Virus record (IMG/VR): IMGVR_UViG_3300040801_004034
Coordinates: 157,293-221,292 of that record
DNA length: 64,000 bases
Source: a virus
Reading direction: 5' to 3' (one strand)
Positions 1 through 64,000 of the stretch are shown here, one piece after another (positions within the stretch are counted from its first letter, which is position 1; every line of letters starts with the position of its first letter). The notes below the pieces were generated by a model. That model was not told where the DNA came from. It saw only the letters and a list, made by a program, of their open reading frames with translations, and did no database searches. The position numbers and the translations under genes are program-made.

Positions 1-11
1 AATCAATTTAT

Positions 12-227
12 ATGAATGAAAATGTCGGTAGTGCACTATGGGCAATGATCGGTCAAAGAGAAGAACCTGGTGGTCATGTTGTACACACATATGTATCATT
101 TGCAACACAAAATGGTGATATACTAGATGAAAATACAATTACACAAGCACGTTTAGTTGTGAGCAGAATCAAAGCAAATGCAGCAGAGTATAGACGCGTT
201 CATGGTTACTCACCATATTCAGATTAA
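12..227 (+). CDS. Hypothetical protein (5' end may lie outside window)
   Basis: A 71-residue protein of unknown function. The frame stays open through the 11 bases upstream, and no late promoter is visible there, so the true start may lie to the left. It heads a rightward run of four genes (12-1098) that converges on the portal gene. The following three genes have late-type promoters, so this one is probably also expressed late. Confidence 0.6.
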   Translation: MNENVGSALWAMIGQREEPGGHVVHTYVSFATQNGDILDENTITQARLVVSRIKANAAEYRRVHGYSPYSD

Positions 228-228
228 A

Positions 229-238
229 CATAAATAAT
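229..238 (+). promoter_or_regulatory. Late-type promoter (ATAAATAAT)
   Basis: T4-late-like -10 element ending 2 nt before the ATG at 241. It overlaps the TAA of the preceding gene closely, so transcription would begin at about the start codon. Confidence 0.6.
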
Positions 239-240
239 GT

Positions 241-729
241 ATGCCCTGGATATCGTCAGAAATTCATTATGAACGAGTAAATATCAAGAAGAAAACGATC
301 TTTGGTTGGAGACGTAAATTAGGATATCGTTTAACAAAAGATCTCAGATATAAAGCTGGTGATGGTGTTTTTTATGTTTTAAAACGTGGTTATATTTGGG
401 ACGGCCCATCATACCCAAATTGGCTTAGTTGGATTATAGGTGATAAAACAACGGATGGTGCATTAGCTGCATCAGCATTCCATGACATTCATAATAAGAT
501 ACCAGCTCGTTATGTTACATATAACAGTGATAAATCACAAAAAATGTATTATGTAACAATGTCTATTAAAGATGGTGCTGCATTTTATGATAAACTGCTT
601 GATGAATGGCCGGATAGTAACCAAACAGTGAAAGGATGGCAATCCAACACACAACGATTTGGTTTAATAGTTTTTCAGCCAATATATCGTCTGTTGAATG
701 ATAATGAAGATTGGCTACTGGATGAATAA
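241..729 (+). CDS. DUF1353-family phage protein
   Basis: 162 residues. The central part carries the DUF1353 signature: an aromatic/GYIWDGPS segment at about residues 52-60, a hydrophobic helix, then an AASAFHD motif at about residues 80-86 with His and Asp positioned as in the family. DUF1353 proteins are common in phage structural regions and their role is unknown. It starts 2 nt behind a late-type promoter (229-238), consistent with a virion or assembly role. Confidence 0.7.
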   Translation: MPWISSEIHYERVNIKKKTIFGWRRKLGYRLTKDLRYKAGDGVFYVLKRGYIWDGPSYPNWLSWIIGDKTTDGALAASAFHDIHNKIPARYVTYNSDKSQKMYYVTMSIKDGAAFYDKLLDEWPDSNQTVKGWQSNTQRFGLIVFQPIYRLLNDNEDWLLDE

Positions 730-737
730 ATAATTAT

Positions 738-935
738 ATGAGCATGTTAAGAAAAATAAAACGTTTTTTCAATCTTCCGATCGTTGAATGGGTTGAAAAC
801 ACACAAAAAAATACAAGTAATGAAGCTGATGAATATCTTTATATTTTTTCACCAACTGAAGGTGACCTTATGTTAACAATCGGAGATGTTAAAGCAGCTA
901 AAAAGCTCGCAAGTAAAAATAACGAGGATAAATAA
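738..935 (+). CDS. Hypothetical late protein
   Basis: 65 residues with a basic N-terminus (KKIKRFF-like) and a Lys/Asn/Asp-rich tail. No family recognised. A late-type ATAAATAAT at 725-734 overlaps the stop of the DUF1353 gene and ends 3 nt before this ATG. Confidence 0.65.
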   Translation: MSMLRKIKRFFNLPIVEWVENTQKNTSNEADEYLYIFSPTEGDLMLTIGDVKAAKKLASKNNEDK

Positions 936-939
936 TATT

Positions 940-1098
940 ATGCCATTACATACAACACTAGTACCACCTGCATCAGGTGGAAGCATGACAACGGGTTATC
1001 TAGAAGATTTCATGAACACCACGGTAACTGCAGCTTCAGGGACTTTGATTCAAGTACTTGACGCAAGTGGTCGTCTTCTTCTTGTATGGTCTGATTAA
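940..1098 (+). CDS. Small hypothetical late protein
   Basis: 52 residues, Thr/Ser/Gly-rich and with no basic regions. It starts at the ATG 3 nt after the late-type motif at 927-936, which overlaps the upstream stop codon. An alternative upstream start at 886 in another reading would bypass the promoter and is less likely. The gene ends 4 nt from the convergent portal stop, and no terminator hairpin is visible between them. Confidence 0.6.
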   Translation: MPLHTTLVPPASGGSMTTGYLEDFMNTTVTAASGTLIQVLDASGRLLLVWSD

Positions 1099-1102
1099 AC
1101 CT

Positions 1103-2866
1103 TTAAGCTACTGGCTCTTCTGGCACCGGTTCACCAACCGGTGTCTCCGGCTCTACTGGTATATCTTCAGTACCCCCTGCATCAGCTGGAGCTCCTCCGA
1201 AGTCAGGGATTCCGCCACCTCCTCCGCCGAGGTCCGCTCCGCCGAGATCACCTTCTGCTCCTTCAACACCTTGCTCCATATTTTCTCTCCAGTCAGGACC
1301 ACCTGCAGTAATTTGTGCAATTTCCCAATCAGTTTCAGCATCTTTACGACGTGCATGTCTATTAGCTTTAATACGGTCATCATCCCAACCAAGATAAAGC
1401 TTTTGTGCAAATGTTGGTGATATACTTTCATTACCAGCAATAGCATTAAAGTTGTCCATTCGTAGAGACAATTTCTGACTTTCACGCATTTCGTAAAAGT
1501 TAGTCGGTACATTCATTGTAATATCAATGTTATGCGCTTTGATATCAAATTTCTTATCTAGCTTTTTAAGCTTAAGATGAGCAATAAATCCGTTTTTAAG
1601 ACCGTTAGCAAACTGCTGCTGTAATCTGATAATAAAATTAGCAAATCTAAGTTCTTGTCTTAAGATTTCATTACCATCAGAAAAACCTTGTTCTGGGTTT
1701 ATACGAGTACCTGGCACTTTAAGTGCTTTGTAAAGCTTTTCGACGAAGTAAAGCAAGTCTGTAAGCTCACCGAGGTTTTGACCACCTTCAAGTTGTGTAA
1801 CGGATGTACCTTCACTACCAGTACGCTTTGCGAACCAGAAACTATCTAGCATACTTTGAGGATTGAATTTTTGTACTTGACCTTCTTGATTCGTGTCAAA
1901 CGTCTTTTTGCTCCAATACTGCTGAATTAATTTACGGAGATAAGCTTCTGCTTTTGGTGGCGGAAGGTTACCGGTATCAACATTGAATACTAGACGTTCT
2001 GGTGCACGAACTAGACGATAGATTACAATAGAATCTTCAATAAGAGACAGCTGTCTATATGCACGTCTACCGTTTTCAATATGCGGCATTCTAAACGTCT
2101 TATCGTGATTCCAAACACCAGAGTGTACATATGTAATTTGATTTTCTTCCATCGGAATCAAATCGTATCCGACAACCTTTTCAGGCTTCTGTGGATCAAA
2201 GATTGGTTTACGTAAAATATACCCTTTGATCATCATGTTTTGAATATTATCAAAAATAGGATCAATCAACTCACATGGTAATGTTACAGCACCTAAAATA
2301 CCTTCATCTATATGATTGTTATGAATGATGTGTTCAAAATAAACTTCCCCTTCAATTAACAACTGTCTGAAATACTCGAACCCTTTCTTCTCTAACTCGA
2401 AATGATCTACATATTTTTGAAATTCTTCTTTAAGTAAAGTTTCATATTCTGAATCGATTTCAGTATTTTTAATTTTAAGATAAGCTACACGACCTTCATC
2501 ATCAAGGTTAACACACTCATCGCAAATTTCATCTAGTGCTGTTGCAACTTCAGCAAAGGCAGCCATAACTCTATACTCAGATAATCTACCACCTTTATTC
2601 TCATCGATATTAGAATAAACAAGCTGCGCATAATCACCATCTCTTGAAATAGCTGCTGCTCCTTGTTCATTATACCCGTTGTTATAAAATATACTATTCT
2701 TAGCTAGTGCTTCATTGCGATCCATGCCCAATTGCTGGAAAGCTGGGTATTTTGGATTCAGGTTGCCGAACACATTATCAAAGTCTACCGGTTGATATGG
2801 TAGTTTGTTTGTTAAATTCTTGAATAGGTCAGATTTAAAGAATCCTTTTTTATCGTCTTGAGCCAT
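1103..2866 (-). CDS. 20: Portal protein, T4 gp20 family
   Basis: 587-residue portal vertex protein: twelve copies form the ring through which DNA is packaged and to which the tail attaches. The central region (about residues 80-500) matches the T4 gp20/cyanophage portal pattern, including the GxVYFEHII stretch, the YVHSGVWN segment, the APERLVF-DTGNLPPxKAE segment, and the KVPGTRI with DGNEILRQELRF region. The C-terminal 60 residues are Gly/Asp/Pro-rich and look disordered. A late-type promoter (ATTAAATAAT, 2871-2880) ends 4 nt before the ATG. The neighbouring gp15-like gene confirms a myovirus virion module. Confidence 0.95.
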   Translation of the reverse strand: MAQDDKKGFFKSDLFKNLTNKLPYQPVDFDNVFGNLNPKYPAFQQLGMDRNEALAKNSIFYNNGYNEQGAAAISRDGDYAQLVYSNIDENKGGRLSEYRVMAAFAEVATALDEICDECVNLDDEGRVAYLKIKNTEIDSEYETLLKEEFQKYVDHFELEKKGFEYFRQLLIEGEVYFEHIIHNNHIDEGILGAVTLPCELIDPIFDNIQNMMIKGYILRKPIFDPQKPEKVVGYDLIPMEENQITYVHSGVWNHDKTFRMPHIENGRRAYRQLSLIEDSIVIYRLVRAPERLVFNVDTGNLPPPKAEAYLRKLIQQYWSKKTFDTNQEGQVQKFNPQSMLDSFWFAKRTGSEGTSVTQLEGGQNLGELTDLLYFVEKLYKALKVPGTRINPEQGFSDGNEILRQELRFANFIIRLQQQFANGLKNGFIAHLKLKKLDKKFDIKAHNIDITMNVPTNFYEMRESQKLSLRMDNFNAIAGNESISPTFAQKLYLGWDDDRIKANRHARRKDAETDWEIAQITAGGPDWRENMEQGVEGAEGDLGGADLGGGGGGIPDFGGAPADAGGTEDIPVEPETPVGEPVPEEPVA

Positions 2867-2870
2867 TGTA

Positions 2871-2880
2871 ATTATTTAAT
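2871..2880 (-). promoter_or_regulatory. Late-type promoter of portal gene
   Basis: ATTAAATAAT on the minus strand, 4 nt before the portal ATG. It matches the T4 late -10 element and leaves no room for a ribosome-binding site. Confidence 0.65.
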
Positions 2881-2908
2881 TGTAACCACTGTTTTAATCA
2901 ATACTATG

Positions 2909-4084
2909 TTATAGATCGTATGATATATAGTTACCAGAGAGGTCAGTTATAACCTGATCGAGATAAGTCACAATACCGATACCACTGTCTAACATCATAA
3001 TATTCGTATCACCAGCACTGAAAGATTGTGTATTTAGCGTGTAACTACTATCTGTGTATCCAGCATCATTAATTGTAACAAACACCACATCAAATGACGA
3101 TGCTGCACTTAATGATGGCAAGTCAAACATCAAAATATTATCATTTAAAACTGTCGGTATAATCTCTTGACCTGAAACCGGTGCTTGTTGAGATGTGAAT
3201 CCTGATACCGTTTTAACACTAGAGTACACATCCGGGTTATTCGATGATAATAATACAGTTTCAACATGATTGAAACCATACCCTTCAAGAGTTATATTAC
3301 CTGTTGTACCGTATGCTAATGGTAATCTAGTGAAAAGCTGTCGTTGACCGTAGTATATGCTTGTTATTTCAGGTGCACCGCTCAATACACGACGACTAAT
3401 ATCACCAGTATCAAGATCAGCTGATGTAATTAGATTAACATCGTAAAAGTTTTGTCTTATATTATGAATTTCACCTACTGGATCAGCTGTATCTTTAAAC
3501 AACCATCCTTTAAGAGTGAAGTTCGTTTCAGAAACAACTCTATCCTTTTTTGATGAATCTCTATTTAGTTCATGCGTCGTTGATATATCACCGCTCCACA
3601 ACACCGTTGTTCGAATTTCCTGTATGTTTGGAAGTTTAAATTGTATTGGCACCGGCCAACTTATAATAACATACGGGTCACAAAAAGGTATGAAATTCGA
3701 TATAATCTGATCCATATCAGTATCATAACGCGACATAATTGCCATCGATATCTCAATATTTACCGGTACAGGGGCTTTAATATGTGAATGACTTGCTGCT
3801 TCAGTTAAATCACTAAAGTACCCGCCGTCGATCTTATTACGTTGTCTGACGCTATCACGTTTTAACCCAGTCATATTAACACTCACAACCGGTAATGTAA
3901 GTGTTTTATTCTCATTAACAATGTCGTGCATCACACGTTCTTTCGGTGCATACACGTATCTTACACTGATTCGATCTTGTTCAGAACGATTTTTGTTATA
4001 GCGACCAATAACTATATCATCGAACGCAGCACAAAACTGCGTGATAATATCTGAAATTTCAAAATAGAATGGACGGGACTTCAC
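2909..4084 (-). CDS. 15: Tail sheath stabiliser, gp15-like, with C-terminal IPT/TIG-like domain
   Basis: 391 residues. Residues 1-170 follow the cyanophage/T4 gp15 pattern: an early FxIVIGRY-type strand, RISVRYVYAPKER, a TLPVVSVNMTGLKRD stretch, and VPVNIEISMAIMSRYDTDMDQI followed by a FIPFCDP turn. Gp15 caps the tail and stabilises the contracted sheath. The C-terminal half adds an IPT/TIG-like Ig fold (about residues 245-310, PEITSI then ITLEGYGF), which T4 gp15 lacks. The start is GTG, 3 nt behind a late-type ATTAAATAAT at 4088-4097; that motif contains the stop codon of the next gene upstream. Confidence 0.75.
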   Translation of the reverse strand: MKSRPFYFEISDIITQFCAAFDDIVIGRYNKNRSEQDRISVRYVYAPKERVMHDIVNENKTLTLPVVSVNMTGLKRDSVRQRNKIDGGYFSDLTEAASHSHIKAPVPVNIEISMAIMSRYDTDMDQIISNFIPFCDPYVIISWPVPIQFKLPNIQEIRTTVLWSGDISTTHELNRDSSKKDRVVSETNFTLKGWLFKDTADPVGEIHNIRQNFYDVNLITSADLDTGDISRRVLSGAPEITSIYYGQRQLFTRLPLAYGTTGNITLEGYGFNHVETVLLSSNNPDVYSSVKTVSGFTSQQAPVSGQEIIPTVLNDNILMFDLPSLSAASSFDVVFVTINDAGYTDSSYTLNTQSFSAGDTNIMMLDSGIGIVTYLDQVITDLSGNYISYDL

Positions 4085-4087
4085 ACA

Positions 4088-4097
4088 ATTATTTAAT
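4088..4097 (-). promoter_or_regulatory. Late-type promoter of gp15-like gene
   Basis: ATTAAATAAT on the minus strand, 3 nt before the GTG start. The TAA stop of the phosphoribosyltransferase gene lies inside it. Confidence 0.6.
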
Positions 4098-4557
4098 CAA
4101 CTTCCCACGGGAAGTGAATCCAACTAGTGCCTGCATTTCCGCAGTGATATGTTTTAATATCAAATGTTGTATCATCACGTCTTAACAATGAGCAATATGT
4201 TACATTTATTTGAGGGTAAAATGTGGATAAAAATACAGAAACTTTTCTGAATGTTTCTCCGGAATCATTAATATCATCCACAACAATAACATTTTTAAAC
4301 ATGTCTAATTGCGGTGTCTGTTTAATACACCCAGCACCATCTCTCAAGCTAACTGAGAAATTAACGAGTTCATTACAACCGAACTTGTATGCTAACATAG
4401 TGGCAGGAATTAAGCCGCCTCTACCTATTCCGATAACACAGTCAGTTTCAATCTCGTCAACTTTAAGTTGATTATGTAAATCAGTGATGTAATGATCTAC
4501 ATATTCCCATGGTAAAGAAAACTTATCATGCGGTTTTTCAGTTTTAAATAAATGCAT
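4093..4557 (-). CDS. Phosphoribosyltransferase (xanthine/hypoxanthine type)
   Basis: 154 residues. A type I phosphoribosyltransferase fold is shown by a VIGIGRGGLIPA strand-loop at about residues 42-53 and the PRPP-binding VIVVDDINDSGET motif at about 91-103. Such enzymes attach ribose-5-phosphate from PRPP to a purine base, as in salvage by Gpt. It sits between virion genes, so a late role is possible. No base-specificity loop could be assigned. A second, very different PRPP-motif protein is at 8293-9606. Confidence 0.8.
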   Translation of the reverse strand: MHLFKTEKPHDKFSLPWEYVDHYITDLHNQLKVDEIETDCVIGIGRGGLIPATMLAYKFGCNELVNFSVSLRDGAGCIKQTPQLDMFKNVIVVDDINDSGETFRKVSVFLSTFYPQINVTYCSLLRRDDTTFDIKTYHCGNAGTSWIHFPWEVD

Positions 4558-4584
4558 ACTCTAAATTATGGAGTAAAGATACAC

Positions 4585-4959
4585 TTAATCCATGTATGCA
4601 TCATATGTATTTTTAAAGTGTTTTAATAAAGACAGCTTATCATCAACTGCATAAACACCATTATCAAGCATACGCTTAATATCTTCAACACATCTTCGCA
4701 TCAAATTTTCCAACTGTTCTAATCTCATTGAACCGTACCCTGGTACAAGAATTTCACTACTGTCGGAAATTTCTGATTCCTGCTCTACACCTGTACTTGC
4801 ACTGTATGGTGATCCTTCCACTTTACCTTTACCTTGGAGACCAGGAAAAGCACTGGATGGTCCTTGACTATGAGGTGCATATTGACTATTTTGTCTTGTT
4901 TGATTGTATGCACCAGGATAATTTTCCATGATTAATTCGTTATCGCTCTTTTCGATCAT
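4585..4959 (-). CDS. Hypothetical protein, low-complexity N-terminal half
   Basis: 124 residues. The first 70 are Gln/Ser/Pro/Gly-rich and probably disordered; the C-terminal 45 are predicted helical (RLEQLENLMRRC onward). Position beside the gp15 gene suggests a virion accessory protein, but no family was recognised. The ATG lies 9 nt past the upstream gene's stop. Confidence 0.6.
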   Translation of the reverse strand: MIEKSDNELIMENYPGAYNQTRQNSQYAPHSQGPSSAFPGLQGKGKVEGSPYSASTGVEQESEISDSSEILVPGYGSMRLEQLENLMRRCVEDIKRMLDNGVYAVDDKLSLLKHFKNTYDAYMD

Positions 4960-4970
4960 ATCATTACTTA

Positions 4971-5420
4971 TTAGAAAAAGTCATCTAATCTTGATGCAAT
5001 TTTTTCCCATTCTTTACATTCATGTTCATATTTGTTATTTGCATATTTATCATGATCAATATCATCATTAGAGTCCGGAACGTAATCGACTACATCTCTT
5101 ACAGGTGCTCTATCAATGTTGCATTGTATCCAGTGTTTAAATTCATGTACAATAGTCTGTATAACGAACTGTCGCTTTGTACGGAACACTCGAGCACCAT
5201 AAAATTCGTCCCCAATCTGAATCTCGTTTGTACCCCATATATACCCAGAAACTGGTCCTGGTACGACAGAAATACTCAACGTATAAAACCAAATTTTAGT
5301 TGTTCTCTTATGATGATTAGCAAGAAATGATAGACAATTTTCTAAACGATGCTTCTTAATTCCGTATTCCTTTAGAAGTTTTCTAAACTTTGCATCATAT
5401 TCTATCGAAATAACTATCAC
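4971..5420 (-). CDS. Putative zinc metallopeptidase (HEFKH motif)
   Basis: 149 residues. A HExxH motif (IVHEFKHW) at about residues 91-98 is the zinc and catalytic site of gluzincin/SprT-like proteases. A later HECKEW segment could supply the third ligand. The N-terminal half resembles a small beta sheet preceding the active-site helix. Its substrate is unknown; prohead maturation or host processing are possible. It overlaps the upstream gene by 4 nt. Confidence 0.6.
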   Translation of the reverse strand: MIVISIEYDAKFRKLLKEYGIKKHRLENCLSFLANHHKRTTKIWFYTLSISVVPGPVSGYIWGTNEIQIGDEFYGARVFRTKRQFVIQTIVHEFKHWIQCNIDRAPVRDVVDYVPDSNDDIDHDKYANNKYEHECKEWEKIASRLDDFF

Positions 5421-5815
5421 AGACTTTCAGTTCTATTTTCTTTTAAAACATCGATAAGTGTTCTGAATGATTTTCTTCCTGCTTCTTCAGCAGCTTCTTT
5501 ACTTTCAAACCCGAAATTGTACTTATCAGGGGGATATTGTTCTTTCTCAGATTCTGTTTCGTCTTTTACTGTATCGACTTTAAGGTATTTGAATGCCCAT
5601 TGAGCACCTGCTATAAATGCCTTGTGAGCTTCCGTGGTAAACATGTCACCATCTTCAACCTTATCCATGCCGTTTTCTTCGCTATACTCATCTATGCCAT
5701 AGCACATAGCGGTCCAATCATCAATAAAAAGATCTCCTTTTTTATAACACTCCTTACGACACTCTTCCCAGATTCGTATAAATCGTTCATCTGTAATTGG
5801 CTTCATATTTTCCAT
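5417..5815 (-). CDS. Hypothetical acidic protein
   Basis: 132 residues, Glu/Asp/Lys-rich, with helical segments and no recognised domain. The upstream sequence has TATAATAGAGTT immediately before the ATG, a -10 element without the GGAAC box. It overlaps the peptidase gene downstream by 4 nt (ATGA). Confidence 0.65.
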   Translation of the reverse strand: MENMKPITDERFIRIWEECRKECYKKGDLFIDDWTAMCYGIDEYSEENGMDKVEDGDMFTTEAHKAFIAGAQWAFKYLKVDTVKDETESEKEQYPPDKYNFGFESKEAAEEAGRKSFRTLIDVLKENRTESL

Positions 5816-5840
5816 AACTCTATTATAATATATTTTTATA

Positions 5841-6443
5841 TTATGTCCACATTTGCTTACGATTTCTGATAATCCAGCTCATGTAAAATTCTTCTTGTTT
5901 GTTTAGCTTTTCTTCAAGCTTATCATGGTGACTATAGCATTCTTCATATGAAAACTTAGATGGTTTCAATTTCTTTAATGATAGTTGATCGTCAATTTTA
6001 CATGGTTCATCTTCCCATTCAAGTGGTCCAGCTTTATTCGTTGCAGCTGTGAGTGCATCATCTATTTGTTTCTGTAATTTCGGTCGGCGAACCTTCACAA
6101 AATCATAACAATCTGTAAGTTCTTTTGCAAACTTCTTATGATCATCACAATCATCATATGCGACCCGTTCAAAACATTCTTCACCTTCTACGAAATGAAT
6201 AACACAACCGAATAAAAATTCCTCGATAAGATAATCTTTATCATGCCATTCATATTTCGGAATGTATGTTCGTACCCAACGTTGTGGTGACTTGAAGAAC
6301 TGCTTAATGTAATCAAGCCAGTTCATTCGATATCGGGGTAGAATGAATCCCCACACATCATCAACGAAGAAGTCGTAAACATCATATACGAATTTCGGAA
6401 GATTATACATCCTCCATTCCATTTTGAATTTAAAATCGTTCAT
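5841..6443 (-). CDS. Hypothetical phage protein
   Basis: 200 residues, rich in Trp, Tyr and Phe in the first 80 (repeated aromatic-Asp patterns, SPQRWVRTYIP segment) and in charged helices later. It looks like a cytoplasmic early protein of a family found in large phages, but I cannot name it. Its ATG shares a base with the stop of the upstream gene. Confidence 0.7.
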   Translation of the reverse strand: MNDFKFKMEWRMYNLPKFVYDVYDFFVDDVWGFILPRYRMNWLDYIKQFFKSPQRWVRTYIPKYEWHDKDYLIEEFLFGCVIHFVEGEECFERVAYDDCDDHKKFAKELTDCYDFVKVRRPKLQKQIDDALTAATNKAGPLEWEDEPCKIDDQLSLKKLKPSKFSYEECYSHHDKLEEKLNKQEEFYMSWIIRNRKQMWT

Positions 6444-6706
6444 TATGTTATTGGTTCAATTTCAAAACATTCGAGCCTTTGAAACAATTCGTTTTGTGAT
6501 ACAACCGTGATACCTTTTCCAGACAAGCTGAAAACATAAACATATAATGCGTGTATACCTCTGCTTCCAACAGTACGTTTGAATTCACATGTAAAGTAGA
6601 TACAATCACCTTCTTTAATATCACAAAAACCATAAGCTGTTGTTTTCTTTTTGATTGCAGTTACCCTATACTGGCCTGATTGAAATGGTATTGTTAATTC
6701 TTCCAT
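6443..6706 (-). CDS. Hypothetical protein
   Basis: 87 residues, mostly beta in appearance, no family recognised. The chosen ATG (MEELTIPF) follows a TTTTATAT -10-like stretch; a longer form from 6724 is possible. First gene of the leftward run 6706 to 4093. Confidence 0.6.
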   Translation of the reverse strand: MEELTIPFQSGQYRVTAIKKKTTAYGFCDIKEGDCIYFTCEFKRTVGSRGIHALYVYVFSLSGKGITVVSQNELFQRLECFEIEPIT

Positions 6707-6930
6707 ATAAAAGGTGAGGTTCAAGAACCGAAGTTCAACGAAAAGTTTCGCTGCTAAGTTTTTTGTTTTACGATTTTCGTTTTACAGTTTACAGAAGCTA
6801 AATTTTGTATTTTAGATGTCGATATCTGTATATATACGAAGTCCGATTGGACCAGTTCATCAAGTCTCCGAAGAGAGTATGATAAGTGCTACTTGCTTTT
6901 CATACCCGCCCGATTCTATCCCCTCATAAA
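6707..6930. other. Intergenic leader region, no gene seen
   Basis: About 220 nt without a credible open frame. It holds perfect short hairpins GGTTC-AA-GAACC (6718-6729) and CGAAA-AG-TTTCG (6739-6750), then a T6 run at 6759-6764 on the plus strand, and a GTATATATAC palindrome. It may be a promoter/terminator boundary between the 4-6.7 kb run and the genes from 6931. Confidence 0.4.
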
Positions 6931-7374
6931 CTAAATTGATGTTGTTGCGTTGAAATCATCGACCTCGTCTTGAAGATCATTGATCTCTTCTTTGATCACT
7001 TGCAATCTTGCGTCAACATCATCTTGGGTAACAAAAGCTTCAAACACATCATATTCTTCAGGTGCATCGCGCGTGAATCGAGATTTACTAAACTTACCTT
7101 CTTTTGTGTCGAGGCATTCGAAAAAGCCTAGCTGTCCTTTGAGTTCAGCCATTCTGATCAGCTTAACTGCAATTGGTGCAGTTGCAACTTGAATTGCAGC
7201 CTTGAGACTAATCAGTTGAGCAAGTTTATCATCAAGTTGAACGAACGACTCACTAACTTTAGTATGATTAAACTTATCTTCAAGCTGTGAATTCTCACGG
7301 TTAATGATAGATTTAACTGTGTTGATCTCACCTACAAGGCGATTTTTAACTTTTAATGCTTTGCTTAATTTCAT
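6931..7374 (-). CDS. Coiled-coil protein, DIP1984/septicolysin-like N-terminus
   Basis: 147 residues. The N-terminal KLSKALKVKNRLVGEI pattern with following helices recalls the DIP1984 family of unknown function, and the C-terminal 40 residues form an acidic coiled coil. GGAAC promoter at 7380-7396 ends 5 nt before the ATG. Confidence 0.6.
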   Translation of the reverse strand: MKLSKALKVKNRLVGEINTVKSIINRENSQLEDKFNHTKVSESFVQLDDKLAQLISLKAAIQVATAPIAVKLIRMAELKGQLGFFECLDTKEGKFSKSRFTRDAPEEYDVFEAFVTQDDVDARLQVIKEEINDLQDEVDDFNATTSI

Positions 7375-7379
7375 AGTTG

Positions 7380-7396
7380 TATTATATCGTTGTTCC
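7380..7396 (-). promoter_or_regulatory. GGAAC-N5-TATAATA promoter
   Basis: GGAAC, spacer AACGA, TATAATA. It ends 5 nt before the ATG at 7374 and starts right after the stop of the upstream gene. Confidence 0.75.
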
Positions 7397-7398
7397 TA

Positions 7399-7500
7399 TT
7401 ATTTTTTACCCTTTTCGTAAATTTCTTTCATTGTTCTTTTACATCCCACACAGTATGTTTTACACCTGCTTAGTTCACATTTTCGAATGCACTGTTTCAT
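7399..7500 (-). CDS. Small Cys-rich protein, DUF1289-like
   Basis: 33 residues with five or six cysteines. The CVGCKRTMKEI stretch matches the core of DUF1289 (CxGCxRTxxEI), a probable small metal-binding motif. The start overlaps the stop of the upstream gene (ATGA), which supports a real gene despite its size. Confidence 0.6.
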   Translation of the reverse strand: MKQCIRKCELSRCKTYCVGCKRTMKEIYEKGKK

Positions 7501-7793
7501 ACATGTCTATCCCAGAATATTCCACCTAACCATAGAAAGATGCATGAACGAGCTGTTTTTCTAATACGGAATTGATTTCTCGATACACGCTCGGTTGAAC
7601 TTGGCGGGAATTTATCGCGAGTTATTTCAAAATTATTCCAAAATATCAGCGGAAGAATTTCCATCCCCGCTTCGATATTACCTTTACTGGTATAGAAATT
7701 AGCAACTGCAGTATTGCGGTTCTTCCAACCATAAAACTCGAACAATTCAATCTCGATAAATCTACCAGACTTCGTTGTAATATTCCACTTCAT
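7497..7793 (-). CDS. Hypothetical protein
   Basis: 98 residues, Trp/Phe-rich, with a hydrophobic C-terminal segment (IFLWLGGIFW) that could insert in a membrane. No family recognised. It follows the gene at 7794 directly and overlaps the DUF1289-like gene. Confidence 0.6.
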   Translation of the reverse strand: MKWNITTKSGRFIEIELFEFYGWKNRNTAVANFYTSKGNIEAGMEILPLIFWNNFEITRDKFPPSSTERVSRNQFRIRKTARSCIFLWLGGIFWDRHV

Positions 7794-8243
7794 TTACTCT
7801 GCTTCTTTTACCATAGCATCAAAGTCAATTGCATTAACAGCATTAACGATGATTACAGGTTCTTTCGTCTTTACACTGATATCTCGTTCAGTAAGAAGCT
7901 TTCTCTTTACGTCTCCCATAGCGTTAGCAATGGTCTCCACTGGAATCTTCATGCCTTTACGTGTGAGATTGTGTTCAGCTGCTGCTTCTTTAATGCGTTT
8001 CACAACATCAACATGCGGAACACTTTCAGGCGTCTGAACAATATACATTGGAATTTCAGCAATGTTTTCATCTTCACTCAATGCAACAATTACGAATTGC
8101 TTCGGCTCTTTTGGGAGAGGCGGCTCTTTTGCTGCTTCTTGTTCAGCTTCTGCTTTGCTGATAATTTCTGCTCGTGTCGGCAAGTCGAGTTGCGGATAAT
8201 CTGCTAGGACGCTTTCGAATATTTCTTTGTCTATTTTTTTCAT
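7794..8243 (-). CDS. Hypothetical protein
   Basis: 149 residues, Glu/Ala/Lys-rich N-terminal third, then an alpha/beta C-terminal region. No family recognised. The GGAAC promoter at 8255-8271 (TACAATC -10) is 11 nt from the ATG, longer than usual. It is divergent from the gene at 8293. Confidence 0.65.
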   Translation of the reverse strand: MKKIDKEIFESVLADYPQLDLPTRAEIISKAEAEQEAAKEPPLPKEPKQFVIVALSEDENIAEIPMYIVQTPESVPHVDVVKRIKEAAAEHNLTRKGMKIPVETIANAMGDVKRKLLTERDISVKTKEPVIIVNAVNAIDFDAMVKEAE

Positions 8244-8254
8244 AAATTCTAAAT

Positions 8255-8271
8255 GATTGTAACACTGTTCC
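8255..8271 (-). promoter_or_regulatory. GGAAC promoter, variant -10 TACAATC
   Basis: GGAAC, spacer AGTGT, TACAATC. Leader to the ATG at 8243 is 11 nt. A late-type plus-strand promoter (8278-8287) lies back to back with it. Confidence 0.6.
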
Positions 8272-8277
8272 TTCTTG

Positions 8278-8287
8278 AATAAATAAT
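8278..8287 (+). promoter_or_regulatory. Late-type promoter (AATAAATAAT)
   Basis: Ends 5 nt before the ATG at 8293. It gives this isolated plus-strand gene a late expression signal inside an otherwise leftward region. Confidence 0.6.
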
Positions 8288-8292
8288 AAAAT

Positions 8293-9606
8293 ATGACAAT
8301 TACAAAATTTAGTCAGCTCGTAAAGCTCGTAAATGAAGAGTTTTACAAAGATGGTGATACATTAAAGTTTACAACAGATTCAAACGATGATAATGTATTG
8401 AAATTTACTGATTCTTTAACAACAGTTAAAGGTGATAATTCAACATTTATAAGAAACAGGGGATTATCTCAAGGTAATTGGCATAGAGTGTATTATGGGT
8501 ATGATGTTGTGGACGATACCGATATGAGAAAAAGTGTTATGAGAATACCGAAGACATTTACATCGGGTTCAGCTGATCCAAAATCATACGATTCAAACAT
8601 AAATACAACACATTATGATTATGATGCATTTACTGATAAGGAATATCAAATGTTAATAGATAGAGCAATTGATGGGTTCGTATCAAAACCATACACAGCT
8701 AAGACGCATTATAATTTAATTGTGTATCCGAGTAGTAGATCACCTCATGTTATGGATATTGTACAGTCAATTCAAAATAAAATTGGTTATGAATTACCAG
8801 CTATAGAACACAAAAAAATTCCTAATACAACAACAGGTTGGAAACAAATATTTGGATTAAATGACCCAGATAACAGTAAAAATATTGTCAATACGCTGTA
8901 CAATAAAATCTTCGGAGATGCTAATCATTCCAGTAATGTAGCAGCTACTGCAAAAACAGAAATAAATGATGCTGCAAATGCGGTAATGACAAACCATAAA
9001 AGCAATGACGATAAATACATTTCAGTTGCAACTCATTTACGCGGTGCAGGTGAGCCGGTTTTAATACAACAAATAATCGATGCGTTAAACCAAAATGGGT
9101 TCTTCGAAAAATTTCCAGGTGCTAAACAACCTAAGCTAGGTGGTCATTTAGATCAATATGCAACTAATTCTGTATTCAGACAAGAAAGACTGAACAAAAA
9201 GCTTGGTGAGGATCAGCTTAATATTTTATTTGTGGATGATAATATTAATACAGGGGATACGTATAAGCAGTTACAAGCTGTAATTACAAAATCGCCTGAT
9301 CAGCATTGGGATTTCTTTTACCTTATTAAAAAGGAAAGTTATGGAAATACAGAAGGTGATATTGGTACTGGGGAAATCGAACAGCTTGAATCACAAAAAG
9401 TTAGTATTTCAAAAACGATTTCCGATCTCAACCTTAGGCTCAAAAAATTGAACGATGTTGAAAATTTCTCTTCTATGGACCTTGGTTTGAGCGATATGAG
9501 ACGAGAAAAGGAGCAAAAGGAAAAGACAAATCAGTTAGAATCACTTACAAACCAGCTTGCTGAACTTGAAAAGAAGATCAAGCAACTAAGCTGGCAGAGG
9601 GAATAG
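8293..9606 (+). CDS. Phosphoribosyltransferase-like late protein with C-terminal coiled coil
   Basis: 437 residues. A PRPP-loop-like strand ILFVDDNINTGDT lies at about residues 313-325, preceded by a long region with another Rossmann-like strand (YNLIVYPSSRS at about 140). Residues 360-437 are a strongly charged coiled coil. The first 30 residues (KFSQLVKLVNEEF) look like a phage structural N-terminus. The late promoter and isolated plus-strand position suggest a virion or packaged protein rather than salvage. I know no characterised protein with this architecture. Confidence 0.6.
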   Translation: MTITKFSQLVKLVNEEFYKDGDTLKFTTDSNDDNVLKFTDSLTTVKGDNSTFIRNRGLSQGNWHRVYYGYDVVDDTDMRKSVMRIPKTFTSGSADPKSYDSNINTTHYDYDAFTDKEYQMLIDRAIDGFVSKPYTAKTHYNLIVYPSSRSPHVMDIVQSIQNKIGYELPAIEHKKIPNTTTGWKQIFGLNDPDNSKNIVNTLYNKIFGDANHSSNVAATAKTEINDAANAVMTNHKSNDDKYISVATHLRGAGEPVLIQQIIDALNQNGFFEKFPGAKQPKLGGHLDQYATNSVFRQERLNKKLGEDQLNILFVDDNINTGDTYKQLQAVITKSPDQHWDFFYLIKKESYGNTEGDIGTGEIEQLESQKVSISKTISDLNLRLKKLNDVENFSSMDLGLSDMRREKEQKEKTNQLESLTNQLAELEKKIKQLSWQRE

Positions 9607-9607
9607 T

Positions 9608-9757
9608 TTAATCCCAATTCCAGGTTTCATAATACAAATCATCAACCTCGAACTCATCCCAGAATTCTTTACCGCATGTAGGACAGGTACCATATAATGT
9701 CTTCCAATGACCAGGTTTATTAGGATATCCGGTCATACCACTTGTTCTAACCTTCAT
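9608..9757 (-). CDS. Small zinc-ribbon protein (may be the C-terminal part of the upstream gene)
   Basis: 49 residues from the ATG, with a GTCPTCGK knuckle near the C-terminus. The frame stays open upstream to the TAG that ends gene 9788-9994 and encodes a YCGH pair there, which would complete a zinc site. So this may be the C-terminal domain of that gene after TAG readthrough or a C-to-T change, rather than a separate gene. Confidence 0.5.
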   Translation of the reverse strand: MKVRTSGMTGYPNKPGHWKTLYGTCPTCGKEFWDEFEVDDLYYETWNWD

Positions 9758-9787
9758 TTTAAGATCTTTATGTCCGCAATAATCGTT

Positions 9788-9994
9788 CTAGATCGTTTCA
9801 ATTTCCTGTACGACTTGTTGCTGAACCTTCTTGATTAGATCTTGTTTATCATTTGTGGTATTAATTTGTAGTTGCAAGTAAAAATGATCTTGTTTACGGT
9901 GATCTACCGTAAACTTATCTTCCATCAAAGCATTCACATTTTTGACATGCACAAACCCTGTCTCTGAGATAGTTCTCCAATCAAATTTTCTCAT
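9788..9994 (-). CDS. Hypothetical protein, TAG-terminated ahead of an in-frame zinc-ribbon frame
   Basis: 68 residues: a short beta region then a Gln/Glu-rich amphipathic helix. The start overlaps the thyA stop (ATGA). The TAG at 9788-9790 is followed in the same frame by about 60 codons ending at 9608 that include CGH and CPTC zinc-binding motifs. Confidence 0.55.
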   Translation of the reverse strand: MRKFDWRTISETGFVHVKNVNALMEDKFTVDHRKQDHFYLQLQINTTNDKQDLIKKVQQQVVQEIETI

Positions 9995-10869
9995 ACTGCA
10001 ACCTCCGCCTTGATTGTACCCTGATGATTGTAATCGACGAGCTTCGAGTCTGAAAACTCCCAATCAAATACACTTGTAAAATTATCTGTCTGAAGCGTAG
10101 GCAACGCAAGCGGGCTACGTGACAGCTGTTCTCTTGCTTGTTCCACATGGTTCTCATACAGGTGTAAATCAGCTAGTGAACCACTTAGAACACCTGGTTT
10201 GAGACCTGCTTCTTTTGCTAGCAAATCTAGTAGCAAAGCATACGATGCAAGATTGAATGGTACCCCAAGGAATGTATCACAACTGCGCTGCGTCCAAACA
10301 AGGTCGAGATATTCACCACGCTTCATAACTTGCCAAGAAAAATGACACCATGCAAGTGCTGTATGATCTAGACCGAGAGGATTCCAAGCAGTACAGACCA
10401 TTCGACGACATTCAGGATTGTTATGAAGTCGATAAACAATACTTTTTAATTGGTCAACACTTTGATGACCTTCATTACCGTAATGTCTTGCAGATGGATC
10501 ATGAAAATCTCTCCAACTAGCTCCATAAATACATGGACCGAGATCGTCTTCGGCTTTCATTTTAGCTTTAGTTTCATCATCGTTACCATATAGTACTTTA
10601 TCTGGGTTACACCATTCATCCCAAATCTTACATCCACGATCTTGAAACCATTTCTTAGATGTAACACCTTTAATGAACCCCTCGAGCTCAACCGCCATTG
10701 TTTTAAATGCAAGACGTTTTGTTGTAAGTGCCGGAAATCCTAAACTCATATCATGTTGAATCATACGAGGTGGGATTTTATAAGTAGCTACACCGGTACG
10801 GTTTTGCTGAATGACATCTGTATCAAGAAGGTCTTGAAGAATTTGTAGGTATTGTGTTTCTGCGTTCAT
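9991..10869 (-). CDS. thyA: Thymidylate synthase
   Basis: 292 residues. It methylates dUMP to dTMP with methylene-tetrahydrofolate. Family marks are the N-terminal DRTGV-like NRTGVATYKI segment, the FPALTTKRL loop, ECRRMVCTAWNP (RRxxxxxWNP), the catalytic Cys in LAWCHFSWQV, and CDTFLGVPFNLASYALL. The ATG is chosen 1 nt behind the upstream stop (TAATATG). It follows a DUF5662 gene, as in nucleotide-metabolism clusters of large phages. Confidence 0.96.
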   Translation of the reverse strand: MNAETQYLQILQDLLDTDVIQQNRTGVATYKIPPRMIQHDMSLGFPALTTKRLAFKTMAVELEGFIKGVTSKKWFQDRGCKIWDEWCNPDKVLYGNDDETKAKMKAEDDLGPCIYGASWRDFHDPSARHYGNEGHQSVDQLKSIVYRLHNNPECRRMVCTAWNPLGLDHTALAWCHFSWQVMKRGEYLDLVWTQRSCDTFLGVPFNLASYALLLDLLAKEAGLKPGVLSGSLADLHLYENHVEQAREQLSRSPLALPTLQTDNFTSVFDWEFSDSKLVDYNHQGTIKAEVAV

Positions 10870-10870
10870 A

Positions 10871-11338
10871 TTAATCTTTAAAGTGTTCACGTACGGTATT
10901 TTCCATAATCTGCTTTAGCTGACTATCGATATTGAACCGTTTGCTGTTGATATCCAAACTGGTGCGGATATTACCGTTTTTATTTCGTTGCGTAGCTGCT
11001 TTCCAGTCTGCAAGCATCTCGAGCAAATCGAGGAGTGTCATGTCATTAACACCATTCTCCCAGTGTTCAGGGTGGTGCCGGTTCTTTGCATAGTGGTTGT
11101 CAATAGCAGGTTGTACCTGCTTGAGAAGCTCATCATACTCAGGAGAACCATATTCTGTCTTAGCTAGTTCAGGAGTCTTTTCAGCAAAGATTGCTAGCTC
11201 CGGATCAACAAACTTACTATCATCATGCTTTTGACCACGATCAATCAGATCATGTACAAACAAATTCAGATTCATTTGTACTTGACGGACATGTTTATGC
11301 GTCTCGTTCAGACAGTTTAATGTTTTATTATTGCTCAT
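10871..11338 (-). CDS. DUF5662-family protein
   Basis: 155 residues, His-rich. Motifs HDxSKF at about residues 38-43 and NRHHPEHWENG at about 85-95 match DUF5662, an HD-like all-helical phage family of unknown activity that is presumed to bind metal. It lies directly upstream of thyA. Confidence 0.8.
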   Translation of the reverse strand: MSNNKTLNCLNETHKHVRQVQMNLNLFVHDLIDRGQKHDDSKFVDPELAIFAEKTPELAKTEYGSPEYDELLKQVQPAIDNHYAKNRHHPEHWENGVNDMTLLDLLEMLADWKAATQRNKNGNIRTSLDINSKRFNIDSQLKQIMENTVREHFKD

Positions 11339-11344
11339 ATTGTT

Positions 11345-11524
11345 TCATTCCTTCCGGTTTTGTATCCGACGACGGATAGCAGCTTCAATTCCGTCTTGTT
11401 CATCTGTTAACATTGCTTTAGCGTTATGTAAGATACTTTCAATATCATTTTCATCAAACCATTCTCTATCAACATCTAACCAACCAAGAATGTATTCTGC
11501 AATTTCAAATTTAGTAAATTTCAT
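11345..11524 (-). CDS. Hypothetical acidic protein
   Basis: 59 residues, helical and acidic with a basic C-terminus. Start overlaps the upstream stop (ATGA), which sets the frame. No family recognised. Confidence 0.65.
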   Translation of the reverse strand: MKFTKFEIAEYILGWLDVDREWFDENDIESILHNAKAMLTDEQDGIEAAIRRRIQNRKE

Positions 11525-11799
11525 TTTGTCTTACGATACATATCTGGATGATCCTTTTTATATTGTTCGAATTCCTCCTTTGTCATGTTCCATGGATCTG
11601 TTGGATCAGGAGCAAGATGATCAAGAATTTCTTCCGGGGAGTCACCGATCATGTAATACGGAATTGTACGATCACAAAGATTGTCTTCCTTACCTCCTTC
11701 GTCTTCTTGTTTGAGTCGAGCTCGAGCATGACGGCGAAGCATCTTTTTATCGTTCATGTCATCCCGCTCAATAAGAGATCCGCGCTTGAATTTATCCAT
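11521..11799 (-). CDS. Hypothetical charged protein
   Basis: 92 residues with a basic stretch (RRHARARLKQ) and an acidic C-terminal half. Unknown function. GGAAC promoter at 11804-11820 (spacer ACTTC) ends 4 nt before the ATG and begins in the stop of the DNA ligase gene. Confidence 0.65.
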   Translation of the reverse strand: MDKFKRGSLIERDDMNDKKMLRRHARARLKQEDEGGKEDNLCDRTIPYYMIGDSPEEILDHLAPDPTDPWNMTKEEFEQYKKDHPDMYRKTK

Positions 11800-11819
11800 A
11801 CTGTATTATAGAAGTGTTC

Positions 11820-12935
11820 CTACAGATCTTCACGCCCAATGTCAACCATAACCGGAAAACGTGGAATACCATCTGGTGTAAGGTTCTGATATCGAATTGT
11901 AGCAAGCTTACCAATGTATTTGTCTTTGTTAACAAGCAGCTCGGTAAACAATTCATCATTACCACGACCACTAGCTCCAAATTCTTTACCATCTTTTGTT
12001 TGACAAATCAACCGACCCATCATACCTGCACGTCGCCCATTACCTGGTGTGATATCAAGCACTAAAAATTCATCATCATCGAATGCTTTATACTTCTGCA
12101 AATGTTTTGTACGTGTGAAAATATACGGCTCGCTCGGATTCTTCAACATGATACCTTCATACCCATCCTCGATATAACTTGCATGAGCTTCTTCAATTGT
12201 TTCAATTGTCGGCTCGTACATAATATTCTCAACAATCTTAATCATTGAATCAATACCTGCAACTTCCATATGAAGAAACTCTTGACGTTCAATTGTGGTC
12301 ATATCAGGTCGATCTGAATCAAACATATCGAATACATGAAACTGTAACTTGCTTGCTGCTTCAGCTAAGTCAGCTGATGTAGGTTTCTTTTTACGTGTTA
12401 AACTGATTATTTTGTTGAAATCAGTATTGTATTCATGATTATAAATTTCACCATCAAGACGTACTGTTGGAAACTTCTCAAAGAAGCTTCCGAGCGCATC
12501 AAACAAATGACCAAGTGTGAAGTATGGTTTATTATTACGACTTACTGCTTCATTTTTGTCAATGATACACCGTAACCCGTCCAGCTTTGGGGAGATAAAT
12601 ACATGCTTCTCAAGATGCTTAGGTTGATATTTCTGTGCTAGGGTAGGACTAAAGTTTGTCTGTGTATCATCTGGCACATCATCAACATTTTCAACATACC
12701 CTTTATTTACATGGTCATCCCACTGCTTTTGTGCGCGTTCCATCGCAACTGTTTGAGGAGTCTTTTCGTTTGCTTTACCAAAGTTATTTCCTTTAGCATA
12801 GGTCGGTGTACTCGTTGTCGTTTTTCCACCTACCTGACCATACTCGGTCCAGAAATGATCATCTTCCCAGAACATTGTCCAGTGCTGAATACTTCCGTTT
12901 TTATTGCGTTTAAATAGCGTTGGTAAATTTTGCAT
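11820..12935 (-). CDS. ATP-dependent DNA ligase with N-terminal WGR-like domain
   Basis: 371 residues. Residues 10-75 resemble a WGR domain (HFWTEYGQVGG). The nucleotidyltransferase core follows with adenylation motif I KLDGLR (Lys at about 117), motif III RLDGEIYN, motif IV EGIMLK and motif V TRTKHLQKYK, then an OB domain ending with ATIRYQNL. It should seal nicks in DNA. WGR fusions also occur in nucleic-acid repair systems. Promoter 12945-12961 begins inside the rlmN stop codon region. Confidence 0.88.
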   Translation of the reverse strand: MQNLPTLFKRNKNGSIQHWTMFWEDDHFWTEYGQVGGKTTTSTPTYAKGNNFGKANEKTPQTVAMERAQKQWDDHVNKGYVENVDDVPDDTQTNFSPTLAQKYQPKHLEKHVFISPKLDGLRCIIDKNEAVSRNNKPYFTLGHLFDALGSFFEKFPTVRLDGEIYNHEYNTDFNKIISLTRKKKPTSADLAEAASKLQFHVFDMFDSDRPDMTTIERQEFLHMEVAGIDSMIKIVENIMYEPTIETIEEAHASYIEDGYEGIMLKNPSEPYIFTRTKHLQKYKAFDDDEFLVLDITPGNGRRAGMMGRLICQTKDGKEFGASGRGNDELFTELLVNKDKYIGKLATIRYQNLTPDGIPRFPVMVDIGREDL

Positions 12936-12944
12936 AATGATATA

Positions 12945-12961
12945 TATTGTATTACAGTTCC
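12945..12961 (-). promoter_or_regulatory. GGAAC promoter, -10 TACAATA
   Basis: GGAAC, spacer TGTAA, TACAATA. The upstream rlmN gene ends GAACTGTAA, so its stop codon is part of the spacer. Leader about 9 nt. Confidence 0.7.
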
Positions 12962-13896
12962 TTTGGTGCATGGACTTTTTCTAATCCATGACCTTTTGTC
13001 TTTTTAATTTTGTCTTTGTTTTTGTTCATCCAGTCTTGAACATACCAAAGTTGACCGCATCCACCGCCAATATCATCTTGACCGGCTGGATTGAAAACAC
13101 GGACGTTGTAACCTGCTTGTAACATCTTGGATGAAAAATCTTGTGCTAACTTCCGTTGCCGTTCATTTGCTGTGGCAATATTTTCATCGCGTTCACAAAT
13201 AACTGATATTGTTGACTGCCAGATTGACGGATCGAAATGTTTGACTAATCGATCAACATCTTCCTGTGAATCATTTTTATCATGAACACAATAATTAAAG
13301 AATGGTTTTCTACCACAAGCTTTATACCATTCAACACCGGTTTCAGAAATCTGTTTTAGCGTCATTGTAGGGCTTGGAATTAACTTCTTTCTAGCTTCAT
13401 CTGTCGATTCATGAACTGAAAACTGTAACCCGATGGTTTGGATCCATTTAGAGATTTTATTCAACTCCTCGAAAGCTTTTATTCCGCCGATTGGAGCTGA
13501 TGTTGAAATCAGAAGTGAAGCTGTAGGATACATTGCATAAAGCGTACCGAGTGCTTTTGATAACTCATTAAAATTCAACATTGGTTCACCCATTGACATA
13601 AACATGATTTGCAGCTTATCGATATCATTCGGATTACAATCGATCTCATTTTCCAACAAGTGTATTGATTGTGATGCAATCTCTTCACCTGTGAACGATC
13701 TTACGAAGTAGTCACCGGCGCCACAAAACCGACACCCTACCGGACAACCAGATTGTGTAGAACAACAGATAACTGTTCGATCTTTGTATGTCGGATACTT
13801 ATACAATACCGATTCTGCAACACCATTGTCCTGAGTGTAAACATACTTGTTTACATTTTCATCACTAGATGTTATTTTTTTAATATTATCCCACAT
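12952..13896 (-). CDS. rlmN: RlmN/Cfr-family radical SAM methyltransferase
   Basis: 314 residues. The CPVGCRFC radical-SAM cluster motif lies at residues 51-58, the SAM-binding MGEP in the middle, and the methyl-carrying Cys in GGGCGQLW at about 280. RlmN methylates C2 of A2503 in 23S rRNA and A37 of some tRNAs; Cfr methylates C8. It is shorter than the usual 350-400 residues and lacks most of the N-terminal accessory domain. Promoter 13902-13918. Its place in an RNA-repair block favours a tRNA or rRNA role. Confidence 0.9.
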   Translation of the reverse strand: MWDNIKKITSSDENVNKYVYTQDNGVAESVLYKYPTYKDRTVICCSTQSGCPVGCRFCGAGDYFVRSFTGEEIASQSIHLLENEIDCNPNDIDKLQIMFMSMGEPMLNFNELSKALGTLYAMYPTASLLISTSAPIGGIKAFEELNKISKWIQTIGLQFSVHESTDEARKKLIPSPTMTLKQISETGVEWYKACGRKPFFNYCVHDKNDSQEDVDRLVKHFDPSIWQSTISVICERDENIATANERQRKLAQDFSSKMLQAGYNVRVFNPAGQDDIGGGCGQLWYVQDWMNKNKDKIKKTKGHGLEKVHAPKEL

Positions 13897-13908
13897 ACCG
13901 GTATTATA

Positions 13909-14493
13909 TTACAGTTCCAAAATCTTTTTCGATGTCGGTACCCAATCAGGATCAGTTTTCAACTTCATTGAGACTTTACGAAACAAATCAGCTGTTGAAC
14001 CTTGCATTGTTGTTGGTACCGTATCTTGAACGGTCGAAAGACCAAAACTCTCAATCACACTAATGTAAGGTTTCTGTTCACCTTTCCAGTTCGTTGTAAC
14101 ACCAGCAACTCGTACTGCTGGAAATTCACGGCCTATCCAATCATTACGAATATGTGGCTGAACAACAATTGCTGTTCGCATGTATAGTGAGCTGCCGCAT
14201 CGACCAGGGTAGGATATAATTTGTCCTCGTTCAATCGGTTTACTGTATAAATCTGTAATATTATTAATAATTGCTTTTTTTGTTAAAAATTCTACTGCTT
14301 CTTCCATTGTTAGAACCTTTGCATTTTTACCTTTTGGTCTTTGCATTGATTCAATTTTTTCTTGTTCGTTATTATAAAGACATCCTGAGCAAGTCCAACC
14401 CCCGAACATGCCGGGAGGGCATGAACCTCTTCCCTTCGAACATTTTTCAATGTTACCCTCCCGGCAGATACCACCTTGGTGTAAATAAACCAT
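13909..14493 (-). CDS. Cys-rich hypothetical protein
   Basis: 194 residues. The first 45 hold eight cysteines in paired CxxC-like spacing, so a zinc-binding N-terminus is likely. The remainder is alpha/beta with no recognised family. The stop lies inside the GGAAC promoter of rlmN. It is 0 nt from the membrane-protein gene upstream. Confidence 0.6.
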   Translation of the reverse strand: MVYLHQGGICREGNIEKCSKGRGSCPPGMFGGWTCSGCLYNNEQEKIESMQRPKGKNAKVLTMEEAVEFLTKKAIINNITDLYSKPIERGQIISYPGRCGSSLYMRTAIVVQPHIRNDWIGREFPAVRVAGVTTNWKGEQKPYISVIESFGLSTVQDTVPTTMQGSTADLFRKVSMKLKTDPDWVPTSKKILEL

Positions 14494-14799
14494 TTACATA
14501 AACCAAGTTATAACCCAACCAAAAAGCAATGCAAAAGCAGGCTTTAATACAGCAACCACAATACTAAAAATTATCTTTTCTTCTGACGTACGAGTATCTT
14601 CCGGTTCGTTACCGGAATAACCTTTAGTTAGATAATTTATAATTATCGCAATTCCGACTGCTACCGGGATTGTTAATGATGCAATACCAAATGTAGAAAC
14701 GATAAACCATTCCCATAAGATGGTTAATGCGTATCCGCTCCAGATTATACCGAGCGGTGTAATTAGTAATGCAATTACTGCTAGTGCTATTGTTTTCAT
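14494..14799 (-). CDS. Membrane protein, about four transmembrane segments
   Basis: 101 residues with hydrophobic stretches at about 3-25, 30-55 and 75-100, separated by a charged loop (SGNEPEDTRTSEEK). Unknown function. Ends directly before the next ATG. Confidence 0.65.
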   Translation of the reverse strand: MKTIALAVIALLITPLGIIWSGYALTILWEWFIVSTFGIASLTIPVAVGIAIIINYLTKGYSGNEPEDTRTSEEKIIFSIVVAVLKPAFALLFGWVITWFM

Positions 14800-14808
14800 A
14801 TTTTTGTT

Positions 14809-15540
14809 TTATTGCTTTGTAGTGGGCATTAACCACATGTTATTGTTTGAGAAAACTTGCTCCTTGATCATGCTGTAGTATTCAAGCCGTGACAAGGTCA
14901 ACATAGTATCAGCCTTGAAACACTTGAACAATTCCTCACGGATACGCTCTTGTGAAACGTTCTTTAGACCACTTACGAACTCCATGTAGATCATGCAGCG
15001 ATGAATATCCTGATGTAGGTTGAATCCCTTGGTGATTGAAAACCTGAAGTAGCGTAACATACGAAGGTAATCTTCCTTGATTCGATCTTCAGCATTTCCA
15101 ACTGCACGGATAAGCTTCATATTAAGGTCATCCACCCCATGAAAAGGATCGATAATAGTACCATCAGCAAGATCAATAGCAATTGCATTTACAGTTGCGT
15201 CACGACGAGCAAGGTCATCTTCGATACAATCAGCAATGTGGGTTACATCAGGCCGACGACCATCACTGTATTCACCATCCTTACGAGCAAGAGCAACATC
15301 AACTGCACCGAGTCCAGGAATGTTGCATCGTAGAGTCAAAAACCCTTCAGTTGCAAGAAAGACCTCACCACCGATATCTTCAACAGCCTTCACCATGTCA
15401 GCAAAGGTAGGAGCTACCATACACAAATCCAAGTCCTTAGGCTTGCTATTTGCGTCGATCAACTTATCACGTACCCACCCACCAACGATGTACGTTGGGA
15501 AGGGTAGCTTAATGTTAGGAATGTCTAATACTGCTTGCAT
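14809..15540 (-). CDS. cca: CCA-adding enzyme / tRNA nucleotidyltransferase (class II)
   Basis: 243 residues. Motifs: GGWVRD at about 20-25, DLDL with the two catalytic Asp at about 36-38, RRDATVNAIAID at about 112-123, and the ERIREEL helix at about 202. The family adds or repairs the 3' CCA of tRNA or makes poly(A). It is about half the usual length because the C-terminal tail domain is short. Promoter 15546-15562 (TATAATT). It is within the RNA-repair block. Confidence 0.88.
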   Translation of the reverse strand: MQAVLDIPNIKLPFPTYIVGGWVRDKLIDANSKPKDLDLCMVAPTFADMVKAVEDIGGEVFLATEGFLTLRCNIPGLGAVDVALARKDGEYSDGRRPDVTHIADCIEDDLARRDATVNAIAIDLADGTIIDPFHGVDDLNMKLIRAVGNAEDRIKEDYLRMLRYFRFSITKGFNLHQDIHRCMIYMEFVSGLKNVSQERIREELFKCFKADTMLTLSRLEYYSMIKEQVFSNNNMWLMPTTKQ

Positions 15541-15561
15541 ATGGTAATTATATGATTGTTC

Positions 15562-15933
15562 CTATCCGAAATACGGTTCGCTTTTTTTACTGAAAGGGTG
15601 CATTGCATCCCAATGTTTTTTATATGCTTCAGGATCTTTTTTCTTCATACGTTCTACTTCTTCAGCATATCGCTTCAACGGACGATTTGCAATCTCATTG
15701 AATTCATCCTGTGTAATGTTATTGAGATTGATTTCAATATTTCGTAACTCAGGGCATCCAGTCTGCTCACCGCCAAACCGACGCTGTTCAGCACCTTCAG
15801 GGCTGAGATCGATCCCGTATTTGCAGTCACATGTTGAAGGTTCTTTTTCGAACATCATACCGTCATAACTACATTTCGTGCGGCGAAGCAGATGGATGTA
15901 TTTTCTGAGTGTTTCTATGTCTGTTGTAAACAT
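15562..15933 (-). CDS. Hypothetical protein
   Basis: 123 residues, charged, with four Cys in the first half. Start chosen at MFTTDIE, directly after a TATAATATT -10 that carries the stop of the upstream gene. No GGAAC box at the usual place (GAATCC instead). Confidence 0.6.
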   Translation of the reverse strand: MFTTDIETLRKYIHLLRRTKCSYDGMMFEKEPSTCDCKYGIDLSPEGAEQRRFGGEQTGCPELRNIEINLNNITQDEFNEIANRPLKRYAEEVERMKKKDPEAYKKHWDAMHPFSKKSEPYFG

Positions 15934-15937
15934 AATA

Positions 15938-16621
15938 TTATAGCGGATTCTGAGTATCCTTACCGTGATGATCTGGAGCACTTCCATTTTGCTTATCCAT
16001 GAACTTTCTCAGATCAGCAAAGTTGATCGGGTAATCATTCTCTTCAACGCTAACTTCGTAGCACTTCATCTTGGAATTCTTGTAAAGACGTCCGAGTTCA
16101 GACTTAACGAGAGTTCCATGAACATGACTGTAAAGCATGTAAGACCCTCCGCCTTGACCATTCCAACTCAACACTGGGTAATGACTCAAGCACACAGCTT
16201 GACCATTGACAAATGCTTCGAAGTAGTTTGGAGTAAACACAACTTGCTTACCCCCGAGATCGAGAACATTTTCATCAACACCGCTAAAGCTTTGATGCCA
16301 ACCCGCATAGTGATTACCAGCAGGTAGGTAAAGAGTCTTGAAGCTCAATCGGTTCAGCAATTCTTCGAATGCTTCCTTCCCACCTGCGCCGAACATAGTA
16401 TCACCAAGTAGGAAACCAACAGTATTCTCATTAGCTACTTCGTTCCAACGTTGGATCAAAGTCTCTCTATGATCAAGAACGGAATCAAATCCGCGCATCT
16501 TCCATAGCGGTACCTTCCACTTTGGATCATGATTAGCATGCAAGCATCCCCAGAACAGAACTTCCTTAGGATCTGCCTTAACCTTAACTGGCTTGTAAAA
16601 TAAATCTTTTAAATTCGACAT
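15938..16621 (-). CDS. Metallophosphoesterase (calcineurin-like)
   Basis: 227 residues. Family metal ligands appear as GCLHANHD at about residues 26-33, LLGDTMFG at about 70, AGNHYAGW at about 100, LSHYP and YSHVHG towards the end. Substrate unknown; related phage enzymes process nucleic-acid 2',3'-cyclic phosphates or 3' phosphates, so a role in end-healing is possible. Promoter 16627-16643. Confidence 0.8.
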   Translation of the reverse strand: MSNLKDLFYKPVKVKADPKEVLFWGCLHANHDPKWKVPLWKMRGFDSVLDHRETLIQRWNEVANENTVGFLLGDTMFGAGGKEAFEELLNRLSFKTLYLPAGNHYAGWHQSFSGVDENVLDLGGKQVVFTPNYFEAFVNGQAVCLSHYPVLSWNGQGGGSYMLYSHVHGTLVKSELGRLYKNSKMKCYEVSVEENDYPINFADLRKFMDKQNGSAPDHHGKDTQNPL

Positions 16622-16626
16622 ATGCG

Positions 16627-16643
16627 TATTATAAATGTGTTCC
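16627..16643 (-). promoter_or_regulatory. GGAAC-N5-TATAATA promoter
   Basis: GGAAC, spacer ACATT, TATAATA; 5 nt to the ATG at 16621. Confidence 0.75.
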
Positions 16644-17069
16644 TGTTGCAAGTTGAACATAAAATGGTACAAGAGCAATAAGCGTTACTGCGTGAATAAG
16701 CTGATCGATTCCAATTGTATTCCAAAATGCTTTATATTGATCACGTTGCCAGAATCGAGCTGTAAGTCTACTTGTACACCAATCTGTTGCAAAATGTGTT
16801 ACAAAAATATAAAAATATATTAACATATGAAACGAAAATGATCCCCAAAATCCCATATTAGGCAGCTCTGTTACAAAGCAAAGCGGCATCAAGATAAAAA
16901 GAAAAATCATCATGAATACAGTCCCTGTATAAATCGTAACGTGATCTAACATAACCCTGTTATCTGAGATTTTTTGTGTACCTATTTTTCTACTCTGAAG
17001 TAGAAAATCTCCGATATAATGCCCACTAAGTAAGACAGCTATAAAATAAATTGTAATATATTCAATCAT
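16629..17069 (-). CDS. DUF3307-family membrane protein
   Basis: 146 residues, four hydrophobic segments. GHYIGDFLLQSRKIG at about residues 16-30, HVTIYTG and the C-terminal GIDQLIHAVTL match DUF3307, an integral membrane family of unknown function often found in phages and prophages. Confidence 0.75.
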   Translation of the reverse strand: MIEYITIYFIAVLLSGHYIGDFLLQSRKIGTQKISDNRVMLDHVTIYTGTVFMMIFLFILMPLCFVTELPNMGFWGSFSFHMLIYFYIFVTHFATDWCTSRLTARFWQRDQYKAFWNTIGIDQLIHAVTLIALVPFYVQLATGTHL

Positions 17070-17205
17070 AATCTTCTCCAATTCCAACTGTTCGATGTGC
17101 ATATCTCTCACCGCAAGAATATTCAGCGAGCTCTGAACTGCATAGAGATAATGTTCCGTCCTTCACTCTCTGAAAAAACAGATCGATCTCTAATTCCTCA
17201 ATCAT
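17062..17205 (-). CDS. Small hypothetical protein
   Basis: 47 residues starting at the ATG that overlaps the end of the Thg1-like gene. Acidic, with two Cys. Overlaps the DUF3307 gene by 8 nt. No family recognised. Confidence 0.55.
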   Translation of the reverse strand: MIEELEIDLFFQRVKDGTLSLCSSELAEYSCGERYAHRTVGIGEDYD

Positions 17206-18034
17206 GGTCTTCGAGATCGATGTAAATTTTGTCGTTGAACCATGACCAATCTTGTTTAAAGACTGGCGTCTCGTTATCAATGTACCATTTTGTTCTGACA
17301 GGTACCTCACCGATTTTAATATCTGGATGCATATCAGGAAATGCTACTGTTTCAAATTTCTTATAACAAGACGAACCATGCTGTTTGGTAACTGGTAGTT
17401 CATACCAATCAGCGTCATCATCTTCATTTGACATTAACATCTCTTTAAGCTTAGCTGTATTCTTACCTTGTAACTCTTTATGTGAGTAATAAGCTCGAGC
17501 TTGCATCTGAACACTGTTTTTTGCAGCATCTTGCATTCTCCACCACAAGCAGTTTAAAACTTCATAACGTTGTGATAGTGGAAACACACGAGCATCGAAT
17601 TGAGCTTGTTTCATTACCATTGCATCAGCTACAGCAGTTTCATCTAACTGATTACCATAATCAGGTGTTATAGCACGAACCATTCGCAACTGATTAAACT
17701 TACTTGTTGCAAGACTTGCAGCAACACTTGTGATCTTTTGGATGTTTCCGCCAAACCAGATATCAGCTTCACGGCTCATCAGGTCAGTAAACACGATTGT
17801 GATATCATCTGATTGTGTATAACCAAACTGCGCACCCTGGATATTCTCACAAAGAAACTTCATCGTCTCTTGCATATCTTCGATCATACCTTCATCGAAT
17901 GGTCGATCCAACCCTTTTGTATAGGTATGAAATGCTTTACCATCGATGCGTAGCACGTAATATTGTTTTGGTGAAAGATATGTACGAGTGATATTCTCGT
18001 AACCTTTCATGCGATCTCCTAATTCATCACTCAT
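17198..18034 (-). CDS. Thg1-like 3'-5' RNA polymerase (TLP)
   Basis: 278 residues. RIDGKAFHTYTKG at about 29-41 and QSDDITIVF at about 74-82 carry the metal-binding Asp residues (about D31, D76, D77) of the tRNA-His guanylyltransferase palm. Thg1 adds G-1 to tRNA-His; bacterial and phage TLPs repair truncated tRNA 5' ends by templated 3'-5' addition. Lying next to a CCA enzyme, kinase and RNA ligases, it probably repairs tRNA. GGAAC promoter 18040-18056. Confidence 0.88.
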   Translation of the reverse strand: MSDELGDRMKGYENITRTYLSPKQYYVLRIDGKAFHTYTKGLDRPFDEGMIEDMQETMKFLCENIQGAQFGYTQSDDITIVFTDLMSREADIWFGGNIQKITSVAASLATSKFNQLRMVRAITPDYGNQLDETAVADAMVMKQAQFDARVFPLSQRYEVLNCLWWRMQDAAKNSVQMQARAYYSHKELQGKNTAKLKEMLMSNEDDDADWYELPVTKQHGSSCYKKFETVAFPDMHPDIKIGEVPVRTKWYIDNETPVFKQDWSWFNDKIYIDLEDHD

Positions 18035-18039
18035 GTTGT

Positions 18040-18056
18040 TATAATATCGTTGTTCC
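18040..18056 (-). promoter_or_regulatory. GGAAC-N5-TATAATA promoter of Thg1-like gene
   Basis: GGAAC, spacer AACGA, TATAATA; 5 nt to the ATG at 18034. Confidence 0.75.
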
Positions 18057-18060
18057 TATT

Positions 18061-18198
18061 TTACCAACAAAACCATCCGCCGCATTTATTACATTTAACA
18101 CCACCACGTGGTTGTGCTTGGATATCATGATCACATTCTGTATCAGCATCCCAAAGTTCATCTAATTCTGAGACGTTTTCTTTTATTTCATCACCCAT
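18061..18198 (-). CDS. Small zinc-knuckle protein
   Basis: 45 residues: acidic N-terminal half, then GGVKCNKCGGWFCW at the C-terminus, a CxxC-type zinc knuckle. The start overlaps the stop of the kinase gene (TAATG), which supports translation. Confidence 0.65.
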   Translation of the reverse strand: MGDEIKENVSELDELWDADTECDHDIQAQPRGGVKCNKCGGWFCW

Positions 18199-18614
18199 TA
18201 CAGCTTAATGTTATTGAGGATCTTCTCCTTTTGCTTTGCAACTACCTCAGCAGGTACCCCATGTACGTTTTCACTCCCATGCAAGTTCTGAACAACATAG
18301 CTCACAACTACATAACCATGCTTTTCAGCAAGTTCGATATACGGCTTACGTTCTTTACCTGTTGTATTGGTGTTGTCAACAATGATACATGCAGTTCTTT
18401 TCAACATATTCAGCTCGACCTGATCTTTGCACCAAGCATGAGCTTGGCCGAGTTTACTCGGATCGAAATCATAACCATCACCCCAGAATAAATCAGCACT
18501 ACATATTTCACAATCTGGGTGCAAAGTTTCGATGAACTTGCTAAAGGTAGACTTACCGCTGCCTGACGCTCCGACAGGCAGGATAAGTACTTTGTTTTGA
18601 ATTAATGGATTCAT
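18198..18614 (-). CDS. P-loop kinase, polynucleotide-kinase-like
   Basis: 138 residues. Walker A GASGSGKST at about 15-23, and IIVDNTNTT at about 78-86 matching the VDNTN strand of AAA_33 polynucleotide/zeta-toxin-type kinases. Probable 5'-OH kinase or nucleotide kinase. Lies between the Thg1-like gene and RNA ligases, so healing of 5' RNA ends is the best guess. Promoter 18620-18636 has a CATAATA -10. Confidence 0.75.
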   Translation of the reverse strand: MNPLIQNKVLILPVGASGSGKSTFSKFIETLHPDCEICSADLFWGDGYDFDPSKLGQAHAWCKDQVELNMLKRTACIIVDNTNTTGKERKPYIELAEKHGYVVVSYVVQNLHGSENVHGVPAEVVAKQKEKILNNIKL

Positions 18615-18637
18615 ATAGCTATTATGTTAATGTTCCT

Positions 18638-18838
18638 TTACTTGCTTACTCGCTCACGAATTTCTGCAAGAGAATGCTCGATCAAAAGCTCCATAAGGTC
18701 ATCAGAACTTTGAATCCTAGCTTCAATAACCTCTGTTGGCTCGTTATGGTAAATTGCTCCGGCAGCAACATGTACCTCACCACCACTGAATACATGGCGA
18801 TTGAAATTAATATGCTTGTTTTTTTCTAGTTTAATCAT
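18638..18838 (-). CDS. N-terminal fragment resembling PRPP synthetase
   Basis: 66 residues. FSGGEVHV at about 17-24 and the EARIQSSDDLMELL stretch at about 39-52 match the first domain of phage ribose-phosphate pyrophosphokinases (Prs), which are about 280 residues. The catalytic and PRPP-binding parts are absent, so this is either a remnant or a small protein reusing this fold. Confidence 0.5.
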   Translation of the reverse strand: MIKLEKNKHINFNRHVFSGGEVHVAAGAIYHNEPTEVIEARIQSSDDLMELLIEHSLAEIRERVSK

Positions 18839-18849
18839 AATTGTTTTGT

Positions 18850-19056
18850 CTATTTAAATTGTGTATCCATGTTGATATTAAACGAACGGAAAACATAGTA
18901 TAGTGATCCGATGTAAAATATCACCCAAGTACTCCATGTTGCAAAAACGAAACTATTCCAAGGTAGTTCATATATCACACCTGTAGACCACAGGGTAGCA
19001 AAAAACATCAATATGGAAATGAATTTATGTTTATGTTTTAAAAATCGTCGTATCAT
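18850..19056 (-). CDS. Small membrane protein (two transmembrane segments)
   Basis: 68 residues: basic N-terminus, hydrophobic segments at about 12-30 and 36-56. GGAAC promoter at 19062-19078 with a TAATATA -10, overlapping the stop of the HNH gene. Confidence 0.6.
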   Translation of the reverse strand: MIRRFLKHKHKFISILMFFATLWSTGVIYELPWNSFVFATWSTWVIFYIGSLYYVFRSFNINMDTQFK

Positions 19057-19060
19057 ATGT

Positions 19061-19843
19061 TTATATTACTGTTGTTCCTTTTTTACATCTACCTTTGAAC
19101 CACCCGTTTGGTATTTCAGTTTTGGTTAAATCAACTTGTTTCATTGTTACACCATTGGTAATCCAATTTGTTCCTTTCTTCGCTTCACTCATTCTTTTTC
19201 TTGTACTAGTCTTTTTTGCAATACCTTTCTGTTTTATGCTTATTTTACGTTTAACATCATCAGGACGCTGTTTACCATAATGACCATTATTCGCGCCTTT
19301 ATTTTTACCTTTCATGCTTTGTGAGATTTTTCTACAATGATCTTTAGAAAATTTCTTGCCTTTGTTAGTACCGGTTCGACCAATATTTGTTTCACTTATT
19401 CTTTTTTTATGTCTTTCAGTCATTCCTCTCACCCAACCTTCAGGTATATTTTTCAGTTTACACCATTTTTCATTATTACCATCGTTTATTAATACTAAAC
19501 CATCACGTGCATGTTTCATACTTTCTCGCCATCGAACCCTGTAATACTCAAACATTCTTGATGATGTAATACGACCTACACCGTTAATACCAGTTTTAAA
19601 AAAAGATAAAGCGGATAGAGCTCTTAACATTTTATAATACTCAACAGAGCCTTTTATTTGCATTTTTACTAGTAGTAAATGCGCAATAAAATGTTCTCTC
19701 GGAGATAATAAAACTATATTACTATGTTTATTATCTCCACCAATACTTTTTGGTATAATATGATGTCTTTCAGCATGGCATGATGTTGATGGATCTGATT
19801 TGCGTTTTTTGACAAGTGATTTGTAAACAGTATGATAATTCAT
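19061..19843 (-). CDS. HNH homing endonuclease with NUMOD3 repeats
   Basis: 260 residues. HNH core ERHHIIPKSIGGDNKHSNIVLLSPREHFIAH at about residues 25-55, followed by several NUMOD3-type helices (SETNIGRTG, SQSMKGKNKG, SEAKKG), the DNA-binding repeats of homing endonucleases. It is free-standing between the kinase and RNA ligase genes and uses a late-type promoter (19847-19856), unlike its neighbours, a sign of recent insertion. Confidence 0.88.
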   Translation of the reverse strand: MNYHTVYKSLVKKRKSDPSTSCHAERHHIIPKSIGGDNKHSNIVLLSPREHFIAHLLLVKMQIKGSVEYYKMLRALSALSFFKTGINGVGRITSSRMFEYYRVRWRESMKHARDGLVLINDGNNEKWCKLKNIPEGWVRGMTERHKKRISETNIGRTGTNKGKKFSKDHCRKISQSMKGKNKGANNGHYGKQRPDDVKRKISIKQKGIAKKTSTRKRMSEAKKGTNWITNGVTMKQVDLTKTEIPNGWFKGRCKKGTTVI

Positions 19844-19846
19844 ACT

Positions 19847-19856
19847 ATTATTTATA
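19847..19856 (-). promoter_or_regulatory. Late promoter (TATAAATAAT) of HNH endonuclease
   Basis: Contains the exact T4 late box TATAAATA, 3 nt before the ATG at 19843. Confidence 0.75.
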
Positions 19857-19857
19857 T

Positions 19858-20868
19858 TCAGCTTTCGGTATACTGGTAATTGATCGTTTTGAAGCTTAGA
19901 TCTTTGTTAAGTCGTTCACTATAAAGATGATTGCGAAGTCTCCATACAAGCCCTTCAGCAGTTGCACCATTAGCATACTTCACTTTCTTCGCTTCTTCGA
20001 CAAGATCATCAGCTGTTTCCCATTTGAATGGACCTTCATAGTAAAGATCAACCATAGGAATACCAAGCGTAGTGCAGATTTGAACTGATTCATTCCAGTC
20101 GCAAAGAATACGACGATCAAGCTTCCAAACATTGAACACCCGGGCGTCAACACCTTTAAGCTTTTCTGGATTCTTTTGAATACCTTCACCTACAAGCTCC
20201 AACTGGAGACCAATACCCACAGGTAGCTTCTCTTTAAGGTTGTACTTGAATACAGGTTGCCAATATTTGCTGTTTCCTGATTCTTTGATTTCGAGATTAC
20301 GAGAGCAAACTTTGAAACCGTCTTCGGCATGATTAACGATAGTTACAGAACTACCATCATGCTTAACAGTTGCAACAACATCTCGCCCTTTCATCATTTC
20401 GATAATATCAGGCATATTCTCAAGACGTTCTTCATCGGTCTTTGGTACAAGATGTGTCGGAAACGACCCAGCTACGTCACCACTTTCATACGATACAGGT
20501 TTTTCGTATTTCTCAACACCGAGATATTCACCCACATCAGTATCAATCAAATCATTCGGGTCGACATCATAATAGCTTGCTGGGAGATATTTCATAAGCT
20601 CACCAAGAGGCATAATTAGTCCATTGCTGTATTCACCACGAAGCTTGATAATATTAATCCTGAACTTCTTATTTTCTAGGAAGCTGAATTCTGGTTTATC
20701 TTTCGGCGCAATAGTATCGACCGGGATATAAACGACGAGATCATCCACTTTGAAATCAACTGCGCTAATTACACGCCAGCTGAGACCATACATCTTAAAG
20801 ATGGTGAGTGAATCTGCATTTGGATGCTCAATAACATCCGAGATTTTTTGTATTGTTGCTAGTTTCAT
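19858..20868 (-). CDS. RNA ligase, DRB0094/Rnl5 family
   Basis: 336 residues. An N-terminal OB-like domain (residues 1-125, EHPNADSLTIFKMYG at about 14-28, GxVVYIPVDT) precedes the nucleotidyltransferase core with motif I KHDGSS (Lys about 169), ELVGEGI (motif III) and EGLVWR (mot IV). This OB-first order is typical of Deinococcus DRB0094-type ligases, which seal 3'-OH/5'-phosphate RNA nicks. It is one of two RNA ligases in the block. Confidence 0.88.
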   Translation of the reverse strand: MKLATIQKISDVIEHPNADSLTIFKMYGLSWRVISAVDFKVDDLVVYIPVDTIAPKDKPEFSFLENKKFRINIIKLRGEYSNGLIMPLGELMKYLPASYYDVDPNDLIDTDVGEYLGVEKYEKPVSYESGDVAGSFPTHLVPKTDEERLENMPDIIEMMKGRDVVATVKHDGSSVTIVNHAEDGFKVCSRNLEIKESGNSKYWQPVFKYNLKEKLPVGIGLQLELVGEGIQKNPEKLKGVDARVFNVWKLDRRILCDWNESVQICTTLGIPMVDLYYEGPFKWETADDLVEEAKKVKYANGATAEGLVWRLRNHLYSERLNKDLSFKTINYQYTES

Positions 20869-20877
20869 ATTATATTT

Positions 20878-21219
20878 TTATTTTTGTTTCTTGTAGTTAA
20901 CAAAGTCTCTACGTAAAACATTTCCAGTTTTTTGAAAATTTCTGATGAACATTAAGTTGTAGTTTTTTAGACTCTTCTGTTTATCGTAATACCCGAATAC
21001 CTTTGCATTAAATTTTACAACATCACCTGAACGGAATTTAAAGCCAGCAGGTGCAGTGATCCAAACATGATCTGCAACATCAATATCTTTATGTATCACG
21101 TCTTTAATCAAAAGATAATGACCACCGATCTTGCGTGGATTAATTGTTTGTATAGTTGCAGTTACTTCGATCAATTGACCTTTGAACTGCTCCATTGCTT
21201 CTCTGAATTTACTTTTCAT
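20878..21219 (-). CDS. Hypothetical protein, OB-fold-like
   Basis: 113 residues, beta-rich with alternating hydrophobics (HYLLIKDVIH, HVWITAPAGF, DVVKFNAKVFGY) that suggest an OB fold. No family named. Overlaps the Rnl1-like gene by 11 nt, so it is probably co-expressed and may assist nucleic-acid binding. Confidence 0.6.
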   Translation of the reverse strand: MKSKFREAMEQFKGQLIEVTATIQTINPRKIGGHYLLIKDVIHKDIDVADHVWITAPAGFKFRSGDVVKFNAKVFGYYDKQKSLKNYNLMFIRNFQKTGNVLRRDFVNYKKQK

Positions 21220-22306
21220 CCAATACTGATTTGATTATTTTTTTGATTGTTTGGTTTGGTATTTCCATTCCTTTACGTTTCTTAAATGCAACATCTTTCC
21301 ATGGATTTCTGTACGTCATTTGCATTAAGAACGCAAAATCCTTATCCGAAAGATTTTTGTGCATTTGTGCATATTCATCGATTTTGTTGATTGAAACATC
21401 AACAGATTTTTTAACTTCATCTAGATTTTGAACAAGTTCCTCAACCATGCACCAGCATTCATAATCAAATGTGTTTTTGATATATTTTTTAAATGCTTTG
21501 AATGATGGAAAATCCTGATCAGCATAAAGATTAAGAATATTCTTTTCAGTTGCATTTGATTTAAACGAATGTAACTTGAGATACTCTGCTGATTTTACTT
21601 TCCATAAATCATTACCTTGGTATATGACACAACCTTCAATACCAGATGCTTTTTCGATCGTAGATAGAAGTTCGCTCAGGTCATTGAACTCATATTTCTT
21701 CGGACGTGGCACAAGCATCTCCATTGCAAATGAATCAAGCATTACCTGAGATTCTAGCTCGTATGTATTCTTGTTAATTGCTCCGATCAGATACAAATCG
21801 ATTTCGGGGTAGTCCAAAACAATCCGCTGATTAGGTGTTACAATTTCGAAAAGTAATGATAAATGAGTATGGTTCTGCATCCAAGGACGGATGTTATAGT
21901 ACTTGTCAAGAGCAACATCGAAATCAGCGCTATTGTCTAAAGTAACGTAGCTTTCAGTACCTCTGGTACGAACGTTGAACATGTTCTCACATGCATCGAC
22001 AATCATTAACGAGCCATCCTCTTTAGATACAATTCTCGAATCTAACAGATCAGTTGGAGGCGGAAAGTTACCAGGGTTTTCACCAAAATTAACGAACTTA
22101 GGAAAGCCGCAGCTTAAGGGCTGAAAATCTGACTTACGGTAAATAAGTGAGCGTAAAAATTTATTTTCCTGCGTCCATTCGACACTAGGCAGACCTGGAG
22201 TAATTAAACATGCCTCATCGCCAAAGAATGTAATATCTCTTTGTATAAATTCCTCGATTGGTACACTTTTGAGTGCAGCCTCTACGCGTTTTTGTGCTAA
22301 GTTCAT
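21209..22306 (-). CDS. RNA ligase, T4 Rnl1 (RnlA) family
   Basis: 365 residues. Motif I SKEDGSL (Lys at about 95, close to Lys99 of T4 Rnl1), the RTRG motif at about 113-116, LLFEIVTPNQRIV (motif III), EGCVIY (motif IV) and KVKSAEYL (motif V). Rnl1 repairs tRNA cleaved in the anticodon loop by host PrrC-type nucleases. Co-occurrence with kinase, phosphatase and CCA enzyme argues for that use. Confidence 0.9.
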   Translation of the reverse strand: MNLAQKRVEAALKSVPIEEFIQRDITFFGDEACLITPGLPSVEWTQENKFLRSLIYRKSDFQPLSCGFPKFVNFGENPGNFPPPTDLLDSRIVSKEDGSLMIVDACENMFNVRTRGTESYVTLDNSADFDVALDKYYNIRPWMQNHTHLSLLFEIVTPNQRIVLDYPEIDLYLIGAINKNTYELESQVMLDSFAMEMLVPRPKKYEFNDLSELLSTIEKASGIEGCVIYQGNDLWKVKSAEYLKLHSFKSNATEKNILNLYADQDFPSFKAFKKYIKNTFDYECWCMVEELVQNLDEVKKSVDVSINKIDEYAQMHKNLSDKDFAFLMQMTYRNPWKDVAFKKRKGMEIPNQTIKKIIKSVLDEK

Positions 22307-22596
22307 ACTAACTCCAAGCTATAATTTGCTCCCCGTTTATTGAATTTGAACACCCCTTTAACAACCCCGTTAACCATATGCGGTACAACCTTTTCAAACT
22401 CTGCTAATCTGAATGTGTATACAGTTCCACGAACACCAACATGTTTAAATTTGAAGTTACATGCTGATCGACCTCGATTTGCTCCCACAAATTCAAGCTC
22501 AGCTGGAAAGGGTCCAGGAATCTCAAGCATTTCATACCCGCCATAACTTTCATAGGTTAAGTATTCGTTTTTTTCTTTGTTGTATGGTACTTTCAT
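22303..22596 (-). CDS. Hypothetical phage protein
   Basis: 97 residues, beta-rich with many aromatic residues (KFKHVGVRGTVYTF; GVFKFNKRGANYSLELV). Recurrent in large phages by impression, with no assigned role. Overlaps the Rnl1-like start by 4 nt. Confidence 0.65.
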   Translation of the reverse strand: MKVPYNKEKNEYLTYESYGGYEMLEIPGPFPAELEFVGANRGRSACNFKFKHVGVRGTVYTFRLAEFEKVVPHMVNGVVKGVFKFNKRGANYSLELV

Positions 22597-22597
22597 A

Positions 22598-22930
22598 TTA
22601 TTTTTTTCTAATTGGAATTAATGGTACTGGTGATGCTTTACAATCACATGAGAAATCTTTTGTTTTGTCAAATTCTTTTTTACAAACCGTACATTGCCAA
22701 ATGTTCCAATGTATTTTGCGTTCGTATTTTTCTTCTAATAATGCCTCTGATGGCCACTTTGGTGGATCAACTTGACTTTTTGGTGGAATATAACTACCTG
22801 TTCGAACAGGTTCATTATGACAATCGCATGGACATTTATGATTTTTACGAATCTTTACAAATATCCACAAAGCTATCGGCAATAAAGCAACAGCAATTGG
22901 ACTACAACTTGAACATGCTAAAACGATCAT
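22598..22930 (-). CDS. Membrane-anchored zinc-binding protein
   Basis: 110 residues. One N-terminal transmembrane segment (about 7-27), then two clusters of cysteines: CPCDCH at about 33-38 and CTVCKKEF with CDCK at about 80-97, likely zinc sites facing the cytoplasm. Function unknown. Confidence 0.6.
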   Translation of the reverse strand: MIVLACSSCSPIAVALLPIALWIFVKIRKNHKCPCDCHNEPVRTGSYIPPKSQVDPPKWPSEALLEEKYERKIHWNIWQCTVCKKEFDKTKDFSCDCKASPVPLIPIRKK

Positions 22931-23139
22931 ACTTCTTTAAATTCAATTTCAAATGTTGCAAGGCTATATTTTTCACCCGGTAAATTGCGACGAATGTTTA
23001 CTAAATCATATTCAGCTTCCTCTTTATCTGATTTGAGATGTTTAAGCGGAACGGTTGGTGAAAAATATCCTCCCATTCGATGCGAGCAATAGTAAAACCC
23101 ATCACAATCACGTTTGATGCAATACTGTTTAATAATCAT
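22927..23139 (-). CDS. Hypothetical protein
   Basis: 70 residues with a Cys-rich start (CIKRDCDGFYYCSH). Promoter at 23145-23161 has GGAAC with a degenerate TATTATT -10. ATGA overlap with the following gene. Confidence 0.65.
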   Translation of the reverse strand: MIIKQYCIKRDCDGFYYCSHRMGGYFSPTVPLKHLKSDKEEAEYDLVNIRRNLPGEKYSLATFEIEFKEV

Positions 23140-23163
23140 ACAGCAATAATAATGATGTTCCTT

Positions 23164-23973
23164 TTATTGGAATTGTGTGTCGTGACTTAAAAAATGTTGT
23201 GTAATAACACCATTTTGTATAATTGCATAGCTCATTTGCATACAGTCAATACAGTAGTTTTTTAAACCAATCCCATTTTTCTTTTCTCGTTTGATTTTAC
23301 TGTTAATTGTAGTATGACCAACAACTTGTCTTACTTCATCAAGGGGCACGAATTCATAATTCCAATCAAGCCAAACAGGGCTCCCAACATCGCTCAGACC
23401 CATCCGACATGCACCGACATCCCATATCCAATGACCAGCTTCAAACATAAAATGATGTTTTGTTTTATCCCAGTCATCACTCAAACGTTGGATATTATCC
23501 AGTTCGCTCATGAATGGTTTAAAATGTGATGTGTGAAATCCTGCATGTGAAACAACAATATCATCACCGATTTGTGTACAAAGCTTTAGCGATTCAACCC
23601 ATTTTGGATCGATATCCTTATTAAAAGTTTTTGCTTTACTTTTTGACCAACCAGAGCAAAAATAGTCTGAATTTGATTTAGTGTTGATATAGTTTTTATT
23701 ATATGATGCTAAGTATGCAACATCATGATTACCAACATGCCAAATAGCGCGATCACCAAATTCTTCAAACCGTTCTCTGATCCATTCACATGTTGCACCA
23801 ACACCATATATAATTGCTCCGTCTGGTGTTCTGAATGTATCGAAATAGTCACCGTTAAAGATTACAATCTCCCAATCACGTTCAGCTTCTAATACGAGGT
23901 CAGCAAAGCCACCAATGTTTTGGTGTATGTCCGGAATTACTAGTACTTTTGTTTCTTTTGATATTTTTCTCAT
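23164..23973 (-). CDS. Calcineurin-like phosphoesterase (PP family)
   Basis: 269 residues. Metal-site motifs IPDIHQN at about 13-19, FNGDYFD at about 39-45, WHVGNHD at about 79-85, VSHAGFH at about 143 and VVGHT near 217 fit bacterial/phage PP-type phosphatases, such as the phosphatase half of bacterial Pnkp. It could remove 2',3'-cyclic or 3' phosphates in RNA repair, or dephosphorylate proteins. It ends the core of the repair block. Confidence 0.82.
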   Translation of the reverse strand: MRKISKETKVLVIPDIHQNIGGFADLVLEAERDWEIVIFNGDYFDTFRTPDGAIIYGVGATCEWIRERFEEFGDRAIWHVGNHDVAYLASYNKNYINTKSNSDYFCSGWSKSKAKTFNKDIDPKWVESLKLCTQIGDDIVVSHAGFHTSHFKPFMSELDNIQRLSDDWDKTKHHFMFEAGHWIWDVGACRMGLSDVGSPVWLDWNYEFVPLDEVRQVVGHTTINSKIKREKKNGIGLKNYCIDCMQMSYAIIQNGVITQHFLSHDTQFQ

Positions 23974-24094
23974 TTTCTTTTAATCTCTCAATAAGTTGTT
24001 CGTCAATTTCTGCAGTTATTGTTCTCTGCATATCTTCTCGTGCTTCATCATCATTAAAGACAATACGCAACACTTCAAGACTATTATCTTCCAT
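23900..24094 (-). CDS. Hypothetical charged helical protein
   Basis: 64 residues, mostly an acidic/basic helix, overlapping the first 74 nt of the phosphoesterase gene in another frame. A TATAATA lies 5 nt before the ATG without a good GGAAC box. Confidence 0.5.
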   Translation of the reverse strand: MEDNSLEVLRIVFNDDEAREDMQRTITAEIDEQLIERLKENEKNIKRNKSTSNSGHTPKHWWLC

Positions 24095-24118
24095 TCACTT
24101 ATTATACATTAACAACCA

Positions 24119-24334
24119 CTAATTTCCAGTAATTTTAATACTATGAAAGCTGTTCATTGATCTAGTAAACCCCTTTTCATCCCGTGCAAGAAACGCAGCA
24201 GTAGGGGCATGCCATTCAACAACACCTACAAAGATTGGATTCTTATAATCGTTACGCACTTCGCAGGTAATTTTATCACCTGCGCATACTTCTTGACCAT
24301 TATCAGCAAATATTCCAGTTTGTTTATATTTCAT
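24119..24334 (-). CDS. YopX-like small phage protein
   Basis: 71 residues. The DNGQEVCAGDKI start and GVVEWHAPTAAFLAR core follow the YopX-like pattern, a beta-barrel family of unknown role in phages. ATGA overlap with the upstream gene. Confidence 0.6.
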   Translation of the reverse strand: MKYKQTGIFADNGQEVCAGDKITCEVRNDYKNPIFVGVVEWHAPTAAFLARDEKGFTRSMNSFHSIKITGN

Positions 24335-24702
24335 GATTGGTGCTGAAAGCTATGCAGGTAACATTCTATATTCCTTTTACCTACTGGGTTCATACTATGA
24401 CACATCCAATCTGATGTTAAATCAATATTTTTGTTCATGCAGAATTTTACTAACCACTTTGCACAATCATAACCTGTCTTCTCGAGATCTCCATTCGCAT
24501 TATCACCTGCAGCATAATGAACATCAGCTAGATCATGATCGAATGAGATAAAGTCTGGAAGTTCATTATATAAAATGAAGTGATCACTGATAGTTTTTAC
24601 AAACTCATCATAATTACGGACAATTGTCCATGTACCAACATCTGGCAATTTCACATGGGTTGTGAATTGCGGGCTTCGTATATCATCTAAAAATAAGTTC
24701 AT
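24331..24702 (-). CDS. Cyclic-phosphate-processing receiver domain protein (cREC)
   Basis: 123 residues. It reads MNLFLDDIRSP at the start, IVRNYDEF at about 28, ISFDHDLAD at about 51-59, EKTGYDCAKWLV at about 73 and SMNPVGKRNIECYL near the end. These are the marks of the receiver-like domain predicted to act on cyclic phosphates at RNA ends. That prediction plus the adjacent ligases and phosphatases makes an end-processing role attractive. Confidence 0.78.
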   Translation of the reverse strand: MNLFLDDIRSPQFTTHVKLPDVGTWTIVRNYDEFVKTISDHFILYNELPDFISFDHDLADVHYAAGDNANGDLEKTGYDCAKWLVKFCMNKNIDLTSDWMCHSMNPVGKRNIECYLHSFQHQS

Positions 24703-25016
24703 TGCATAACCTCAATTATATAACATGAGTTCATAGTATTCAACACAGTTTCTGTTTTATTATCTTGTGGTACAATCTTTGTAACTGGAGACGATGTAAA
24801 CAGACCAAGCGATTCAACACCATTGCGTTCTTCCCGTAGCACCCAAATAGATTTACCAACTTCAACATCCATTAATAATATACCTTTGATGGAATATTCA
24901 ACCGGTACACCATTAAATCTAGCTCCATCAACTTCTGATAAAGTGTCATTTTCGGTGTAATTTTCATCACTGATATGTTTCTTTTTATAAAGTTTAACTG
25001 TTTGTAATTTTTTCAT
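24699..25016 (-). CDS. Hypothetical protein
   Basis: 105 residues, beta-rich, no recognised family. Overlaps the cREC gene by 4 nt and the next upstream gene by 4 nt, so it is part of one transcript. Confidence 0.65.
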   Translation of the reverse strand: MKKLQTVKLYKKKHISDENYTENDTLSEVDGARFNGVPVEYSIKGILLMDVEVGKSIWVLREERNGVESLGLFTSSPVTKIVPQDNKTETVLNTMNSCYIIEVMQ

Positions 25017-25399
25017 ATTTTTCTAAGTTCGTTGTTAAAACACTCCCATGCTACTGCTGAATTGATCGCAGCTCTGAGTGTAGGTCTCTTTTCCCCTTCA
25101 CCAACCGAAACACCAAACATATCACGTTGTTCAGAACCTGCTTCCTCCAAAAAATCCAAGCGTTGTGTATCATTCAACGAATATCGAGCATAGTGCTCAT
25201 CACGTAAAATAGTCGCTCGTTCTTTTGTTTCAAATGGTCCGATAACTTTGTAATTATGCGTCGGGTCCATGTAATAGAAACCAACTGTGGTGAAACCTGC
25301 ACTTATTTCAAGATCAGTGGGATCATCACAGTTTATCAATTCAAGTATTTCACTATAATTGCTGTTTATACTTCTTGTTCTATGTTGGTTAACTTCCAT
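25013..25399 (-). CDS. Hypothetical protein
   Basis: 128 residues. The KRPTLRAAINSAVAWE segment near the C-terminus is like the helix found in many phage orphan proteins. Unknown function; stop/start overlaps on both sides. Confidence 0.65.
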   Translation of the reverse strand: MEVNQHRTRSINSNYSEILELINCDDPTDLEISAGFTTVGFYYMDPTHNYKVIGPFETKERATILRDEHYARYSLNDTQRLDFLEEAGSEQRDMFGVSVGEGEKRPTLRAAINSAVAWECFNNELRKI

Positions 25400-25896
25400 T
25401 ACTTTGTTATTATTTCGTATTCTGTTAAGTCTGTAAACCCCATCCTACCGTAACAACGTTTAGTATATGCTTTACCACCATCCACAGATGTCTCACCACA
25501 GACACATGTTACAAAATCATGTTGATGTTTTGATTCGATTATTGTATGACATACATTACATTCAACTTTGTTATGTAAGATCTCTTTTCGGGTTGTTTCA
25601 CAATAAAGAACAATTTTGTTAATATCATCTTTTTTGACAGCTTTACGGATTTGTACACAGGTTTTATGAATAGATTTTGCTTCTTGAAATTGTTTCTTTG
25701 TAAGAAGCTTCTTTTCCGGTGCAAGAGTAGCATACTCAATAAGTGATATATGGTTGATATAGTTTATAGTATCTTCGGTAACACCATATCTGAGACTCAA
25801 ACTAAGCTGTTTAAACAAAAATATAGCATCATCAACAACTTTTGATATTGTCTCTACATATTGCTTGTCATAAAGCTGTTTAATTGAATTGCTCAT
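25399..25896 (-). CDS. DUF7695-like zinc protein
   Basis: 165 residues. Helical N-terminal two thirds, then a zinc domain CNVCHTIIESKHQHDFVTCVCGETSVDGGKAY, the pattern of a widespread phage zinc module (DUF7695). ATG overlaps the upstream TGA (TGATG). Confidence 0.7.
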   Translation of the reverse strand: MSNSIKQLYDKQYVETISKVVDDAIFLFKQLSLSLRYGVTEDTINYINHISLIEYATLAPEKKLLTKKQFQEAKSIHKTCVQIRKAVKKDDINKIVLYCETTRKEILHNKVECNVCHTIIESKHQHDFVTCVCGETSVDGGKAYTKRCYGRMGFTDLTEYEIITK

Positions 25897-26108
25897 CACT
25901 TAATTATAAACGTGTGCCTGGTCTCGACAAACTGTATGATTTTGTAATATTCATTCAAATCTTTATTCGGGTTGAGATGAATGCTCCTACCTATACCAGT
26001 TTTTAATGCACCCATCGCCATGCCTGGTGATTTATATGTAACTCTACCTTTGTATGACTGTATTAGCTCATCATTAGCTAAATTAACAATTGCATATCTA
26101 GTCTTCAT
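25896..26108 (-). CDS. Hypothetical protein
   Basis: 70 residues, beta/alpha, unknown. Start at MKTRYAIV, overlapping the previous gene by 11 nt. Confidence 0.6.
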   Translation of the reverse strand: MKTRYAIVNLANDELIQSYKGRVTYKSPGMAMGALKTGIGRSIHLNPNKDLNEYYKIIQFVETRHTFIIK

Positions 26109-26313
26109 GATTGAAATCAAATGATTTGTTCATCCCTGCTACATAACCATGAATGTAATCATCATTGATACCTAGAGCTTGAAAGTATGTTGCCTCAATA
26201 CCAACCTCTTGGAGTAGAAGTTGTTTACTCCTCACTTCTGAATGTATACAGAGCCATAGTGCTGACCCTAAAAATGCAATTACTGCAATTATAACTTTTG
26301 TTTCTGTATTCAT
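26098..26313 (-). CDS. Membrane-anchored small protein
   Basis: 71 residues with one N-terminal transmembrane helix (about 6-23) and a soluble tail. Unknown function. Starts 1 nt after the denV stop region. Confidence 0.6.
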   Translation of the reverse strand: MNTETKVIIAVIAFLGSALWLCIHSEVRSKQLLLQEVGIEATYFQALGINDDYIHGYVAGMNKSFDFNHED

Positions 26314-26314
26314 A

Positions 26315-26734
26315 TTATTTTCCGTTTGTTAATTCATCAACGACATTACGTAATTTACTACGTTTTACAATGCGAGCCATGTTTAAATAGTGATCTTCCG
26401 GGCTTGGTTGCCAATTATTATACCATACATCTGGTAAACTACAAGCAGATCCTAAGATTTTTTCATATTGCTCATGATTAAGATTGTAGTTTCTGTGTAT
26501 GAGTTCATGATAAATTGTAAAATACCGTCTTGATAACCACTGTAACTTATTGTAAAAGAATTTGTTATGGCCTGTATTAAGACAATACTGCTCAGGTATG
26601 TCAACATCTTCTACTGTTTTACCTTTTTCGATAAGCTTTCTTACCGCGGTAAAGATGCGAGGCAGTTCTTTATATTCTGCCATCAAATGTTTATTTGTAA
26701 GATACCCGGGTGATATTGTATTAATCCTCGTCAT
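26315..26734 (-). CDS. denV: Pyrimidine-dimer DNA glycosylase, T4 endonuclease V
   Basis: 139 residues, same length class as T4 DenV (138). The N-terminus aligns closely: Thr2 (the catalytic N-terminal amine after Met removal), Arg3, Glu23 and Arg26 are all present in MTRIN...HLMAEYKELPRIF. The GHNKFFYNKLQWL segment matches the DNA-flipping region. It excises UV dimers, useful in sunlit water. Confidence 0.94.
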   Translation of the reverse strand: MTRINTISPGYLTNKHLMAEYKELPRIFTAVRKLIEKGKTVEDVDIPEQYCLNTGHNKFFYNKLQWLSRRYFTIYHELIHRNYNLNHEQYEKILGSACSLPDVWYNNWQPSPEDHYLNMARIVKRSKLRNVVDELTNGK

Positions 26735-26954
26735 CTAATTTAAGCATATCTTCAGGTTTAAATGGCCAGCATGGACCATGCTGCGGGTATTGTTTTTCAT
26801 TTTCGCGCGCACAGTGCCAGCAAGGCTTCTCCCAATATCTATAAAAATCTAGTTCTCCTGAACCGAATGTCAACCCGGTCCAGTCTTCATCATTATGGAT
26901 ACCACTGCTTACTTTACAGTTGCCTGGATCAATACACTGTGTTTGCTCACCCAT
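26721..26954 (-). CDS. Hypothetical Cys/Trp-rich protein
   Basis: 77 residues with CxDxxxC, CWHC and GPCWPF motifs, possibly metal-binding. The ATG overlaps the upstream stop (TAATG). Confidence 0.6.
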   Translation of the reverse strand: MGEQTQCIDPGNCKVSSGIHNDEDWTGLTFGSGELDFYRYWEKPCWHCARENEKQYPQHGPCWPFKPEDMLKLDDED

Positions 26955-27217
26955 TAAAAGAACATCATGCAGATGTTGAATAGAATAACCAGCGTACCTG
27001 CTGTAACAATAACTGCTACAAGAGCAACTGGCCATGGCATATTTGCATCTGGATTCTCTTGCATGATTTGCAACAGCTTATCGAATGAATGATCGGTCCA
27101 AACAGTAAGTGCTGGGATCAGTCCGAGAATAATTGTAAAAATTGATACGATGACCAATAATTCAATTAGTGTATAACCTTGGCAGGCTTTCAGTTACGCT
27201 TTATCCTTTAGTTTCAT
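26954..27217 (-). pseudogene. Type IV pilin-like membrane protein interrupted by an in-frame TAA
   Basis: The frame from the ATG at 27217 (ATGA overlap with the upstream gene) encodes seven residues, a TAA at 27194-27196, then a class III prepilin motif: Gly followed by YTLIELLVIVSIF with Glu at +5, the PilD processing and methylation site. A hydrophilic loop and a second transmembrane helix follow, unlike true pilins. With the stop read as Gln (CAA) it would be an 87-residue protein. Translation might alternatively begin at the TTG near 27157 without the leader. Either a decayed gene, readthrough, or a sequence error. Confidence 0.6.
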
Positions 27218-27549
27218 ATTGTTTTATGTTTTTGTAGAGCATTTTTAATTTGCTCTTGTTCTTGTTTGAGTTTCTCTTGACGAGCTTTCAGTCTTGAAAT
27301 TTCTTCTTGTTGTTCACGTTCTTTACGGCGTTCATTCAGATCTAACATTTCAGATCGTGGGTCTATACGTCGACGCTCTACTGTTTCATATTCGATGATA
27401 ACAAACTCGAGCTGTTGAAGGCGGCTTCTATTAAACGCATCAGCAGCTTTGACAGCACCCGTGAGTGATTTCCATTGTTTACCGCGGTTATTGATACCAT
27501 AATCGCCGAGAAATTTTTCAGTTTTTATATCTTGAACTTTATAAATCAT
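27214..27549 (-). CDS. Coiled-coil protein
   Basis: 111 residues. An alpha/beta N-terminal 60 residues (FLGDYGINNRGKQW) precede a Glu/Gln/Lys/Arg coiled coil to the C-terminus. Unknown. GGAAC promoter 27555-27571 (TACAATA). Confidence 0.7.
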   Translation of the reverse strand: MIYKVQDIKTEKFLGDYGINNRGKQWKSLTGAVKAADAFNRSRLQQLEFVIIEYETVERRRIDPRSEMLDLNERRKEREQQEEISRLKARQEKLKQEQEQIKNALQKHKTI

Positions 27550-27561
27550 AACAGTATTGTA

Positions 27562-27840
27562 TCAATGTTCCTGTTTTAGAATTATACTACCTTTACCCAA
27601 ATCTTTAAACGCCCAATCATATGGTACCGTAACTGTAAATTCTGTTACAACTTTCGGTATATCCTTACCAGAGAACATTTTATCATATAAATGCTTACGA
27701 GTAAACATTCGTTTCGTTTTAATGTTCAACAGGTTAACCCCTTTAGGTGTAGATCGAATACACAAAAATACACTATCTGGTCTACCATATAGGCAGTATA
27801 AGTGTCCGATCTTCAATTTTATGTATTTAATCCGTATCAT
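27562..27840 (-). CDS. Hypothetical basic protein
   Basis: 92 residues, Lys-rich, beta-like N-terminal half. Overlaps the next gene by 14 nt. Its stop sits in the promoter of the coiled-coil gene. Confidence 0.6.
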   Translation of the reverse strand: MIRIKYIKLKIGHLYCLYGRPDSVFLCIRSTPKGVNLLNIKTKRMFTRKHLYDKMFSGKDIPKVVTEFTVTVPYDWAFKDLGKGSIILKQEH

Positions 27841-28153
27841 TTTTATCTATATCTTTAGCAATAGCTTCAACAATAAAATCATACACAAATTTTGTCGCTT
27901 CTTGTTGTTCTTTATAGAATAGTAATCTTGTTATAATAACTGAAATCAGCAATGTAAAAAATGTAAATACAAAGGCAATGCAAAAAATAGTGAAACTACT
28001 GAGAACCTCTATAACAGAATAACCATATGTAATACCCAAAAAAAGTTGAAATATATATACAGGCCATATTACAAGATCAGGATTCGTTTCAATCCACTCA
28101 CCACAGAACGTATAAAATGTTCTGTCATTAATTTCTATTCTCGTACGTGCCAT
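27827..28153 (-). CDS. Membrane protein (two transmembrane segments)
   Basis: 108 residues with hydrophobic segments at about 28-48 and 52-75 and charged ends. Unknown function. Overlaps the stop of the interrupted gene upstream (TAATG). Confidence 0.6.
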   Translation of the reverse strand: MARTRIEINDRTFYTFCGEWIETNPDLVIWPVYIFQLFLGITYGYSVIEVLSSFTIFCIAFVFTFFTLLISVIITRLLFYKEQQEATKFVYDFIVEAIAKDIDKNDTD

Positions 28154-28386
28154 TACTTACGAAATCTATCTAGATATTCATCAAATGTTTGATCATGCGC
28201 ATGGTTATAAACATAATCAAAAAGAAATTCATTTGCATCTTCTGCATTAGTGAACTGTTCATCGAATCCATCCTCAGATAGTTGCGCATATAATTTATCG
28301 AAATATTCAGTCCGAACCTTTTCAAGTTCACCAATGAATGTTTTTACTCAATAGATTTCGTCTTCCCATTTACCTTTAATTTCCAT
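28153..28386 (-). pseudogene. Small gene with in-frame TGA at codon 13
   Basis: From the ATG at 28386, twelve codons are followed by TGA at 28348-28350 and then 64 sense codons in the same frame to a TAA that overlaps the next gene's ATG. The part behind the TGA is acidic, aromatic and helical and has no start codon of its own near the break. TGA would be CGA or TGG after one transition. Readthrough, decay or error cannot be told apart here. Confidence 0.6.
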
Positions 28387-28390
28387 ACTA

Positions 28391-28546
28391 TTATTCTGTT
28401 TCTTGTTCATCATAAAATGTTTCTAAGATTTTCACGCTTGAAGCTGAGAAGTTGAGTTGTTCATAGATAAACTCTTCACAAGCTTCAACCATCTCAGCTT
28501 CTGTTTCATAACCATCCATGCAAAGTTCTATTAAAAATTTAGGCAT
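28391..28546 (-). CDS. Small acidic protein
   Basis: 51 residues, Glu-rich amphipathic helix. ATG overlaps the stop of the nucleotidyltransferase gene (TAATG), and it sits 4 nt before the next gene, giving good support. No family recognised. Confidence 0.65.
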   Translation of the reverse strand: MPKFLIELCMDGYETEAEMVEACEEFIYEQLNFSASSVKILETFYDEQETE

Positions 28547-29607
28547 TATACGTCGTCATATTCAGGGTTAACTTTCATATCTTGTTTGTACTCATCAAAT
28601 ACATCAAGAACATCTTCATGCAAACGTTCAACTGTATGATAATTAACAAATTCGAAATAACTTTTGTTATCGATAAATTCGTCCTTGTAATATTGGATGA
28701 AATTACCTAGCTCTTTACCTTCCAAGCCAGTGATTTTCGAAATATCCCCACCGCTGAACTTCTTATTGGCGCGATCTCTTACATAAACATAGTTATATGC
28801 ATCATCGACTTGCTTATAGAATGTATCAGGCTCCTTATTCAACTTACGTTCAGCATGTCGAATTGGGTCCCAAACAGGACTAGTTGCAGTATATTTCTTC
28901 TTATTGTTGATGAAATCTGCTAAGAATCTTTTAAACATAGGACGGTGTGTATCACGCTTGCGACTCTTTCGATTTTCACTATCAGCTTCAGTCACACCTT
29001 GCCAGATGTAATCGCTACTAAGTAGAAAATCCATTACTACCTCTTCAGGAAGTTCGATATTCGAAAACAGACCTTTAAGTTCATCGCTATTATAACCAAG
29101 CACAGTGAGTGCTTCAGTAAAGTCGTTTGTCAAAAGCAACTTATTACCTTCAGGTAGCTTATACCACAGACCATCATGACCAAACATGTAACCGAGACTA
29201 CGTGCAACCCGACCTAGGATCATACCAAAGTCACCAAAGCTTAGATAATTGCAATAGAACTCTTTCGTATCAGTTGTTGCGAAGATCAGATCGATTTGAA
29301 GCAAGTTATCCCAAAGCATGCTATAAACATTATGATTTGAGATGATAACACCAGCTTTCGGTTCATTGACTGAGATGTTTTTAAGCGTAGTCATCATATT
29401 GGTAACACGCTCATATTCACTACCACTTGCTGGTGGTACACAAACGATATCGATATCACCGAAGTCTTCTTTACCAGCAATATCTGCAGGAATTGTATAG
29501 TCGATATCATACTTTGCAAGCATTTCACCCACTTCTTTACAAGCAGCACGATAGTATTCTGGTGATACCCTTACTGCTCCGAATTCTTTTAATGCGTTTC
29601 CACCCAT
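28546..29607 (-). CDS. Nucleotidyltransferase-fold protein
   Basis: 353 residues. The EDFGDIDIV motif at about 47-55 with paired Asp (about 51 and 53) and a third Asp in LQIDLIFA match a pol-beta-type nucleotidyltransferase site; the usual GS is absent just before it. The rest is helical and charged. Related proteins occur in jumbo phages; substrate (tRNA, protein or antitoxin-like) unknown. It starts 6 nt after the gene at 29614. Confidence 0.7.
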   Translation of the reverse strand: MGGNALKEFGAVRVSPEYYRAACKEVGEMLAKYDIDYTIPADIAGKEDFGDIDIVCVPPASGSEYERVTNMMTTLKNISVNEPKAGVIISNHNVYSMLWDNLLQIDLIFATTDTKEFYCNYLSFGDFGMILGRVARSLGYMFGHDGLWYKLPEGNKLLLTNDFTEALTVLGYNSDELKGLFSNIELPEEVVMDFLLSSDYIWQGVTEADSENRKSRKRDTHRPMFKRFLADFINNKKKYTATSPVWDPIRHAERKLNKEPDTFYKQVDDAYNYVYVRDRANKKFSGGDISKITGLEGKELGNFIQYYKDEFIDNKSYFEFVNYHTVERLHEDVLDVFDEYKQDMKVNPEYDDV

Positions 29608-29613
29608 GATGTT

Positions 29614-29871
29614 TTATTTTAGTTTTTCGTAATAATTGAGAGATATGATCTCCCGACCATAACCTTCCTTTTCTAGAAGGTCATTATAATACTGTTCCTG
29701 CTCTTCAAGCTCAGCCAAGCTGTCTGATGTGATAACTAAACGACCGGTTGATGTTGTTTGTTTAAACACTTCATATTGTCGTTCTTCATACGGTCTTGAC
29801 CATTCAATACTAAGAATGTATTGCTTATTCTTGTATCTAGGTCCTGGCGGATAGTGTCGTTCCTGCTTCAT
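29614..29871 (-). CDS. Hypothetical protein
   Basis: 85 residues, charged, with a Glu-rich helix (LAELEEQEQYYNDLLEKEG). Start at MKQERHYPP, overlapping the DUF7352-like gene by 35 nt. Confidence 0.6.
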   Translation of the reverse strand: MKQERHYPPGPRYKNKQYILSIEWSRPYEERQYEVFKQTTSTGRLVITSDSLAELEEQEQYYNDLLEKEGYGREIISLNYYEKLK

Positions 29872-30172
29872 CTGTATATTTGTTGGTGTATACATGTGCA
29901 ACGAATGATCCCTCATTAACGAGAACCGTCTTAAGGTATTCTGTTACCATTGTTTTACCACCATCATCTGTAGACGATTTAGGTGGAACGGCATCGCCAG
30001 TCATTACAACATGGTAGATATCCATACGGGTTTCCTTTTCGTCATCATCAACTTCATACCATACACAGATGTCAGCATACTGTGCATCAATATGCATAAA
30101 CTTTGATCCAACAGGTACTTCAAGTTCAGCGATTAAACTTACAGGGAGTGAGTATTTATATATTCGTTTCAT
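29837..30172 (-). CDS. DUF7352-like phage protein
   Basis: 111 residues. KRIYKYSLP at the start, then VPVGSKFMHIDAQYADICVWYEVD, is the pattern of a widespread small phage family of unknown function. A TATAATA -10 lies 6 nt before the ATG. Confidence 0.7.
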   Translation of the reverse strand: MKRIYKYSLPVSLIAELEVPVGSKFMHIDAQYADICVWYEVDDDEKETRMDIYHVVMTGDAVPPKSSTDDGGKTMVTEYLKTVLVNEGSFVAHVYTNKYTDEAGTTLSART

Positions 30173-30187
30173 AATTCTATTATAGTA

Positions 30188-30448
30188 TCAGTCTGATGTC
30201 CAATCAACTGTATCATCCAAAGGGTCAAACATTAGCACCCAACCTAAAAAGTCTTCTTCAATTCGTCGTGGTGAACCATAGCTAACCCAATGCTTGGGAC
30301 CGCAGTAATTTTCAACGTAATAACCTGGTTCGAGATCACCTCGTTTGTATTTAGTCCACTTAACTGTTACAGCACAAGCAGTTAGAGATTCTTTATGAAC
30401 TGCAAGATATATACCTTCTCTTAGTAATGGATTAGTTGTTAGTTTCAT
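30188..30448 (-). CDS. Hypothetical protein
   Basis: 86 residues, Trp/Tyr-rich, beta-like. Unknown. Lies 4 nt after the ATP-grasp gene and is probably translated with it. Confidence 0.65.
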   Translation of the reverse strand: MKLTTNPLLREGIYLAVHKESLTACAVTVKWTKYKRGDLEPGYYVENYCGPKHWVSYGSPRRIEEDFLGWVLMFDPLDDTVDWTSD

Positions 30449-30452
30449 AATT

Positions 30453-31307
30453 TTAGTCTGTTATAAATGTTGGAGAGAACTCTTTATATTCTCTGAGTGC
30501 AATTTCACTTACACCTTCTACAATCTTCTTCTTGTCGCATGCATAGAGACCAGAGCAGCTAAATGCACCGACTTCTAAAACATATGGTTTCATACCAGCA
30601 TCAAGACATACATCAAGAATCCATACTGAACACGGATTGTAATCAGTTGTATCAGCCAGCACACGATCAACGAATGCATTCAAATGCCCTGGAGCTTCTT
30701 TTCTATTTGGTTTACCATCCCATGAGTATTGACTACTTGCAATAATCTTGCGATCACCAATAACATAACGATACTCACCAAGAATAACTTTCGGTGTTGA
30801 TGCAACAACTAGATCAGTAGGTTGGCCACCATAACCAATTACAGCATGCCAATCCTTATGAAAGTGTTTGCGTTCAAACAACTGACCGGTAAATGTTTTA
30901 CGACCAGAAGACGGACGAATAAAAATTGTTTCATATGAACCAAGCCAATCATACAAATCATCAAGACGCCTTTCAACTTCGCCAAGAGGTAACATGATGT
31001 ACTTATCATTGAACAAATAGTCTCCGAAAAACTGATAGTAATACTTACATGAAAATTGTTCAACATTATCCCAGATAGCAGGAAGCCAATCTGTATACTT
31101 GCAAATCCGTTCAGCGCTCTGAATAGATGTTTGGGCAACAACACAACTATCTTGTTCAAAGTAATCGGTATACTCATCGCATGGGTTCGCAAGATCGGCT
31201 TCTTTAACATCATAACCGAGATCACGAGCTGCTTGAATTAACTCTTTCGTTGAATCATCATTTGCGATGTCTTCAATAAACCACTTTACAGTATTCTGTT
31301 TTGTCAT
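30453..31307 (-). CDS. ATP-grasp domain protein (DUF4343-like)
   Basis: 284 residues starting at MTKQNTVKWF. ATP-grasp marks: IFIRPSSGRKTFTGQL at about 135-150, EYRYVIGDRKIIASSQY at about 190-206, and the metal-binding VLEVGAFSCSGLYAC near 262. Such enzymes ligate carboxylates to amines, so a peptide- or protein-modifying role is possible. The N-terminus overlaps the zinc-finger gene. Confidence 0.78.
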   Translation of the reverse strand: MTKQNTVKWFIEDIANDDSTKELIQAARDLGYDVKEADLANPCDEYTDYFEQDSCVVAQTSIQSAERICKYTDWLPAIWDNVEQFSCKYYYQFFGDYLFNDKYIMLPLGEVERRLDDLYDWLGSYETIFIRPSSGRKTFTGQLFERKHFHKDWHAVIGYGGQPTDLVVASTPKVILGEYRYVIGDRKIIASSQYSWDGKPNRKEAPGHLNAFVDRVLADTTDYNPCSVWILDVCLDAGMKPYVLEVGAFSCSGLYACDKKKIVEGVSEIALREYKEFSPTFITD

Positions 31308-31446
31308 TTTGCTTATTACAATTATGTTTATCTGCTTGTTGAGCAAACATACTTGGACCTGTTGATGCTATTCTATAACCGCAATATTTACAGGTATGAA
31401 TATTCAATGTACCGTTTAACGATTTAAATTTGAAATCATCTCTCAT
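31273..31446 (-). CDS. Small zinc-finger protein
   Basis: 57 residues. HTCKYCGYR then HNC form a CxxC...HxxC-type site. It overlaps the YqeY gene (ATGA) upstream and the first 35 nt of the ATP-grasp gene in another frame. Confidence 0.6.
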   Translation of the reverse strand: MRDDFKFKSLNGTLNIHTCKYCGYRIASTGPSMFAQQADKHNCNKQNDKTEYCKVVY

Positions 31447-31898
31447 GATGTAACAAAATCGATCAACTTTTCCTTTACAATTGCACTGATCTTTCCAGCA
31501 TCGATACTTGCGCCAAACTCACCTTTAATAGCACCGATAACTTTACCCATATCCCTGATCGATGTTGCACCTGTAATACTAATTGTCTTATCAGCAATCA
31601 TTTCATAGTCGCTTTCATCAACCATTTCAGGTAGCAGTTCTTTACAAAGTTCAGCTTTCACTGTCATGTCAGAAGCAACTGTTGGTTGGGTTTTGCTATC
31701 TGCAAATGTAACAGCAGATTCCAAATATGCCTTTTCCTCCTTCTTAATGAGAGCATAAATCTGTTCATCATTAAGATCTTTGTTAAGACGCGCTTCGCTT
31801 TCTTGAATAGCGCTTAAAATGCCTTGATATACAGTAAGCTTTTTATAGTCGCGGTCTCTACGAGCGCTTGTGATCTTATCCTGAATTTTAGTTTTCAT
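31443..31898 (-). CDS. yqeY: GatB/YqeY domain protein
   Basis: 151 residues, the full length of YqeY. The family pattern is clear: RDR-LTVYQGILSAIQ near the start, EEKAYLESAVTFAD in the middle and MGKVIGAIKGEFGASIDAGKISAIVKEKL at the end. YqeY resembles the tRNA-binding tail of GatB and may act on tRNA. It adds to the tRNA theme of the neighbouring block. Promoter 31904-31920. Confidence 0.88.
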   Translation of the reverse strand: MKTKIQDKITSARRDRDYKKLTVYQGILSAIQESEARLNKDLNDEQIYALIKKEEKAYLESAVTFADSKTQPTVASDMTVKAELCKELLPEMVDESDYEMIADKTISITGATSIRDMGKVIGAIKGEFGASIDAGKISAIVKEKLIDFVTS

Positions 31899-31903
31899 GT
31901 AGT

Positions 31904-31920
31904 TATTATATTATAGTTCC
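31904..31920 (-). promoter_or_regulatory. GGAAC-N5-TATAATA promoter of yqeY
   Basis: GGAAC, spacer TATAA, TATAATA; 5 nt to the ATG at 31898. It lies just downstream of a hairpin-rich non-coding stretch. Confidence 0.75.
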
Positions 31921-31924
31921 TCTA

Positions 31925-32165
31925 AACTAATACCAAGCCCCGCGCGCATATTAGAGCTCAATGAGCTTCTAATCCGCCTCTTAAGATTTTTGATAAGTTT
32001 TCGTATTTCATGTTTATTAGTGTGCGTATCCTCACACGCATTACAAGCCCTAAATGTGAGTTTTTCTCACTTTTTTCTGCGGGTATTTTGGCCGTTTCGG
32101 CGGCTCCTCGAACCAGACGCTTCTGGTCAATTCCGTTCGCTCGTGCCTCGCTCTCTCCATGCCAG
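31925..32165. ncRNA. Hairpin-rich non-coding region, candidate structured RNA
   Basis: About 240 nt without a gene. It contains AGCTC-AAT-GAGCT (31956-31968), GTGAG-TTTTT-CTCAC followed by T6 on the plus strand (32056-32076), GCCG-TTT-CGGC (32091-32101) and ACCAGA-CGCT-TCTGGT (32112-32127). The GTGAG hairpin with T6 would terminate plus-strand transcripts. Strand and function are unresolved. Confidence 0.4.
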
Positions 32166-32167
32166 AG

Positions 32168-32512
32168 CTATTTGTTCTGGAGAAAAGTTTCTTTGTATTC
32201 TCGCCACTCTTCCATCGCTTGAGAGATTAGCCGGATGACTGTGCCTACTTCACCGTCGGATTCGACCGCCTGCCAGACTCCTGGCCATGTCGGGTGGTCG
32301 ATGCGATGTATATCGAGCGTTGCCCATTCGCATGTAGAGCCTTGGCAGGTTCCACGCGATAGTTGAAATCCATTGAGTCGCAGTCCTTCTGCGATCATCT
32401 CCAGCTCACCCCACCCAGAACCAACCGGATGGATCAACCCCTTAGCCTCGGCCTTATCTTCCCAATATTGGTGTTCTTCATCACTCATGTTTTCTATATC
32501 TTCTATGTTCAT
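32168..32512 (-). CDS. Hypothetical protein, GC-richer than neighbours
   Basis: 114 residues with HPVGSGWGELEMI and CQGSTCEWATLDIHRIDHPTWPG segments. No family recognised. Base composition and codon use are visibly more GC-rich than the flanks, and no GGAAC promoter is present, so it may have been acquired with the next gene. Confidence 0.65.
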   Translation of the reverse strand: MNIEDIENMSDEEHQYWEDKAEAKGLIHPVGSGWGELEMIAEGLRLNGFQLSRGTCQGSTCEWATLDIHRIDHPTWPGVWQAVESDGEVGTVIRLISQAMEEWREYKETFLQNK

Positions 32513-32784
32513 TTGTCGGGGTTATCCTCCTCGGAGTTCTCAAGAATAGAAAACTCGCAGTAGTTGTTTTCTTGTCGACCTGTCTGTGTGAGCGAAAATC
32601 TAAACCCCTCCGGTTGTCGCAATCCCATTTTGTCGATCTCTACCCTAGCCAATCGAAACATCTTATTTCTCTTGCCGTTGTAACCAATTGCTGCAACTTC
32701 ATCGTCTCTAAACGATAGTCGGTATGTGGTCGTTTTTATGGTTTTTAATATCATAGTGTTGTCGGGTTTAGAACCAGCCGCCAT
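32509..32784 (-). CDS. Hypothetical protein, GC-richer than neighbours
   Basis: 91 residues, beta-rich (TTYRLSFRDDEVAAIGYNG). The ATG at 32784 is chosen; a TTG at 32790 is possible. Overlaps the next gene by 4 nt. Unknown function. Confidence 0.6.
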   Translation of the reverse strand: MAAGSKPDNTMILKTIKTTTYRLSFRDDEVAAIGYNGKRNKMFRLARVEIDKMGLRQPEGFRFSLTQTGRQENNYCEFSILENSEEDNPDK

Positions 32785-32826
32785 ACTCAATGCGAGGTAG
32801 GCCGCTGGATTTTCGTTAATATTTAT

Positions 32827-32913
32827 CTACCTCTGAGCTGCTAGGCTCGCATCGAGTAGGCTCGATGATGTAATGACTTCATTATTCGATAGTATAATTG
32901 CTGCGTATTTCAT
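32827..32913 (-). CDS. Possible 28-residue peptide
   Basis: The ATG follows the upstream TAA by 1 nt (TAATATG), as for real neighbours. The peptide is Ser/Ala/Leu-rich. It spans a GC-rich inverted repeat (ATCGAG...CTCGAT), so the segment could instead be an RNA hairpin or terminator. Confidence 0.35.
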   Translation of the reverse strand: MKYAAIILSNNEVITSSSLLDASLAAQR

Positions 32914-32914
32914 A

Positions 32915-33181
32915 TTATGAGAAGTTTATTTGGTTTTGATAGATTTCTGTATCACCTGGATCAGCTGCTAGACCTAGCGTTTCACTTTTTCCATAACATG
33001 TACCATCAATGCTGATGAATCCAGCTGATACCGGCTCTCTACGAACTCGGTGCCAATCACCATGCGTCTGGTTCTTAATAGCACCGAGCATCTCTGCCAT
33101 AGCATCATGATCAACACTTTTCGGAAATGTAAATATCTCAAGCTTATTATTATCAGGATTTTTTGTTTTGATGTATTTCAT
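32915..33181 (-). CDS. Hypothetical protein
   Basis: 88 residues starting at MKYIKTKNPD. The central ADPGDTEIYQ and GDWHRV segments give no recognised family. Overlaps the small membrane gene upstream by its stop. Confidence 0.6.
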   Translation of the reverse strand: MKYIKTKNPDNNKLEIFTFPKSVDHDAMAEMLGAIKNQTHGDWHRVRREPVSAGFISIDGTCYGKSETLGLAADPGDTEIYQNQINFS

Positions 33182-33182
33182 A

Positions 33183-33302
33183 TTAAAAAACTTTAAAATT
33201 GCGAACCGCATATGCTACAAAGGCAATGCTAATACCGACTCCTACAATGAAGCCAAACCAAAAAGATCCGTTAAATATCCATTGTGATATTGTAATTTCC
33301 AT
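33183..33302 (-). CDS. Single-span membrane peptide
   Basis: 39 residues, one transmembrane helix (about 10-32) with a basic C-terminus. It lies 1 nt after the next gene's stop. Unknown. Confidence 0.55.
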   Translation of the reverse strand: MEITISQWIFNGSFWFGFIVGVGISIAFVAYAVRNFKVF

Positions 33303-33303
33303 C

Positions 33304-33489
33304 TTATTCGTGTCCGTATAGTTCGATTAAAGATGTGCGAAGCTCATCAGCTGTTAGACCTTCTAGTGCTATTGAAATACCGGTCAGGAAACTCTTCTTA
33401 GTGAGGTCATCAATTGTCTTAGATGGTCCCATGTTATGTAATTTATGGTTTACTACATCAAGTAGCTTTTGTTGTTCATCTGTTAGCAT
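33304..33489 (-). CDS. Hypothetical helical protein
   Basis: 61 residues, helical, Leu/Thr/Glu-rich. Promoter 33495-33511 (spacer TATAA) ends 5 nt before the ATG. Confidence 0.65.
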   Translation of the reverse strand: MLTDEQQKLLDVVNHKLHNMGPSKTIDDLTKKSFLTGISIALEGLTADELRTSLIELYGHE

Positions 33490-33510
33490 ATCTGTATTAT
33501 ATTATAGTTC

Positions 33511-33729
33511 CTATGACCTAGACCATTTTTGCTGACGAGTAAGCAAGCCATTGTGCTTAGCATTGCGCTTAATCATCTTGAGCTCTTGTTGCCCTTGCTC
33601 AAGTGTGATATCACCATCATGAATACGCTTCATAATTGCAGAACGTACTTCCATTGAATCAGCAATCTCACCACTACTATCAGCTTTGTTTAGTGCACTT
33701 CGCTTTCGTGATCTGGTTTCATCATTCAT
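33511..33729 (-). CDS. Hypothetical basic protein
   Basis: 72 residues, Arg/Lys-rich helices (RSRKRSALNK; IKRNAKHNGLLTRQQKW), could bind nucleic acid. Overlaps the next gene by 4 nt. Confidence 0.6.
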   Translation of the reverse strand: MNDETRSRKRSALNKADSSGEIADSMEVRSAIMKRIHDGDITLEQGQQELKMIKRNAKHNGLLTRQQKWSRS

Positions 33730-34187
33730 AATTCAGTTATTGTTATCTTATTAGTTACTATATATTTGACATTGACAGCAAACTTGCACTTACAGACGCA
33801 ATTGATTGTCATGTGATGTTCATCTGTAAACACATCACCATACTCGGTGCTATCAAAAGGTGTTAGAGCACTGTAATGATATTCGCATTGTGGACACTGA
33901 AAGTCATATTCATCTTTAACACGAGGACCGTATGTATTTGCATGCTCTTTGCTCTTGATTCCATCATACAACTTGTTCAGATTATCACTGAAGACAAACC
34001 GATCACATACAAAGAGGTTGTATTGTCGGATCTTAGATACCATCCAACCTGTATCAGGATCTTGCGGGTTGATATACCAGTCCTTGTTATCATTGAGCTC
34101 ATACACCCTGTACTTACCACGAGGTAACCATGATAGCGCACCATTACTATCCATCGGACATGCCATGAATCGTTTTAACTCATTCAT
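33726..34187 (-). CDS. Hypothetical protein with zinc knuckle
   Basis: 153 residues. FQCPQCEYHYSAL at about 97-109 and INCVCKCKF at about 130-138 form a probable zinc ribbon near the C-terminus. Overlaps the interrupted gene upstream by 8 nt. Confidence 0.65.
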   Translation of the reverse strand: MNELKRFMACPMDSNGALSWLPRGKYRVYELNDNKDWYINPQDPDTGWMVSKIRQYNLFVCDRFVFSDNLNKLYDGIKSKEHANTYGPRVKDEYDFQCPQCEYHYSALTPFDSTEYGDVFTDEHHMTINCVCKCKFAVNVKYIVTNKITITEL

Positions 34188-34473
34188 CTTTTAAAATATC
34201 TATGTTGTGGTGCATGATTACACTCAGTGATTTATTTGCAACTGTCCACCAACCACAGCACATCTGTTCATGAAGAGAATAATAACCAATGAACTCATCA
34301 TGAAGCATGTCATAGAACATCTTATCGAAGATTCTCTCAGCATGTTGTTCATTGCATGCATGAGGTGGTAATAAGCCCAGCTAGTTGCGCTTCTGCATCC
34401 GCTTTACAGATTTGCGTTTTACATCGATAATCGCTGGTAACCGGATAAACTCCTCATATGTCATTTCGTTCAT
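34180..34473 (-). pseudogene. Small gene with in-frame TAG at codon 31
   Basis: From the ATG at 34473 (overlap with the upstream stop), thirty codons lead to TAG at 34381-34383. The frame continues for 66 sense codons with a MCCGWWTVANK stretch, to a TGA overlapping the next gene. Both halves look like one protein. TAG would be CAG (Gln) after one C-to-T change. Readthrough, decay or error are all open. Confidence 0.6.
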
Positions 34474-34727
34474 AATACTTCTACATTATCATATGCATGA
34501 TAGACAATACCTGTTTCCTTTTCAGTAAATAGCAATTCAAGATTACCACAACTTAATTCCACCTTGTCCACCACAATTGTTCGTTCACCAGATTCATGTC
34601 TACTCCAGTGCCATCCCAGGTACCCACGAATAGCTTTACCTTCGAATGTGCTCTTTGCCCATGCAAGGTATGAATCACGCATTGCTTTATGCGCTGTCTC
34701 TTGTACTTGTTTAATGCTTACGTTCAT
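34470..34727 (-). CDS. Hypothetical protein
   Basis: 85 residues, helix then beta strands with GYLGWHWSRHESG. Unknown. ATGA overlaps on both sides. Confidence 0.6.
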   Translation of the reverse strand: MNVSIKQVQETAHKAMRDSYLAWAKSTFEGKAIRGYLGWHWSRHESGERTIVVDKVELSCGNLELLFTEKETGIVYHAYDNVEVL

Positions 34728-35002
34728 GAGAAGATCTCCGTATCACCTTTCAAATCAAAGATTGTACCGCAATCAGAGCCCTGCGCGTATGATTCATGTC
34801 CATATTGAGCCCCGCCACAGTGGCGAGTCACCTTATAACCTTTCTGAGAGATACCAATAGTATATTCAGCATCATCACCACCTCTTGCGCGCTCATATTG
34901 GAGCATGGCAATAAACTCAGCCAACTCATATTTTGTCATCCGTGCACTGGTAACAGAGACGAATGGTTTAATCTTAGCTAGTCTTGGACCTGTTTTACTC
35001 AT
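34724..35002 (-). CDS. Hypothetical protein
   Basis: 92 residues starting at MSKTGPRLAK, set by the GGAAC promoter at 35008-35024 (-10 TATACTA). Longer upstream frames would translate the promoter. Basic N-terminus, His/Cys/Gly-rich middle. Unknown. Confidence 0.65.
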   Translation of the reverse strand: MSKTGPRLAKIKPFVSVTSARMTKYELAEFIAMLQYERARGGDDAEYTIGISQKGYKVTRHCGGAQYGHESYAQGSDCGTIFDLKGDTEIFS

Positions 35003-35075
35003 ATAACTAGTATATGGTAGTTCCTTAAACATGGAGAAACCTTCCATTTCTGAAAGGCCTTTCCGTAAAGCTAGT

Positions 35076-35438
35076 TTACATTACTGCTCTGCTTCTAATA
35101 AGAGCCTGGCTCATGAGCTTGCTCATGTGAGTTAGTGCTTTTTGAAGCTCTTCAGAGTCTATATTTCTCTCATCAATTGCCATCTCTGCTTCACCATGAA
35201 GTAGATCATAGAAGAACTGCTCTGGTTCTTCAGCAAGAGTCTTCATTAACTGAGCTGCAACAAGATCGAAATACTCTTCTTCAGGCGATATACTATCAGG
35301 CTCTGAGTAGCGCGGATCTCGAGGGTCATATTTCGGCTTACGTGCATTTTCCTGTGCTCGTAGTAAATCTGCTGGTGCATCTTCTAAACCACTGTAGGCT
35401 TCGTAAATTAGTTTGCTGTCATTGTTGATTGTGCTCAT
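35076..35438 (-). CDS. Hypothetical late acidic protein
   Basis: 120 residues, Glu/Ala/Leu-rich helices. The late-type ATTAAATAAT at 35442-35451 ends 3 nt before the ATG, so it is one of the few late genes inside the early array; a minor virion protein is possible. Confidence 0.65.
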   Translation of the reverse strand: MSTINNDSKLIYEAYSGLEDAPADLLRAQENARKPKYDPRDPRYSEPDSISPEEEYFDLVAAQLMKTLAEEPEQFFYDLLHGEAEMAIDERNIDSEELQKALTHMSKLMSQALIRSRAVM

Positions 35439-35441
35439 AAT

Positions 35442-35451
35442 ATTATTTAAT
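35442..35451 (-). promoter_or_regulatory. Late-type promoter (ATTAAATAAT)
   Basis: 3 nt before the ATG at 35438, in a region otherwise served by GGAAC promoters. Confidence 0.6.
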
Positions 35452-35677
35452 GCGGGGTAGGGCGGGATCTGTATAATCTGCGAATAGCGGGGGTCTTAGT
35501 AATCTGCGAGGGATCTGCTCCCGGTTTTTTGTTTGGCATGCAGATATAACCCTAGTTCCAAAACGGCTCAGATAGTAAAGCGTTCCAACGGTTAACCTTC
35601 TCAGACCGGGTTCCTCTGAGCACAAAAGTTTCTCTAGTTCCAACCCACCTCTCGCTAGACCACTTTGGTTCTCTCTG
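35452..35677 (-). other. Non-coding stretch with clustered GGAAC boxes
   Basis: About 225 nt with no credible gene. On the minus strand there are four GGAAC boxes; one, at 35543-35559, has a 5-nt spacer and TTATATC, a weak promoter. The hairpin CTCAGA...TCTGAG (loop GGAACCCGG) and three GCAGAT copies follow. A small RNA from about 35537 to 35452 is possible but unproven. Confidence 0.35.
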
Positions 35678-35845
35678 CTACTTCCTCTTTCTATTCGCCT
35701 TACGCCTCCTTCGCTCGTTCTTATTCTTTCTTTTGTTGTTAGGCTTACCCACCTTAGGACTAAATGCATTCATCCATTTACTGTAGTCAGCATTAGCTCT
35801 AGCTAAGTCATGACCACTGAATGAAAATGTAGGCGCTCCGCTCAT
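35678..35845 (-). CDS. Small protein with strongly basic tail
   Basis: 55 residues starting at MSGAPTFSF, set by the promoter at 35851-35867. The last 22 residues are nearly all Lys/Arg/Asn, suggesting nucleic-acid or ribosome binding. Unknown family. Confidence 0.65.
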   Translation of the reverse strand: MSGAPTFSFSGHDLARANADYSKWMNAFSPKVGKPNNKRKNKNERRRRKANRKRK

Positions 35846-35868
35846 GTTACTATTATATGTCTGTTCCA

Positions 35869-36066
35869 TTACCTGATAGCAGCTTTGATATCACCTATAG
35901 TGTTTACACCTTGCTGTGAGTTATCAATAGCGATCACTTCTGTATCGTCTGGTAGTAAAGATGCAATTGGGTTAGTCCATCTCATTCCATTACTACGAAA
36001 AGCTACCTCTTCTACATTATCTGGATCGTTTTTAGTTGGCGCTTTGACTGCAAATGTTGTACTCAT
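35869..36066 (-). CDS. Hypothetical protein
   Basis: 65 residues. Promoter 36072-36088 (spacer TCTGA) is 5 nt from the ATG. No family recognised. Confidence 0.65.
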   Translation of the reverse strand: MSTTFAVKAPTKNDPDNVEEVAFRSNGMRWTNPIASLLPDDTEVIAIDNSQQGVNTIGDIKAAIR

Positions 36067-36089
36067 ATGTATATTATATCAGAGTTCCA

Positions 36090-36335
36090 TTACTTAGCTG
36101 GCGGCCATGTTAGGCCTGCCTCTTGTAGCTTAGGTACATCTTCGTCAGCAATATCGAACTCATCCTGAGTAGTGTAGTTAGCTTGTTGATGCTCTCCTAA
36201 TGTGTCGAAGACCATCTGCTCTGGAATGAACCACCCATAGTCATTACTACTACCTTTAAAGTACACCCTGACCATATTACGGTCATTGATATGATTGACT
36301 GATGCGCTCTTATGCTCTGTGATTTGTATTACCAT
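36090..36335 (-). CDS. Hypothetical acidic protein
   Basis: 81 residues, beta N-terminal half (NMVRVYFKGSSNDYGWFIP) then acidic. Its stop sits just before the promoter at 36072-36088. Unknown. Confidence 0.65.
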   Translation of the reverse strand: MVIQITEHKSASVNHINDRNMVRVYFKGSSNDYGWFIPEQMVFDTLGEHQQANYTTQDEFDIADEDVPKLQEAGLTWPPAK

Positions 36336-36345
36336 AATTATCCGA

Positions 36346-36531
36346 TCATGCTTGATGCTCTACACTCTTTGCTTCCTGGACCTGCTTCTGGCGCAGGACA
36401 AACTCTTCTACCTCGTCAGCTCTGATGCTGTACGTCGGTATGTGACGATCATGAAACTCCACTCGATAGAACTCACCTTGTGTGGTTGTTAGCGTGACTT
36501 CTTTTAGCTCGATTGTATTTGCTTTGCTCAT
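36346..36531 (-). CDS. Hypothetical protein
   Basis: 61 residues, beta then a Glu/Gln-rich helix. Promoter 36537-36553 (spacer CTTGA). Confidence 0.65.
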   Translation of the reverse strand: MSKANTIELKEVTLTTTQGEFYRVEFHDRHIPTYSIRADEVEEFVLRQKQVQEAKSVEHQA

Positions 36532-36554
36532 GTCGATATTATATCAAGGTTCCA

Positions 36555-36824
36555 TCACAGCATCGGATTGTGCGGAACGTCATTATCTTCTTCCTCACAA
36601 ATCTCGTGATAGGCACATCCTCTTAGTACGCTATTAGCTTTGTACCGAACTGTACCGGTGAATGCTTCTCGCTTTTCCTTCTTGAGTCCAGCTGCTCGAA
36701 CGTATCGTTCAGCTTGCTCCCGGGTGTTAAATGTCGCAACTATCTCTTCTTGTTCTTCAGTCTTGAACTGACCTCCGATATGTGAAAGAAAAACGTGCTC
36801 TGTTATACCTATTAGCTTTACCAT
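36555..36824 (-). CDS. Hypothetical protein
   Basis: 89 residues; FNTREQAERYVRAAGLKKEKR resembles the helix of SPOR-like or small regulatory phage folds but is not diagnostic. Promoter 36830-36846 (spacer CACGA). Confidence 0.65.
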   Translation of the reverse strand: MVKLIGITEHVFLSHIGGQFKTEEQEEIVATFNTREQAERYVRAAGLKKEKREAFTGTVRYKANSVLRGCAYHEICEEEDNDVPHNPML

Positions 36825-36853
36825 GTAATTATTATATCGTGGTTCCGTGAGTG

Positions 36854-37144
36854 CTAATAAACCGCTACCATACGGTGGCTGAACATTGCAGAGAGCTCTC
36901 TCAGATTGAGTGGCTTCTCAGCGATCGTCAAGAACGCATAACCTTCCAGCTCTTCCTGAACCTCTTCTAAATAAACCTCATCACCTTCCCAATCACCTGA
37001 CTCATCATTGAACGTCACGCGCTCAAACGTCATCAAATTGCTATTGCGATCGAGCGTCATGTCGATGTCTTCGTTCTCGCCTAGGTGCACAAACACCATC
37101 ATATCGTTGCTGCGCATTGCTGGTAATTCATTTTTCATATTCAT
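36854..37144 (-). CDS. Hypothetical acidic protein
   Basis: 96 residues starting at MNMKNELPAM, 5 nt after promoter 37150-37166 (spacer CATCA). Acidic with beta strands. Unknown. Confidence 0.65.
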   Translation of the reverse strand: MNMKNELPAMRSNDMMVFVHLGENEDIDMTLDRNSNLMTFERVTFNDESGDWEGDEVYLEEVQEELEGYAFLTIAEKPLNLRELSAMFSHRMVAVY

Positions 37145-37173
37145 AACAATATTATATGATGGTTCCAATACGG

Positions 37174-37287
37174 CTATCCGATCAGTCCGACTGCGTTTGC
37201 AATCATCACTGCTACAAGCACGACAATACCGAACAGTACAACTTTTGCTATTGTTTTGAAGCTCCAACTATTATTTGGTCCAATCAT
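37174..37287 (-). CDS. Single-span membrane peptide
   Basis: 37 residues with one transmembrane helix (about 14-36). It ends right before promoter 37150-37166. No GGAAC promoter of its own. Confidence 0.55.
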   Translation of the reverse strand: MIGPNNSWSFKTIAKVVLFGIVVLVAVMIANAVGLIG

Positions 37288-37315
37288 TTTATTTCCCTTT
37301 GTTTTTGTTATTTGT

Positions 37316-37705
37316 TTATGCAGCAGTCTCTTCTACTAACTGCTCTCCATGAAAGCGTCGTGCCCACACCTCTTTGATATGCTCTTTCTGCTCTCTTGTA
37401 GATGAAAGGGATACGTACTGCAATCGTAGCAGGCGCTTGTAACCGCTAAGGTCTTCTACGATGTTGCCATCACCATCGTGCTGCTTTTCATGACGAACCA
37501 GACCTCGGCCCTTCTTCGAAACATACTCAGCGAGGAACTTCTCGTAACTGTTGTCGTATTTCTTCTCAATCAAGCCAGCTAGATACTTGTGATGGAATGC
37601 ATTTTCCTCACCGGTAACAGTGCACTTGACTTTGACCGTGCAGTTAAAAGCTTGCTTACCATCAGCAAACTCGTAGTTGTATAATTTTTTAGCTTTCTTT
37701 TCCAT
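37316..37705 (-). CDS. Hypothetical basic protein
   Basis: 129 residues starting at MEKKAKKLYNYEF; basic, mixed alpha/beta, no family recognised. Follows the small membrane peptide at 37710-37796 by 4 nt. Confidence 0.65.
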   Translation of the reverse strand: MEKKAKKLYNYEFADGKQAFNCTVKVKCTVTGEENAFHHKYLAGLIEKKYDNSYEKFLAEYVSKKGRGLVRHEKQHDGDGNIVEDLSGYKRLLRLQYVSLSSTREQKEHIKEVWARRFHGEQLVEETAA

Positions 37706-37709
37706 AATG

Positions 37710-37796
37710 TTAAACGTCAATTGCAAAGTACATCACCATCGCTGCATAGGCTGCAACTACTGTAATGACTGCTATGTGAATGATTAAATGTTTCAT
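37710..37796 (-). CDS. Single-span membrane peptide
   Basis: 28 residues, nearly all one transmembrane helix. Promoter 37802-37818 lies 5 nt upstream and contains the stop codon of the preceding gene. Confidence 0.55.
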   Translation of the reverse strand: MKHLIIHIAVITVVAAYAAMVMYFAIDV

Positions 37797-37803
37797 ACTG
37801 ATA

Positions 37804-37977
37804 TTATATCGAGGTTCCGAAAAGGTACTCATCATATGCTGCCTCATCAGAAGCTTCATATTCTGCTTTATGTAGTGCAATTTCATAATCTGCTTCATCT
37901 CGCAGAAATTGCGCTGCTTCAGCTGCTTGCCATGTATCAATATATTGATCGCGATCGTGTTCTTCTAGATGTGCCAT
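37804..37977 (-). CDS. Small acidic protein; stop codon inside next promoter
   Basis: 57 residues, very rich in Glu, Asp and Ala, helical. It terminates at TAA 37804-37806, inside the TATAATA of the next promoter, so its last five residues (GTSI region) are encoded by the GGAAC motif. Own promoter 37983-37999. Confidence 0.65.
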   Translation of the reverse strand: MAHLEEHDRDQYIDTWQAAEAAQFLRDEADYEIALHKAEYEASDEAAYDEYLFGTSI

Positions 37978-37998
37978 ACCAATATTATATCAGAGTTC

Positions 37999-38271
37999 CT
38001 AGAGGGAGTTACGTTTAATGCATCCTGCTTGGTACTGAAGACGATCTGTATCTTTCAACCAATTCGCAACGAATGTCTTGAGAGGGTACTCAGCATACAA
38101 TCCATCTTTCCTTCCGCCGATGTGATGAAAGCCATAATGAGCATTCACATCAATACCTTCGCTGGTAAGAAAGTCAAGATGGGTTCCGAGATCCCATTCC
38201 GGATGAATCAGAGTGCTTTGAGCTACCGAAACTTTTGCTAAATCGAATGTCTGTATTTGCGTTTTTATCAT
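37999..38271 (-). CDS. Hypothetical protein
   Basis: 90 residues. GTHLDFLTSEGIDVNAHYGFHHIGG is His-rich in the middle. Promoter 38277-38293. Unknown. Confidence 0.65.
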   Translation of the reverse strand: MIKTQIQTFDLAKVSVAQSTLIHPEWDLGTHLDFLTSEGIDVNAHYGFHHIGGRKDGLYAEYPLKTFVANWLKDTDRLQYQAGCIKRNSL

Positions 38272-38276
38272 ACCAA

Positions 38277-38293
38277 TATTATATCAGGGTTCC
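38277..38293 (-). promoter_or_regulatory. GGAAC-N5-TATAATA promoter (consensus copy)
   Basis: GGAAC, spacer CCTGA, TATAATA, 5 nt to the ATG at 38271. The CCTGA spacer is the commonest one; 38943-38959 is an identical copy. Confidence 0.8.
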
Positions 38294-38302
38294 GAGATGT
38301 GA

Positions 38303-38431
38303 TTAGCACCATACTAGCTGTTCAGCATCAACATCTAGCTTACGAAGATACTCTTCACGTGCATATCGTTCCTGACGAGCCTTCACTTTACGATCGCGCT
38401 CTTCTTGAGCTAGTCGACGAGCTTCCTTCAT
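38303..38431 (-). CDS. Small highly charged protein
   Basis: 42 residues, a continuous Arg/Glu/Lys helix (KEARRLAQEERDRKVKARQE). The ATG is 7 nt below the three-arm repeat at 38438-38486, which could control its expression. Confidence 0.55.
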   Translation of the reverse strand: MKEARRLAQEERDRKVKARQERYAREEYLRKLDVDAEQLVWC

Positions 38432-38437
38432 CCTTAG

Positions 38438-38486
38438 CAACTTGCTCGTTACAAGTAACGAGCAAGTTGAACAACTTGCTCGTTAC
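38438..38486. repeat. Three-arm perfect repeat (A - A' - A), 15 nt each
   Basis: Three 15-nt arms at 38438-38452, 38455-38469 and 38472-38486, separated by 2 nt each. Arms 1 and 3 are identical and arm 2 is their exact reverse complement. On the RNA, arm 2 can pair with either neighbour but not both. It spans the end of gene 38449-38937 and the leader of 38303-38431. Confidence 0.85.
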
Positions 38487-38937
38487 CAACAATGATCTCA
38501 GCTGCAAGTTCCTCATCGAGCGTCTTCAACCATGCTCGGAACTCCTCGCAATCTTCCTTTGATGTCTTAACGACAGCCCATGCATCGTTAAAGTCAACAC
38601 TCTTATCGAACTTTACGATATGACCAGGGCTGCAACCGCATGAACATCCAGCATTGCGTGAGTAATGAATACTCTTCACATCAGAAAGAATTTCCTTGAT
38701 TGCTGCATTAACTGCACGATTGCACTTGCGAAGAACTTTGTTCCAAGTCTTGCACTTAAAGTCTAGATTATAAATCTTCTTTTCATTGAACCAATCATCT
38801 GCGATCGTCATCACACTTTCTTCCTCTTTAGGTGTCTCAGTGTAGATGACCGCTCGGGTGCTGTGTGAAGGAGCCCAACCATTGCGGCTCTTTGACATCA
38901 TTTTGTTTCGAATTTCTGCTGTGGTGTTATTTTTCAT
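38449..38937 (-). CDS. Hypothetical protein
   Basis: 162 residues. A Cys motif (AGCSCGCSPGH) at about 98-108 and Lys-rich helices. The last ten residues are encoded within the three-arm repeat. Promoter 38943-38959 (spacer CCTGA). Confidence 0.65.
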   Translation of the reverse strand: MKNNTTAEIRNKMMSKSRNGWAPSHSTRAVIYTETPKEEESVMTIADDWFNEKKIYNLDFKCKTWNKVLRKCNRAVNAAIKEILSDVKSIHYSRNAGCSCGCSPGHIVKFDKSVDFNDAWAVVKTSKEDCEEFRAWLKTLDEELAAEIIVGNEQVVQLARYL

Positions 38938-38969
38938 ACCAATATTATATCAGGGTTCCAATACGGCGA

Positions 38970-39290
38970 TCAACCTGCGTCCCAACCATATGGCTTGCAA
39001 AGGAACGGCTTACCATCTACATCAACCAGATCACCTACTGATACGCTATACAGAGGACCATCATCAGCTCGGAACTTTTCTTCGAAGCGAGCTTCTTCGC
39101 TGTCCATGTCCATAAAATCACGTGGCTTGTTTGTAGCTGTGAACACCCACTCAGCAGCCTTTTCCTGCTCGACCACTCCGTCTGGAAGATCATACTCAAA
39201 TACTAAGTGGCGAGTTAGGTTATCGAGCTCCTCATCGGTTGCTCCAAATGCTTGGCGTGTGTCGGTTGGTCGGTATAATTTAATTTTCAT
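38970..39290 (-). CDS. Hypothetical protein
   Basis: 106 residues, starts KIKLYRPTDTRQAFGATDEELD and ends in FLCKPYGWDAG. Promoter 39296-39312 with TATAATC. Unknown. Confidence 0.65.
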   Translation of the reverse strand: MKIKLYRPTDTRQAFGATDEELDNLTRHLVFEYDLPDGVVEQEKAAEWVFTATNKPRDFMDMDSEEARFEEKFRADDGPLYSVSVGDLVDVDGKPFLCKPYGWDAG

Positions 39291-39321
39291 ACTGCGATTA
39301 TATCAGGGTTCCGAGATGTGG

Positions 39322-39501
39322 CTAGAGTCGAATCTTGATCATCTGTTCCAACCAAGCATGGACCTCTTCAATAGTGTCAGCATCTTCTGCACCTTCAACA
39401 TGATCCATAAACACATCCTCATACCATGTCTCAAAGCTTCCGCTCATCAACAGATTGTAAACGCCTTTTGCAACTTCTTCTGTGGTGTGTGTATCTTTCA
39501 T
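39322..39501 (-). CDS. Hypothetical acidic protein
   Basis: 59 residues, acidic helices (VEGAEDADTIEEVHAWLEQM). Promoter 39507-39523 (spacer CTCGA). Confidence 0.65.
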   Translation of the reverse strand: MKDTHTTEEVAKGVYNLLMSGSFETWYEDVFMDHVEGAEDADTIEEVHAWLEQMIKIRL

Positions 39502-39522
39502 ATTGATATTATATCGAGGTTC

Positions 39523-39852
39523 CTAGAAGTGATAGAGCGTTGAGCTCTTGTTGTCCTTATCGATGCAATTCGTATGCCAATTGTGCATGTAAGCTGGGGT
39601 ATACTTCTTGCGATGCTCATCGTATTTGTCTTTGCGGCAAATACGCACCTTACCGTAGAAAGTTCCTAGAGCGCCATACCCGCGATCCTTTTGCGTGACT
39701 TTTGTCTTGAACTGTTTGCGATTCTCTTTAAGCCAATCAGTAGCTTCCTTTCTACTCTCAAAGCCAAGATCGTACATGAGGTAGTTCGTATTGCGTCCAG
39801 TGATGCCTTCTGCATAGGCATTTGTATAAGTCATCCAAATAATATATTTCAT
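39523..39852 (-). CDS. Hypothetical protein
   Basis: 109 residues, Tyr/Lys-rich, starting MKYIIWMTYTNAYAEG. The stop lies in promoter 39507-39523. Own promoter 39858-39874 (CCTGA spacer). Confidence 0.65.
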   Translation of the reverse strand: MKYIIWMTYTNAYAEGITGRNTNYLMYDLGFESRKEATDWLKENRKQFKTKVTQKDRGYGALGTFYGKVRICRKDKYDEHRKKYTPAYMHNWHTNCIDKDNKSSTLYHF

Positions 39853-39881
39853 ACAATTATTATATCAGGGTTCCGTGAGGG

Positions 39882-40136
39882 CTACACACCTGGCAGCTCG
39901 AACTTCACATACCAGTGTGATTGATTTGCGAGCGATGCTCCTCCTCGGAACGGCTTCCATTTATCGCCGGTAGCAAGAATGATTGCTTCTGGGAAAGCTT
40001 TCCTTACTTTCTCCTCGAGCATCTCTGATGTGTACCCATTTCGGTAAAAGTAACCTTTGCGTACTGTAAAGATGCCTTTGCTCTTGCTGACGTGGTTTCC
40101 GATCTTTTCTTCGACTTGACGTGATGTAATTTTCAT
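39882..40136 (-). CDS. Hypothetical basic protein
   Basis: 84 residues starting at MKITSRQVEEKIG: a helix-then-sheet fold with EMLEEKVRKAFPEAIILATGDKWKPFRGG. Similar layout to the protein at 43064. Promoter 40142-40158. Confidence 0.65.
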   Translation of the reverse strand: MKITSRQVEEKIGNHVSKSKGIFTVRKGYFYRNGYTSEMLEEKVRKAFPEAIILATGDKWKPFRGGASLANQSHWYVKFELPGV

Positions 40137-40161
40137 ATGGTTATTATATCGAGGTTCCATG

Positions 40162-40671
40162 CTAGATGTTGTGGATGATCTTACCTGCAATTTTGATCTT
40201 GCGAAGTGATGATATTTTGTAATCACGTTCTGGTATTTCCTTCTCGATGCCTACTGCTTGCTGAGTAGCTGTTGGTGCTGCTTTAGGCAAGAATGGCTTT
40301 AGTTCCGCTAGAGGAATCTCAACTCCAGTCTCCTTATCGATGTAATAAGTTTTGCCGTTCAGCTGTTGAGGCTTGACGCTCAAGTATTGCTCACCTTTAT
40401 GATGAATGATGAAGCGATGTTCCTCATCACGAACACCCCAACGACGAGGCTTAGCTTTGAAAATAGCTTCCTTCCCCTCACGTTCGAGCTGACGATTAAC
40501 GCCTGCTTCGTAGTTAGTTCCGATCAAGCCGCCAACGAATGCAACCTTGATGACGCGTCCAAAGTATGGATTGTTCGTCTTGTTCATGCGAGGCTCGGTA
40601 TGAGCTTCGAATGAGATTGGTGTAGTGCCATTATTGGCATTTTCGATGATGTGGTGTACGATGTTTTTCAT
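40162..40671 (-). CDS. Hypothetical phage protein
   Basis: 169 residues. GGLIGTNYEAGVNRQLEREGKEAIFKAKPRRWGVR and a following beta region occur in a protein type seen in several large phages, with no function assigned. Promoter 40677-40693 (TATAATC). Confidence 0.7.
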   Translation of the reverse strand: MKNIVHHIIENANNGTTPISFEAHTEPRMNKTNNPYFGRVIKVAFVGGLIGTNYEAGVNRQLEREGKEAIFKAKPRRWGVRDEEHRFIIHHKGEQYLSVKPQQLNGKTYYIDKETGVEIPLAELKPFLPKAAPTATQQAVGIEKEIPERDYKISSLRKIKIAGKIIHNI

Positions 40672-40692
40672 AATCAGATTATATCTAGGTTC

Positions 40693-40884
40693 CTAGACGT
40701 CCAGTCTGTATGCTGTAACTACTAGATCATCGATCTCACTCTCTTTCTGAGCAATTTGCTTCTCTAAATAAGCTAGTGCATCATCAGGTGCATCCTTATT
40801 CATCGCAAGTGTATGATAATATTCATGCAAGATGCTCAATTGTGCCTCAGCATGCTCCAATTTTTGTAGTGGTGTCTTTTCCAT
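40693..40884 (-). CDS. Hypothetical coiled-coil protein
   Basis: 63 residues starting at MEKTPLQKLEHAEAQL; two helices with heptad-like spacing. Promoter 40890-40906 (TATAATG). About 90 nt upstream (40907-40995) hold no gene. Confidence 0.65.
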   Translation of the reverse strand: MEKTPLQKLEHAEAQLSILHEYYHTLAMNKDAPDDALAYLEKQIAQKESEIDDLVVTAYRLDV

Positions 40885-40995
40885 ACCAACATTATATCTA
40901 GGTTCCAAGACATGAAAGGACTCGAGCCACACCACATAACTCGAGTCCCGACCCCCTTGGGTCAACCACCTTTTGCCAACCACGGCACATGAAAA

Positions 40996-41211
40996 TTATT
41001 CTTCCGGTTCCTTAAAAATTTCGTCTTGCTCTCCTGGCAAAAGACCAGTCATAAGAAATTCTCGCTCAGTTGCATTGAGCATCGGAAAGGCTTCCTGAAT
41101 CATCATGCCGTCTTTCCATTTTTTGTTGCACTCGAGAAACTCTTGCGAGCTAATATTGAGATGCATCTCATTTGTTTTGCCTGTCAGTGGATTGGTTTTT
41201 GTGATCTTCAT
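40996..41211 (-). CDS. Hypothetical protein
   Basis: 71 residues; ITKTNPLTGKTNEMHLNIS then helices; ends acidic. Resembles a small phage protein seen next to lysis or DNA genes, not assignable. Promoter 41217-41233. Confidence 0.65.
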   Translation of the reverse strand: MKITKTNPLTGKTNEMHLNISSQEFLECNKKWKDGMMIQEAFPMLNATEREFLMTGLLPGEQDEIFKEPEE

Positions 41212-41223
41212 AATGTTATTATA

Positions 41224-41511
41224 TTACTGTTCCGTTTCAGCAAGACGCTCGTTATATTTTGCAAGAATATGATCTTCAACCCTCTTGTATGAACCCCAGC
41301 AACTTGATGGCACATGATTGTAGATGAATACAATGAGCTTTCTGAGCTCATCACTCTCTTGAGGACAATTATCATATCGTCCGTAAGCACCGAAGAGATC
41401 ATTTGCAAGTACTGCATTGATAAACCCTCCTGGCTCATAACCATTCTCGATATAGTCCATCATCGTCTGAGCAAACCGTTTCGGACACTTGTTGTAATCT
41501 ATTTCAAACAT
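41224..41511 (-). CDS. Hypothetical helical protein
   Basis: 95 residues. The ENGYEPGGFINAVLANDLFGAYGRYD segment matches a recurrent phage/plasmid small helical protein of unknown role. Promoter 41516-41532 (TAAAATA). Confidence 0.68.
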   Translation of the reverse strand: MFEIDYNKCPKRFAQTMMDYIENGYEPGGFINAVLANDLFGAYGRYDNCPQESDELRKLIVFIYNHVPSSCWGSYKRVEDHILAKYNERLAETEQ

Positions 41512-41537
41512 ATATTATTTTATCAGGGTTCCGTCAC

Positions 41538-41774
41538 CTAAACGTTGTTCGGTCCAGTACCAACTCGATCAGATACTTTATCGAGATAGTCATAAAGGAA
41601 TTCAATTTGCGCTAATCGAGCGAGATCCATATTGTTATCGAGATTCGCTTCGCGTTCGAAACTGTTGAGTTGTTCCTCGAGAGCTTCAAACATATATGTC
41701 ATATGCATCTGACGCTCATCAGTTGACATTTGTTTGTACTTTGTAGTGTATTTAATTTTCTGTGCTTGATTCAT
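41538..41774 (-). CDS. Hypothetical protein
   Basis: 78 residues, helical, Met/Gln-rich. Promoter 41780-41796 (TATAATC). Unknown. Confidence 0.65.
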   Translation of the reverse strand: MNQAQKIKYTTKYKQMSTDERQMHMTYMFEALEEQLNSFEREANLDNNMDLARLAQIEFLYDYLDKVSDRVGTGPNNV

Positions 41775-41800
41775 ACTACGATTATATCAGGGTTCCGAAA

Positions 41801-42079
41801 TTAGAACTCCTTCTTAAAGCTGATGCATGTGACTGTTTGGCCGCGCATCCATCGAGCGGAACGATTGATCTCATGATCATATACCTCGAATGTATAAAGC
41901 TCGAATGCTTTGGTGAGCATGTCTTTGATCATGCGCTTTGCTGCATCATCGTAGTTACAATTCGTTTTGATGCGAACTGTTCCGTCTTTGCGTACATCTC
42001 GGAAATAATTTCCTGGTGTAACAGTGCGTGTTGACGCGATTAATACTCGAATGTCTCTAATGGTTGGTGCTGTAATCAT
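41801..42079 (-). CDS. Hypothetical protein
   Basis: 92 residues starting at MITAPTIRDIRVLI; helix-strand layout with RDVRKDGTVRIKTNCNYDDAAKRMIKDM, possibly the same fold as 43064 and 39882. Promoter 42085-42101 (spacer CTTCT). Confidence 0.65.
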   Translation of the reverse strand: MITAPTIRDIRVLIASTRTVTPGNYFRDVRKDGTVRIKTNCNYDDAAKRMIKDMLTKAFELYTFEVYDHEINRSARWMRGQTVTCISFKKEF

Positions 42080-42163
42080 ACTATTATTATAAGAAGGTTC
42101 CAAGAATGGAAAGCTGCCAGCTCTTTCGAACTGACAGCCCAAGTCGTTTCCGCCCTCCATTCA

Positions 42164-42676
42164 CTAACCGAAATGCGCTGTCAATACTTTGTTCATGCAT
42201 ACTCGAAGTTCCTTCAAGTCAGCAATCAGCGCATCTCGTGAGTAAAGTTCCAATACCTTCACTACATCATGCTTGTACGAATCAAGCTTGCTTACTAGCG
42301 TAGGTTTGTCTTTGATAAAATCGTAGTAGTCACCATCAGCTTTGACTGTTCCGTCTCTCTCGTTGATAGCATACTCCATGTAATTACAGACCTCTTTGTC
42401 ATAACCAAGTACTTCACAAACGGTGTAAATTCGCATGCGATGACTCAGATCGCAATCACCGGTAACAAGTTCCTTAGCAAGGTTGTAACCGGAACGTTTT
42501 GTTGGCCAAGGACCATCTTTTACATATTTAAATGCTCCTTCTTCAACTTCCAAATTGTTCCAGAACTTCCAATGATCGTATGGGTAAGTATTCTCCCATG
42601 CCCCATCGGAGAGCTGCCCGAGAATCTCATGTTCGAAAAGAGCTTTGAGCCGTTTTGGTAATGTCAATATATTCAT
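42164..42676 (-). CDS. Hypothetical protein with leadered promoter
   Basis: 170 residues with WENTYPYDHWKFWNNLEVE near residue 30, a pattern also seen in other phage proteins of unknown role. Unlike its neighbours, its promoter (42711-42727) is about 34 nt from the ATG, leaving a leader with a TTGC-AATTAA-GCAA hairpin. Confidence 0.65.
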   Translation of the reverse strand: MNILTLPKRLKALFEHEILGQLSDGAWENTYPYDHWKFWNNLEVEEGAFKYVKDGPWPTKRSGYNLAKELVTGDCDLSHRMRIYTVCEVLGYDKEVCNYMEYAINERDGTVKADGDYYDFIKDKPTLVSKLDSYKHDVVKVLELYSRDALIADLKELRVCMNKVLTAHFG

Positions 42677-42710
42677 AATGTGTGCGGTTGTTATTGCTTA
42701 ATTGCAACTA

Positions 42711-42727
42711 TATTATAAAAGGGTTCC
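42711..42727 (-). promoter_or_regulatory. GGAAC-N5-TATAATA promoter with leader
   Basis: GGAAC, spacer CCTTT, TATAATA. The ATG at 42676 is about 34 nt away, an exception to the leaderless rule; a short hairpin lies in the leader. Confidence 0.7.
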
Positions 42728-42741
42728 GTTCTGGCTAACCC

Positions 42742-42864
42742 CTAAATTGATGCAAGTAGCACGATACCTAAACCGATTGCGAGGCCGATTAGCCAGCTAC
42801 CTAGCAAGGCACCTATGCAAGTTAAAAAGGCGACAAATGCGAGAGCGTTTGGATTAATATTCAT
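42742..42864 (-). CDS. Small membrane peptide
   Basis: 40 residues, two short hydrophobic helices or one long one (ALAFVAFLTCIGALLG, IGLAIGLGIVLLA). Its ATG overlaps the end of the upstream gene. Unknown. Confidence 0.55.
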   Translation of the reverse strand: MNINPNALAFVAFLTCIGALLGSWLIGLAIGLGIVLLASI

Positions 42865-43042
42865 AATGTGTTCCGTGTTCTAGATAATGTTTAATTGTTC
42901 CTGCTTCCTCTTCATCGATGCAGTGACTGATTAAAGGATCTATAATCATTTGTTCAATACAGGAACGTTCCTGTTCCAGTTCCGTGGCGGCGGCTATTAC
43001 CCTTACTGCCGCCGCCACTTGTTCTATCTGTTCCTGTTCCAC
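42854..43042 (-). CDS. Acidic helical protein encoded across the GGAAC repeat cluster
   Basis: 62 residues from GTG at 43042; the frame is open up to the TAG at 43064-43066 of the upstream gene. The first 40 residues are Glu/Gln/Ala/Val helix encoded by 6-nt GGAACx repeats and an 11-bp inverted repeat. A 31-residue form from the internal ATG (MIIDPLISHC) is also possible. Whether the repeats serve protein or DNA/RNA function is unclear. Confidence 0.5.
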   Translation of the reverse strand: MEQEQIEQVAAAVRVIAAATELEQERSCIEQMIIDPLISHCIDEEEAGTIKHYLEHGTHYEY

Positions 43043-43064
43043 TAAACGTTCCAGTTCCAGTTCC
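42962..43064. repeat. GGAAC repeat cluster with 11-bp inverted repeat
   Basis: Eight GTTCC (GGAAC on minus) at 42967, 42973, 42979, 43030, 43036, 43048, 43054 and 43060, on a 6-nt period. Between them is a perfect inverted repeat, 42984-42994 and 43008-43018, GC-only stems with a 13-nt loop. GGAACGTTCC at 42962-42971 is itself palindromic. Confidence 0.85.
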
Positions 43065-43402
43065 TACACTCGTTGTGGATCGAAAATATGGAACACTGTC
43101 ACTTGTGTGTTCCGCATAATATCACTCACATTATACTTCGGGTCATCTTTCAAGGAACTGATGCCAAACCCTCGCAGGTATTGAGAGATTGCCAATGTGT
43201 GGCCAGCTGTAACAACTGCACTGACATTCAATCGTGATAGTTCCTCTACTACCTTCTCGAGGATCGATAACGGAACAACCTTCTCGATCTTAATACGATA
43301 CCGACCATCTTGATGACGATCATTATAATGAGTAACACAAGTCAAATCGACTCCATGTTTCTCAATTGCATTGCGAACTTCTTTATATGTGATGTTTTTC
43401 AT
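43064..43402 (-). CDS. Hypothetical protein
   Basis: 112 residues starting at MKNITYKEVRNAIEKHG; repeated helix-strand layout like proteins 39882 and 41801. It ends at TAG 43064-43066 with an in-frame open reading frame continuing beyond. Promoter 43408-43424. Confidence 0.65.
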   Translation of the reverse strand: MKNITYKEVRNAIEKHGVDLTCVTHYNDRHQDGRYRIKIEKVVPLSILEKVVEELSRLNVSAVVTAGHTLAISQYLRGFGISSLKDDPKYNVSDIMRNTQVTVFHIFDPQRV

Positions 43403-43425
43403 ATCGATATTATAAAAGGGTTCCA

Positions 43426-43950
43426 TTACGCTGCAATCAGCTCTCTAACAATCAGCTTGCCGAGAGTTTCATGCTTCTTTCCGATCATGTACCGATCTCT
43501 GTTGATCTTGTTGAGCTGGAACCCTTTTGGTATGCGAGCTTTTTTCGCATAGATGACTCCTGTTTCAACATTCATGATAGCATATAAGAGCTTTTTACGA
43601 CTGCGAGCAACAACATGTTCTGTAATATCTGTTTTGCCATTTGCAAGACGTGTAGGAGATGCTCCAATTTCTCTACAGATGCGCTTCCAACGATAGTCAT
43701 GCCTGCAGCATTCACCATGACGATGATAAGCAAGTGCGTGAGCGATCTCATGCAGCATCGTATCGAGAACCTCTTCCTCTTTACCAACACGGCACAATGT
43801 TTGATTGATTGCGAGAGTGCGATCGCGGTAGCGGCATTGACCGTATGTACGATAAGCACTCTTCTTTAGCAACCGCGGGCGCCATCCATGTTTGTCGAGG
43901 CCGTGCTGCTCAATTAACTTTCTGTACGTTGTTAGTGGTGTCATCATCAT
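43426..43950 (-). CDS. SprT-like zinc metallopeptidase
   Basis: 174 residues starting at MMMTPLTTY. The MLHEIAHALAYHRHGECCRHDYRWKRICREIGA region at about 64-96 is the SprT-like zinc site (HExxH, third His downstream, GHxxxW-type motif as HDYRW). SprT/Spartan proteases degrade DNA-protein crosslinks. Promoter 43956-43972. Confidence 0.82.
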   Translation of the reverse strand: MMMTPLTTYRKLIEQHGLDKHGWRPRLLKKSAYRTYGQCRYRDRTLAINQTLCRVGKEEEVLDTMLHEIAHALAYHRHGECCRHDYRWKRICREIGASPTRLANGKTDITEHVVARSRKKLLYAIMNVETGVIYAKKARIPKGFQLNKINRDRYMIGKKHETLGKLIVRELIAA

Positions 43951-43995
43951 ACTACGATTATATCTGGGTTCCAAAAAGGCAAAACCATTTAAGAT

Positions 43996-44157
43996 CATCG
44001 CAAATCTCTATAGAGGCGAGCCGCTAAGCTCGGGTTTTAACCCCTCAGTATCAGTAGGTCGATGCAGTCACCTATCATCAGCTTTAATTTAAAGACGAGC
44101 TGGTTCGATTGCGTCTCCATCCGCGTTTAGGGTCTGTGATGGGTTCGACCTTGCGAT
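43996..44157 (-). ncRNA. Candidate phage small RNA with closing stem
   Basis: No gene lies here, yet a GGAAC promoter (44162-44178) points into it. The expected start (about 44156) coincides with ATCGCAA at 44151-44157, which pairs perfectly with TTGCGAT at 43996-44002. Inside, GGTCGA (44145-44150) pairs with TCGACC (44057-44062), and CTTTAA/TTAAAG, GGGTT/AACCC and GAGC/GCTC hairpins follow. About 160 nt, multibranched, strand minus. Function unknown. Confidence 0.65.
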
Positions 44158-44161
44158 AAAT

Positions 44162-44178
44162 TATTGTATCAGTGTTCC
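44162..44178 (-). promoter_or_regulatory. GGAAC promoter of the candidate small RNA
   Basis: GGAAC, spacer ACTGA, TACAATA. No ATG follows at the usual distance. Confidence 0.7.
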
Positions 44179-44354
44179 TATTCAACAACTGCTTCAATGC
44201 CATGATCAACTGCTTCACTGACCTTAACACCATTACGCATATGGTTAAGAGCAATCTGCTGCGCTTTGTTCATCTGTGTTAGTGTTAGCACAACAGCAAA
44301 GTCATTGCGTGCAACTTGTTCAATTGTCTGTAGGCTGGCGTCTCTAATTTTCAT
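44178..44354 (-). CDS. Hypothetical protein
   Basis: 58 residues starting at MKIRDASLQ, helical. Promoter 44360-44376 (spacer CACAA). The stop overlaps the small-RNA promoter. Confidence 0.65.
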   Translation of the reverse strand: MKIRDASLQTIEQVARNDFAVVLTLTQMNKAQQIALNHMRNGVKVSEAVDHGIEAVVE

Positions 44355-44423
44355 ACGGTTATTATATTGTGGTTCCATGCACATATTTAATGTGAACAAC
44401 CGATTAAATATGCATCCATAATA

Positions 44424-44681
44424 TTATCGATTAGTTGCGAAGCGAGGAACAAAGCAGTTCTCAACCACTCCAGTTCGGCGGTTCATGTTTGTGACAATAC
44501 CACAAATGTCATGCATAAATTCAACTCGTGGAGCTTCATGTAAACGCTCCCAATTCATTCCCATATCATCTGCATTGAGCAGATCCATGACAAGTGTCAT
44601 GCGGTCAATTTTGATGCCCATCTCGGTGAATTCATCTTCAGCGCGATCAGCTACTTTGGTCATTATTTCTAGTGGTCTCAT
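44424..44681 (-). CDS. Hypothetical protein
   Basis: 85 residues, helical, Met/Asp/Glu-rich (RMTLVMDLLNADDMGMNWERL). A similar short protein occurs in T4-like phages by impression only. Promoter 44687-44703. Confidence 0.65.
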   Translation of the reverse strand: MRPLEIMTKVADRAEDEFTEMGIKIDRMTLVMDLLNADDMGMNWERLHEAPRVEFMHDICGIVTNMNRRTGVVENCFVPRFATNR

Positions 44682-44702
44682 ACTCAGATTATAAGAAGGT
44701 TC

Positions 44703-45176
44703 CTACCTGTGCTTGACTGCTAATGTAACACTTGCATGATAGTTACAAGGCATGACCTGTACGCTATGTACATTAACTGGCTCGGAAAGTTCCATCCATT
44801 GCTGTAATGCTGGAACTAAATCTTCATTTGGATCATCCCATGTACCTGTATTGATATCAAAGCTGATGTTCACGCTTCTAATTTCGCGATTAGGCTTAGG
44901 TAGTTCTATTTCCTTACCTTGTTCAAAGCGAAGACCATAGCATGATTGCGAAGCAAGAGCAATTGCGATGTCAGCAACATGACCTTTAAATGTTCCAAGC
45001 TGCTTAGTAGTGCGACCTTCACAGTCACCTTCTGTTGTAACCTTCCATATACCTTCTGGAGGACCGACAGTGTCTTGCATTTTGTTCCAGATATCACGCT
45101 GTCGTTCGACAGCACTATCTCGGCGTTTAAGTTCCTGAGCTAGCTGCTCAGATGTAAATTGTTTAAGGCTATCCAT
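44703..45176 (-). CDS. Hypothetical protein
   Basis: 157 residues: charged helical start, then beta-rich region with TTEGDCEGRTTKQLGTFKGHVADIA. No family recognised. ATG overlaps the upstream stop. Confidence 0.65.
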   Translation of the reverse strand: MDSLKQFTSEQLAQELKRRDSAVERQRDIWNKMQDTVGPPEGIWKVTTEGDCEGRTTKQLGTFKGHVADIAIALASQSCYGLRFEQGKEIELPKPNREIRSVNISFDINTGTWDDPNEDLVPALQQWMELSEPVNVHSVQVMPCNYHASVTLAVKHR

Positions 45177-45177
45177 A

Positions 45178-45333
45178 TTAGCCTACGATCTTATATTCGT
45201 CGCGCATGCTATCTGCTAATGACATCTTGACCGACTTAAGAGTGATGCCCGGAACTTTGCATAGTGCATATTCTTCACGTGCACGTTCGGTCACAAGCTT
45301 GTTAAATTCTTTCTGTGTGATGGTTGTTTTCAT
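45178..45333 (-). CDS. Small hypothetical protein
   Basis: 51 residues, basic/acidic helix (KEFNKLVTERAREEYALCKVPG). Promoter 45340-45356 with TAACATA. Confidence 0.62.
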   Translation of the reverse strand: MKTTITQKEFNKLVTERAREEYALCKVPGITLKSVKMSLADSMRDEYKIVG

Positions 45334-45339
45334 AAGTGG

Positions 45340-45356
45340 TATGTTAAGAGGGTTCC
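45340..45356 (-). promoter_or_regulatory. GGAAC promoter, variant -10 TAACATA
   Basis: GGAAC, spacer CCTCT, TAACATA; 45588-45604 is an identical variant. Confidence 0.65.
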
Positions 45357-45357
45357 A

Positions 45358-45582
45358 TTATGGCTCTTTACGAAGAGATGGATGACATGTCTCATTAAAG
45401 CCTTCAAACCATGCAGCATTTTCGAGCTCATTTTGTTCGACCTTCTTAGTCATCTCTGGTGTATCATGTCTTCTATGACCTAAACGAAATGGTCCACCTG
45501 GTGTGTAATCCCAGTTCTCAGAACCATCAAACTTAAGACCGGTCAGGCGACCATCTTTGTATGCTTTAATGTTTGATTTCAT
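45358..45582 (-). CDS. Hypothetical protein
   Basis: 74 residues; GSENWDYTPGGPFRLGHRRHD then acidic helices. Unknown. Promoter 45588-45604. Confidence 0.65.
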   Translation of the reverse strand: MKSNIKAYKDGRLTGLKFDGSENWDYTPGGPFRLGHRRHDTPEMTKKVEQNELENAAWFEGFNETCHPSLRKEP

Positions 45583-45608
45583 GTCGCTATGTTAAGAGGG
45601 TTCCAAGA

Positions 45609-45803
45609 TTAATCATCACCGAATAAGTTGTCATTGTCCCATTGATCACAAGCACGAACTAGATCAGTGATGACCTGCTCACGACCAACATTGAATGCGA
45701 AGCGAATGAATGTTAAACACCCATGATCATATACACCTGGTATGTTCCGGCCGCGTGCTTCAGCGAGTGATTCGATTGCTTGTTCGTATGTGATTGTTTT
45801 CAT
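45609..45803 (-). CDS. Hypothetical protein
   Basis: 64 residues starting at MKTITYEQAIESLAEARG. Promoter 45809-45825 (TATACTA). Last gene before the non-coding block. Confidence 0.65.
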   Translation of the reverse strand: MKTITYEQAIESLAEARGRNIPGVYDHGCLTFIRFAFNVGREQVITDLVRACDQWDNDNLFGDD

Positions 45804-45840
45804 GCCTCTAGTATAGAGAGGTTCCAATCCAGCTCAGAAC

Positions 45841-45857
45841 GGAACAGTGATATAATA
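45841..45857 (+). promoter_or_regulatory. Plus-strand GGAAC-N5-TATAATA promoter (ncRNA 1)
   Basis: GGAAC, spacer AGTGA, TATAATA, perfect consensus on the opposite strand to almost all others, with no open frame after it. Confidence 0.75.
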
Positions 45858-45862
45858 TGTGT

Positions 45863-45952
45863 ACAGCCAGATCGTGTCGTGAGCGAAATGCAGAGCCCGA
45901 GGGGTTGGCGAGAACTCCCTTGAGATATGGACCTGCTCCATCTCGGAAAAAA
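45863..45952 (+). ncRNA. Candidate small RNA 1
   Basis: About 90 nt between two plus-strand GGAAC promoters with no coding potential. Near the 3' end is a hairpin at 45922-45944 (ATGGA/TCCAT extended by GAG/CTC with a bulge). Start estimated from promoter spacing; end uncertain. Confidence 0.5.
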
Positions 45953-45969
45953 GGAACTGTGATATAATT
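45953..45969 (+). promoter_or_regulatory. Plus-strand GGAAC promoter (ncRNA 2)
   Basis: GGAAC, spacer TGTGA, TATAATT. The predicted start, about 45975, falls on the first base pairs of a closing stem. Confidence 0.75.
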
Positions 45970-45973
45970 GATG

Positions 45974-46254
45974 TGCTCCACCTACCTGCCTAACAAGGAT
46001 TGCCGGGATGGAAGGAGCAGAGATCTAGAGCTAGAGAGCAAACTACTCACCCTAGAGCGGAAAAGACCGGATGGGTTGCTAATGAAGAGTTTATAGGCCC
46101 CCACGCCTAGGCGGATCCAAACGGTCCAGCTATGCTTCTCTATAGAAATCCAGCTAAAAATGCTGGTAATGCGCCAGGTGCATAGGGAGTTAGAAGATTC
46201 TAACTTCAGGGTCGCCCGTCCGGATTCTCGCCCGGGTGAATTTACGCCCGTTTT
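45974..46254 (+). ncRNA. Candidate structured small RNA 2 with terminator
   Basis: About 280 nt, GC-richer than the genome. Stems: TGCTCC/GGAGCA (45974-45979 with 46014-46019), TAGGC/GCCTA (46094-46109), CCAGC/GCTGG (46150-46166), GTTAGA/TCTAAC (46189-46204), and a terminal CGGGTG-AATTTA-CGCCCG hairpin (46233-46250) followed by TTTT. No Rfam family recognised; not a tRNA. It may be a novel phage RNA. Confidence 0.6.
46233..46254 (+). terminator. Probable intrinsic terminator of ncRNA 2
   Basis: Six-bp GC-rich stem with a 6-nt loop, one G-T pair, then TTTT. Confidence 0.5.
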
Positions 46255-46313
46255 GCCGCTCTGTAACTCGTTGAGAGGGTATGAGTTTACAGCCGATCCT
46301 GGCACGTAGTTCT

Positions 46314-46330
46314 GGAACCATGATATACTA
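46314..46330 (+). promoter_or_regulatory. Plus-strand GGAAC promoter (ncRNA 3)
   Basis: GGAAC, spacer CATGA, TATACTA. No open frame follows. Confidence 0.65.
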
Positions 46331-46335
46331 GTGTT

Positions 46336-46461
46336 TTAATTTAACAGTGAGATAGCAGCCATGTAATAGATACACATAATAATATACGTAGACGTGCATA
46401 TGAAGCGCTATATATGAAGCGCTTAGGGCTCTCCGAGAGCCACGTAAGGATATATACGTGG
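46336..46461 (+). ncRNA. Candidate small RNA 3
   Basis: Downstream of the third plus-strand promoter. It holds a tandem 12-mer ATATGAAGCGCT (46398-46409 and 46412-46423), a perfect hairpin GGCTCT-CCG-AGAGCC (46427-46441), and CCACGTA/TACGTGG (46440-46461), which share two bases and so may be alternatives. The 3' end is not defined. Confidence 0.45.
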
Positions 46462-46717
46462 GGTAATAATAAATGCCCGGGATAGCCAGGACGAATCTGC
46501 TATTGCAAGCGGGCTCAACTTGTGCGTATAGCTAGAAAGGAACACCTGCGCGGGAGATCGCGAGAGAAAGTGCGGGAGAGATAGCGCGCAGTGCGATAAG
46601 AGAGCGAGCGCGGGTGGGAGGGAGAAAATTTGAGCGGGAGACCTAACCAAATACCCGCTTAGATTCTATCATTTCCGTGCCCTCATATACCTCTCCTCAC
46701 ATAACCCTCTTGACTTT
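46462..46717. other. Non-coding purine-rich, GC-rich stretch
   Basis: No gene seen. From about 46531 to 46640 the plus strand is almost all purine or GC with repeated GCGGGAG (46550, 46572, 46634) and GAGAG, quite unlike the AT-rich surroundings. It could be the tail of ncRNA 3, a packaging or recombination site, or foreign DNA. Confidence 0.4.
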
Positions 46718-46894
46718 TCATACCTTGCTTAGCCTCTCCTCTAGGCTATTGCTCACATCAACAACAACCCTGCATCCATCATTAGTAGATATTACATTCA
46801 CACTTATATGTTCATCCTCTATCTCCACACCATGATTTTTCATCATGCTCTTTACCCTCTCTTTTATACCGCTTTTAAAATTATCATCTACCAT
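46718..46894 (-). CDS. Small hypothetical protein with unusual codon use
   Basis: 58 residues: basic helix (KSGIKERVKSMMKNHG) then beta strands (HISVNVIST; CRVVVDV). It uses AGG, AGA and ATA freely, unlike neighbours. The frame extends upstream through Asn-rich tandem repeats without a start codon, so the ATG is chosen. No promoter recognised. Confidence 0.45.
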   Translation of the reverse strand: MVDDNFKSGIKERVKSMMKNHGVEIEDEHISVNVISTNDGCRVVVDVSNSLEERLSKV

Positions 46895-46976
46895 TTTATT
46901 ACTCTTTCTATTAGTATTGTTATTGATGTTACTATTTCTAATATTACTCTTTCTATTGTTATTAGTATTGTTGTTA

Positions 46977-47099
46977 TTAATACCCTGCGGGTGGGCTCAT
47001 TTCCTTCACTGGTGAGATATCGGGCTGTATACTAATGCCATTCCAGTTCCAAAAATACTTCCACACATCTTTCTCTTTTCTACACCATATCAATACCAT
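46977..47099 (-). CDS. Small hypothetical protein
   Basis: 40 residues, Trp-rich (VWKYFWNWNG) ending SPPAGY. It follows a GGAAC promoter at 47100-47116 directly, with no spacing to the ATG. Unknown. Confidence 0.45.
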   Translation of the reverse strand: MVLIWCRKEKDVWKYFWNWNGISIQPDISPVKEMSPPAGY

Positions 47100-47116
47100 A
47101 ATTATACTTCAGTTCC
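47100..47116 (-). promoter_or_regulatory. GGAAC promoter, variant -10 TATAATT
   Basis: GGAAC, spacer TGAAG, TATAATT. The stop codon of the gene at 47109 is inside the spacer. The ATG touches the -10, so the 46977 gene may start at an internal codon or the transcript may be non-coding. Confidence 0.55.
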
Positions 47117-47318
47117 TTTTTGTATACACCATCCACACACCATCTCTTTTACTCAATGAAACACATTCAAACAACATCTTACCATTCACAATTTCATATG
47201 GTACGCCAGCTACAATAAGTATTGCACATACTTCATCCTCAGTCAAGTCACAAACATATTCCTTTTTACATGCTTGTTCACACATATTTAAAATGCTTTT
47301 AATATCATCAATCTTCAT
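47109..47318 (-). CDS. Hypothetical protein
   Basis: 69 residues with four Cys (NMCEQACKKEYVCDLTEDEVC). Possibly metal-binding. Lies 4 nt after the next gene. Confidence 0.62.
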   Translation of the reverse strand: MKIDDIKSILNMCEQACKKEYVCDLTEDEVCAILIVAGVPYEIVNGKMLFECVSLSKRDGVWMVYTKRN

Positions 47319-47322
47319 TATA

Positions 47323-47712
47323 TTACCCAGATAATCTTTTTGTTTTAATTAAACCATTTGTATCTCTATAAACCATGAACCGGTGTGTTACAACAATACC
47401 AAATCTCACACTATTATACACTCTATATGATCCACACTTAGTCTGTGTGAAATCAAATTCAGCAATTGCATGCTTTGGTACAATAATTAGTCTCTTGTTA
47501 TCATCTCTATAATGGTATTCATCTGTGTATTCCACCACATGCTCTGATTTTGGATTACATAACCCCCAGTGACGCAAGTTACCTATGAATACATTTTGTG
47601 TTTGTATCCAGTGGTCTTGACCAATAATCTTAATCTTTACAGTCAGCTTGTGTACATCTTTACGCTGAACTTCATAGAACCTGTGTTTAAAAAATTGTTT
47701 GATCTTATTCAT
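47323..47712 (-). CDS. Hypothetical protein
   Basis: 129 residues starting at MNKIKQFFKHRFYE, beta-rich and basic. Overlaps the stop of the upstream gene by 8 nt. Unknown. Confidence 0.62.
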   Translation of the reverse strand: MNKIKQFFKHRFYEVQRKDVHKLTVKIKIIGQDHWIQTQNVFIGNLRHWGLCNPKSEHVVEYTDEYHYRDDNKRLIIVPKHAIAEFDFTQTKCGSYRVYNSVRFGIVVTHRFMVYRDTNGLIKTKRLSG

Positions 47713-48022
47713 CCACCGGAACATAATATGTTTCAACTACTGTGCGGGTGCGCTGCTCTACCACCTTGGCACCATCCAATATTTCGCACGGCATAACACA
47801 ATCATACCAATCATTATCACCATCTGCATGTACCTGGTAAAAGCTCACGAACACATCACATAACTTAGCAACCTTTGGTGTGATTGAATACCATCTATGA
47901 TTATCTGTCTCACCATTAGTCACTGATTCAGTTTCAAACATCAGCATAGATGCTAGACCCTCATCACTACACACTTCATTTTCTAATTCAAAATGTTTCT
48001 TTATCAGTTCTCTTATATTCAT
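47705..48022 (-). CDS. Hypothetical acidic protein
   Basis: 105 residues starting at MNIRELIKKHF. DGDNDWYDCVMPCEILDGAKV is conserved-looking but not assignable. Promoter 48028-48044 (spacer AGAGG). Confidence 0.65.
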   Translation of the reverse strand: MNIRELIKKHFELENEVCSDEGLASMLMFETESVTNGETDNHRWYSITPKVAKLCDVFVSFYQVHADGDNDWYDCVMPCEILDGAKVVEQRTRTVVETYYVPVDE

Positions 48023-48044
48023 AATTGTATTATACCTCTGTTCC

Positions 48045-48231
48045 TTTTTCCTCAATATGCTTCTTCACTATCCACAGATCATCACCTATTTGTCTTAACC
48101 ATTAACTCTTATGTGCTTACTATTATTTTCCAGTATTTCTACCATGTATCTTCATTACTTCGCGGAAGCTCCTCTGTCTAATTCTCTTGTTCTACTATAC
48201 TCTCTCATGGAACCCCTGGTGGGAACAGCTA
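48045..48231. other. Intergenic, no gene seen
   Basis: About 190 nt. Only a 17-codon and a 10-codon frame on the minus strand. A GGAACCCCTGGTGGGAAC partial inverted repeat lies at its right end. No promoter of the recurrent type. Confidence 0.35.
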
Positions 48232-48408
48232 TTATTCATCAACCCATAGCAAAATATCGATGATACACATGATACACACATAAAACCAAATAATAATATA
48301 TATCCAACCTTCTACTAAATTAATAGTAGGATCATCTGAGATGAAGTCAGGTTTTGAATAACATAACAATACCATTACAGCAAGTGTATAAAGAATATTA
48401 GTTTTCAT
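48232..48408 (-). CDS. Small membrane protein
   Basis: 58 residues, two transmembrane segments, starting at MKTNILYTLAVMVLL. Lies 2 nt after the next gene's stop. Confidence 0.6.
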   Translation of the reverse strand: MKTNILYTLAVMVLLCYSKPDFISDDPTINLVEGWIYIIIWFYVCIMCIIDILLWVDE

Positions 48409-48410
48409 AA

Positions 48411-48593
48411 TTAACCTAACGTACAACTTAACCCGATAAGGAACCATCCGATAATACCTAACATATACACTGTCCCAGCAGCGCTATCATCTGCATCGCT
48501 CAGTGGTTTTTTATCAAGCAATGATGATAATGAGATTGTAACATGAAATGTTAGTGCCCAAATCAGAAGGGGTATAAAATTGATTATATCCAT
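48411..48593 (-). CDS. Small membrane protein
   Basis: 60 residues, two transmembrane segments around a SSLLDKKPLSDADDS loop. Promoter 48598-48614 (spacer AACCT), 4 nt to the ATG. Confidence 0.62.
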   Translation of the reverse strand: MDIINFIPLLIWALTFHVTISLSSLLDKKPLSDADDSAAGTVYMLGIIGWFLIGLSCTLG

Positions 48594-48623
48594 CACTTAT
48601 TATAAGGTTGTTCCTTCTTACAT

Positions 48624-48686
48624 TCACTTGCTGGTACTACTTTTCTGAATCTCTACATATAATATATATGCTACAATTTCGTTCAT
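48624..48686 (-). CDS. Possible 20-residue peptide
   Basis: Its ATG overlaps the upstream stop (ATGA), the usual arrangement here. Too short to judge by composition. Confidence 0.3.
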   Translation of the reverse strand: MNEIVAYILYVEIQKSSTSK

Positions 48687-49180
48687 AGTGTTGGGAGCTC
48701 CCATCCATCCTCGTTCATGATGTCGGCGGCTTCTTTGGCACCGGCTTGTGAGGTGAATAATGATGTAAGATCTTGTGAAAGAATATGGGGACCAGCACAC
48801 CGGAGGCGGTGGCGGGAATCGAACCAGATGGAATACCGAGAGTAAGTTGCTTCATGCTTCGCATTCATCTCCATAGCCAGCGAGTAGTATCGCTGGTAGA
48901 AGGTGAAGAACTTGGAAGCTTGTTCGGCAGCATTTCGGGTTGGGAAGGTTCTACCAGCTCTTGGGTGATGAGGGCGGTCGCCAGCACTGTGACAGATCCA
49001 ACCATTATAGGTAACTGTATACATACCACCTTTCGGATCCCATGGTGTGACCGGATCAGGTGTTTCTTTAATAATCCTGTTAATTTGAGCTTTAACTGAA
49101 GCAATACGTTCAGTCTGACGAGCAGACTCTTTTGTAAGTTCACCTAGCTGTTCTAATAGTACTTTCATTTCATCTTTCAT
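48683..49180 (-). CDS. Hypothetical protein with N-terminal coiled coil
   Basis: 165 residues: a helical 40-residue start, then GGMYTVTYNGWICHSAGDRPHHPRAGRTFPTRNAAEQAS, and a C-terminal QAGAKEAADIM helix. Unknown. ATG 3 nt after the next stop. Confidence 0.65.
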   Translation of the reverse strand: MKDEMKVLLEQLGELTKESARQTERIASVKAQINRIIKETPDPVTPWDPKGGMYTVTYNGWICHSAGDRPHHPRAGRTFPTRNAAEQASKFFTFYQRYYSLAMEMNAKHEATYSRYSIWFDSRHRLRCAGPHILSQDLTSLFTSQAGAKEAADIMNEDGWELPTL

Positions 49181-49182
49181 AA

Positions 49183-49371
49183 TTAATAATTCCTTTCACA
49201 ACCATTAAAGATTATATTGTTACAATCTTGGTTTTCATGCTCTACTTGATTGTATGCATAGTGTTCTTCATCACCATTTTTGTATTGAGCCTCTATTGAG
49301 ACACTCATTTCTGTCCCATCATCATACTCGACCGTGAAATGATATGAATATTCATCTTCTCTATTTTTCAT
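49183..49371 (-). CDS. Hypothetical acidic protein
   Basis: 62 residues starting at MKNREDEYS; beta and acidic. Overlaps the gene upstream by 11 nt. Confidence 0.62.
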   Translation of the reverse strand: MKNREDEYSYHFTVEYDDGTEMSVSIEAQYKNGDEEHYAYNQVEHENQDCNNIIFNGCERNY

Positions 49372-49621
49372 CTTGTGTAAAATATACAAATTCTGTTATT
49401 GGTTTATTGGTATCCTCATCAATTATTAATATCCAATCACCTAAACCTTGCTCGAAATGTTCGTTTTTAATTTCATTACGGATATATTCATCCATTGCTA
49501 CTGTATACATTATAACAGCAATAACCATAATCGGAAGCGATCCCATCTGTGTGCTTTCTGCACCAGCACATGCTAAGATAACAAAGAATATCATACTAAA
49601 AATAAAAAGAAATAACATCAT
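49361..49621 (-). CDS. Membrane protein
   Basis: 86 residues with two N-terminal transmembrane segments and an acidic cytoplasmic tail. Promoter 49627-49643 (TATAATG). Confidence 0.62.
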   Translation of the reverse strand: MMLFLFIFSMIFFVILACAGAESTQMGSLPIMVIAVIMYTVAMDEYIRNEIKNEHFEQGLGDWILIIDEDTNKPITEFVYFTQDEK

Positions 49622-49628
49622 AACAACA

Positions 49629-49976
49629 TTATATTAAGGTTCCTGTATGATCGCGGCGTTCATAAATGATAATACCTGCTCTTGTAGCTTCTTTCATCAT
49701 TGAAGCAGTACCCTTGCCTCCAGGAAATAAAACAACAGCATCAGCATATTGTGCCATTTCTCTATTACGAATAGGACCTGCAGCACGCCCATGCTTATCC
49801 CAATCAGCTTTGAATACTTTAATAGGTATACCCTTAGCCTGAGCGAATGCTTCACCACCACGATCTGCTCCTGTTGCACCACCACTCACAACTTCAGTTA
49901 TCAGGAGACTAGATAGGAATTTAACATCGTCATGATTAAGTTGATAATCTCTACCACCTGCAATGATTGTTTTCAT
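49629..49976 (-). CDS. SLOG-family protein (DUF2493)
   Basis: 115 residues. MKTIIAGGRDY start, VVSGGATGADRGGEAFA at about 30-46, FKADWDKHGRAAGPIRNREM at about 55-74 and LFPGGKGTASMM define DUF2493/YspA-type SLOG domains, predicted to bind or cleave nucleotide ligands such as NAD or ADP-ribose derivatives. ATGA overlap with the next gene. Possibly counter-defence, together with the macro domain at 57650. Confidence 0.85.
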   Translation of the reverse strand: MKTIIAGGRDYQLNHDDVKFLSSLLITEVVSGGATGADRGGEAFAQAKGIPIKVFKADWDKHGRAAGPIRNREMAQYADAVVLFPGGKGTASMMKEATRAGIIIYERRDHTGTLI

Positions 49977-50608
49977 TTTCTATTACGGAATGACTCTTTG
50001 AGATCAAAACCAGCACTTTCGATCTTATCTTTATTAGTCATCTCAGGAATGTGTGGTTCATTTGCACCTAGAACTGATCCGATATCTTGAAAGATTTCCC
50101 ATGTGGATGCAGGGCAACCAAGGTCTTTAAGCTGTGGGTTAAATTCAACATTACGTGCTTTATATTGTCGTTCCCTACCCCAGAAGATCATTATAGGAGC
50201 ATACTTCTGACATAGTGCGACTGCATTCTCGTTACGTTCCCCACTTACAAGCTTACTATAATGTCTAGCTAGGTACTTTTGTTCCTTAACGGCTTTGTCA
50301 AAATAATCATATGGTGTTTTAAAGTCATACACAAACGGTTCACCAGCCACATTTGTGAATGGGTAAGCTTTACCTCCAATTAGAAGTATATTACATTCAC
50401 CTTCATAATTAGATTTGGTTTTACTATTCCATTCCCATGTCAAAGGTCCCCATGTATATAGTTTATGAAACTTAAGTAGGTCGCTATATCTATTAGGATC
50501 ACAGCTAATATCAAGAACTTGTCTTTTACGATTATACACAACCTTCTCATCTCTGTACTGATGAGCAAAGTAGTCATAATAATCTTTAAATTTTGAATTG
50601 ATAATCAT
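49973..50608 (-). CDS. Hypothetical conserved phage protein
   Basis: 211 residues. MIINSKFKDYYDYFAHQYRDEKVVYNR start and a NPQLKDLGCPASTWEIFQDIGSVLG end are a pattern I associate with hypothetical proteins of many large phages. Function unknown. Partnered with 50609 (adjacent stop/start). Confidence 0.72.
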   Translation of the reverse strand: MIINSKFKDYYDYFAHQYRDEKVVYNRKRQVLDISCDPNRYSDLLKFHKLYTWGPLTWEWNSKTKSNYEGECNILLIGGKAYPFTNVAGEPFVYDFKTPYDYFDKAVKEQKYLARHYSKLVSGERNENAVALCQKYAPIMIFWGRERQYKARNVEFNPQLKDLGCPASTWEIFQDIGSVLGANEPHIPEMTNKDKIESAGFDLKESFRNRK

Positions 50609-50815
50609 TTAGTTTGAAATACTTCTAATAATCATTGCAAGAATCTCTGGTCGTTTTGTTACGAGAGATCCTATTACTTTACGTTCTACCGCAAACTTAT
50701 CATGCTGACCGCAAGGTAGTTCATCTGGTGCTTTGCGAAACATATAGCAGTAATCAGACCCTTCACCTTTACCTTGATGACGACACCCATCATAACTATT
50801 TGTTTCATTTTTCAT
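50609..50815 (-). CDS. Hypothetical protein
   Basis: 68 residues, Cys-containing N-terminal half (GCRHQGKGEGSDYCYMF). Promoter 50821-50837 (TATAATC). Confidence 0.65.
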   Translation of the reverse strand: MKNETNSYDGCRHQGKGEGSDYCYMFRKAPDELPCGQHDKFAVERKVIGSLVTKRPEILAMIIRSISN

Positions 50816-50827
50816 ATAGTGATTATA

Positions 50828-51028
50828 TCATTGTTCCACTGCTTGGCGAATAGCTTGTCTAAACACCCATTCATCACTAACTTCAGTACTATCGAGTGGT
50901 GGATAACTTATTGTACGTTGAATATAACCTTCTTCATTTACCCAACTGAGATGACCACATTTATGTATATCAATCCGCCATGTTTCAAGATTCTCAGCTA
51001 CCCATTTAATCATTTCACTATCTGTCAT
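50828..51028 (-). CDS. Hypothetical protein
   Basis: 66 residues starting at MTDSEMIKWVAENLETW; Trp-rich helices. Promoter 51035-51051 (spacer AATAT). Confidence 0.65.
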   Translation of the reverse strand: MTDSEMIKWVAENLETWRIDIHKCGHLSWVNEEGYIQRTISYPPLDSTEVSDEWVFRQAIRQAVEQ

Positions 51029-51128
51029 TACACTTATTATAATATTGTTCCTACACTGAATATTCTTCACCTGATTTCACATCTTCAACATTCACCACAT
51101 CTATTTGAACCTAGTATTACTTATATTG

Positions 51129-51608
51129 TTATGATAAAAGTAAACCAGCTTGATATTGGATTGCAGTTAAACTAGCAGTATCTGTATTACAATTAGCAAT
51201 TTCGTCAATGAACTTACGATATTTTTCATTATCCTCAAGTTCTCTAAGCTTGATTCGAGCAACTGTTCGATCTTTTCGTCCAGTCTGAACACCACTAAAC
51301 CAATAATCATCAGCCTTTTCAAACAGTATAATAGCACCTGTTTTAGTTGACACATCTTCATTAATTACAGCATTCAGTAAATCTTCAATATCCGCAAGTG
51401 ATTCAAATGAGAATTGATGCTTCTTAATGTATTCTTGTGCATCGAATTTAGCTCGTTGAGCTTTACCACATTCTTCTGCTGCAAGAGCAATTTCTTGTAG
51501 TGCATCGATCTCAGTATCACTATACTGCGACACATCGATCTCGATCGGTTTCTTCGTTACTGAATCAACAAGTGCTTTACAAATTAATTTACCATCTTTT
51601 ATTTCCAT
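51129..51608 (-). CDS. Hypothetical acidic protein
   Basis: 159 residues, helical, Glu/Asp/Ala-rich. No family recognised. Lies 4 nt after the next gene. Confidence 0.65.
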   Translation of the reverse strand: MEIKDGKLICKALVDSVTKKPIEIDVSQYSDTEIDALQEIALAAEECGKAQRAKFDAQEYIKKHQFSFESLADIEDLLNAVINEDVSTKTGAIILFEKADDYWFSGVQTGRKDRTVARIKLRELEDNEKYRKFIDEIANCNTDTASLTAIQYQAGLLLS

Positions 51609-51612
51609 AATT

Positions 51613-51990
51613 TTACTTTCGTTTGATAGTCAGATATTTACAATCTTCATCATTAGGCATACTATATACCAGATCATAATCATCAGCTCTCATGAGTTCC
51701 CAATCATATATATGCAGAGTGTGACCATTACTAGCAACAGCAGCAACTAAAAGATTCTTTAGATGCTCTTTATCTGTTACAATTACATCTGGTATTGGTT
51801 CAATGCGTTCTTCTCCATAACGGTCTTTGAACACTTTTCGCATCCCTTTACCATCATGGTACTCAACACAGGTACAGCTAACAATTACTTGGTGTGATAC
51901 ATAAAGATGGAAATCTTTTAATACGATATCTTTAATATCTTTTTGTTTACGTTCAGGTAACAAATCAGCTGTTGTTAATATTAAATTCAT
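51613..51990 (-). CDS. Hypothetical protein
   Basis: 125 residues, alpha/beta (DVIVTDKEHLKNLLVAAVASNGHTLHIYD). Unknown. Adjacent genes on both sides within 5 nt. Confidence 0.65.
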   Translation of the reverse strand: MNLILTTADLLPERKQKDIKDIVLKDFHLYVSHQVIVSCTCVEYHDGKGMRKVFKDRYGEERIEPIPDVIVTDKEHLKNLLVAAVASNGHTLHIYDWELMRADDYDLVYSMPNDEDCKYLTIKRK

Positions 51991-51995
51991 AGTTG

Positions 51996-52412
51996 TTAGT
52001 TTATAAAAGTTCCATTATCACCCCATGTTGTAACCTGGTCTAAAAACGCTTTTGTTGCTTTACTAATACTGTCGGAATACCGCAGTTGTTTCTGCAATTC
52101 TTGAGTAACGATTTTACTAAGCTGCTCACGAATACACTTACCCATATATTCCATGACTGTTGCTTCTGTTTCTCTAGCTGCATGTGGTATATCATCTACA
52201 AATATTTCACCACTAAACACATCTTCTTTTGTTCCAAGGATAAAATTACATCTATATTTGAAAGATGGTGTGTATTTAACACTATGACCTGTATATGCAA
52301 CCCATTCACCTGATACAATTGACGATTCAAACTTGCGTGTGAACAGGATACGATCGGGTACATCCTGTTCGATCTCTCTATACAGCTTATGATATTCGTA
52401 GACGTCTTTCAT
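51996..52412 (-). CDS. Hypothetical protein
   Basis: 138 residues starting at MKDVYEYHKLYRE, just after the upstream TAA (TAAAATG). Central EWVAYTGHSVKYTPSFKYRC; helical end. Unknown. Confidence 0.65.
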   Translation of the reverse strand: MKDVYEYHKLYREIEQDVPDRILFTRKFESSIVSGEWVAYTGHSVKYTPSFKYRCNFILGTKEDVFSGEIFVDDIPHAARETEATVMEYMGKCIREQLSKIVTQELQKQLRYSDSISKATKAFLDQVTTWGDNGTFIN

Positions 52413-52413
52413 T

Positions 52414-52806
52414 TTAATGTAAGTCATCAGGATGAATACCGAACAGCTCTGACATTGGGGCTCTGAGTGCATCTTTCAGCTCATTATATGCTGTTTTGTA
52501 ATATTCAAGTTCGATTTCAGTAGATGTTTCTTCAACTTTAACATCATTGTATACATCTTGTGCGATCCTTTCAGCAATAGCGACAACACCCGGATCAGCA
52601 TATGAAAGATCTCCGAAGCCGCTTACTGAATAGCCAATGAGCTGGGCAAATTGCATACGATCTTCTTGTGTGAAAGATTTGTATGCAATGTCGTTCATAT
52701 CTATACCACCATTTGTAAGAATGTAGTCAACTATTTCGTTCGTTTTAAACCGTACAGTACCTGATTCAGTCTTGACGATTGGTTGCATTGGTTGTTTAGT
52801 ATTCAT
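52414..52806 (-). CDS. Conserved phage protein
   Basis: 130 residues. The stretch VRFKTNEIVDYILTNGGIDMNDIA then QFAQLIGYSVSGFGDLSY is a recurring phage protein pattern without assigned function. Confidence 0.72.
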   Translation of the reverse strand: MNTKQPMQPIVKTESGTVRFKTNEIVDYILTNGGIDMNDIAYKSFTQEDRMQFAQLIGYSVSGFGDLSYADPGVVAIAERIAQDVYNDVKVEETSTEIELEYYKTAYNELKDALRAPMSELFGIHPDDLH

Positions 52807-52809
52807 AAT

Positions 52810-53004
52810 TTATCTAATATTTGAAATATCACAGCATGCTCCACAAGCTGATTTAAATCGTACCCATATCTTATCTTCGATTCCTTCTTTGATCGTCGAA
52901 ACATGCCCAACTTCACAATCTGGATGACTTGCATCACCATTTGCATGATTTGGGATATAGGTCACCGGATCACCAACAGTATAGTCACTAGCTTTTTTGT
53001 TCAT
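52810..53004 (-). CDS. Conserved small phage protein
   Basis: 64 residues. VTYIPNHANGDASHPDCEVGHVSTI and IWVRFKSACGACC are typical of a small phage family, with possible metal-binding Cys/His. Unknown role. Confidence 0.7.
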   Translation of the reverse strand: MNKKASDYTVGDPVTYIPNHANGDASHPDCEVGHVSTIKEGIEDKIWVRFKSACGACCDISNIR

Positions 53005-53007
53005 ATT

Positions 53008-53264
53008 TTACCCTGCTCTAAAATGTTTAACAATTGCAAGAATTTCTGGATCATCAGTTTCTTCTTTTGGAAAATCAACATTAGATGAACATAAAAAACT
53101 GTCAACATCTTTTAGTTCATCACTATCAACAAAAAGTTCATTGTATTCTTCTTTGTTGAAACAGTATATCGATAATCACCCCACTCAATAACTAAACCAT
53201 TTGGTTCAACTGTAGCCCATGCCATAGGATGATTTCTTGTTTTGTTAAGTTTTTGTTTTTTCAT
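53008..53264 (-). pseudogene. Frameshifted small gene
   Basis: From the ATG at 53264 the frame reads about 34 residues (QKLNKTRNHPMAWATVEPNG...EWGDYRY), then must move back one base near 53159-53161 (a T-run on the minus strand, AAA on plus) to continue for about 50 acidic residues to a TAA at 53008. Both parts look coding and the total length is one base short. A missing T or -1 slippage would explain it. Confidence 0.65.
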
Positions 53265-53267
53265 AAT

Positions 53268-54047
53268 TTACAAATCCAAGTCCCAATATGTCACGACCAG
53301 GTAACCTTCACGTACCTTAGCAAGCACTATAGGATCATCTCGTCGCAGTGATTGTCGTTCAGCTTCTTGATTCAGCCAAGCACTATATGTAAGTTTTCTG
53401 CTACCTCTAGCATGAGACAGATCTTGCTTGAAAAGCTCTCGTGTACCTGCTACAAGTAATGACCGTTTCGGTTCATCAACTTCTTGTTCAAGATAATCAT
53501 CAAGATAAATTGAGCCAGGTATCAAACCTCTGAGTGCTGCTTCTGCATGAACTGATTCAAATGACCTTGCAGTATCACCTTTCAGGAACTTACCACCAAC
53601 TTTGTTAATGATGTTCTGGACGTGAGTATCCTCCATTGTAGCAATGAGATGATACACACCATCTTTTGATCTCCAGTATCGTTCAGGTGATTTTTTATCT
53701 TCAATTGATGTAGTTGTATCATCTTCAATAAGAACAATTTTGTTTTGTCCAACAGTTTCGTTCATGAACTTGATAATATCACCAGCATTCTCTTGCGGTA
53801 CAATACCGGTAAAGTTTTCAACCCCACTCCAGAACAGATCATGTTTGAAGCACAGAAACTCTACCTGCTCTTCGGTAAGGAACGACAAGCCAATACGCCG
53901 ATATGAGTCAGCAAATCGCTGCTCATTCTCAGTAAGCTCTGGTGTTACATTCTGTGTAAATCCAAAACTTGACAAATCATACTTCTTTGCATGAAGCTCT
54001 TCATGCTTATCAGATAGTGTTGTAAAGTCTTTGTGTATTGTATTCAT
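53268..54047 (-). CDS. Hypothetical protein
   Basis: 259 residues, no domain recognised; alpha/beta with TEEQVEFLCFKHDLFWSGVENF, a KNKIVLIEDD strand and a SLLVAGTRELFKQDLSHARGSRKLTYS stretch. ATG 3 nt after the next gene's stop. Confidence 0.65.
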   Translation of the reverse strand: MNTIHKDFTTLSDKHEELHAKKYDLSSFGFTQNVTPELTENEQRFADSYRRIGLSFLTEEQVEFLCFKHDLFWSGVENFTGIVPQENAGDIIKFMNETVGQNKIVLIEDDTTTSIEDKKSPERYWRSKDGVYHLIATMEDTHVQNIINKVGGKFLKGDTARSFESVHAEAALRGLIPGSIYLDDYLEQEVDEPKRSLLVAGTRELFKQDLSHARGSRKLTYSAWLNQEAERQSLRRDDPIVLAKVREGYLVVTYWDLDL

Positions 54048-54050
54048 AAA

Positions 54051-54572
54051 TTAGTTCTGTGTTGCAAGCTCAACATTTTTCTGAGCCTTGTAAAGATATT
54101 TTTCGAAGCCATGCTTTTCAGTACCATAAGCAGCCCATTCATACCGCTTACCATCAACGACTTTTTTGTCATCAACTTTGAGTACGTTCACAACACCAAC
54201 TTGCTTTCCGCCTCGGAACAGCTCATACTCTCGCGTGTTATGCTTCTGCCATTCGATGGTGAGCGATTTTGATTGCTGTACATCTTCTTCATAGACTTCA
54301 CCTGGCTTCAATTTACGTTTAAACGATGGTGCTGAAAGCTTACCATCGACTAATGTCATTGTTGACTTGTAATGCTTCTTAGCAAATTCTTTAAGCTGCT
54401 TGACGATTTCTTTGCGCGTCTTACCCTTAACAGCAAGTGTTAAACCTAACCCCTCACAATGCGGTTTTGCTAAAAGATTGGCATATGTTTCGGCACCTTC
54501 ATCTGTCGATGTTTTAATGATGTGTGCCATCGATACTAAATACATTGCTTCTTCTCTGGTGATGTTTTTCAT
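54051..54572 (-). CDS. Hypothetical basic protein
   Basis: 173 residues starting at MKNITREEAMYL; Lys-rich with strands such as ELFRGGKQVGVVNVLKVDDKK. The frame upstream reads through the promoter (EPRYN) and is discarded. Promoter 54578-54594 (TATAATC). Confidence 0.65.
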   Translation of the reverse strand: MKNITREEAMYLVSMAHIIKTSTDEGAETYANLLAKPHCEGLGLTLAVKGKTRKEIVKQLKEFAKKHYKSTMTLVDGKLSAPSFKRKLKPGEVYEEDVQQSKSLTIEWQKHNTREYELFRGGKQVGVVNVLKVDDKKVVDGKRYEWAAYGTEKHGFEKYLYKAQKNVELATQN

Positions 54573-54600
54573 ACTATGATTATATCGAGGTTCCTTCACC

Positions 54601-54632
54601 AGAAAAGCCTGCTACCGATTAAAGTAGCAGGC
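54601..54632 (-). terminator. Intrinsic terminator
   Basis: Perfect 9-bp stem GCCTGCTAC/GTAGCAGGC (54607-54615 and 54624-54632) with an 8-nt loop and TTTTCT on the minus strand. It ends the SPFH transcript. Confidence 0.85.
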
Positions 54633-54654
54633 TTGAAAAATTATTCTGATCAGA

Positions 54655-55647
54655 TTACTGAGTTGACTTTGAATCTAGTTGAAACAAGAATGGGTTCTGC
54701 GATCCGCCACCAACAGTGACAAACTTTGGTACTTCACCATTCCATTTTTCAGAGAAGTTAAGCAATGCTTCAGCTTTCATACGCTGTACATCAACTTCAA
54801 CTTGCTTCTTACGTGCTTCAGCTGCTTTAGCGAACTCTTCTGCTTGCTTACGTTCATTAACCGCAATACTTAGCAAACGCAAATTCTCTTGCTCTTGAGC
54901 AATCTTTTGCTGTTCCTTACGCTTAATATCCATTTCAGCAGTATATGCAAAGTTGATAGCTTCCTGAATTTCGTCATCAACATATGTCAAACCTTCTGCA
55001 AGACCAAACGATGTAATTGTAATACCGTATTCTTTAAAGTGCGATACGATATGTTGTCGTACCTTTTCAAAGATCTCATTCTTCTTAAGCTTGCACTCTT
55101 GTAGATTATATGCTCCAAAGCCTTCTGATAGTTGAGTTTGAATTACACCACGTACATTGCTGTCGATAATCTTACTAAGTGGTTGTGATCGATAGTAATA
55201 TAGAAACGTTGCTGTATCAGATTCATCTACATATGCTGAGATATTTGTCCCAACTTTAAATCCGAGGCTATCCAATGATTCAACTTCAATTGCAGCTGTT
55301 TCAGCTCCGCCTCGACTTTGTTCTGTATCACTTGTCCACTCACGTGTTACTGGAGATCGGTCAACTGTTACAACACGAATTGTAGGAATCCATTCATAAT
55401 CGTACCACATACGACCCAAGCTTCGCTTCTTGATCGGAATTGTAATACGCTTCGTAGCGACTTTCTGAGATTCCAAGAATTGGATACTCTCAAATTGCTG
55501 CTGGTTACTTGTCTTACCTTCGAGAGGGATAACAAATGCTGTTTCATTTGTATCGATCTCATCGATCGGTTCAACCGGTGCTGGTCCGAAACAACCTGTA
55601 AAGAATACAGTTGAAACGAAACCGAGGATTAGTACTAGTTTTTTCAT
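54655..55647 (-). CDS. SPFH/prohibitin-like lipoprotein
   Basis: 330 residues. A lipoprotein signal with lipobox FFTGC (Cys19) is followed by a linker, an SPFH domain (about 90-240, including the VRQHIVSHFKEYGITITSFGL segment) and an Ala/Glu/Lys coiled coil (about 230-300). SPFH proteins build membrane ring assemblies. A phage version could shield or reorganise the envelope or control proteases. It is followed by a terminator and preceded by a two-span membrane gene. Confidence 0.8.
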   Translation of the reverse strand: MKKLVLILGFVSTVFFTGCFGPAPVEPIDEIDTNETAFVIPLEGKTSNQQQFESIQFLESQKVATKRITIPIKKRSLGRMWYDYEWIPTIRVVTVDRSPVTREWTSDTEQSRGGAETAAIEVESLDSLGFKVGTNISAYVDESDTATFLYYYRSQPLSKIIDSNVRGVIQTQLSEGFGAYNLQECKLKKNEIFEKVRQHIVSHFKEYGITITSFGLAEGLTYVDDEIQEAINFAYTAEMDIKRKEQQKIAQEQENLRLLSIAVNERKQAEEFAKAAEARKKQVEVDVQRMKAEALLNFSEKWNGEVPKFVTVGGGSQNPFLFQLDSKSTQ

Positions 55648-55655
55648 TTTTATTA

Positions 55656-55904
55656 TTATTGTGTTTTTGTTAGCTTGGTTTTAATTGTGTTAAACCAAAT
55701 TGTTAGAATCATTGCCAAGTATGCAACTGTTCCTAAGAACGGGATACTACCTTGAGAGAATTTTTCAGCTGCACTATAGACAACGATTGAATCTTCAACC
55801 TGTCGAACTGCAATTGATGCTTCTGTTGCGCTTCCAAAAGTGCTCCATGCATATAGAAATGCAATATATGCAAGTGTAATTAGTATTGTAGTTAGTTTTT
55901 TCAT
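55656..55904 (-). CDS. Small membrane protein beside SPFH gene
   Basis: 82 residues: signal-like N-terminal helix (about 4-22), a mostly hydrophilic middle and a second helix (about 52-72). It is 8 nt upstream of the SPFH gene, a possible partner. Confidence 0.62.
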   Translation of the reverse strand: MKKLTTILITLAYIAFLYAWSTFGSATEASIAVRQVEDSIVVYSAAEKFSQGSIPFLGTVAYLAMILTIWFNTIKTKLTKTQ

Positions 55905-55907
55905 AAA

Positions 55908-56162
55908 TTAATATTGTCCTGTTGCTTTGAGCTCTTTCGTTGTCATCATTGAATATGGACGTTCATTCATTAATCCATCTGCATCCAATGCATTGAAACG
56001 AGCTTCATGTTCTTCTTGTAAGCATGATTTACCGAGTGGTTTGAGAATAAACTCACCATCAATTTCAATAACATCATAAATACCTGACATCGTTTTGTTA
56101 GACATTGGTATGAATATACCTGCGACTTCTTTACGTGCTATAATACGGCCTAAATGTTTCAT
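55908..56162 (-). CDS. Hypothetical protein
   Basis: 84 residues, beta start (GRIIARKEVAGIFIPMSN) and a helical end. Promoter 56170-56186 (spacer TACCG). Confidence 0.65.
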   Translation of the reverse strand: MKHLGRIIARKEVAGIFIPMSNKTMSGIYDVIEIDGEFILKPLGKSCLQEEHEARFNALDADGLMNERPYSMMTTKELKATGQY

Positions 56163-56189
56163 ATGTTTTTATTATACGGTAGTTCCTCG

Positions 56190-56384
56190 TTACATCACAT
56201 TAAGGTAACTCATAATCCAATCCTTGGACAATCTAGTCAGTGAAGGGCTTGTATCATAGATATGCTGAAGCTCATCTTTATTGAAAATTGTATCAAGAGC
56301 AACTGGTTTAACAGTACCGGTATCACCAAATACAAGCTTGTTAAACTCCGACTCTGTCAGATCAGTTATGTTTGTTGTATCCAT
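56190..56384 (-). CDS. Hypothetical acidic protein
   Basis: 64 residues. Overlaps the gene at 56362 by 23 nt. Unknown. Confidence 0.6.
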   Translation of the reverse strand: MDTTNITDLTESEFNKLVFGDTGTVKPVALDTIFNKDELQHIYDTSPSLTRLSKDWIMSYLNVM

Positions 56385-56550
56385 TGTTTGATATTTCTTC
56401 GACTATATTTTGTACTTCATTACGAACCATTTGACCTACACATTCTTTGCTGTAATTTTTTGGGTTTCCAAAATCATCAGTAATGTCTAACAGCCAAACA
56501 CGAGCAGTAGCTTTTTCAATAATGTCTAACATTTGCTCGTCTATTTTCAT
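56362..56550 (-). CDS. Hypothetical protein
   Basis: 62 residues, acidic helices. ATG overlaps the upstream stop (TAATG). Confidence 0.6.
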   Translation of the reverse strand: MKIDEQMLDIIEKATARVWLLDITDDFGNPKNYSKECVGQMVRNEVQNIVEEISNNGYNKHN

Positions 56551-56726
56551 TATATTGTGCTTGAGTCATTATCAATATCATCACCCCATGTATGAATATC
56601 GTTTGACAATGTCATAATTTTATGATAGACCGGATATAAAAACCGTGCAGTGCAATCAAACCGTAAAAATGTTCTTGCAATCAGATCACCGGTATAAAAG
56701 AGGATGTTTGAAATGAGATATTTCAT
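56550..56726 (-). CDS. Hypothetical protein
   Basis: 58 residues with a hydrophobic/aromatic N-terminal helix (ISNILFYTGDLIARTFLRF) and an acidic tail. TAATG overlap supports it. Confidence 0.6.
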   Translation of the reverse strand: MKYLISNILFYTGDLIARTFLRFDCTARFLYPVYHKIMTLSNDIHTWGDDIDNDSSTI

Positions 56727-57047
56727 TCACCCCGCTTTTCGATATTCTTCAGTGGTCATATACTTGCGACCGTTCCATAACGTTTGTGCCCTAAGTTTAC
56801 GTTGTTGATGAGCAAGATTAAATGCATCATCACTCAACATAACACATGTTGTGGCTCTAAGTGCAGCATCTCTGCTACAAATTCGTTCATACCGAATAAA
56901 CCCATCATCATTCCATTGCTTTGCAATTTCACGATCACCATCGTTCATATGTGCACTATCTACTTTACCGCTATAGTCTACTGCTCGTGTTTCAAGGTAC
57001 AGCAAAAGGCTGCGTTCATCTCGTGACATTTCTTCTAGTTTTTTCAT
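56727..57047 (-). CDS. Hypothetical protein
   Basis: 106 residues starting at MKKLEEMSRDER, where the ATG overlaps the upstream TGA. Helical, Arg/Asp-rich. Unknown. Confidence 0.65.
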   Translation of the reverse strand: MKKLEEMSRDERSLLLYLETRAVDYSGKVDSAHMNDGDREIAKQWNDDGFIRYERICSRDAALRATTCVMLSDDAFNLAHQQRKLRAQTLWNGRKYMTTEEYRKAG

Positions 57048-57259
57048 AGTGTTTCCCATTGACTGTTAATACATTTGATAAACGTGATAGCATCTACACC
57101 TTCAGGTGGGTAAGCAACTTTATGATCAATCACACCTTCAATTGAAAACGGGTTCGTTTCAAGCAGCATAACACATGGATACTTCTTAGGGTAGCTGTGC
57201 GGTTTATGTTTGTAATCATATGTTTTTTCAAATTCTTCCTTGTTATGTATGACTTTCAT
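57044..57259 (-). CDS. Hypothetical protein
   Basis: 71 residues, Lys/His/Tyr/Pro-rich start. Promoter 57265-57281 (spacer AATAC). Divergent from the plus-strand late gene at 57303. Confidence 0.65.
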   Translation of the reverse strand: MKVIHNKEEFEKTYDYKHKPHSYPKKYPCVMLLETNPFSIEGVIDHKVAYPPEGVDAITFIKCINSQWETL

Positions 57260-57289
57260 AAGGATATTATAGTATTGTTCCTTTCAGGA

Positions 57290-57299
57290 CATAAATATA
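57290..57299 (+). promoter_or_regulatory. Late-type promoter (CATAAATATA)
   Basis: T4-late-like element 3 nt before the ATG at 57303. Confidence 0.6.
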
Positions 57300-57302
57300 A
57301 AT

Positions 57303-57659
57303 ATGACACAACGTTTTGATAAATTAGTAGAAAGTTTCTCTCTTAATGACGACAATAGCCGAGAATGAGATGAAACTGAAACACCTGATGAATATTATCA
57401 GTATGAAAATGACGATCTTGAAATTGGTGGTAAGTCACTTTGGGTGAAAGCATCTGTTAATTATGAGCTATCAAGCAACGATGATACAGGAGAAGGTTTC
57501 ATTGATGTTCATAGCGTTGAGTTGAGCTATGTTGGTGTGTTAAATGATGTACAAGATGATTTTGTACCAATCGATTTACAAACATTATCACCTGAGGATC
57601 GTGAGACTATTGAAGCTGCAATTCAGCAAGATTTTCTCGATAGAGAACATTACCGATAA
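57303..57659 (+). pseudogene. Plus-strand late gene with in-frame TGA at codon 22
   Basis: From the ATG at 57303, twenty-one codons (KLVESFSLNDDNSRE) lead to TGA at 57366-57368. The same frame continues with 96 acidic sense codons to TAA at 57657. A GTG at 57444 could start a shorter 71-residue form, but the late promoter belongs to the ATG at 57303. TGA could be CGA or TGG after one transition. Acidic, probably virion-related. Confidence 0.6.
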
Positions 57660-58108
57660 ACAATTACATTATCAGGTAGATTCTCGATGATCGGAAGCAC
57701 ATCATCATATTGTAACCTACCAGCACCAATGCCTGGAAAATTTAAATGGAATGTATAGTCGCTTAAAAGTGCTAAAAATGACAGCATTTTCATACTCTTA
57801 CGAATAATATCCAAATCTGCATCATCGCTATAATAGCGTTTCACTTGGAAGGCTCCTACAATCTGATCGGGAGAAATATTTGCAAATATGATACCATAAT
57901 CACCTTGTCTGAACTTTATCATACATTGTTTGATATACTCACCAATCTGTGCATCGACACCAGGGAATGCATCTCTCACCTGCTTAGCCGCTCCGCGACC
58001 CATGACCAACACATCACCTGATTTAAGCGTGTTGTTGCCTGTAAACATATAAACATCGGGTTTCGACCATGCTTTGGAATAGTCAAGTAATTGTTCTTTT
58101 AATATCAT
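57650..58108 (-). CDS. Macro-domain-like protein
   Basis: 152 residues. VYMFTGNNTLKSGDVLVMGRGAAKQVRDAFPG at about 19-50 and a final FPGIGAGRLQYDD are macro-domain hallmarks (ADP-ribose loops). Such phage proteins can hydrolyse ADP-ribosyl groups or bind NAD products, so a counter-defence role is plausible. It overlaps the convergent late gene's end by 10 nt. Confidence 0.78.
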   Translation of the reverse strand: MILKEQLLDYSKAWSKPDVYMFTGNNTLKSGDVLVMGRGAAKQVRDAFPGVDAQIGEYIKQCMIKFRQGDYGIIFANISPDQIVGAFQVKRYYSDDADLDIIRKSMKMLSFLALLSDYTFHLNFPGIGAGRLQYDDVLPIIENLPDNVIVYR

Positions 58109-58308
58109 GCTCCTAAATAGTATCTTGTTTGTTCAGCTGAACATTCATCCCATACACCAATGTATGGATACATTCTCACACCATGGATAACTTCACTCTT
58201 TTTAAACATGCATTTAAAGTCCTCATCTGAAATATCCTCTGGTAATTGATCTTCATATTCATACTGCAGCGCACAAACATCGTAATCGTACTCACATGAT
58301 TCCATCAT
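58105..58308 (-). CDS. Hypothetical acidic protein
   Basis: 67 residues, very acidic (EDQLPEDISDEDFK). ATGA overlap with the macro gene. Unknown. Confidence 0.62.
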   Translation of the reverse strand: MMESCEYDYDVCALQYEYEDQLPEDISDEDFKCMFKKSEVIHGVRMYPYIGVWDECSAEQTRYYLGA

Positions 58309-58492
58309 CTAGCATTTCTAAGTTTATCAAACAAATGACATTGCTACGATCACTCGCTACATAAAAAAGATGATCAGCTGCTTGAGTAATACTCAAATTA
58401 TCACATCTACAATAGTATCCACTTTGCGCGTATTTTTCACTGAAATATTGATTTATAATGTTTTTCAGTATTGGATCGATTTGCTTTGTCAT
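58292..58492 (-). CDS. Hypothetical protein
   Basis: 66 residues. Overlaps its neighbours by 17 and 4 nt. Unknown. Confidence 0.6.
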   Translation of the reverse strand: MTKQIDPILKNIINQYFSEKYAQSGYYCRCDNLSITQAADHLFYVASDRSNVICLINLEMLDDGIM

Positions 58493-58641
58493 TTCTGTTC
58501 AAACAGTTTCGTCATATTTTCTAATAGGCGGTCGAGTGTTTGTTTACACTGTTCTGTATCACCGCTCTTCAAATCATCAATACCTTTTTGTAAAGTTATG
58601 ATCATTTGAGCGTTAACAAATTCTTGGATGTTATCAGACAT
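58489..58641 (-). CDS. Hypothetical helical protein
   Basis: 50 residues starting at MSDNIQEFVNAQ, a helix with heptad-like pattern. Unknown. Confidence 0.58.
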   Translation of the reverse strand: MSDNIQEFVNAQMIITLQKGIDDLKSGDTEQCKQTLDRLLENMTKLFEQK

Positions 58642-58688
58642 AGTAACAGTATTTAATCCACTCACCATAATAGTTTTGAACTGCTGTA

Positions 58689-58877
58689 TTAAACTGACTT
58701 GAGATATTCGCTGATGTAACAGCATTCAATCTCAAAATCTTTACGTGATTTGCATACGATGCTTTGTTCGTATACAATCTCATCATTATTTTTAACAATG
58801 ATTTTTGGGTGTTCATCCGCACACTGATACGAATATTCATTCCCGTTCATCACAATGTCAAATTTTGTATTTTCCAT
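58689..58877 (-). CDS. Hypothetical protein
   Basis: 62 residues, beta then a Cys pair (IECCYI). Unknown. Confidence 0.6.
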   Translation of the reverse strand: MENTKFDIVMNGNEYSYQCADEHPKIIVKNNDEIVYEQSIVCKSRKDFEIECCYISEYLKSV

Positions 58878-58897
58878 ATGTTATGTTATTTTTGTTA

Positions 58898-59050
58898 TTA
58901 TTTACTACGGTTTGAATTGATATCTTTATCAATTTTTTGCGTAACTTTAACTCCGACATGCTCATTAAACACAAGCGGTCCATAAGACCTCCCCATTGTT
59001 TTACCAGCATTCATCACTTTTGTTCTTCCTTTTAGGGTTCGTTTTGCCAT
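58898..59050 (-). CDS. Small basic protein
   Basis: 50 residues, Lys/Arg-rich start (KRTLKGRTKVMNAGKTMGRS). May bind nucleic acid. No GGAAC promoter. Confidence 0.58.
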   Translation of the reverse strand: MAKRTLKGRTKVMNAGKTMGRSYGPLVFNEHVGVKVTQKIDKDINSNRSK

Positions 59051-59085
59051 AAGTTAATTTCTTCTATTTTAGTATACGTTTTTAT

Positions 59086-59376
59086 TTAATCAACTGGTTC
59101 ATCTGAGTACCATTCCAATTTTTTGAATTCTGATATACGCATTGAATGCTCTTTGACTATTTTACGGTTAGCGTCTAGTTCAGTGAGCAGACACCAATTT
59201 TCTTTGATATCTCGCACTATATAAAAGAAGCATTTCTCGCTTGGATCGTGTTCGAACGGGTTGTAATGATAGTTTTTTACTAACCGTGTTTGACCAACTT
59301 TAACAAGGTTTCTTTCCTCTTCTTCTTGAAGATTATATGTACACCAATTAGTAAACTTATCCCAAATCTTACCCAT
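59086..59376 (-). CDS. Hypothetical protein
   Basis: 96 residues, aromatic and charged, ending in a Tyr/Trp/Asp stretch. ATG next to the GNAT stop. Confidence 0.62.
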   Translation of the reverse strand: MGKIWDKFTNWCTYNLQEEEERNLVKVGQTRLVKNYHYNPFEHDPSEKCFFYIVRDIKENWCLLTELDANRKIVKEHSMRISEFKKLEWYSDEPVD

Positions 59377-59819
59377 TACATTGCCTTACGTTTCTTCTTA
59401 AGAATTTTATCAGTTACATTTCCATTACGGGTAACACCTGCTTTGTTGAAAAATGACTGATTACCACTGTGTTCAAAAACACTAAGTCGTTTCTTCTTTG
59501 ACACAATGAATGCTTTTTTAAGCATTGCTGTTGCAACACCTTTTCGACGATAACGTACTAGTGTATAGCATTGATATTCTGTATTGAAATCTGTATAAAC
59601 AATCGCCCATCCGACTAGATTTGTACCATTATGCGCAACAATCACAAACCCGTTTCTTTCAATGATCTTATCTTCAAGAGTATCGGCCATCAACCCATCA
59701 CCTCTCACTGTATTGTCAGCAACACGACCGCTGTTGAAATTATTACGCTTACAAAACATCTTAATATCGTCAGGAAGGTTTTGTGTCTTCAAATTGTATG
59801 TTTTTGTATATGTTCTCAT
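59376..59819 (-). CDS. GNAT-type acetyltransferase
   Basis: 147 residues. The acetyl-CoA motif A VRYRRKGVATAMLKKA at about 92-107 (R-x-x-G-x-A pattern) and the preceding LVGWAIVYTD strand define the GNAT fold. Substrate unknown; protein or RNA-base acetylation is possible. Confidence 0.7.
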   Translation of the reverse strand: MRTYTKTYNLKTQNLPDDIKMFCKRNNFNSGRVADNTVRGDGLMADTLEDKIIERNGFVIVAHNGTNLVGWAIVYTDFNTEYQCYTLVRYRRKGVATAMLKKAFIVSKKKRLSVFEHSGNQSFFNKAGVTRNGNVTDKILKKKRKAM

Positions 59820-60274
59820 TCGTAGTAATCTGGAATTAGTTCGATGTTTGAATTAAAGCACAATGGTGAACCCATTGAAATATATTCACCGAATATGCTC
59901 ATAAGATACCATAATTGAAACTTCGACCATCCATCTTCATCCACTTTTGGTGTACTGATTTCACTAACTCGTAGATATTTTGAATGATGCTGTATGTATT
60001 TTCCAATACCATACTCTGTGAGTTTCACTCGCACATCATGATTGATGTTGAATTCATTTTTTTCCGGCTTGTTCATGACAGCTACTCTATGCGCTTGTCG
60101 TGTAACCTTTTCGAAATCATTAATTTCAACTCGAACAGATTTATCTGTCATTGATATGATTTTACCTTCTTGTGGAAATACACTACCGTACTGTGTAGGA
60201 GATGTCATACATACAACAGTATCTCCTACATACATTTTTATTCCTTTATGATCTTTAAGATATTTTACACTCAT
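59816..60274 (-). CDS. Hypothetical protein
   Basis: 152 residues starting at MSVKYLKDHKG; beta-rich first 80 residues (KMYVGDTVVCMTSP...) resemble a KOW/SH3-like barrel. Overlaps the next gene by 20 nt. Confidence 0.62.
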   Translation of the reverse strand: MSVKYLKDHKGIKMYVGDTVVCMTSPTQYGSVFPQEGKIISMTDKSVRVEINDFEKVTRQAHRVAVMNKPEKNEFNINHDVRVKLTEYGIGKYIQHHSKYLRVSEISTPKVDEDGWSKFQLWYLMSIFGEYISMGSPLCFNSNIELIPDYYE

Positions 60275-60509
60275 TTGTTTGTTCTTGTTCGTATGATTCT
60301 GGCCACTTATTATAATGTTGTTCCATTTCTTCTGCTGCTGAATAGGCAGTAACGATAGCACATTCGATTCCACCAGCAACAGGTTCGAGAAAATCTTTAT
60401 GTAGATAGTTAGTCTTCGCCATCATCCGAAACTCATGACGGATATCAGACAACTGATCGCGTAGTTCATGAATACGTTCATGTTGTTTTTTGAATTTTTC
60501 TTCACTCAT
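60255..60509 (-). CDS. Hypothetical helical protein
   Basis: 84 residues, charged helices with a GGIECAIVTAYSAAEEMEQHYNKW segment. Unknown. Confidence 0.65.
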   Translation of the reverse strand: MSEEKFKKQHERIHELRDQLSDIRHEFRMMAKTNYLHKDFLEPVAGGIECAIVTAYSAAEEMEQHYNKWPESYEQEQTNECKIS

Positions 60510-60739
60510 ATTCTTTATGCACTGTTGTTTTCGTTTTATACATTTTAGTACCCATAACAGATTCTAGATAGTCGTTTACACACATCTGAGCCGTTGAGAC
60601 GTTCAAATCTCATCCCAAATTGTTCTTCTTCATTTAACATACCTCCATACTTTCGTACTTTGGTTAACCGTCGTGATAACTCATCACGCATGCTTTCAGC
60701 CTGTTCAAGTTTTTGTTTAAGTTCTTCTACTTCGCTCAT
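60502..60739 (-). pseudogene. Frameshifted small gene
   Basis: MSEVEELKQKLEQAE onward is a coiled coil, then a GG pair near 60597 appears to carry one extra base. Removing it joins the frame to MCVNDYLESVMGTKMYKTKTT and a stop that overlaps the next gene's ATG. The uncorrected frame ends at a Tyr codon with an unlikely tail. Indel error or mutation. Confidence 0.6.
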
Positions 60740-60742
60740 ATA

Positions 60743-61081
60743 CTATTTTGGTTTGTTTGTTGTGAAGTAATATGGATCGTTTAATATCTCAAAATCATAT
60801 TTGGTTACAAGACTACCTTCTACAAATGGTTTCATAGAGTATGTACCGTCTTCATTCTTGAAAAACTCGACACCGTCTTTGACTCTATAGATAACATCTG
60901 AACCTGGGTGTAAAGTGTGCGGAAACAAAACATAATAACCATGATTCAAAAACACTCCTTGGAACCGTTTTATATCACTCTTTGTGGCAGCTTTTTCACC
61001 CATAACATGCTCAAACATCACATCATCACAAGTAAAGTGGTCAACATTGAGATCACTTTTTCTAAGTTTTAACTCATTCAT
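60743..61081 (-). CDS. Hypothetical protein
   Basis: 112 residues, starting MNELKLRKSDLN, ending with EILNDPYYFTTNKPK. Alpha/beta. ATG overlaps the upstream TGA. Confidence 0.65.
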   Translation of the reverse strand: MNELKLRKSDLNVDHFTCDDVMFEHVMGEKAATKSDIKRFQGVFLNHGYYVLFPHTLHPGSDVIYRVKDGVEFFKNEDGTYSMKPFVEGSLVTKYDFEILNDPYYFTTNKPK

Positions 61082-61286
61082 ATACACTACCTTTCTGTCC
61101 TGGTTCGTTACTATTTGTACAATCTAAATTATGATCACTTGCATGAGGACAACGCTTGTTACCACATTTCGGGCATAAGATCATCTGTGCTCGATTTAGC
61201 GGAATAACCCAACCATGTAAATCATATACAAGCTTATGCTCTTCGATACACTTATGACAAATACACTGTTTATTTTCTTGGACCAT
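61074..61286 (-). CDS. Zinc-ribbon protein
   Basis: 70 residues with several CxxC pairs (CICHKC, CPKCGNKRCPH), a likely zinc ribbon. Overlaps the upstream gene by 17 nt. Confidence 0.68.
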   Translation of the reverse strand: MVQENKQCICHKCIEEHKLVYDLHGWVIPLNRAQMILCPKCGNKRCPHASDHNLDCTNSNEPGQKGSVYE

Positions 61287-61560
61287 ATGGAGTTGAATCG
61301 AGTCTCATATCCCAAAGCTCATCAGAACGCTTATAACCAAGCTTCATTGCTTCTTCAACAGAATCAATTTCGTCGAAGATTTCAGATGCTGATGTTGCTA
61401 AGCAATACTTGTTTGGATCACGACCAACACTTGCATCCATAACAGTCTCTTGCTTACGGATCGTCATGTAGAACGTTTTGTAGTCCTTACATTCCCAAAC
61501 ATTAAACTCACCTAACTTGATAAACTTCTTACGAGTTGGATCTGATGATAATTTGCTCAT
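61270..61560 (-). CDS. Hypothetical protein
   Basis: 96 residues, charged with beta start (KFIKLGEFNVWECKDYKTFYMTIR). ATG overlaps the upstream TAA (TAATG). Confidence 0.62.
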   Translation of the reverse strand: MSKLSSDPTRKKFIKLGEFNVWECKDYKTFYMTIRKQETVMDASVGRDPNKYCLATSASEIFDEIDSVEEAMKLGYKRSDELWDMRLDSTPYGPRK

Positions 61561-61730
61561 TAGTTGTAACGTACGTTTTGTTTTGTTGATTGAAAAAGTA
61601 ATTCAAACGTTGCTGGTTTCTTCCAATTTTGATATGGTATTGATGGAAACTTGCGTCTTTTTTCACAATACTCGATAAGGTCCTCCTTTTTAATAAAGGT
61701 TTTCCTCTTATCATCGCCGTTTGAATTCAT
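61560..61730 (-). CDS. Small basic protein
   Basis: 56 residues starting at MNSNGDDKRK, Lys-rich, set by promoter 61736-61752 (GGAAC, -10 TATCATT). A longer frame over the same bases in another reading is rejected. Confidence 0.62.
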   Translation of the reverse strand: MNSNGDDKRKTFIKKEDLIEYCEKRRKFPSIPYQNWKKPATFELLFQSTKQNVRYN

Positions 61731-61754
61731 ACAGCAATGATAAGAGGGTTCCGA

Positions 61755-62756
61755 TTACGCTACCTTAGTTAGCTCGATCGCACGAGCTCCTCGCTCGATC
61801 GTTTCAGCAAACTTATCTTCTTGCGTTACAACATCCCAGAACTGAATCTTACCAGTACGGCCAATTCCGAACTCACTCGATACGAATTGGATAGCCTTAT
61901 CAGCTCCGAAACCTCGTGTAGATGAATGTGTGTAGTAATCAGTTACTGCACTGAACGCATCTGCGACTGTTTCACCGCGGTTACCAGCACCGTTCTGGAA
62001 GAGATCCATCAAATGACCGATCCGATTGGTGCTGCGTGTACTTACACCCTTTTCAAGATCCTTCATGCTCTTATGACGAAGGACAAACCCTGTGAACAAC
62101 CGTTGAGTATCACCCTCATTGATCTTCTGACTATGAAGAATGTCGAACTGCTTGCGGAAATGCTCCTGCGTTCCAAGATATGCATCAAGAGCTTTGCTCA
62201 TATCAACAATCTTTTCATCCATATTACCACGGTGAACTGCTTTTGCAACTGCGCCGGTACGGAAGTTGTATGTAAATGTGTTATCACATACAGTGCAGAC
62301 ATTTGTGTTGTTGACCCAGATCGTTGAACTTTGATCGTGTGAATTACCGAAGTTCAGAAAGTCATTAAATGTACGACCACCTGCTTGGAACGTATCATGA
62401 CCTTTGATCTTAACCGTGACGAACACTCGACCACGATTACAAACACTACCAACACTCACAACTTCAGCGCCTTTAATAGCATCTATTGCTGAACGAACCA
62501 GATCAAGAAATGTCGCATTGGTAACTGGTTTGTATGTTTTAGTCATCGGACGACCGATTGGCATACAATCATCAGTTGCGACGATCATATCAAATTCGGT
62601 AGGCTCTCCACCTGGAAGGTAAAGACCACGACGATCAATATCCCACTCTGTGAGCCAATTATTATTGACATCAATTGTATCTTCAACTTCTGTCAAGCCG
62701 TGCCATGCTTGTTTGACACCTTGTTGTTTATCTCTTGCTGTTATATTATGACTCAT
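61755..62756 (-). CDS. DUF932-family protein
   Basis: 333 residues. QAWHGLTEVEDTI near residue 18, MTKTYKPVTNATFLDLV at about 80, and NFGNSHDQSSTIWVNNTNVCTVCDNTF with the HRGNMDEKIVDM region match DUF932 (phage/plasmid protein TIGR03299), often beside replication or host-takeover genes. Promoter 62807-62823 is about 50 nt away, a leader; an AAATAAT box lies nearer the ATG. Confidence 0.82.
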   Translation of the reverse strand: MSHNITARDKQQGVKQAWHGLTEVEDTIDVNNNWLTEWDIDRRGLYLPGGEPTEFDMIVATDDCMPIGRPMTKTYKPVTNATFLDLVRSAIDAIKGAEVVSVGSVCNRGRVFVTVKIKGHDTFQAGGRTFNDFLNFGNSHDQSSTIWVNNTNVCTVCDNTFTYNFRTGAVAKAVHRGNMDEKIVDMSKALDAYLGTQEHFRKQFDILHSQKINEGDTQRLFTGFVLRHKSMKDLEKGVSTRSTNRIGHLMDLFQNGAGNRGETVADAFSAVTDYYTHSSTRGFGADKAIQFVSSEFGIGRTGKIQFWDVVTQEDKFAETIERGARAIELTKVA

Positions 62757-62806
62757 TGTATTATTTGTTTGTGTTAATTTTATTGTGCTTATCACTTCTA
62801 TTCCCC

Positions 62807-62823
62807 TATTATAAGAGTGTTCC
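62807..62823 (-). promoter_or_regulatory. GGAAC-N5-TATAATA promoter of DUF932 gene
   Basis: GGAAC, spacer ACTCT, TATAATA. About 50 nt to the ATG at 62756. Confidence 0.7.
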
Positions 62824-62873
62824 TATAACCGAAACATTTAATCGATGTTCTTTTCGTAGATATATTACATTCA

Positions 62874-62883
62874 ATTAAATAAT
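62874..62883 (+). promoter_or_regulatory. Late-type promoter (ATTAAATAAT)
   Basis: 6 nt before the ATG at 62890. Confidence 0.65.
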
Positions 62884-62889
62884 AGTATA

Positions 62890-63828
62890 ATGTTGACCAG
62901 AATTGAAGATTTAATTAGACAAGGCATATTTGATATACCTCTTGACACTAATGACCCGACGTCCGGAATTGGTGTTTATGCAGGCAACGGTGCTTTTGGA
63001 TATGCTCCTAATGGAACGAGATGGGTGAAAGTTGGTAGCAGTAATAATGATTGGAAGCAATTTTTATTCGTATCTGATGTTACATCCGGTAACACCACAT
63101 TCAATACAATATCAGCAACAACGATACACACCACAACGATTCATGCTGTTTCCTCATTTGTTGATGTTATTGATATTAAACAGTATGAACTATCAGGTTT
63201 TGATGTAGAAGGTAATGTTACTATCGATGGTAATATAAATGTTACAGGTACTGTTGATGGTAGAGACATTGCTAGTGATGGGTCTAAGATCGATACTCTA
63301 ATATTAGACGTTTCGTATCTTTCAGCTAATATTGATTCTAATTTCAATCTTCAAACTGCAACTGATAACTATCTATCTGGTGCAATTGATAATACAGATG
63401 CTGATATAACATTCTTAAGTGGTGCAATTGATTATAATTTCAATCTTCAAACAGCAACCGACAATTATCTTTCAGCTAATATTGATTCAAATTTCAATCT
63501 TCAAACTGCAACTGATAACTATCTATCTGGTGCAATTGATTCTAATAACACATCTATTACCAATCTCAACTCAACTGTAAGTTCAAATAGTGCTGATTGG
63601 AGCGATAAAAGAATTATCAACACTGTTAATTCTGCAGTTGCAACACCATTATCCGGATTATCAGAGAATGAAGCAGCTGTAAGAAACATCGATAACATTA
63701 TTATTATGGATATAAACATCGGTAACACAGTACGATCTATTATTGTTGGAACTACGACATCAACAGAAGACATAGTAACATTTAACAATGAGCAAGTCTT
63801 CTTTAATGGTGAATTTGTAATTATATAG
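62890..63828 (+). CDS. Tail-fibre-like protein with tandem repeats
   Basis: 312 residues. Residues 1-50 (IEDLIRQGIFDIPLDTN, GVYAGNGAFGYA) recur in the next gene. The middle has tandem units of about 30 residues, SANIDSNFNLQTATDNYLSGAID, typical of fibre shafts, and the C-terminal 60 are beta. It is followed by its paralogue, suggesting a receptor-binding array. Late promoter. Confidence 0.75.
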   Translation: MLTRIEDLIRQGIFDIPLDTNDPTSGIGVYAGNGAFGYAPNGTRWVKVGSSNNDWKQFLFVSDVTSGNTTFNTISATTIHTTTIHAVSSFVDVIDIKQYELSGFDVEGNVTIDGNINVTGTVDGRDIASDGSKIDTLILDVSYLSANIDSNFNLQTATDNYLSGAIDNTDADITFLSGAIDYNFNLQTATDNYLSANIDSNFNLQTATDNYLSGAIDSNNTSITNLNSTVSSNSADWSDKRIINTVNSAVATPLSGLSENEAAVRNIDNIIIMDINIGNTVRSIIVGTTTSTEDIVTFNNEQVFFNGEFVII

Positions 63829-63855
63829 ATTAAAAATGGAAAATCAAAAATAGTG

Positions 63856-63865
63856 ATTAAATAAT
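63856..63865 (+). promoter_or_regulatory. Late-type promoter (ATTAAATAAT)
   Basis: 4 nt before the ATG at 63870. Confidence 0.6.
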
Positions 63866-63869
63866 TAAA

Positions 63870-64000
63870 ATGGCAAAGCTAGCAGATTTAATTAGAGACG
63901 GTATATTAGATATCGAACTTAATACAACCAATCCATCAACTAGTGGAGCTGGTGTGAGTGCTGGTGATGGTGCTTTTGGTAAAGCAACTGATAATACAAG
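63870..64000 (+). CDS. Tail-fibre-like protein, paralogue (3' end outside window)
   Basis: The first 43 residues (LADLIRDGILDIELNTTN, GVSAGDGAFGKA) are a diverged copy of the start of the gene at 62890. The rest lies outside the window. Confidence 0.65.
   Translation, partial: MAKLADLIRDGILDIELNTTNPSTSGAGVSAGDGAFGKATDNT

Follow-up and report, generated by a model that had tools for sequence, protein, structure and literature searches.

The motif GGAAC-N5-TATAATA, found in a 221-kb record (G000) of a T4-like virus, very probably marks a class of sigma-70-type phage promoters in which the −35 element gives way to a box of five bases at −22 to −18, beside a −10 of the form TGnTATAAT whose TG is weak, and in which transcription would start on the A of the AUG to give a leaderless mRNA. 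Altogether the virus would have three classes of promoter, this one included, each of them sitting on start codons. GGAAC/−10 promoters would serve small accessory genes and the tRNA and GOLLD region; replication and core genes would have TTGA −35/−10 promoters, and structural genes those of the gp55-type TTAAATA form. These gene classes and the timing labels are drawn from gene content, and by the genes that it serves the GGAAC class is probably early. A GGAAC box that replaces the usual −35 signal appears to be new to description, and no description of a GGAAC phage early promoter was found in the papers searched.

Results

Abundance, spacing and distribution of the GGAAC motif

The window analyzed here, a stretch of 64,000 nt within the record, contains 31 exact GGAAC-N5-TATAATA sites, 30 on the minus strand and one on the plus strand. 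No exact site arose in 100 dinucleotide shuffles of the window, which answers the concern, raised in the first-pass annotation, that the motif might be as frequent in shuffled DNA. Allowing one mismatch gave 54 sites, and allowing two gave 72 against 8.9 expected. The earlier count of more than 50 copies thus holds with one mismatch allowed but not for exact sites, while all 28 left ends listed there were recovered, two of them (18040, TATTATA; 27555, TACAATA) with one mismatch. Across the whole record we counted 55 occurrences of GGAACN5TATAAT and none of the reversed pattern. They cluster at 124–148 kb on the plus strand and at 164–220 kb on the minus strand, so that the motif, previously called genome-wide, is real in the record but regional in its distribution.

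The spacing proved as invariant as had been claimed: among the leaderless TAYAAT sites of the record, GGAAC occurs exclusively at the 5-nt spacer (42/42). The predicted distance of 4–6 nt between TATAATA and the ATG was likewise borne out: of 70 sites, 42 have a gap of exactly 5 nt and another 6 have one of 4 or 6 nt. Start codons 5–7 nt after the motif comprised 171 ATG, 2 GTG and 1 TTG. Sequence logos built from the 70 own sites and from 239 sites in 29 other contigs both displayed GGAAC, TG, TATAATA and a T at −1 before the ATG, with a blank −35 region. With the A of the ATG as +1, the TATAAT hexamer lies at −12 to −7 in both logos, a feature of the sigma-70 type, and GGAAC occupies −22 to −18, which corrects the earlier estimate of about −24. 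The TG at −15/−14 is enriched, though not general (T in 127/239 and G in 147/239 of the sites from other contigs).

Sites in the window

Coordinates refer to the window, and sites lie on the minus strand unless stated otherwise. Exact copies with the ATG at 5 nt precede ORFs 6931-7374 (147 aa; 7380..7396), 12952-13896 (314 aa, radical-SAM-like by eye; 13902..13918), 31443-31898 (31904..31920), 33304-33489 (33495..33511), 35869-36066 (36072..36088), 36346-36531 (36537..36553), 36555-36824 (36830..36846), 37999-38271 (38277..38293), 38449-38937 (38943..38959), 39523-39852 (39858..39874), 40996-41211 (41217..41233) and 57044-57259 (57265..57281). The same arrangement is found before ORFs of 227 aa (16627..16643), 55 aa (35851..35867), 96 aa (37150..37166), 28 aa (37802..37818), 57 aa (37983..37999), 59 aa (39507..39523), 84 aa (40142..40158), 92 aa (42085..42101), 112 aa (43408..43424), 58 aa (44360..44376) and 105 aa (48028..48044). 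Exact copies at other distances precede ORF 11521-11799 (92 aa; 11804..11820) and a 60-aa ORF (48598..48614), each with the ATG at 4 nt, a 66-aa ORF (51035..51051; 6 nt) and ORF 55908-56162 (56170..56186; 7 nt).

Copies with one mismatch and the ATG at 5 nt precede ORFs 14809-15540 (15546..15562), 17198-18034 (Thg1-like by eye; TATTATA, 18040..18056), 18198-18614 (18620..18636), 38970-39290 (39296..39312), 40162-40671 (40677..40693), 41538-41774 (41780..41796), 44424-44681 (44687..44703), 49361-49621 (49627..49643) and 50609-50815 (50821..50837), as well as ORFs of 63 aa (40890..40906), 174 aa (43956..43972) and 173 aa (54578..54594). Also at 5 nt, the −10 reads TACAATA before ORF 27214-27549 (27555..27571) and TATACTA before ORFs of 92 aa (35008..35024) and 64 aa (45809..45825); it reads TAAAATA, with the ATG at 4 nt, before ORF 41224-41511 (41516..41532).

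Other sites have no ATG at the usual spacing. Exact copies of this kind lie at 42711..42727 and, within the mechanically called ORF 59816-60379, at 60308..60324. Another exact copy (62807..62823) is located 5' of ORF 61755-62795 (346 aa, DUF932-like by eye), which has an in-frame ATG farther downstream. On the plus strand, an exact copy without ATG (45841..45857) is divergent from the gene array and is followed by a putative non-coding RNA; a second (45953..45969) and a third (46314..46330), each with one mismatch, also lack an ATG, and the relative G001 has sites similar to the first two. Tandem GGAAC promoters without ATG are furthermore present upstream of the GOLLD RNA, which indicates that the motif acts as a promoter and not as a translation signal.

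GGAAC stands in for the −35 element

In the leaderless TATAAT promoters that lack GGAAC, TTGW occurred at the −35 position in 37 of 92 cases, compared with 6 of 152 GGAAC promoters (P = 8e-13; off-position controls, 1–5). The 6/152 of the GGAAC class is the background level, and a TTGACA-like −35 with a 16–18 bp spacer is not a feature of this class. Since the TTGA −35 is frequent in the one class and absent from the other, GGAAC replaces the −35, and the earlier view of GGAAC as an unusual upstream element is upheld. An example of the contrasting class is found at 30179..30207 (minus strand), where −35 TTGATT, a 17-nt spacer, TATAAT and 6 nt precede the ATG of ORF 29837-30172.

Late genes carry T4-like TTAAATA boxes, also at leaderless spacing. 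The box has the form T(T/A)AAATA, is −10-only without a −35, and is kept before 40 distinct portal orthologues. In the window, TAAATA lies on the minus strand 5 nt before the ATG of the gp20 portal gene (1103-2866; box 2872..2877) and 5 nt before the GTG of ORF 2909-4084 (4090..4095). The record also encodes a gp55 homologue (phrog_234, E = 1.2e-22).

Predicted leaderless starts without Shine-Dalgarno signals

Shine-Dalgarno-like words precede 7% of the starts and 8% of internal ATGs, compared with 70% of the starts in T4. A leaderless-spaced promoter precedes 49% of the starts in the record versus 7.7% of internal ATGs and 0/45 starts in T4. The TATAAT peak at −12 and the TAAATA peak at −11 occur only within the clade of this virus, and the layout was absent from six other T4-likes tested. 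The first-pass annotation had predicted that promoters sit at start codons and that dozens of mRNAs are leaderless. This claim is well supported at the level of sequence and extends to the late class, because the late promoters have the same layout and Shine-Dalgarno words are at background. We infer that transcription would start at +1 on the AUG and that translation would be leaderless. Counting against this reading, about half of the starts called mechanically lack a recognised promoter, so that operon-internal genes must be translated in some other way.

The motif, its fixed spacing, the missing −35, the exclusion of TTGA, the placement in divergent relatives and the lack of Shine-Dalgarno signals can all be read directly from the genomes. 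A signal acting at the RNA level in a 5' untranslated region, with transcription starting farther upstream, would account for the fixed distance between motif and start codon. It is nevertheless very improbable, given that TATAAT is a perfect −10, that sites without ATG occur before the GOLLD RNA and putative non-coding RNAs, that late genes lack GGAAC and hold a different box in an identical register to the ATG, and that an RNA signal could not sensibly replace a −35. Reading GGA as a Shine-Dalgarno sequence was rejected, as 17–22 nt is too distant from the AUG. The idea that the sites arose by duplication of a single promoter-gene unit can be practically dismissed: many sites at 36–45 kb do have GGAACCCTGA or GGAACCTCGA in common, but the flanks and the N5 vary freely, the logos display no conserved flanks, and the identical box recurs before unrelated genes in divergent viruses. 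Some ORFs give (M/L)EP.YN..M across the motif; a coding origin was excluded by in-frame stops elsewhere (CCC TGA) and by the exact TATAAT.

Comparison with known promoters

As in the T4 middle promoters (MotA box plus −10), a phage-specific element replaces the sigma-70 −35 while TATAAT is kept, and a separate gp55 late class exists. The T4 promoters differ in having a TGCTT-type box near −30, for which neither logo gave a signal, whereas here GGAAC lies at −22 to −18 with a fixed 5-bp spacing and the promoter is placed on the AUG. The −10-only TTAAATA box and the encoded gp55 resemble the T4 late system (gp55/gp33, TATAAATA), except that here the box lies 5–6 nt before the AUG; no TAAATA was found at the leaderless position in the T4 stretch tested. 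Extended −10 promoters likewise lack a −35, and the TG at −15/−14 is enriched here, though not general; they have no counterpart of the GGAAC that invariably lies 5 bp before the −10 in this virus. ECF sigma −35 boxes have the same five letters, GGAAC. However, an ECF sigma promoter was rejected, because the spacing here is fixed at 5 bp and not at about 16 bp; the −10, moreover, is TATAAT, and no ECF-type sigma region 4 scored over the cut-off in ten records. A sigma-54 promoter (GG-N10-GC, −24/−12) was also rejected in view of the TATAATA and the absence of GC at −12. Mycobacterial leaderless promoters have their −10 hexamer about 6 nt before the AUG and no Shine-Dalgarno sequence (PMC3898074). 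Unlike such bacterial cases, the layout described here belongs to a whole virus lineage and to sigma-70-type and gp55-type promoters alike.

What reads GGAAC

The asymmetry and rigid spacing of the box suggest that it is read by a factor attached to RNA polymerase. That GGAAC is read through a contact with the host sigma factor or core enzyme comes close to an even chance; a reader supplied by the phage or its virion is possible, at rather below an even chance. In the first-pass annotation, the proposed reader was a phage-encoded or redirected host sigma factor. Three relatives (G006, G011, G015) encode a complete sigma-70 with regions 2 and 4 that groups with Verrucomicrobiota RpoD, whereas G000 has no full sigma-70 match and only the gp55-type late sigma. 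We regard it as unlikely that such a full-length phage sigma-70 reads the GGAAC promoters, since the large records G012, G013 and G020 also have no full sigma-70 and yet carry GGAAC promoters of the same form, with the proviso that all records may be incomplete. Moreover, the sigma-70 gene of G015 itself sits behind a GGAAC promoter, so that in this relative the reading of GGAAC promoters probably precedes synthesis of the sigma factor.

In a variant of the main explanation with a different reader, GGAAC would be the site of a phage activator assuming the role of sigma region 4, like T4 MotA/AsiA at middle promoters; on this view the TTGA class would be immediate-early, and the GGAAC genes would belong to the delayed-early or middle phase. 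In T4, MotA boxes and −35 boxes are largely mutually exclusive, and so are GGAAC and the −35 TTGA here. The TTGA class resembles an ordinary host promoter, and candidate host genomes make no use of GGAAC promoters, which suggests a phage-supplied reader. On the other hand, GGAAC at −22 to −18 falls within the spacer, some 10 bp away from where a MotA box lies, it is not palindromic, and the GGAAC genes resemble classical early small genes. No candidate activator was found in a search that did not include the MotA and AsiA families. We hold the activator to be a tentative though real possibility. A single box in a fixed place at many promoters would also be in keeping with a global switch, in which a phage repressor or shut-off protein would bind GGAAC as an operator that overlaps an ordinary extended −10 promoter. 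This is quite improbable, because an operator gives no reason for the −35 to be missing from precisely the GGAAC promoters, and a 5-bp asymmetric site with rigid spacing is unusual for a repressor.

Relatives and candidate hosts

The virus is related to hundreds of divergent IMG/VR contigs, while megablast revealed no close cultured relative; pairwise portal identity is 25% to RM378, 26% to T4 and 34% to P-SSM2. In the search of relatives that the first-pass annotation proposed, the motif recurred: all 21 motif-bearing related records tested carry 1–31 sites, against 0 for the reversed control (1 in one record). The final 20 kb of one relative, G006, gave no match to G000, and the idea that this record is not T4-like was rejected upon finding relatives of the sheath, terminase and clamp loader among its other genes. 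Far-T4 phages are also uncultivated aquatic T4-like viruses, and the paper describing them makes no mention of promoters (PMC4360716). By its portal identities to RM378, T4 and P-SSM2, the virus is no more than a candidate for this clade, in which gp23/gp20 group with RM378 and Lake Pavin contigs.

In 15 Verrucomicrobiota genomes TATAAT-N6-ATG was not generally enriched (113 versus 88 in the control), GGAACN5TATAAT occurred at chance-like counts in 28 genomes, and the candidate host group had no GGAAC promoters. The host may therefore not be rich in leaderless genes, and the link to it is indirect. GGAAC as a host promoter was rejected, as an 18-base version gave 24 single matches in GTDB, scattered over phyla. 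Saccharibacteria, which at first looked enriched (4/24) and do use leaderless TATAAT, were rejected because their promoters lack GGAAC and the phage sigmas do not cluster with their RpoD. A portal search in 388 Verrucomicrobiota genomes gave no match, an uninformative result since lytic phages are seldom binned. The full picture, to which we give slightly less than an even chance, is of a widespread T4-like lineage that probably infects Verrucomicrobiota and has three leaderless promoter classes, one of them served by an RNA polymerase-attached, possibly phage-encoded reader of a GGAAC box in the spacer that replaces the −35.

Discussion

Leaderless mRNAs in phages are usually treated as exceptions. 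Here, a T4 relative would have moved its early-type, its core and its late promoters onto start codons, with Shine-Dalgarno signals gone, and this across many viruses; the lineage may serve as a natural test of a lytic programme without leaders. With promoters placed in this way, both operons and the exact start codons can be predicted from sequence. GGAACN5TATAATAN5ATG also offers a marker with which the lineage and its hosts can be sought in metagenomes. A GGAAC box within the spacer that substitutes for the −35 would be a new promoter element, and its reader can be sought directly.

Placement and sequence of the GGAAC promoter

The first-pass annotation had listed 28 positions of a GGAAC-N5-TATAATA motif, all of which were correct (two with one mismatch), and its observation of the motif as a whole was confirmed and even understates the case. 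The exact motif occurred 31 times in the window compared to none in 100 dinucleotide shuffles, and with up to two mismatches it was found 72 times where 8.9 copies were expected. The window corresponds to positions 157293-221292 of a 221,292-bp T4-like virus record (G000). Across this entire record, we counted 55 copies of GGAACN5TATAAT and none of the reversed pattern, and the motif was present in 21 of 21 related records tested (reversed-pattern control: 0 in 20 records and 1 in one). The copies are regional and not spread evenly over the genome: on the plus strand they lie in a stretch with tRNAs, tmRNA and small genes (124-148 kb), and on the minus strand in the small-gene array that occupies the window. 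The segment from 124 to 144 kb (stretches L009 and L010) carries approximately 39 tRNA genes, one of them called tRNA-Pyl(CTA), and a tmRNA gene with the tag GENQLMAA.

Two information profiles, one built from 70 sites in G000 and the other from 239 distinct sites on 29 further viral contigs, yielded the consensus AAGGAAC-TCTGA-TATAATA-N4-T-ATG. In both profiles TG was enriched at −15/−14, resembling a weak extended −10 element, and no conservation was seen at the −35 position. T is the commonest base directly 5′ of the ATG, and the gap between TATAATA and ATG is 5 nt in 42 of the 70 G000 sites. In coordinates that set +1 at the A of AUG, the −10 element spans −12 to −7 and GGAAC −22 to −18. 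Start codons located 5-7 nt past TATAAT in G000 and eight relatives were ATG in 171 cases, GTG in 2 and TTG in 1.

GGAAC and the −35 element

We sampled every TAYAAT located 5-6 nt ahead of an ATG, regardless of GGAAC. The GGAAC 5-mer was found at its place upstream in 42 of 90 cases in G000, and in 25 of 29 and 17 of 38 cases in the related viral records G001 and G013, the spacer in relatives also being 5 nt with three single exceptions. The promoters lacking GGAAC showed a canonical TTG at −34 to −32. TTGW at the proper −35 distance was present in 37 of 92 non-GGAAC promoters versus 6 of 152 GGAAC promoters (Fisher P = 8e-13; windows shifted upstream yield 1-5), a distribution indicating that GGAAC stands in for the −35 element. 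The TTGW/TATAAT-only class includes the genes for a gp44-like clamp loader, gp32, UvsX, gp43, gp55 and dUTPase, as identified by eye, PHROG hits or T4-like gene order, and the GGAAC promoters precede short accessory genes (median 77 aa versus 162 aa).

GGAAC promoters without a start codon

Between 142,401 and 142,612 of G000, tandem GGAAC promoters that lack an ATG at the expected spacing lie upstream of a GOLLD RNA (RF02032, 179 bits; 143,025-143,472, L010:3025-3472, outside the window) that contains a tRNA-Tyr. Four GGAAC/GAAAC promoters were discerned there, some with an additional TTGA −35 element. Three further ATG-less promoters, at window positions 45,841, 45,953 and 46,314 (+), head non-coding stretches; G001 has equivalents of the two at 45,841 and 45,953. 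Because such promoters head non-coding sequences, the GGAAC motif is, as far as its placement tells, a promoter and not a translation signal. The three promoters at window 45841-46700 (+) point away from the gene array; the predicted transcripts of the first two are similar to ones in G001, with AGCCC-AGGGGTTGG in common. No Rfam match was obtained for the transcripts of this segment, which are possibly new phage non-coding RNA.

Leaderless layout and late genes

A promoter at leaderless spacing precedes 49% of G000 starts (ORFs of at least 100 aa) compared to 7.7% of internal ATGs, and Shine-Dalgarno-like words precede 7% of starts versus 8% of internal ATGs. The T4 stretch shows the opposite, with Shine-Dalgarno-like words at 70% of starts and leaderless-spaced promoters at 0 of 45. 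In the stretches of C48C1, Melnitz, S-SRM01, P-SSM2 and RM378 the leaderless layout was little or none and the GGAAC motif was absent. For the remaining half of G000 starts, part of the explanation is an upstream gene that lies close by or overlaps (47 of 125), and another part may be wrongly called start codons. Relative to the starts in G000, TATAAT peaks sharply at −12 (26 genes), as does TAAATA at −11 (33 genes), and comparable peaks were seen in the relatives examined. Late genes share the leaderless layout: structural genes carry T(T/A)AAATA 5-6 nt ahead of the ATG, and the TTAAATA box ahead of the portal gene is kept in 40 distinct orthologues.

The reader of GGAAC and the candidate host

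The first-pass annotation had proposed a phage-encoded or redirected host sigma factor. G000 does encode the T4 late sigma factor gp55 (phrog_234, E = 1.2e-22), but no Pfam match to sigma-70 region 2 or region 4 was found in this genome. Full-length sigma-70 genes are present in three other T4-like viruses (G006, L106 9983-10885; G011, 30743-31906; G015, about 9990-11200). The GGAAC box is identical in viruses with and without a phage sigma factor, and since the sigma gene of G015 itself lies behind a GGAAC promoter, the GGAAC promoters of that virus are probably read before the phage sigma factor is made. The host-type genomes examined do not use the GGAAC element. The asymmetry and rigid spacing of the box suggest a reader fixed to RNA polymerase, which may be host sigma or core, or a phage factor.

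Three lines give weak to moderate support for a host among the Verrucomicrobiota. A tree built from 20 sigma proteins, with Planctomycetota, Bacteroidota and others outside its sampling, unites the three phage sigmas with those of Verrucomicrobiota (support 99/100) and separates them from Proteobacteria, Bacillota, Spirochaetota and Patescibacteria; a consensus-perfect GGAAC site occurs on a phage-like contig that was binned together with an Opitutae genome; and G015 encodes a Tat-signal protein (L016 5955-7376) similar, as judged by eye, to Tat-exported DUF1501 proteins. The latter are common in Planctomycetota and Verrucomicrobiota, and the G015 protein is possibly host-derived. Few starts are preceded by Shine-Dalgarno-like words in the Opitutae genome G022 (6%) and in the bacterial genome G032 (0%; both small samples), and two other members tested were not Shine-Dalgarno-poor (44-46%). 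The absence of a general leaderless TATAAT enrichment in 15 Verrucomicrobiota genomes counts against the host link, and the portal gene was not found in 388 genomes of this phylum. A survey counts Verrucomicrobia among the organisms in which Shine-Dalgarno sequences are scarce (PMC10783764). The literature proposes Flavobacteriales and others as hosts of Far-T4 phages (PMC7198788, PMC13037479), a group of which the G000 lineage may or may not be part.

TATAATN6ATG strongly exceeded its reversed control in two Saccharibacteria genomes (G023, 88 versus 6; G024, 110 versus 15), a Clostridia genome (G423, 46 versus 1) and a Treponema genome (G027, 69 versus 17), which suggests that leaderless genes are numerous in these organisms.

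Distribution in a T4-like lineage

The full motif was detected in at least 117 IMG/VR stretches, many with 3-8 sites, and relatives of the portal protein in at least 575 contigs. The gp23, gp20, gp43, UvsX, gp46/47 and gp55 proteins of large members are approximately 45-70% identical to those of G000, and the phage collection contained no close cultured relative (best portal matches approximately 30% identity). The clamp loader, terminase and gp41/primase region of G000 (21311-23625, 38653-41562 and 58091-59666) appear interrupted, by eye by inteins and HNH/GIY-YIG-type homing genes. A relative of phage DNA guanine transglycosylase (147399-148259, L010:7399-8259; 49% to Flavobacterium phage immuto), with further relatives in Campylobacter phages, and a QueC-like gene recognized by eye together suggest 7-deazaguanine DNA in G000. 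The GGAAC promoters themselves are best read as one of three predicted leaderless promoter classes in a T4-like lineage.

Follow-up and report, generated by a model that had tools for sequence, protein, structure and literature searches.

The stretch of DNA analysed here (the window: 64,000 nt, bases 157293-221292 of an IMG/VR virus record of 221,292 bases) carries on its plus strand what we read as a non-coding RNA island, a reading to which we assign a probability of about 0.8. Conservation of a short core in the first of its predicted RNAs (RNA1), promoters that are not followed by an ATG, and the lack of a match to any known family together point to a family of untranslated phage RNAs that has not yet been described. 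This family would be new and small, it fits no catalogued RNA family, and the fuller reading, of a non-coding island with a conserved core, is one that we hold with only slightly less confidence. An earlier note had proposed an undescribed RNA family for the whole locus; the locus indeed falls outside Rfam and RNA1 recurs in relatives, but the three RNAs do not make up one family. Two points were absent from that note, the leaderless genes behind the other promoters of the same type and the relatives of RNA1.

The source appears to be a large marine virus of bacteria, and its portal protein fits a T4-like myovirus. This protein matches portal family PHROG 213, with the best matches among sequenced phages (about 30% identity) found in cyanophages and Vibrio phages, consistent with such an assignment, while the nearest contigs by portal protein are metagenomic (53-69%), except for one identical fragment. 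The 24 kb around the island have no DNA-level match in any sequenced phage, the SprT-like protein and the segment 49973-50608, used as queries, returned no useful relatives, and no sigma-70 region 2 gene was found in the phage. The 64-kb window encodes no tRNA. Outside it, in positions 120000-157292 of the same record (contig pieces L023 and L024), approximately 36 tRNA genes are present, all on the plus strand, along with a tmRNA (L024 671-1020, plus strand) and a GOLLD RNA that encloses a tRNA (L024 3026-3473, plus strand, approximately 143.0-143.5 kb of the record).

The promoter of the island is real. The pattern GGAACN{5,7}TATAMT matches 47 times in the window, with the spacing of exactly 5 in every case, against 0.25 matches expected and at most 2 in any of 100 shuffles, and it matches 60 times in the whole 221-kb record, versus once for the reversed control. 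Forty-four of the window copies are on the minus strand (7381-62823) and three on the plus strand (45841, 45953, 46314); the claim that the latter are the sole plus-strand copies holds for the window, and 12 more lie elsewhere in this genome, at 122-143.5 kb. The promoter is frequent in related contigs, and it does not occur in six records of large phages that are less closely related (1.09 Mb total). In GTDB genomes the promoter followed by an ATG gave 27 scattered single matches in unrelated taxa, which is about chance by our own estimate, so no host is identified; this result agrees with the promoter being phage-specific. Among the titles and abstracts of open-licence literature, we found none matching this GGAAC/TATAAT class of phage promoters or leaderless phage promoters of such a class.

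When the expected transcription start (+1) is placed 7 nt past the end of the -10 element, from which it is deduced, it falls exactly on the A of an ATG in most promoter copies. An ATG is found 4-8 nt past the -10 element in 39 of the 44 minus-strand promoters of the window versus none of the three plus-strand ones (Fisher P=0.0035), and the reading frames behind these 39 encode from 28 to 314 aa, suggesting that the ATG-bearing copies are promoters of leaderless mRNAs, which would form a regulon of leaderless early genes. Genome-wide, an ATG is positioned at the leaderless offset in 44 of the 60 promoters, and 9 of the 16 ATG-less promoters belong to three plus-strand triplets: one ahead of the tRNA array (124755/124838/125083), one ahead of tRNA and GOLLD (142401/142455/142597), and the one in the island. 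The promoters of the island thus resemble those of known RNA loci. The GGAAC-N5-TATAAT-N6-ATG layout also recurs in related contigs, at exactly that offset in 56 of 111 promoters, and in a related phage a glutamine riboswitch aptamer is found right behind a GGAAC promoter (L028 12928-13011, minus strand). In the phage in question, the segment L023 4861-5070 (approximately 124.86-125.07 kb), gene-free and positioned behind ATG-less promoters and before the tRNA array, folds better than 200 of 200 shuffles (z -2.86), ends in a 3' hairpin with T6, has no Rfam match, and is possibly another RNA gene.

The island proper (Table 1) covers the gene-free block 45863-46660 on the plus strand, with its right edge at approximately 46660-46670, further to the right than the end at 46461 originally proposed.

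Table 1. Features of the island and its neighbours, in positions of the window
Feature	Position	Strand	Basis or remark
Left neighbour, divergent, small leaderless early gene	45609..45827	-	No known family
Promoter P1, GGAACAGTGATATAAT	45841..45856	+	Expected +1 45863 (ACAGCC), no ATG there
RNA1, 5' part of the P1 transcript	45863..45952	+	Expected +1
RNA1 core, GAGCCCGAGGGGTTGGCGAGAACTCCC...	45890..45935	+	Alignment, sequence model, leave-one-out nhmmer
Promoter P2, GGAACTGTGATATAAT	45953..45968	+	Expected +1 45975
RNA2	45975..46265	+	Expected +1, predicted fold; no homologue found
Hairpin CGGGUG-AAUUUA-CGCCCG, then TTTT	46233..46254	+	Terminator-like, weak
Promoter P3, GGAACCATGATATACT	46314..46329	+	Expected +1 46336
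RNA3 (putative 3' end)	46336..46660	+	Local hairpins in 5' part (e.g. 46402-46424, 46426-46441); 3' part purine-/GC-rich
Shared tail	46586..46670	+	Pairwise alignments, leave-one-out nhmmer
Right neighbour, small ORF transcribed towards the island	46718..46894	-	No known family

As to the absence of genes in the three segments, and of conserved proteins in particular, the original description stands: reading frames of the block have no match at a meaningful E-value in Pfam or PHROGs, and the longest ATG-initiated one is of 49 aa, shorter than in most shuffles. The elevated GC content is likewise borne out, at 0.499 over 45863-46660, a value reached by none of 1265 windows of the same length, and the islands of the relatives also exceed their surroundings in GC. 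In blastn the island showed no similarity to any of 50,697 phage records, and searches with the island or its parts against phage and plasmid records produced nothing or short non-credible matches. No significant complementarity was found between the island RNAs and the leaderless mRNAs (0.075 for RNA1), and thus no sign of an antisense action on them. On the left, the divergent neighbour has a promoter of its own, GGAACCTCTCTATACT, at 45825-45810, with the ATG 6 nt past its -10 element. The neighbourhood is conserved as well: further to the left comes a minus-strand gene with an unusual mRNA leader, ATAGTTGCAATTAAGC, whose distance from the island is 3.1 kb in the window, against 2.1 kb in L286 and 0.9 kb in L163; this leader (window 42727, minus strand; L286 6990; L163 13934) is an exception to the leaderless rule. 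The scan for terminators lists none on the plus strand of the island, and as none is seen before P2, RNA1 may read through into RNA2.

The conserved element of the island is the RNA1 core, of 45-60 nt, positioned behind the same promoter type, within an island on the plus strand that adjoins leaderless genes on the minus strand. Eight copies are known, one in the window and seven in six related contigs (L286, L144, L163, L199, L162 and two in L183). The first relatives (L144, L162, L163) were detected via ATG-less promoters in related contigs, and pattern searches then added L183, L197/L286 and L199 as carriers; L162, L163 and L199 are truncated by contig ends. Leave-one-out profiles regain every copy in 1.03 Mb, ahead of all non-family matches, with the window copy recovered by nhmmer at E=7.7e-4 as the best non-seed match, and no copies beyond those known are found elsewhere in 1.05 Mb. 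Promoter plus core is not found in GTDB genomes, nor is the pattern GGAACNNTGATATAATNNNNNNGCTCC in viral contigs. Pattern matches in L194, L198 and L200 were dropped as resembling coding sequence, and most of the others were dropped as devoid of a promoter. The settings of the copies are alike: L286 possesses 29 minus-strand promoters versus 2 plus-strand ones, both in its island, as one-sided as the window (44 to 3), while the L183 island possesses three plus-strand promoters along with its two core copies. The folding of RNA1 is no better than that of shuffles, in the window region and in every relative. RNAalifold on the core predicts 4 pairs with one compensatory change, eight sequences being too few for such an analysis, and the core hairpin is seen in two registers that differ, and a CCN...GGN pattern may have produced it as a side effect. 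A Shine-Dalgarno decoy, as prompted by GGNGAGGAC, is not claimed, as the window copy matches it poorly.

The main rival reading is that the conservation of the core reflects coding, with the P1 transcript specifying a very short peptide (core P-E/K-G-L-x-R-T), and the synonymous bias weighs more heavily than anything else against an RNA. Seven of the copies align without gaps and in one frame their differences favour synonymous sites, with 51% of codon differences being synonymous versus 20% with permuted columns (P=0.004), in a test that ignores the kinship of the seven sequences. Frame 0 of the core reads EPEGLARTPLR, RPEGLARTPFR, RPEGLRRTTYR, SPEGLRRTPLR, KPKGLGRTGKK and EPKGLGRTV*, an ATG is present at the leaderless position in L199, and an in-frame ATG is present in L163. 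However, in the window, L286 and L144 the expected transcript offers this frame no ATG, GTG or TTG to start from, the window ATG at 45857 is upstream of the expected +1, and at +1 the copies in L183 and L162 carry ATA. Nor is the far end of the frame constant: it stops early in L144 and later in L163 and L286, and stays open further in the others, and the peptide has no match in PHROGs or Pfam. We consider a coding origin of the conservation rather unlikely.

RNA2 is a different case. As the earlier note had it, this RNA starts at a closing stem, with the expected +1 on the first base of the GCUCC/GGAGC stem that closes a 5' hairpin (45975-46018), and in the predicted fold a multibranched domain follows (46053-46263), with a helix of 10 bp (46067-46076/46214-46223). 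Its folding z of -3.03 was matched by none of 200 shuffles; with 20 shuffles z is -3.14, and 3 of 52 control windows from the same genome fold as well. The fold is thus stable, yet not exceptional for this genome, and folding alone is no proof of an RNA gene. The GC hairpin with T4 at the 3' end is real, with its pairs predicted at P=0.99, but as a terminator it is weak and ambiguous: the terminator scan omits it, its U4 may alternatively pair with AAAA at 46061-46064 (P=0.25), and an adjoining helix (46053-46060/46256-46263, P=0.97) would carry the folded domain beyond the T4. The sequence model of RNA2 recovers only itself, and neither pairwise nor blastn searches reveal a relative; one match of 19 of 20 positions in a related contig is inside a capsid-like gene and was taken as chance. 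Relatives are thus found for two parts of the block alone, the RNA1 core and the tail at its 3' end. This spotty conservation, along with the islands varying greatly in length and content, and the case of L154, which at the equivalent position has a plus-strand promoter but no core, would be expected of a non-functional remnant, in which promoters left from gene loss or duplication produce useless transcripts. Against it, the core and the promoter persist in divergent relatives while the middle of the island changes, and high GC is kept, and we regard such a remnant as quite unlikely.

The folding of RNA3 is not significant (z -1.14), and the islands of L286, L183 and L144 also fold at chance level. 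These three share with the window the tail at the 3' end. It includes a GC-rich arm GCGCGGGTG (46608-46616), able to pair with CACCTGCGC (46543-46551), an A-tract (46616-46632) and then a hairpin (46632-46660). When left out in turn, the tail copies reach E=3e-5 (L183), 0.009 (L286), 4.2 (window) and 9.9 (L144), and with a value of 4.2 the membership of the window copy rests on position and pairwise similarity. A further copy is possible in L154 (18848-18889), whose promoter without a core is at 18955. The islands of the relatives extend over approximately 190-300 nt; in the window approximately 600 nt (RNA2 and the first part of RNA3) are situated between the core and the tail. Read on the minus strand, the tail presents a hairpin followed by AAATTTT, making it a possible terminator of leftward transcripts. 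This feature also bears on the idea that the island serves a plus-strand gene further to the right, the direction in which its promoters face, as its leader or regulatory region: a possible terminator for opposing transcripts sits in the tail, the flanking genes with leaderless promoters, left and right, are on the minus strand, and the plus-strand reading frames to the right are short, leaving a leader function very improbable.

Comparisons with known RNA families were negative. The window has no match in Rfam 15, including GOLLD and ROOL, at the gathering threshold and none credible at the E-value threshold, as the proposal of an undescribed RNA predicted, and the relatives' islands are also negative, L144 even at a relaxed threshold; neither ARAGORN nor Rfam detects tRNA or tmRNA in the island. 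The real GOLLD of the same genome (RF02032), the positive control, scores 179 bits. GOLLD forms RNA cages, with many members longer than 800 nt (PMC12286853), and, like the island, it is a phage-borne untranslated RNA on the plus strand with three ATG-less GGAAC promoters ahead. Unlike GOLLD, the island has no sequence or covariance match to that family, its conserved part amounts to 45-60 nt and a tail, and it is not located by tRNA genes, the usual though not universal site of GOLLD and ROOL, the tRNA array being approximately 60-80 kb away. It is therefore extremely improbable that the block is a diverged GOLLD, ROOL or other RNA of the large ornate kind known from phages, as might be suggested by its size of approximately 800 nt and by this phage already having GOLLD and a tRNA array; the block is also split by internal promoters and the relatives' islands are much shorter. 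Closer in kind, and in kind alone, are the abundant non-coding RNA of the Vibrio phage ICP1 (PMC7567579) and the lncRNAs of the Staphylococcus phage K (PMC9241854), both detected by RNA-seq in gene-free regions and of unknown function; these belong to other phages. The leaderless early genes of the same phage have promoters identical to those of the island in type and spacing, and the island differs from them in having no ATG at +1 and no long reading frame behind its three promoters.

As to how the non-coding island may work, its RNAs would be made from the phage's own GGAAC-N5-TATAAT promoters, on the strand opposite to the leaderless genes and presumably at the stage at which these are expressed, and they would need to be both produced and stable. 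The core, situated 5' in the first transcript, would be the active part, recognised by a protein or ribonucleoprotein of the phage or the host, for which it may serve as a decoy or scaffold, and additional promoters or core copies would raise its dose. RNA2 may be a lineage-specific addition, and the tail would stop leftward transcription coming from the right. The decoy or scaffold mode of action is a tentative and somewhat doubtful suggestion. A bolder version, which we find unlikely, would have these RNAs as non-coding members of the leaderless-mRNA regulon, whose purine-rich core binds the host translation or RNA-based defence machinery, favouring leaderless messages.

In an infected cell the most abundant transcripts can be phage RNAs without a known function, as in ICP1 (PMC7567579), and few phage RNA families of this kind offer relatives for comparison. 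The marine T4-like group does offer a conserved core and a defined promoter for which the first transcribed base is predicted, and one and the same regulon presents a natural contrast between coding promoters, with ATG at +1, and non-coding ones. With this core and this contrast, expression and function become directly testable, and the ATG-less promoters provide a rule for finding untranslated RNAs in such phages by sequence alone.
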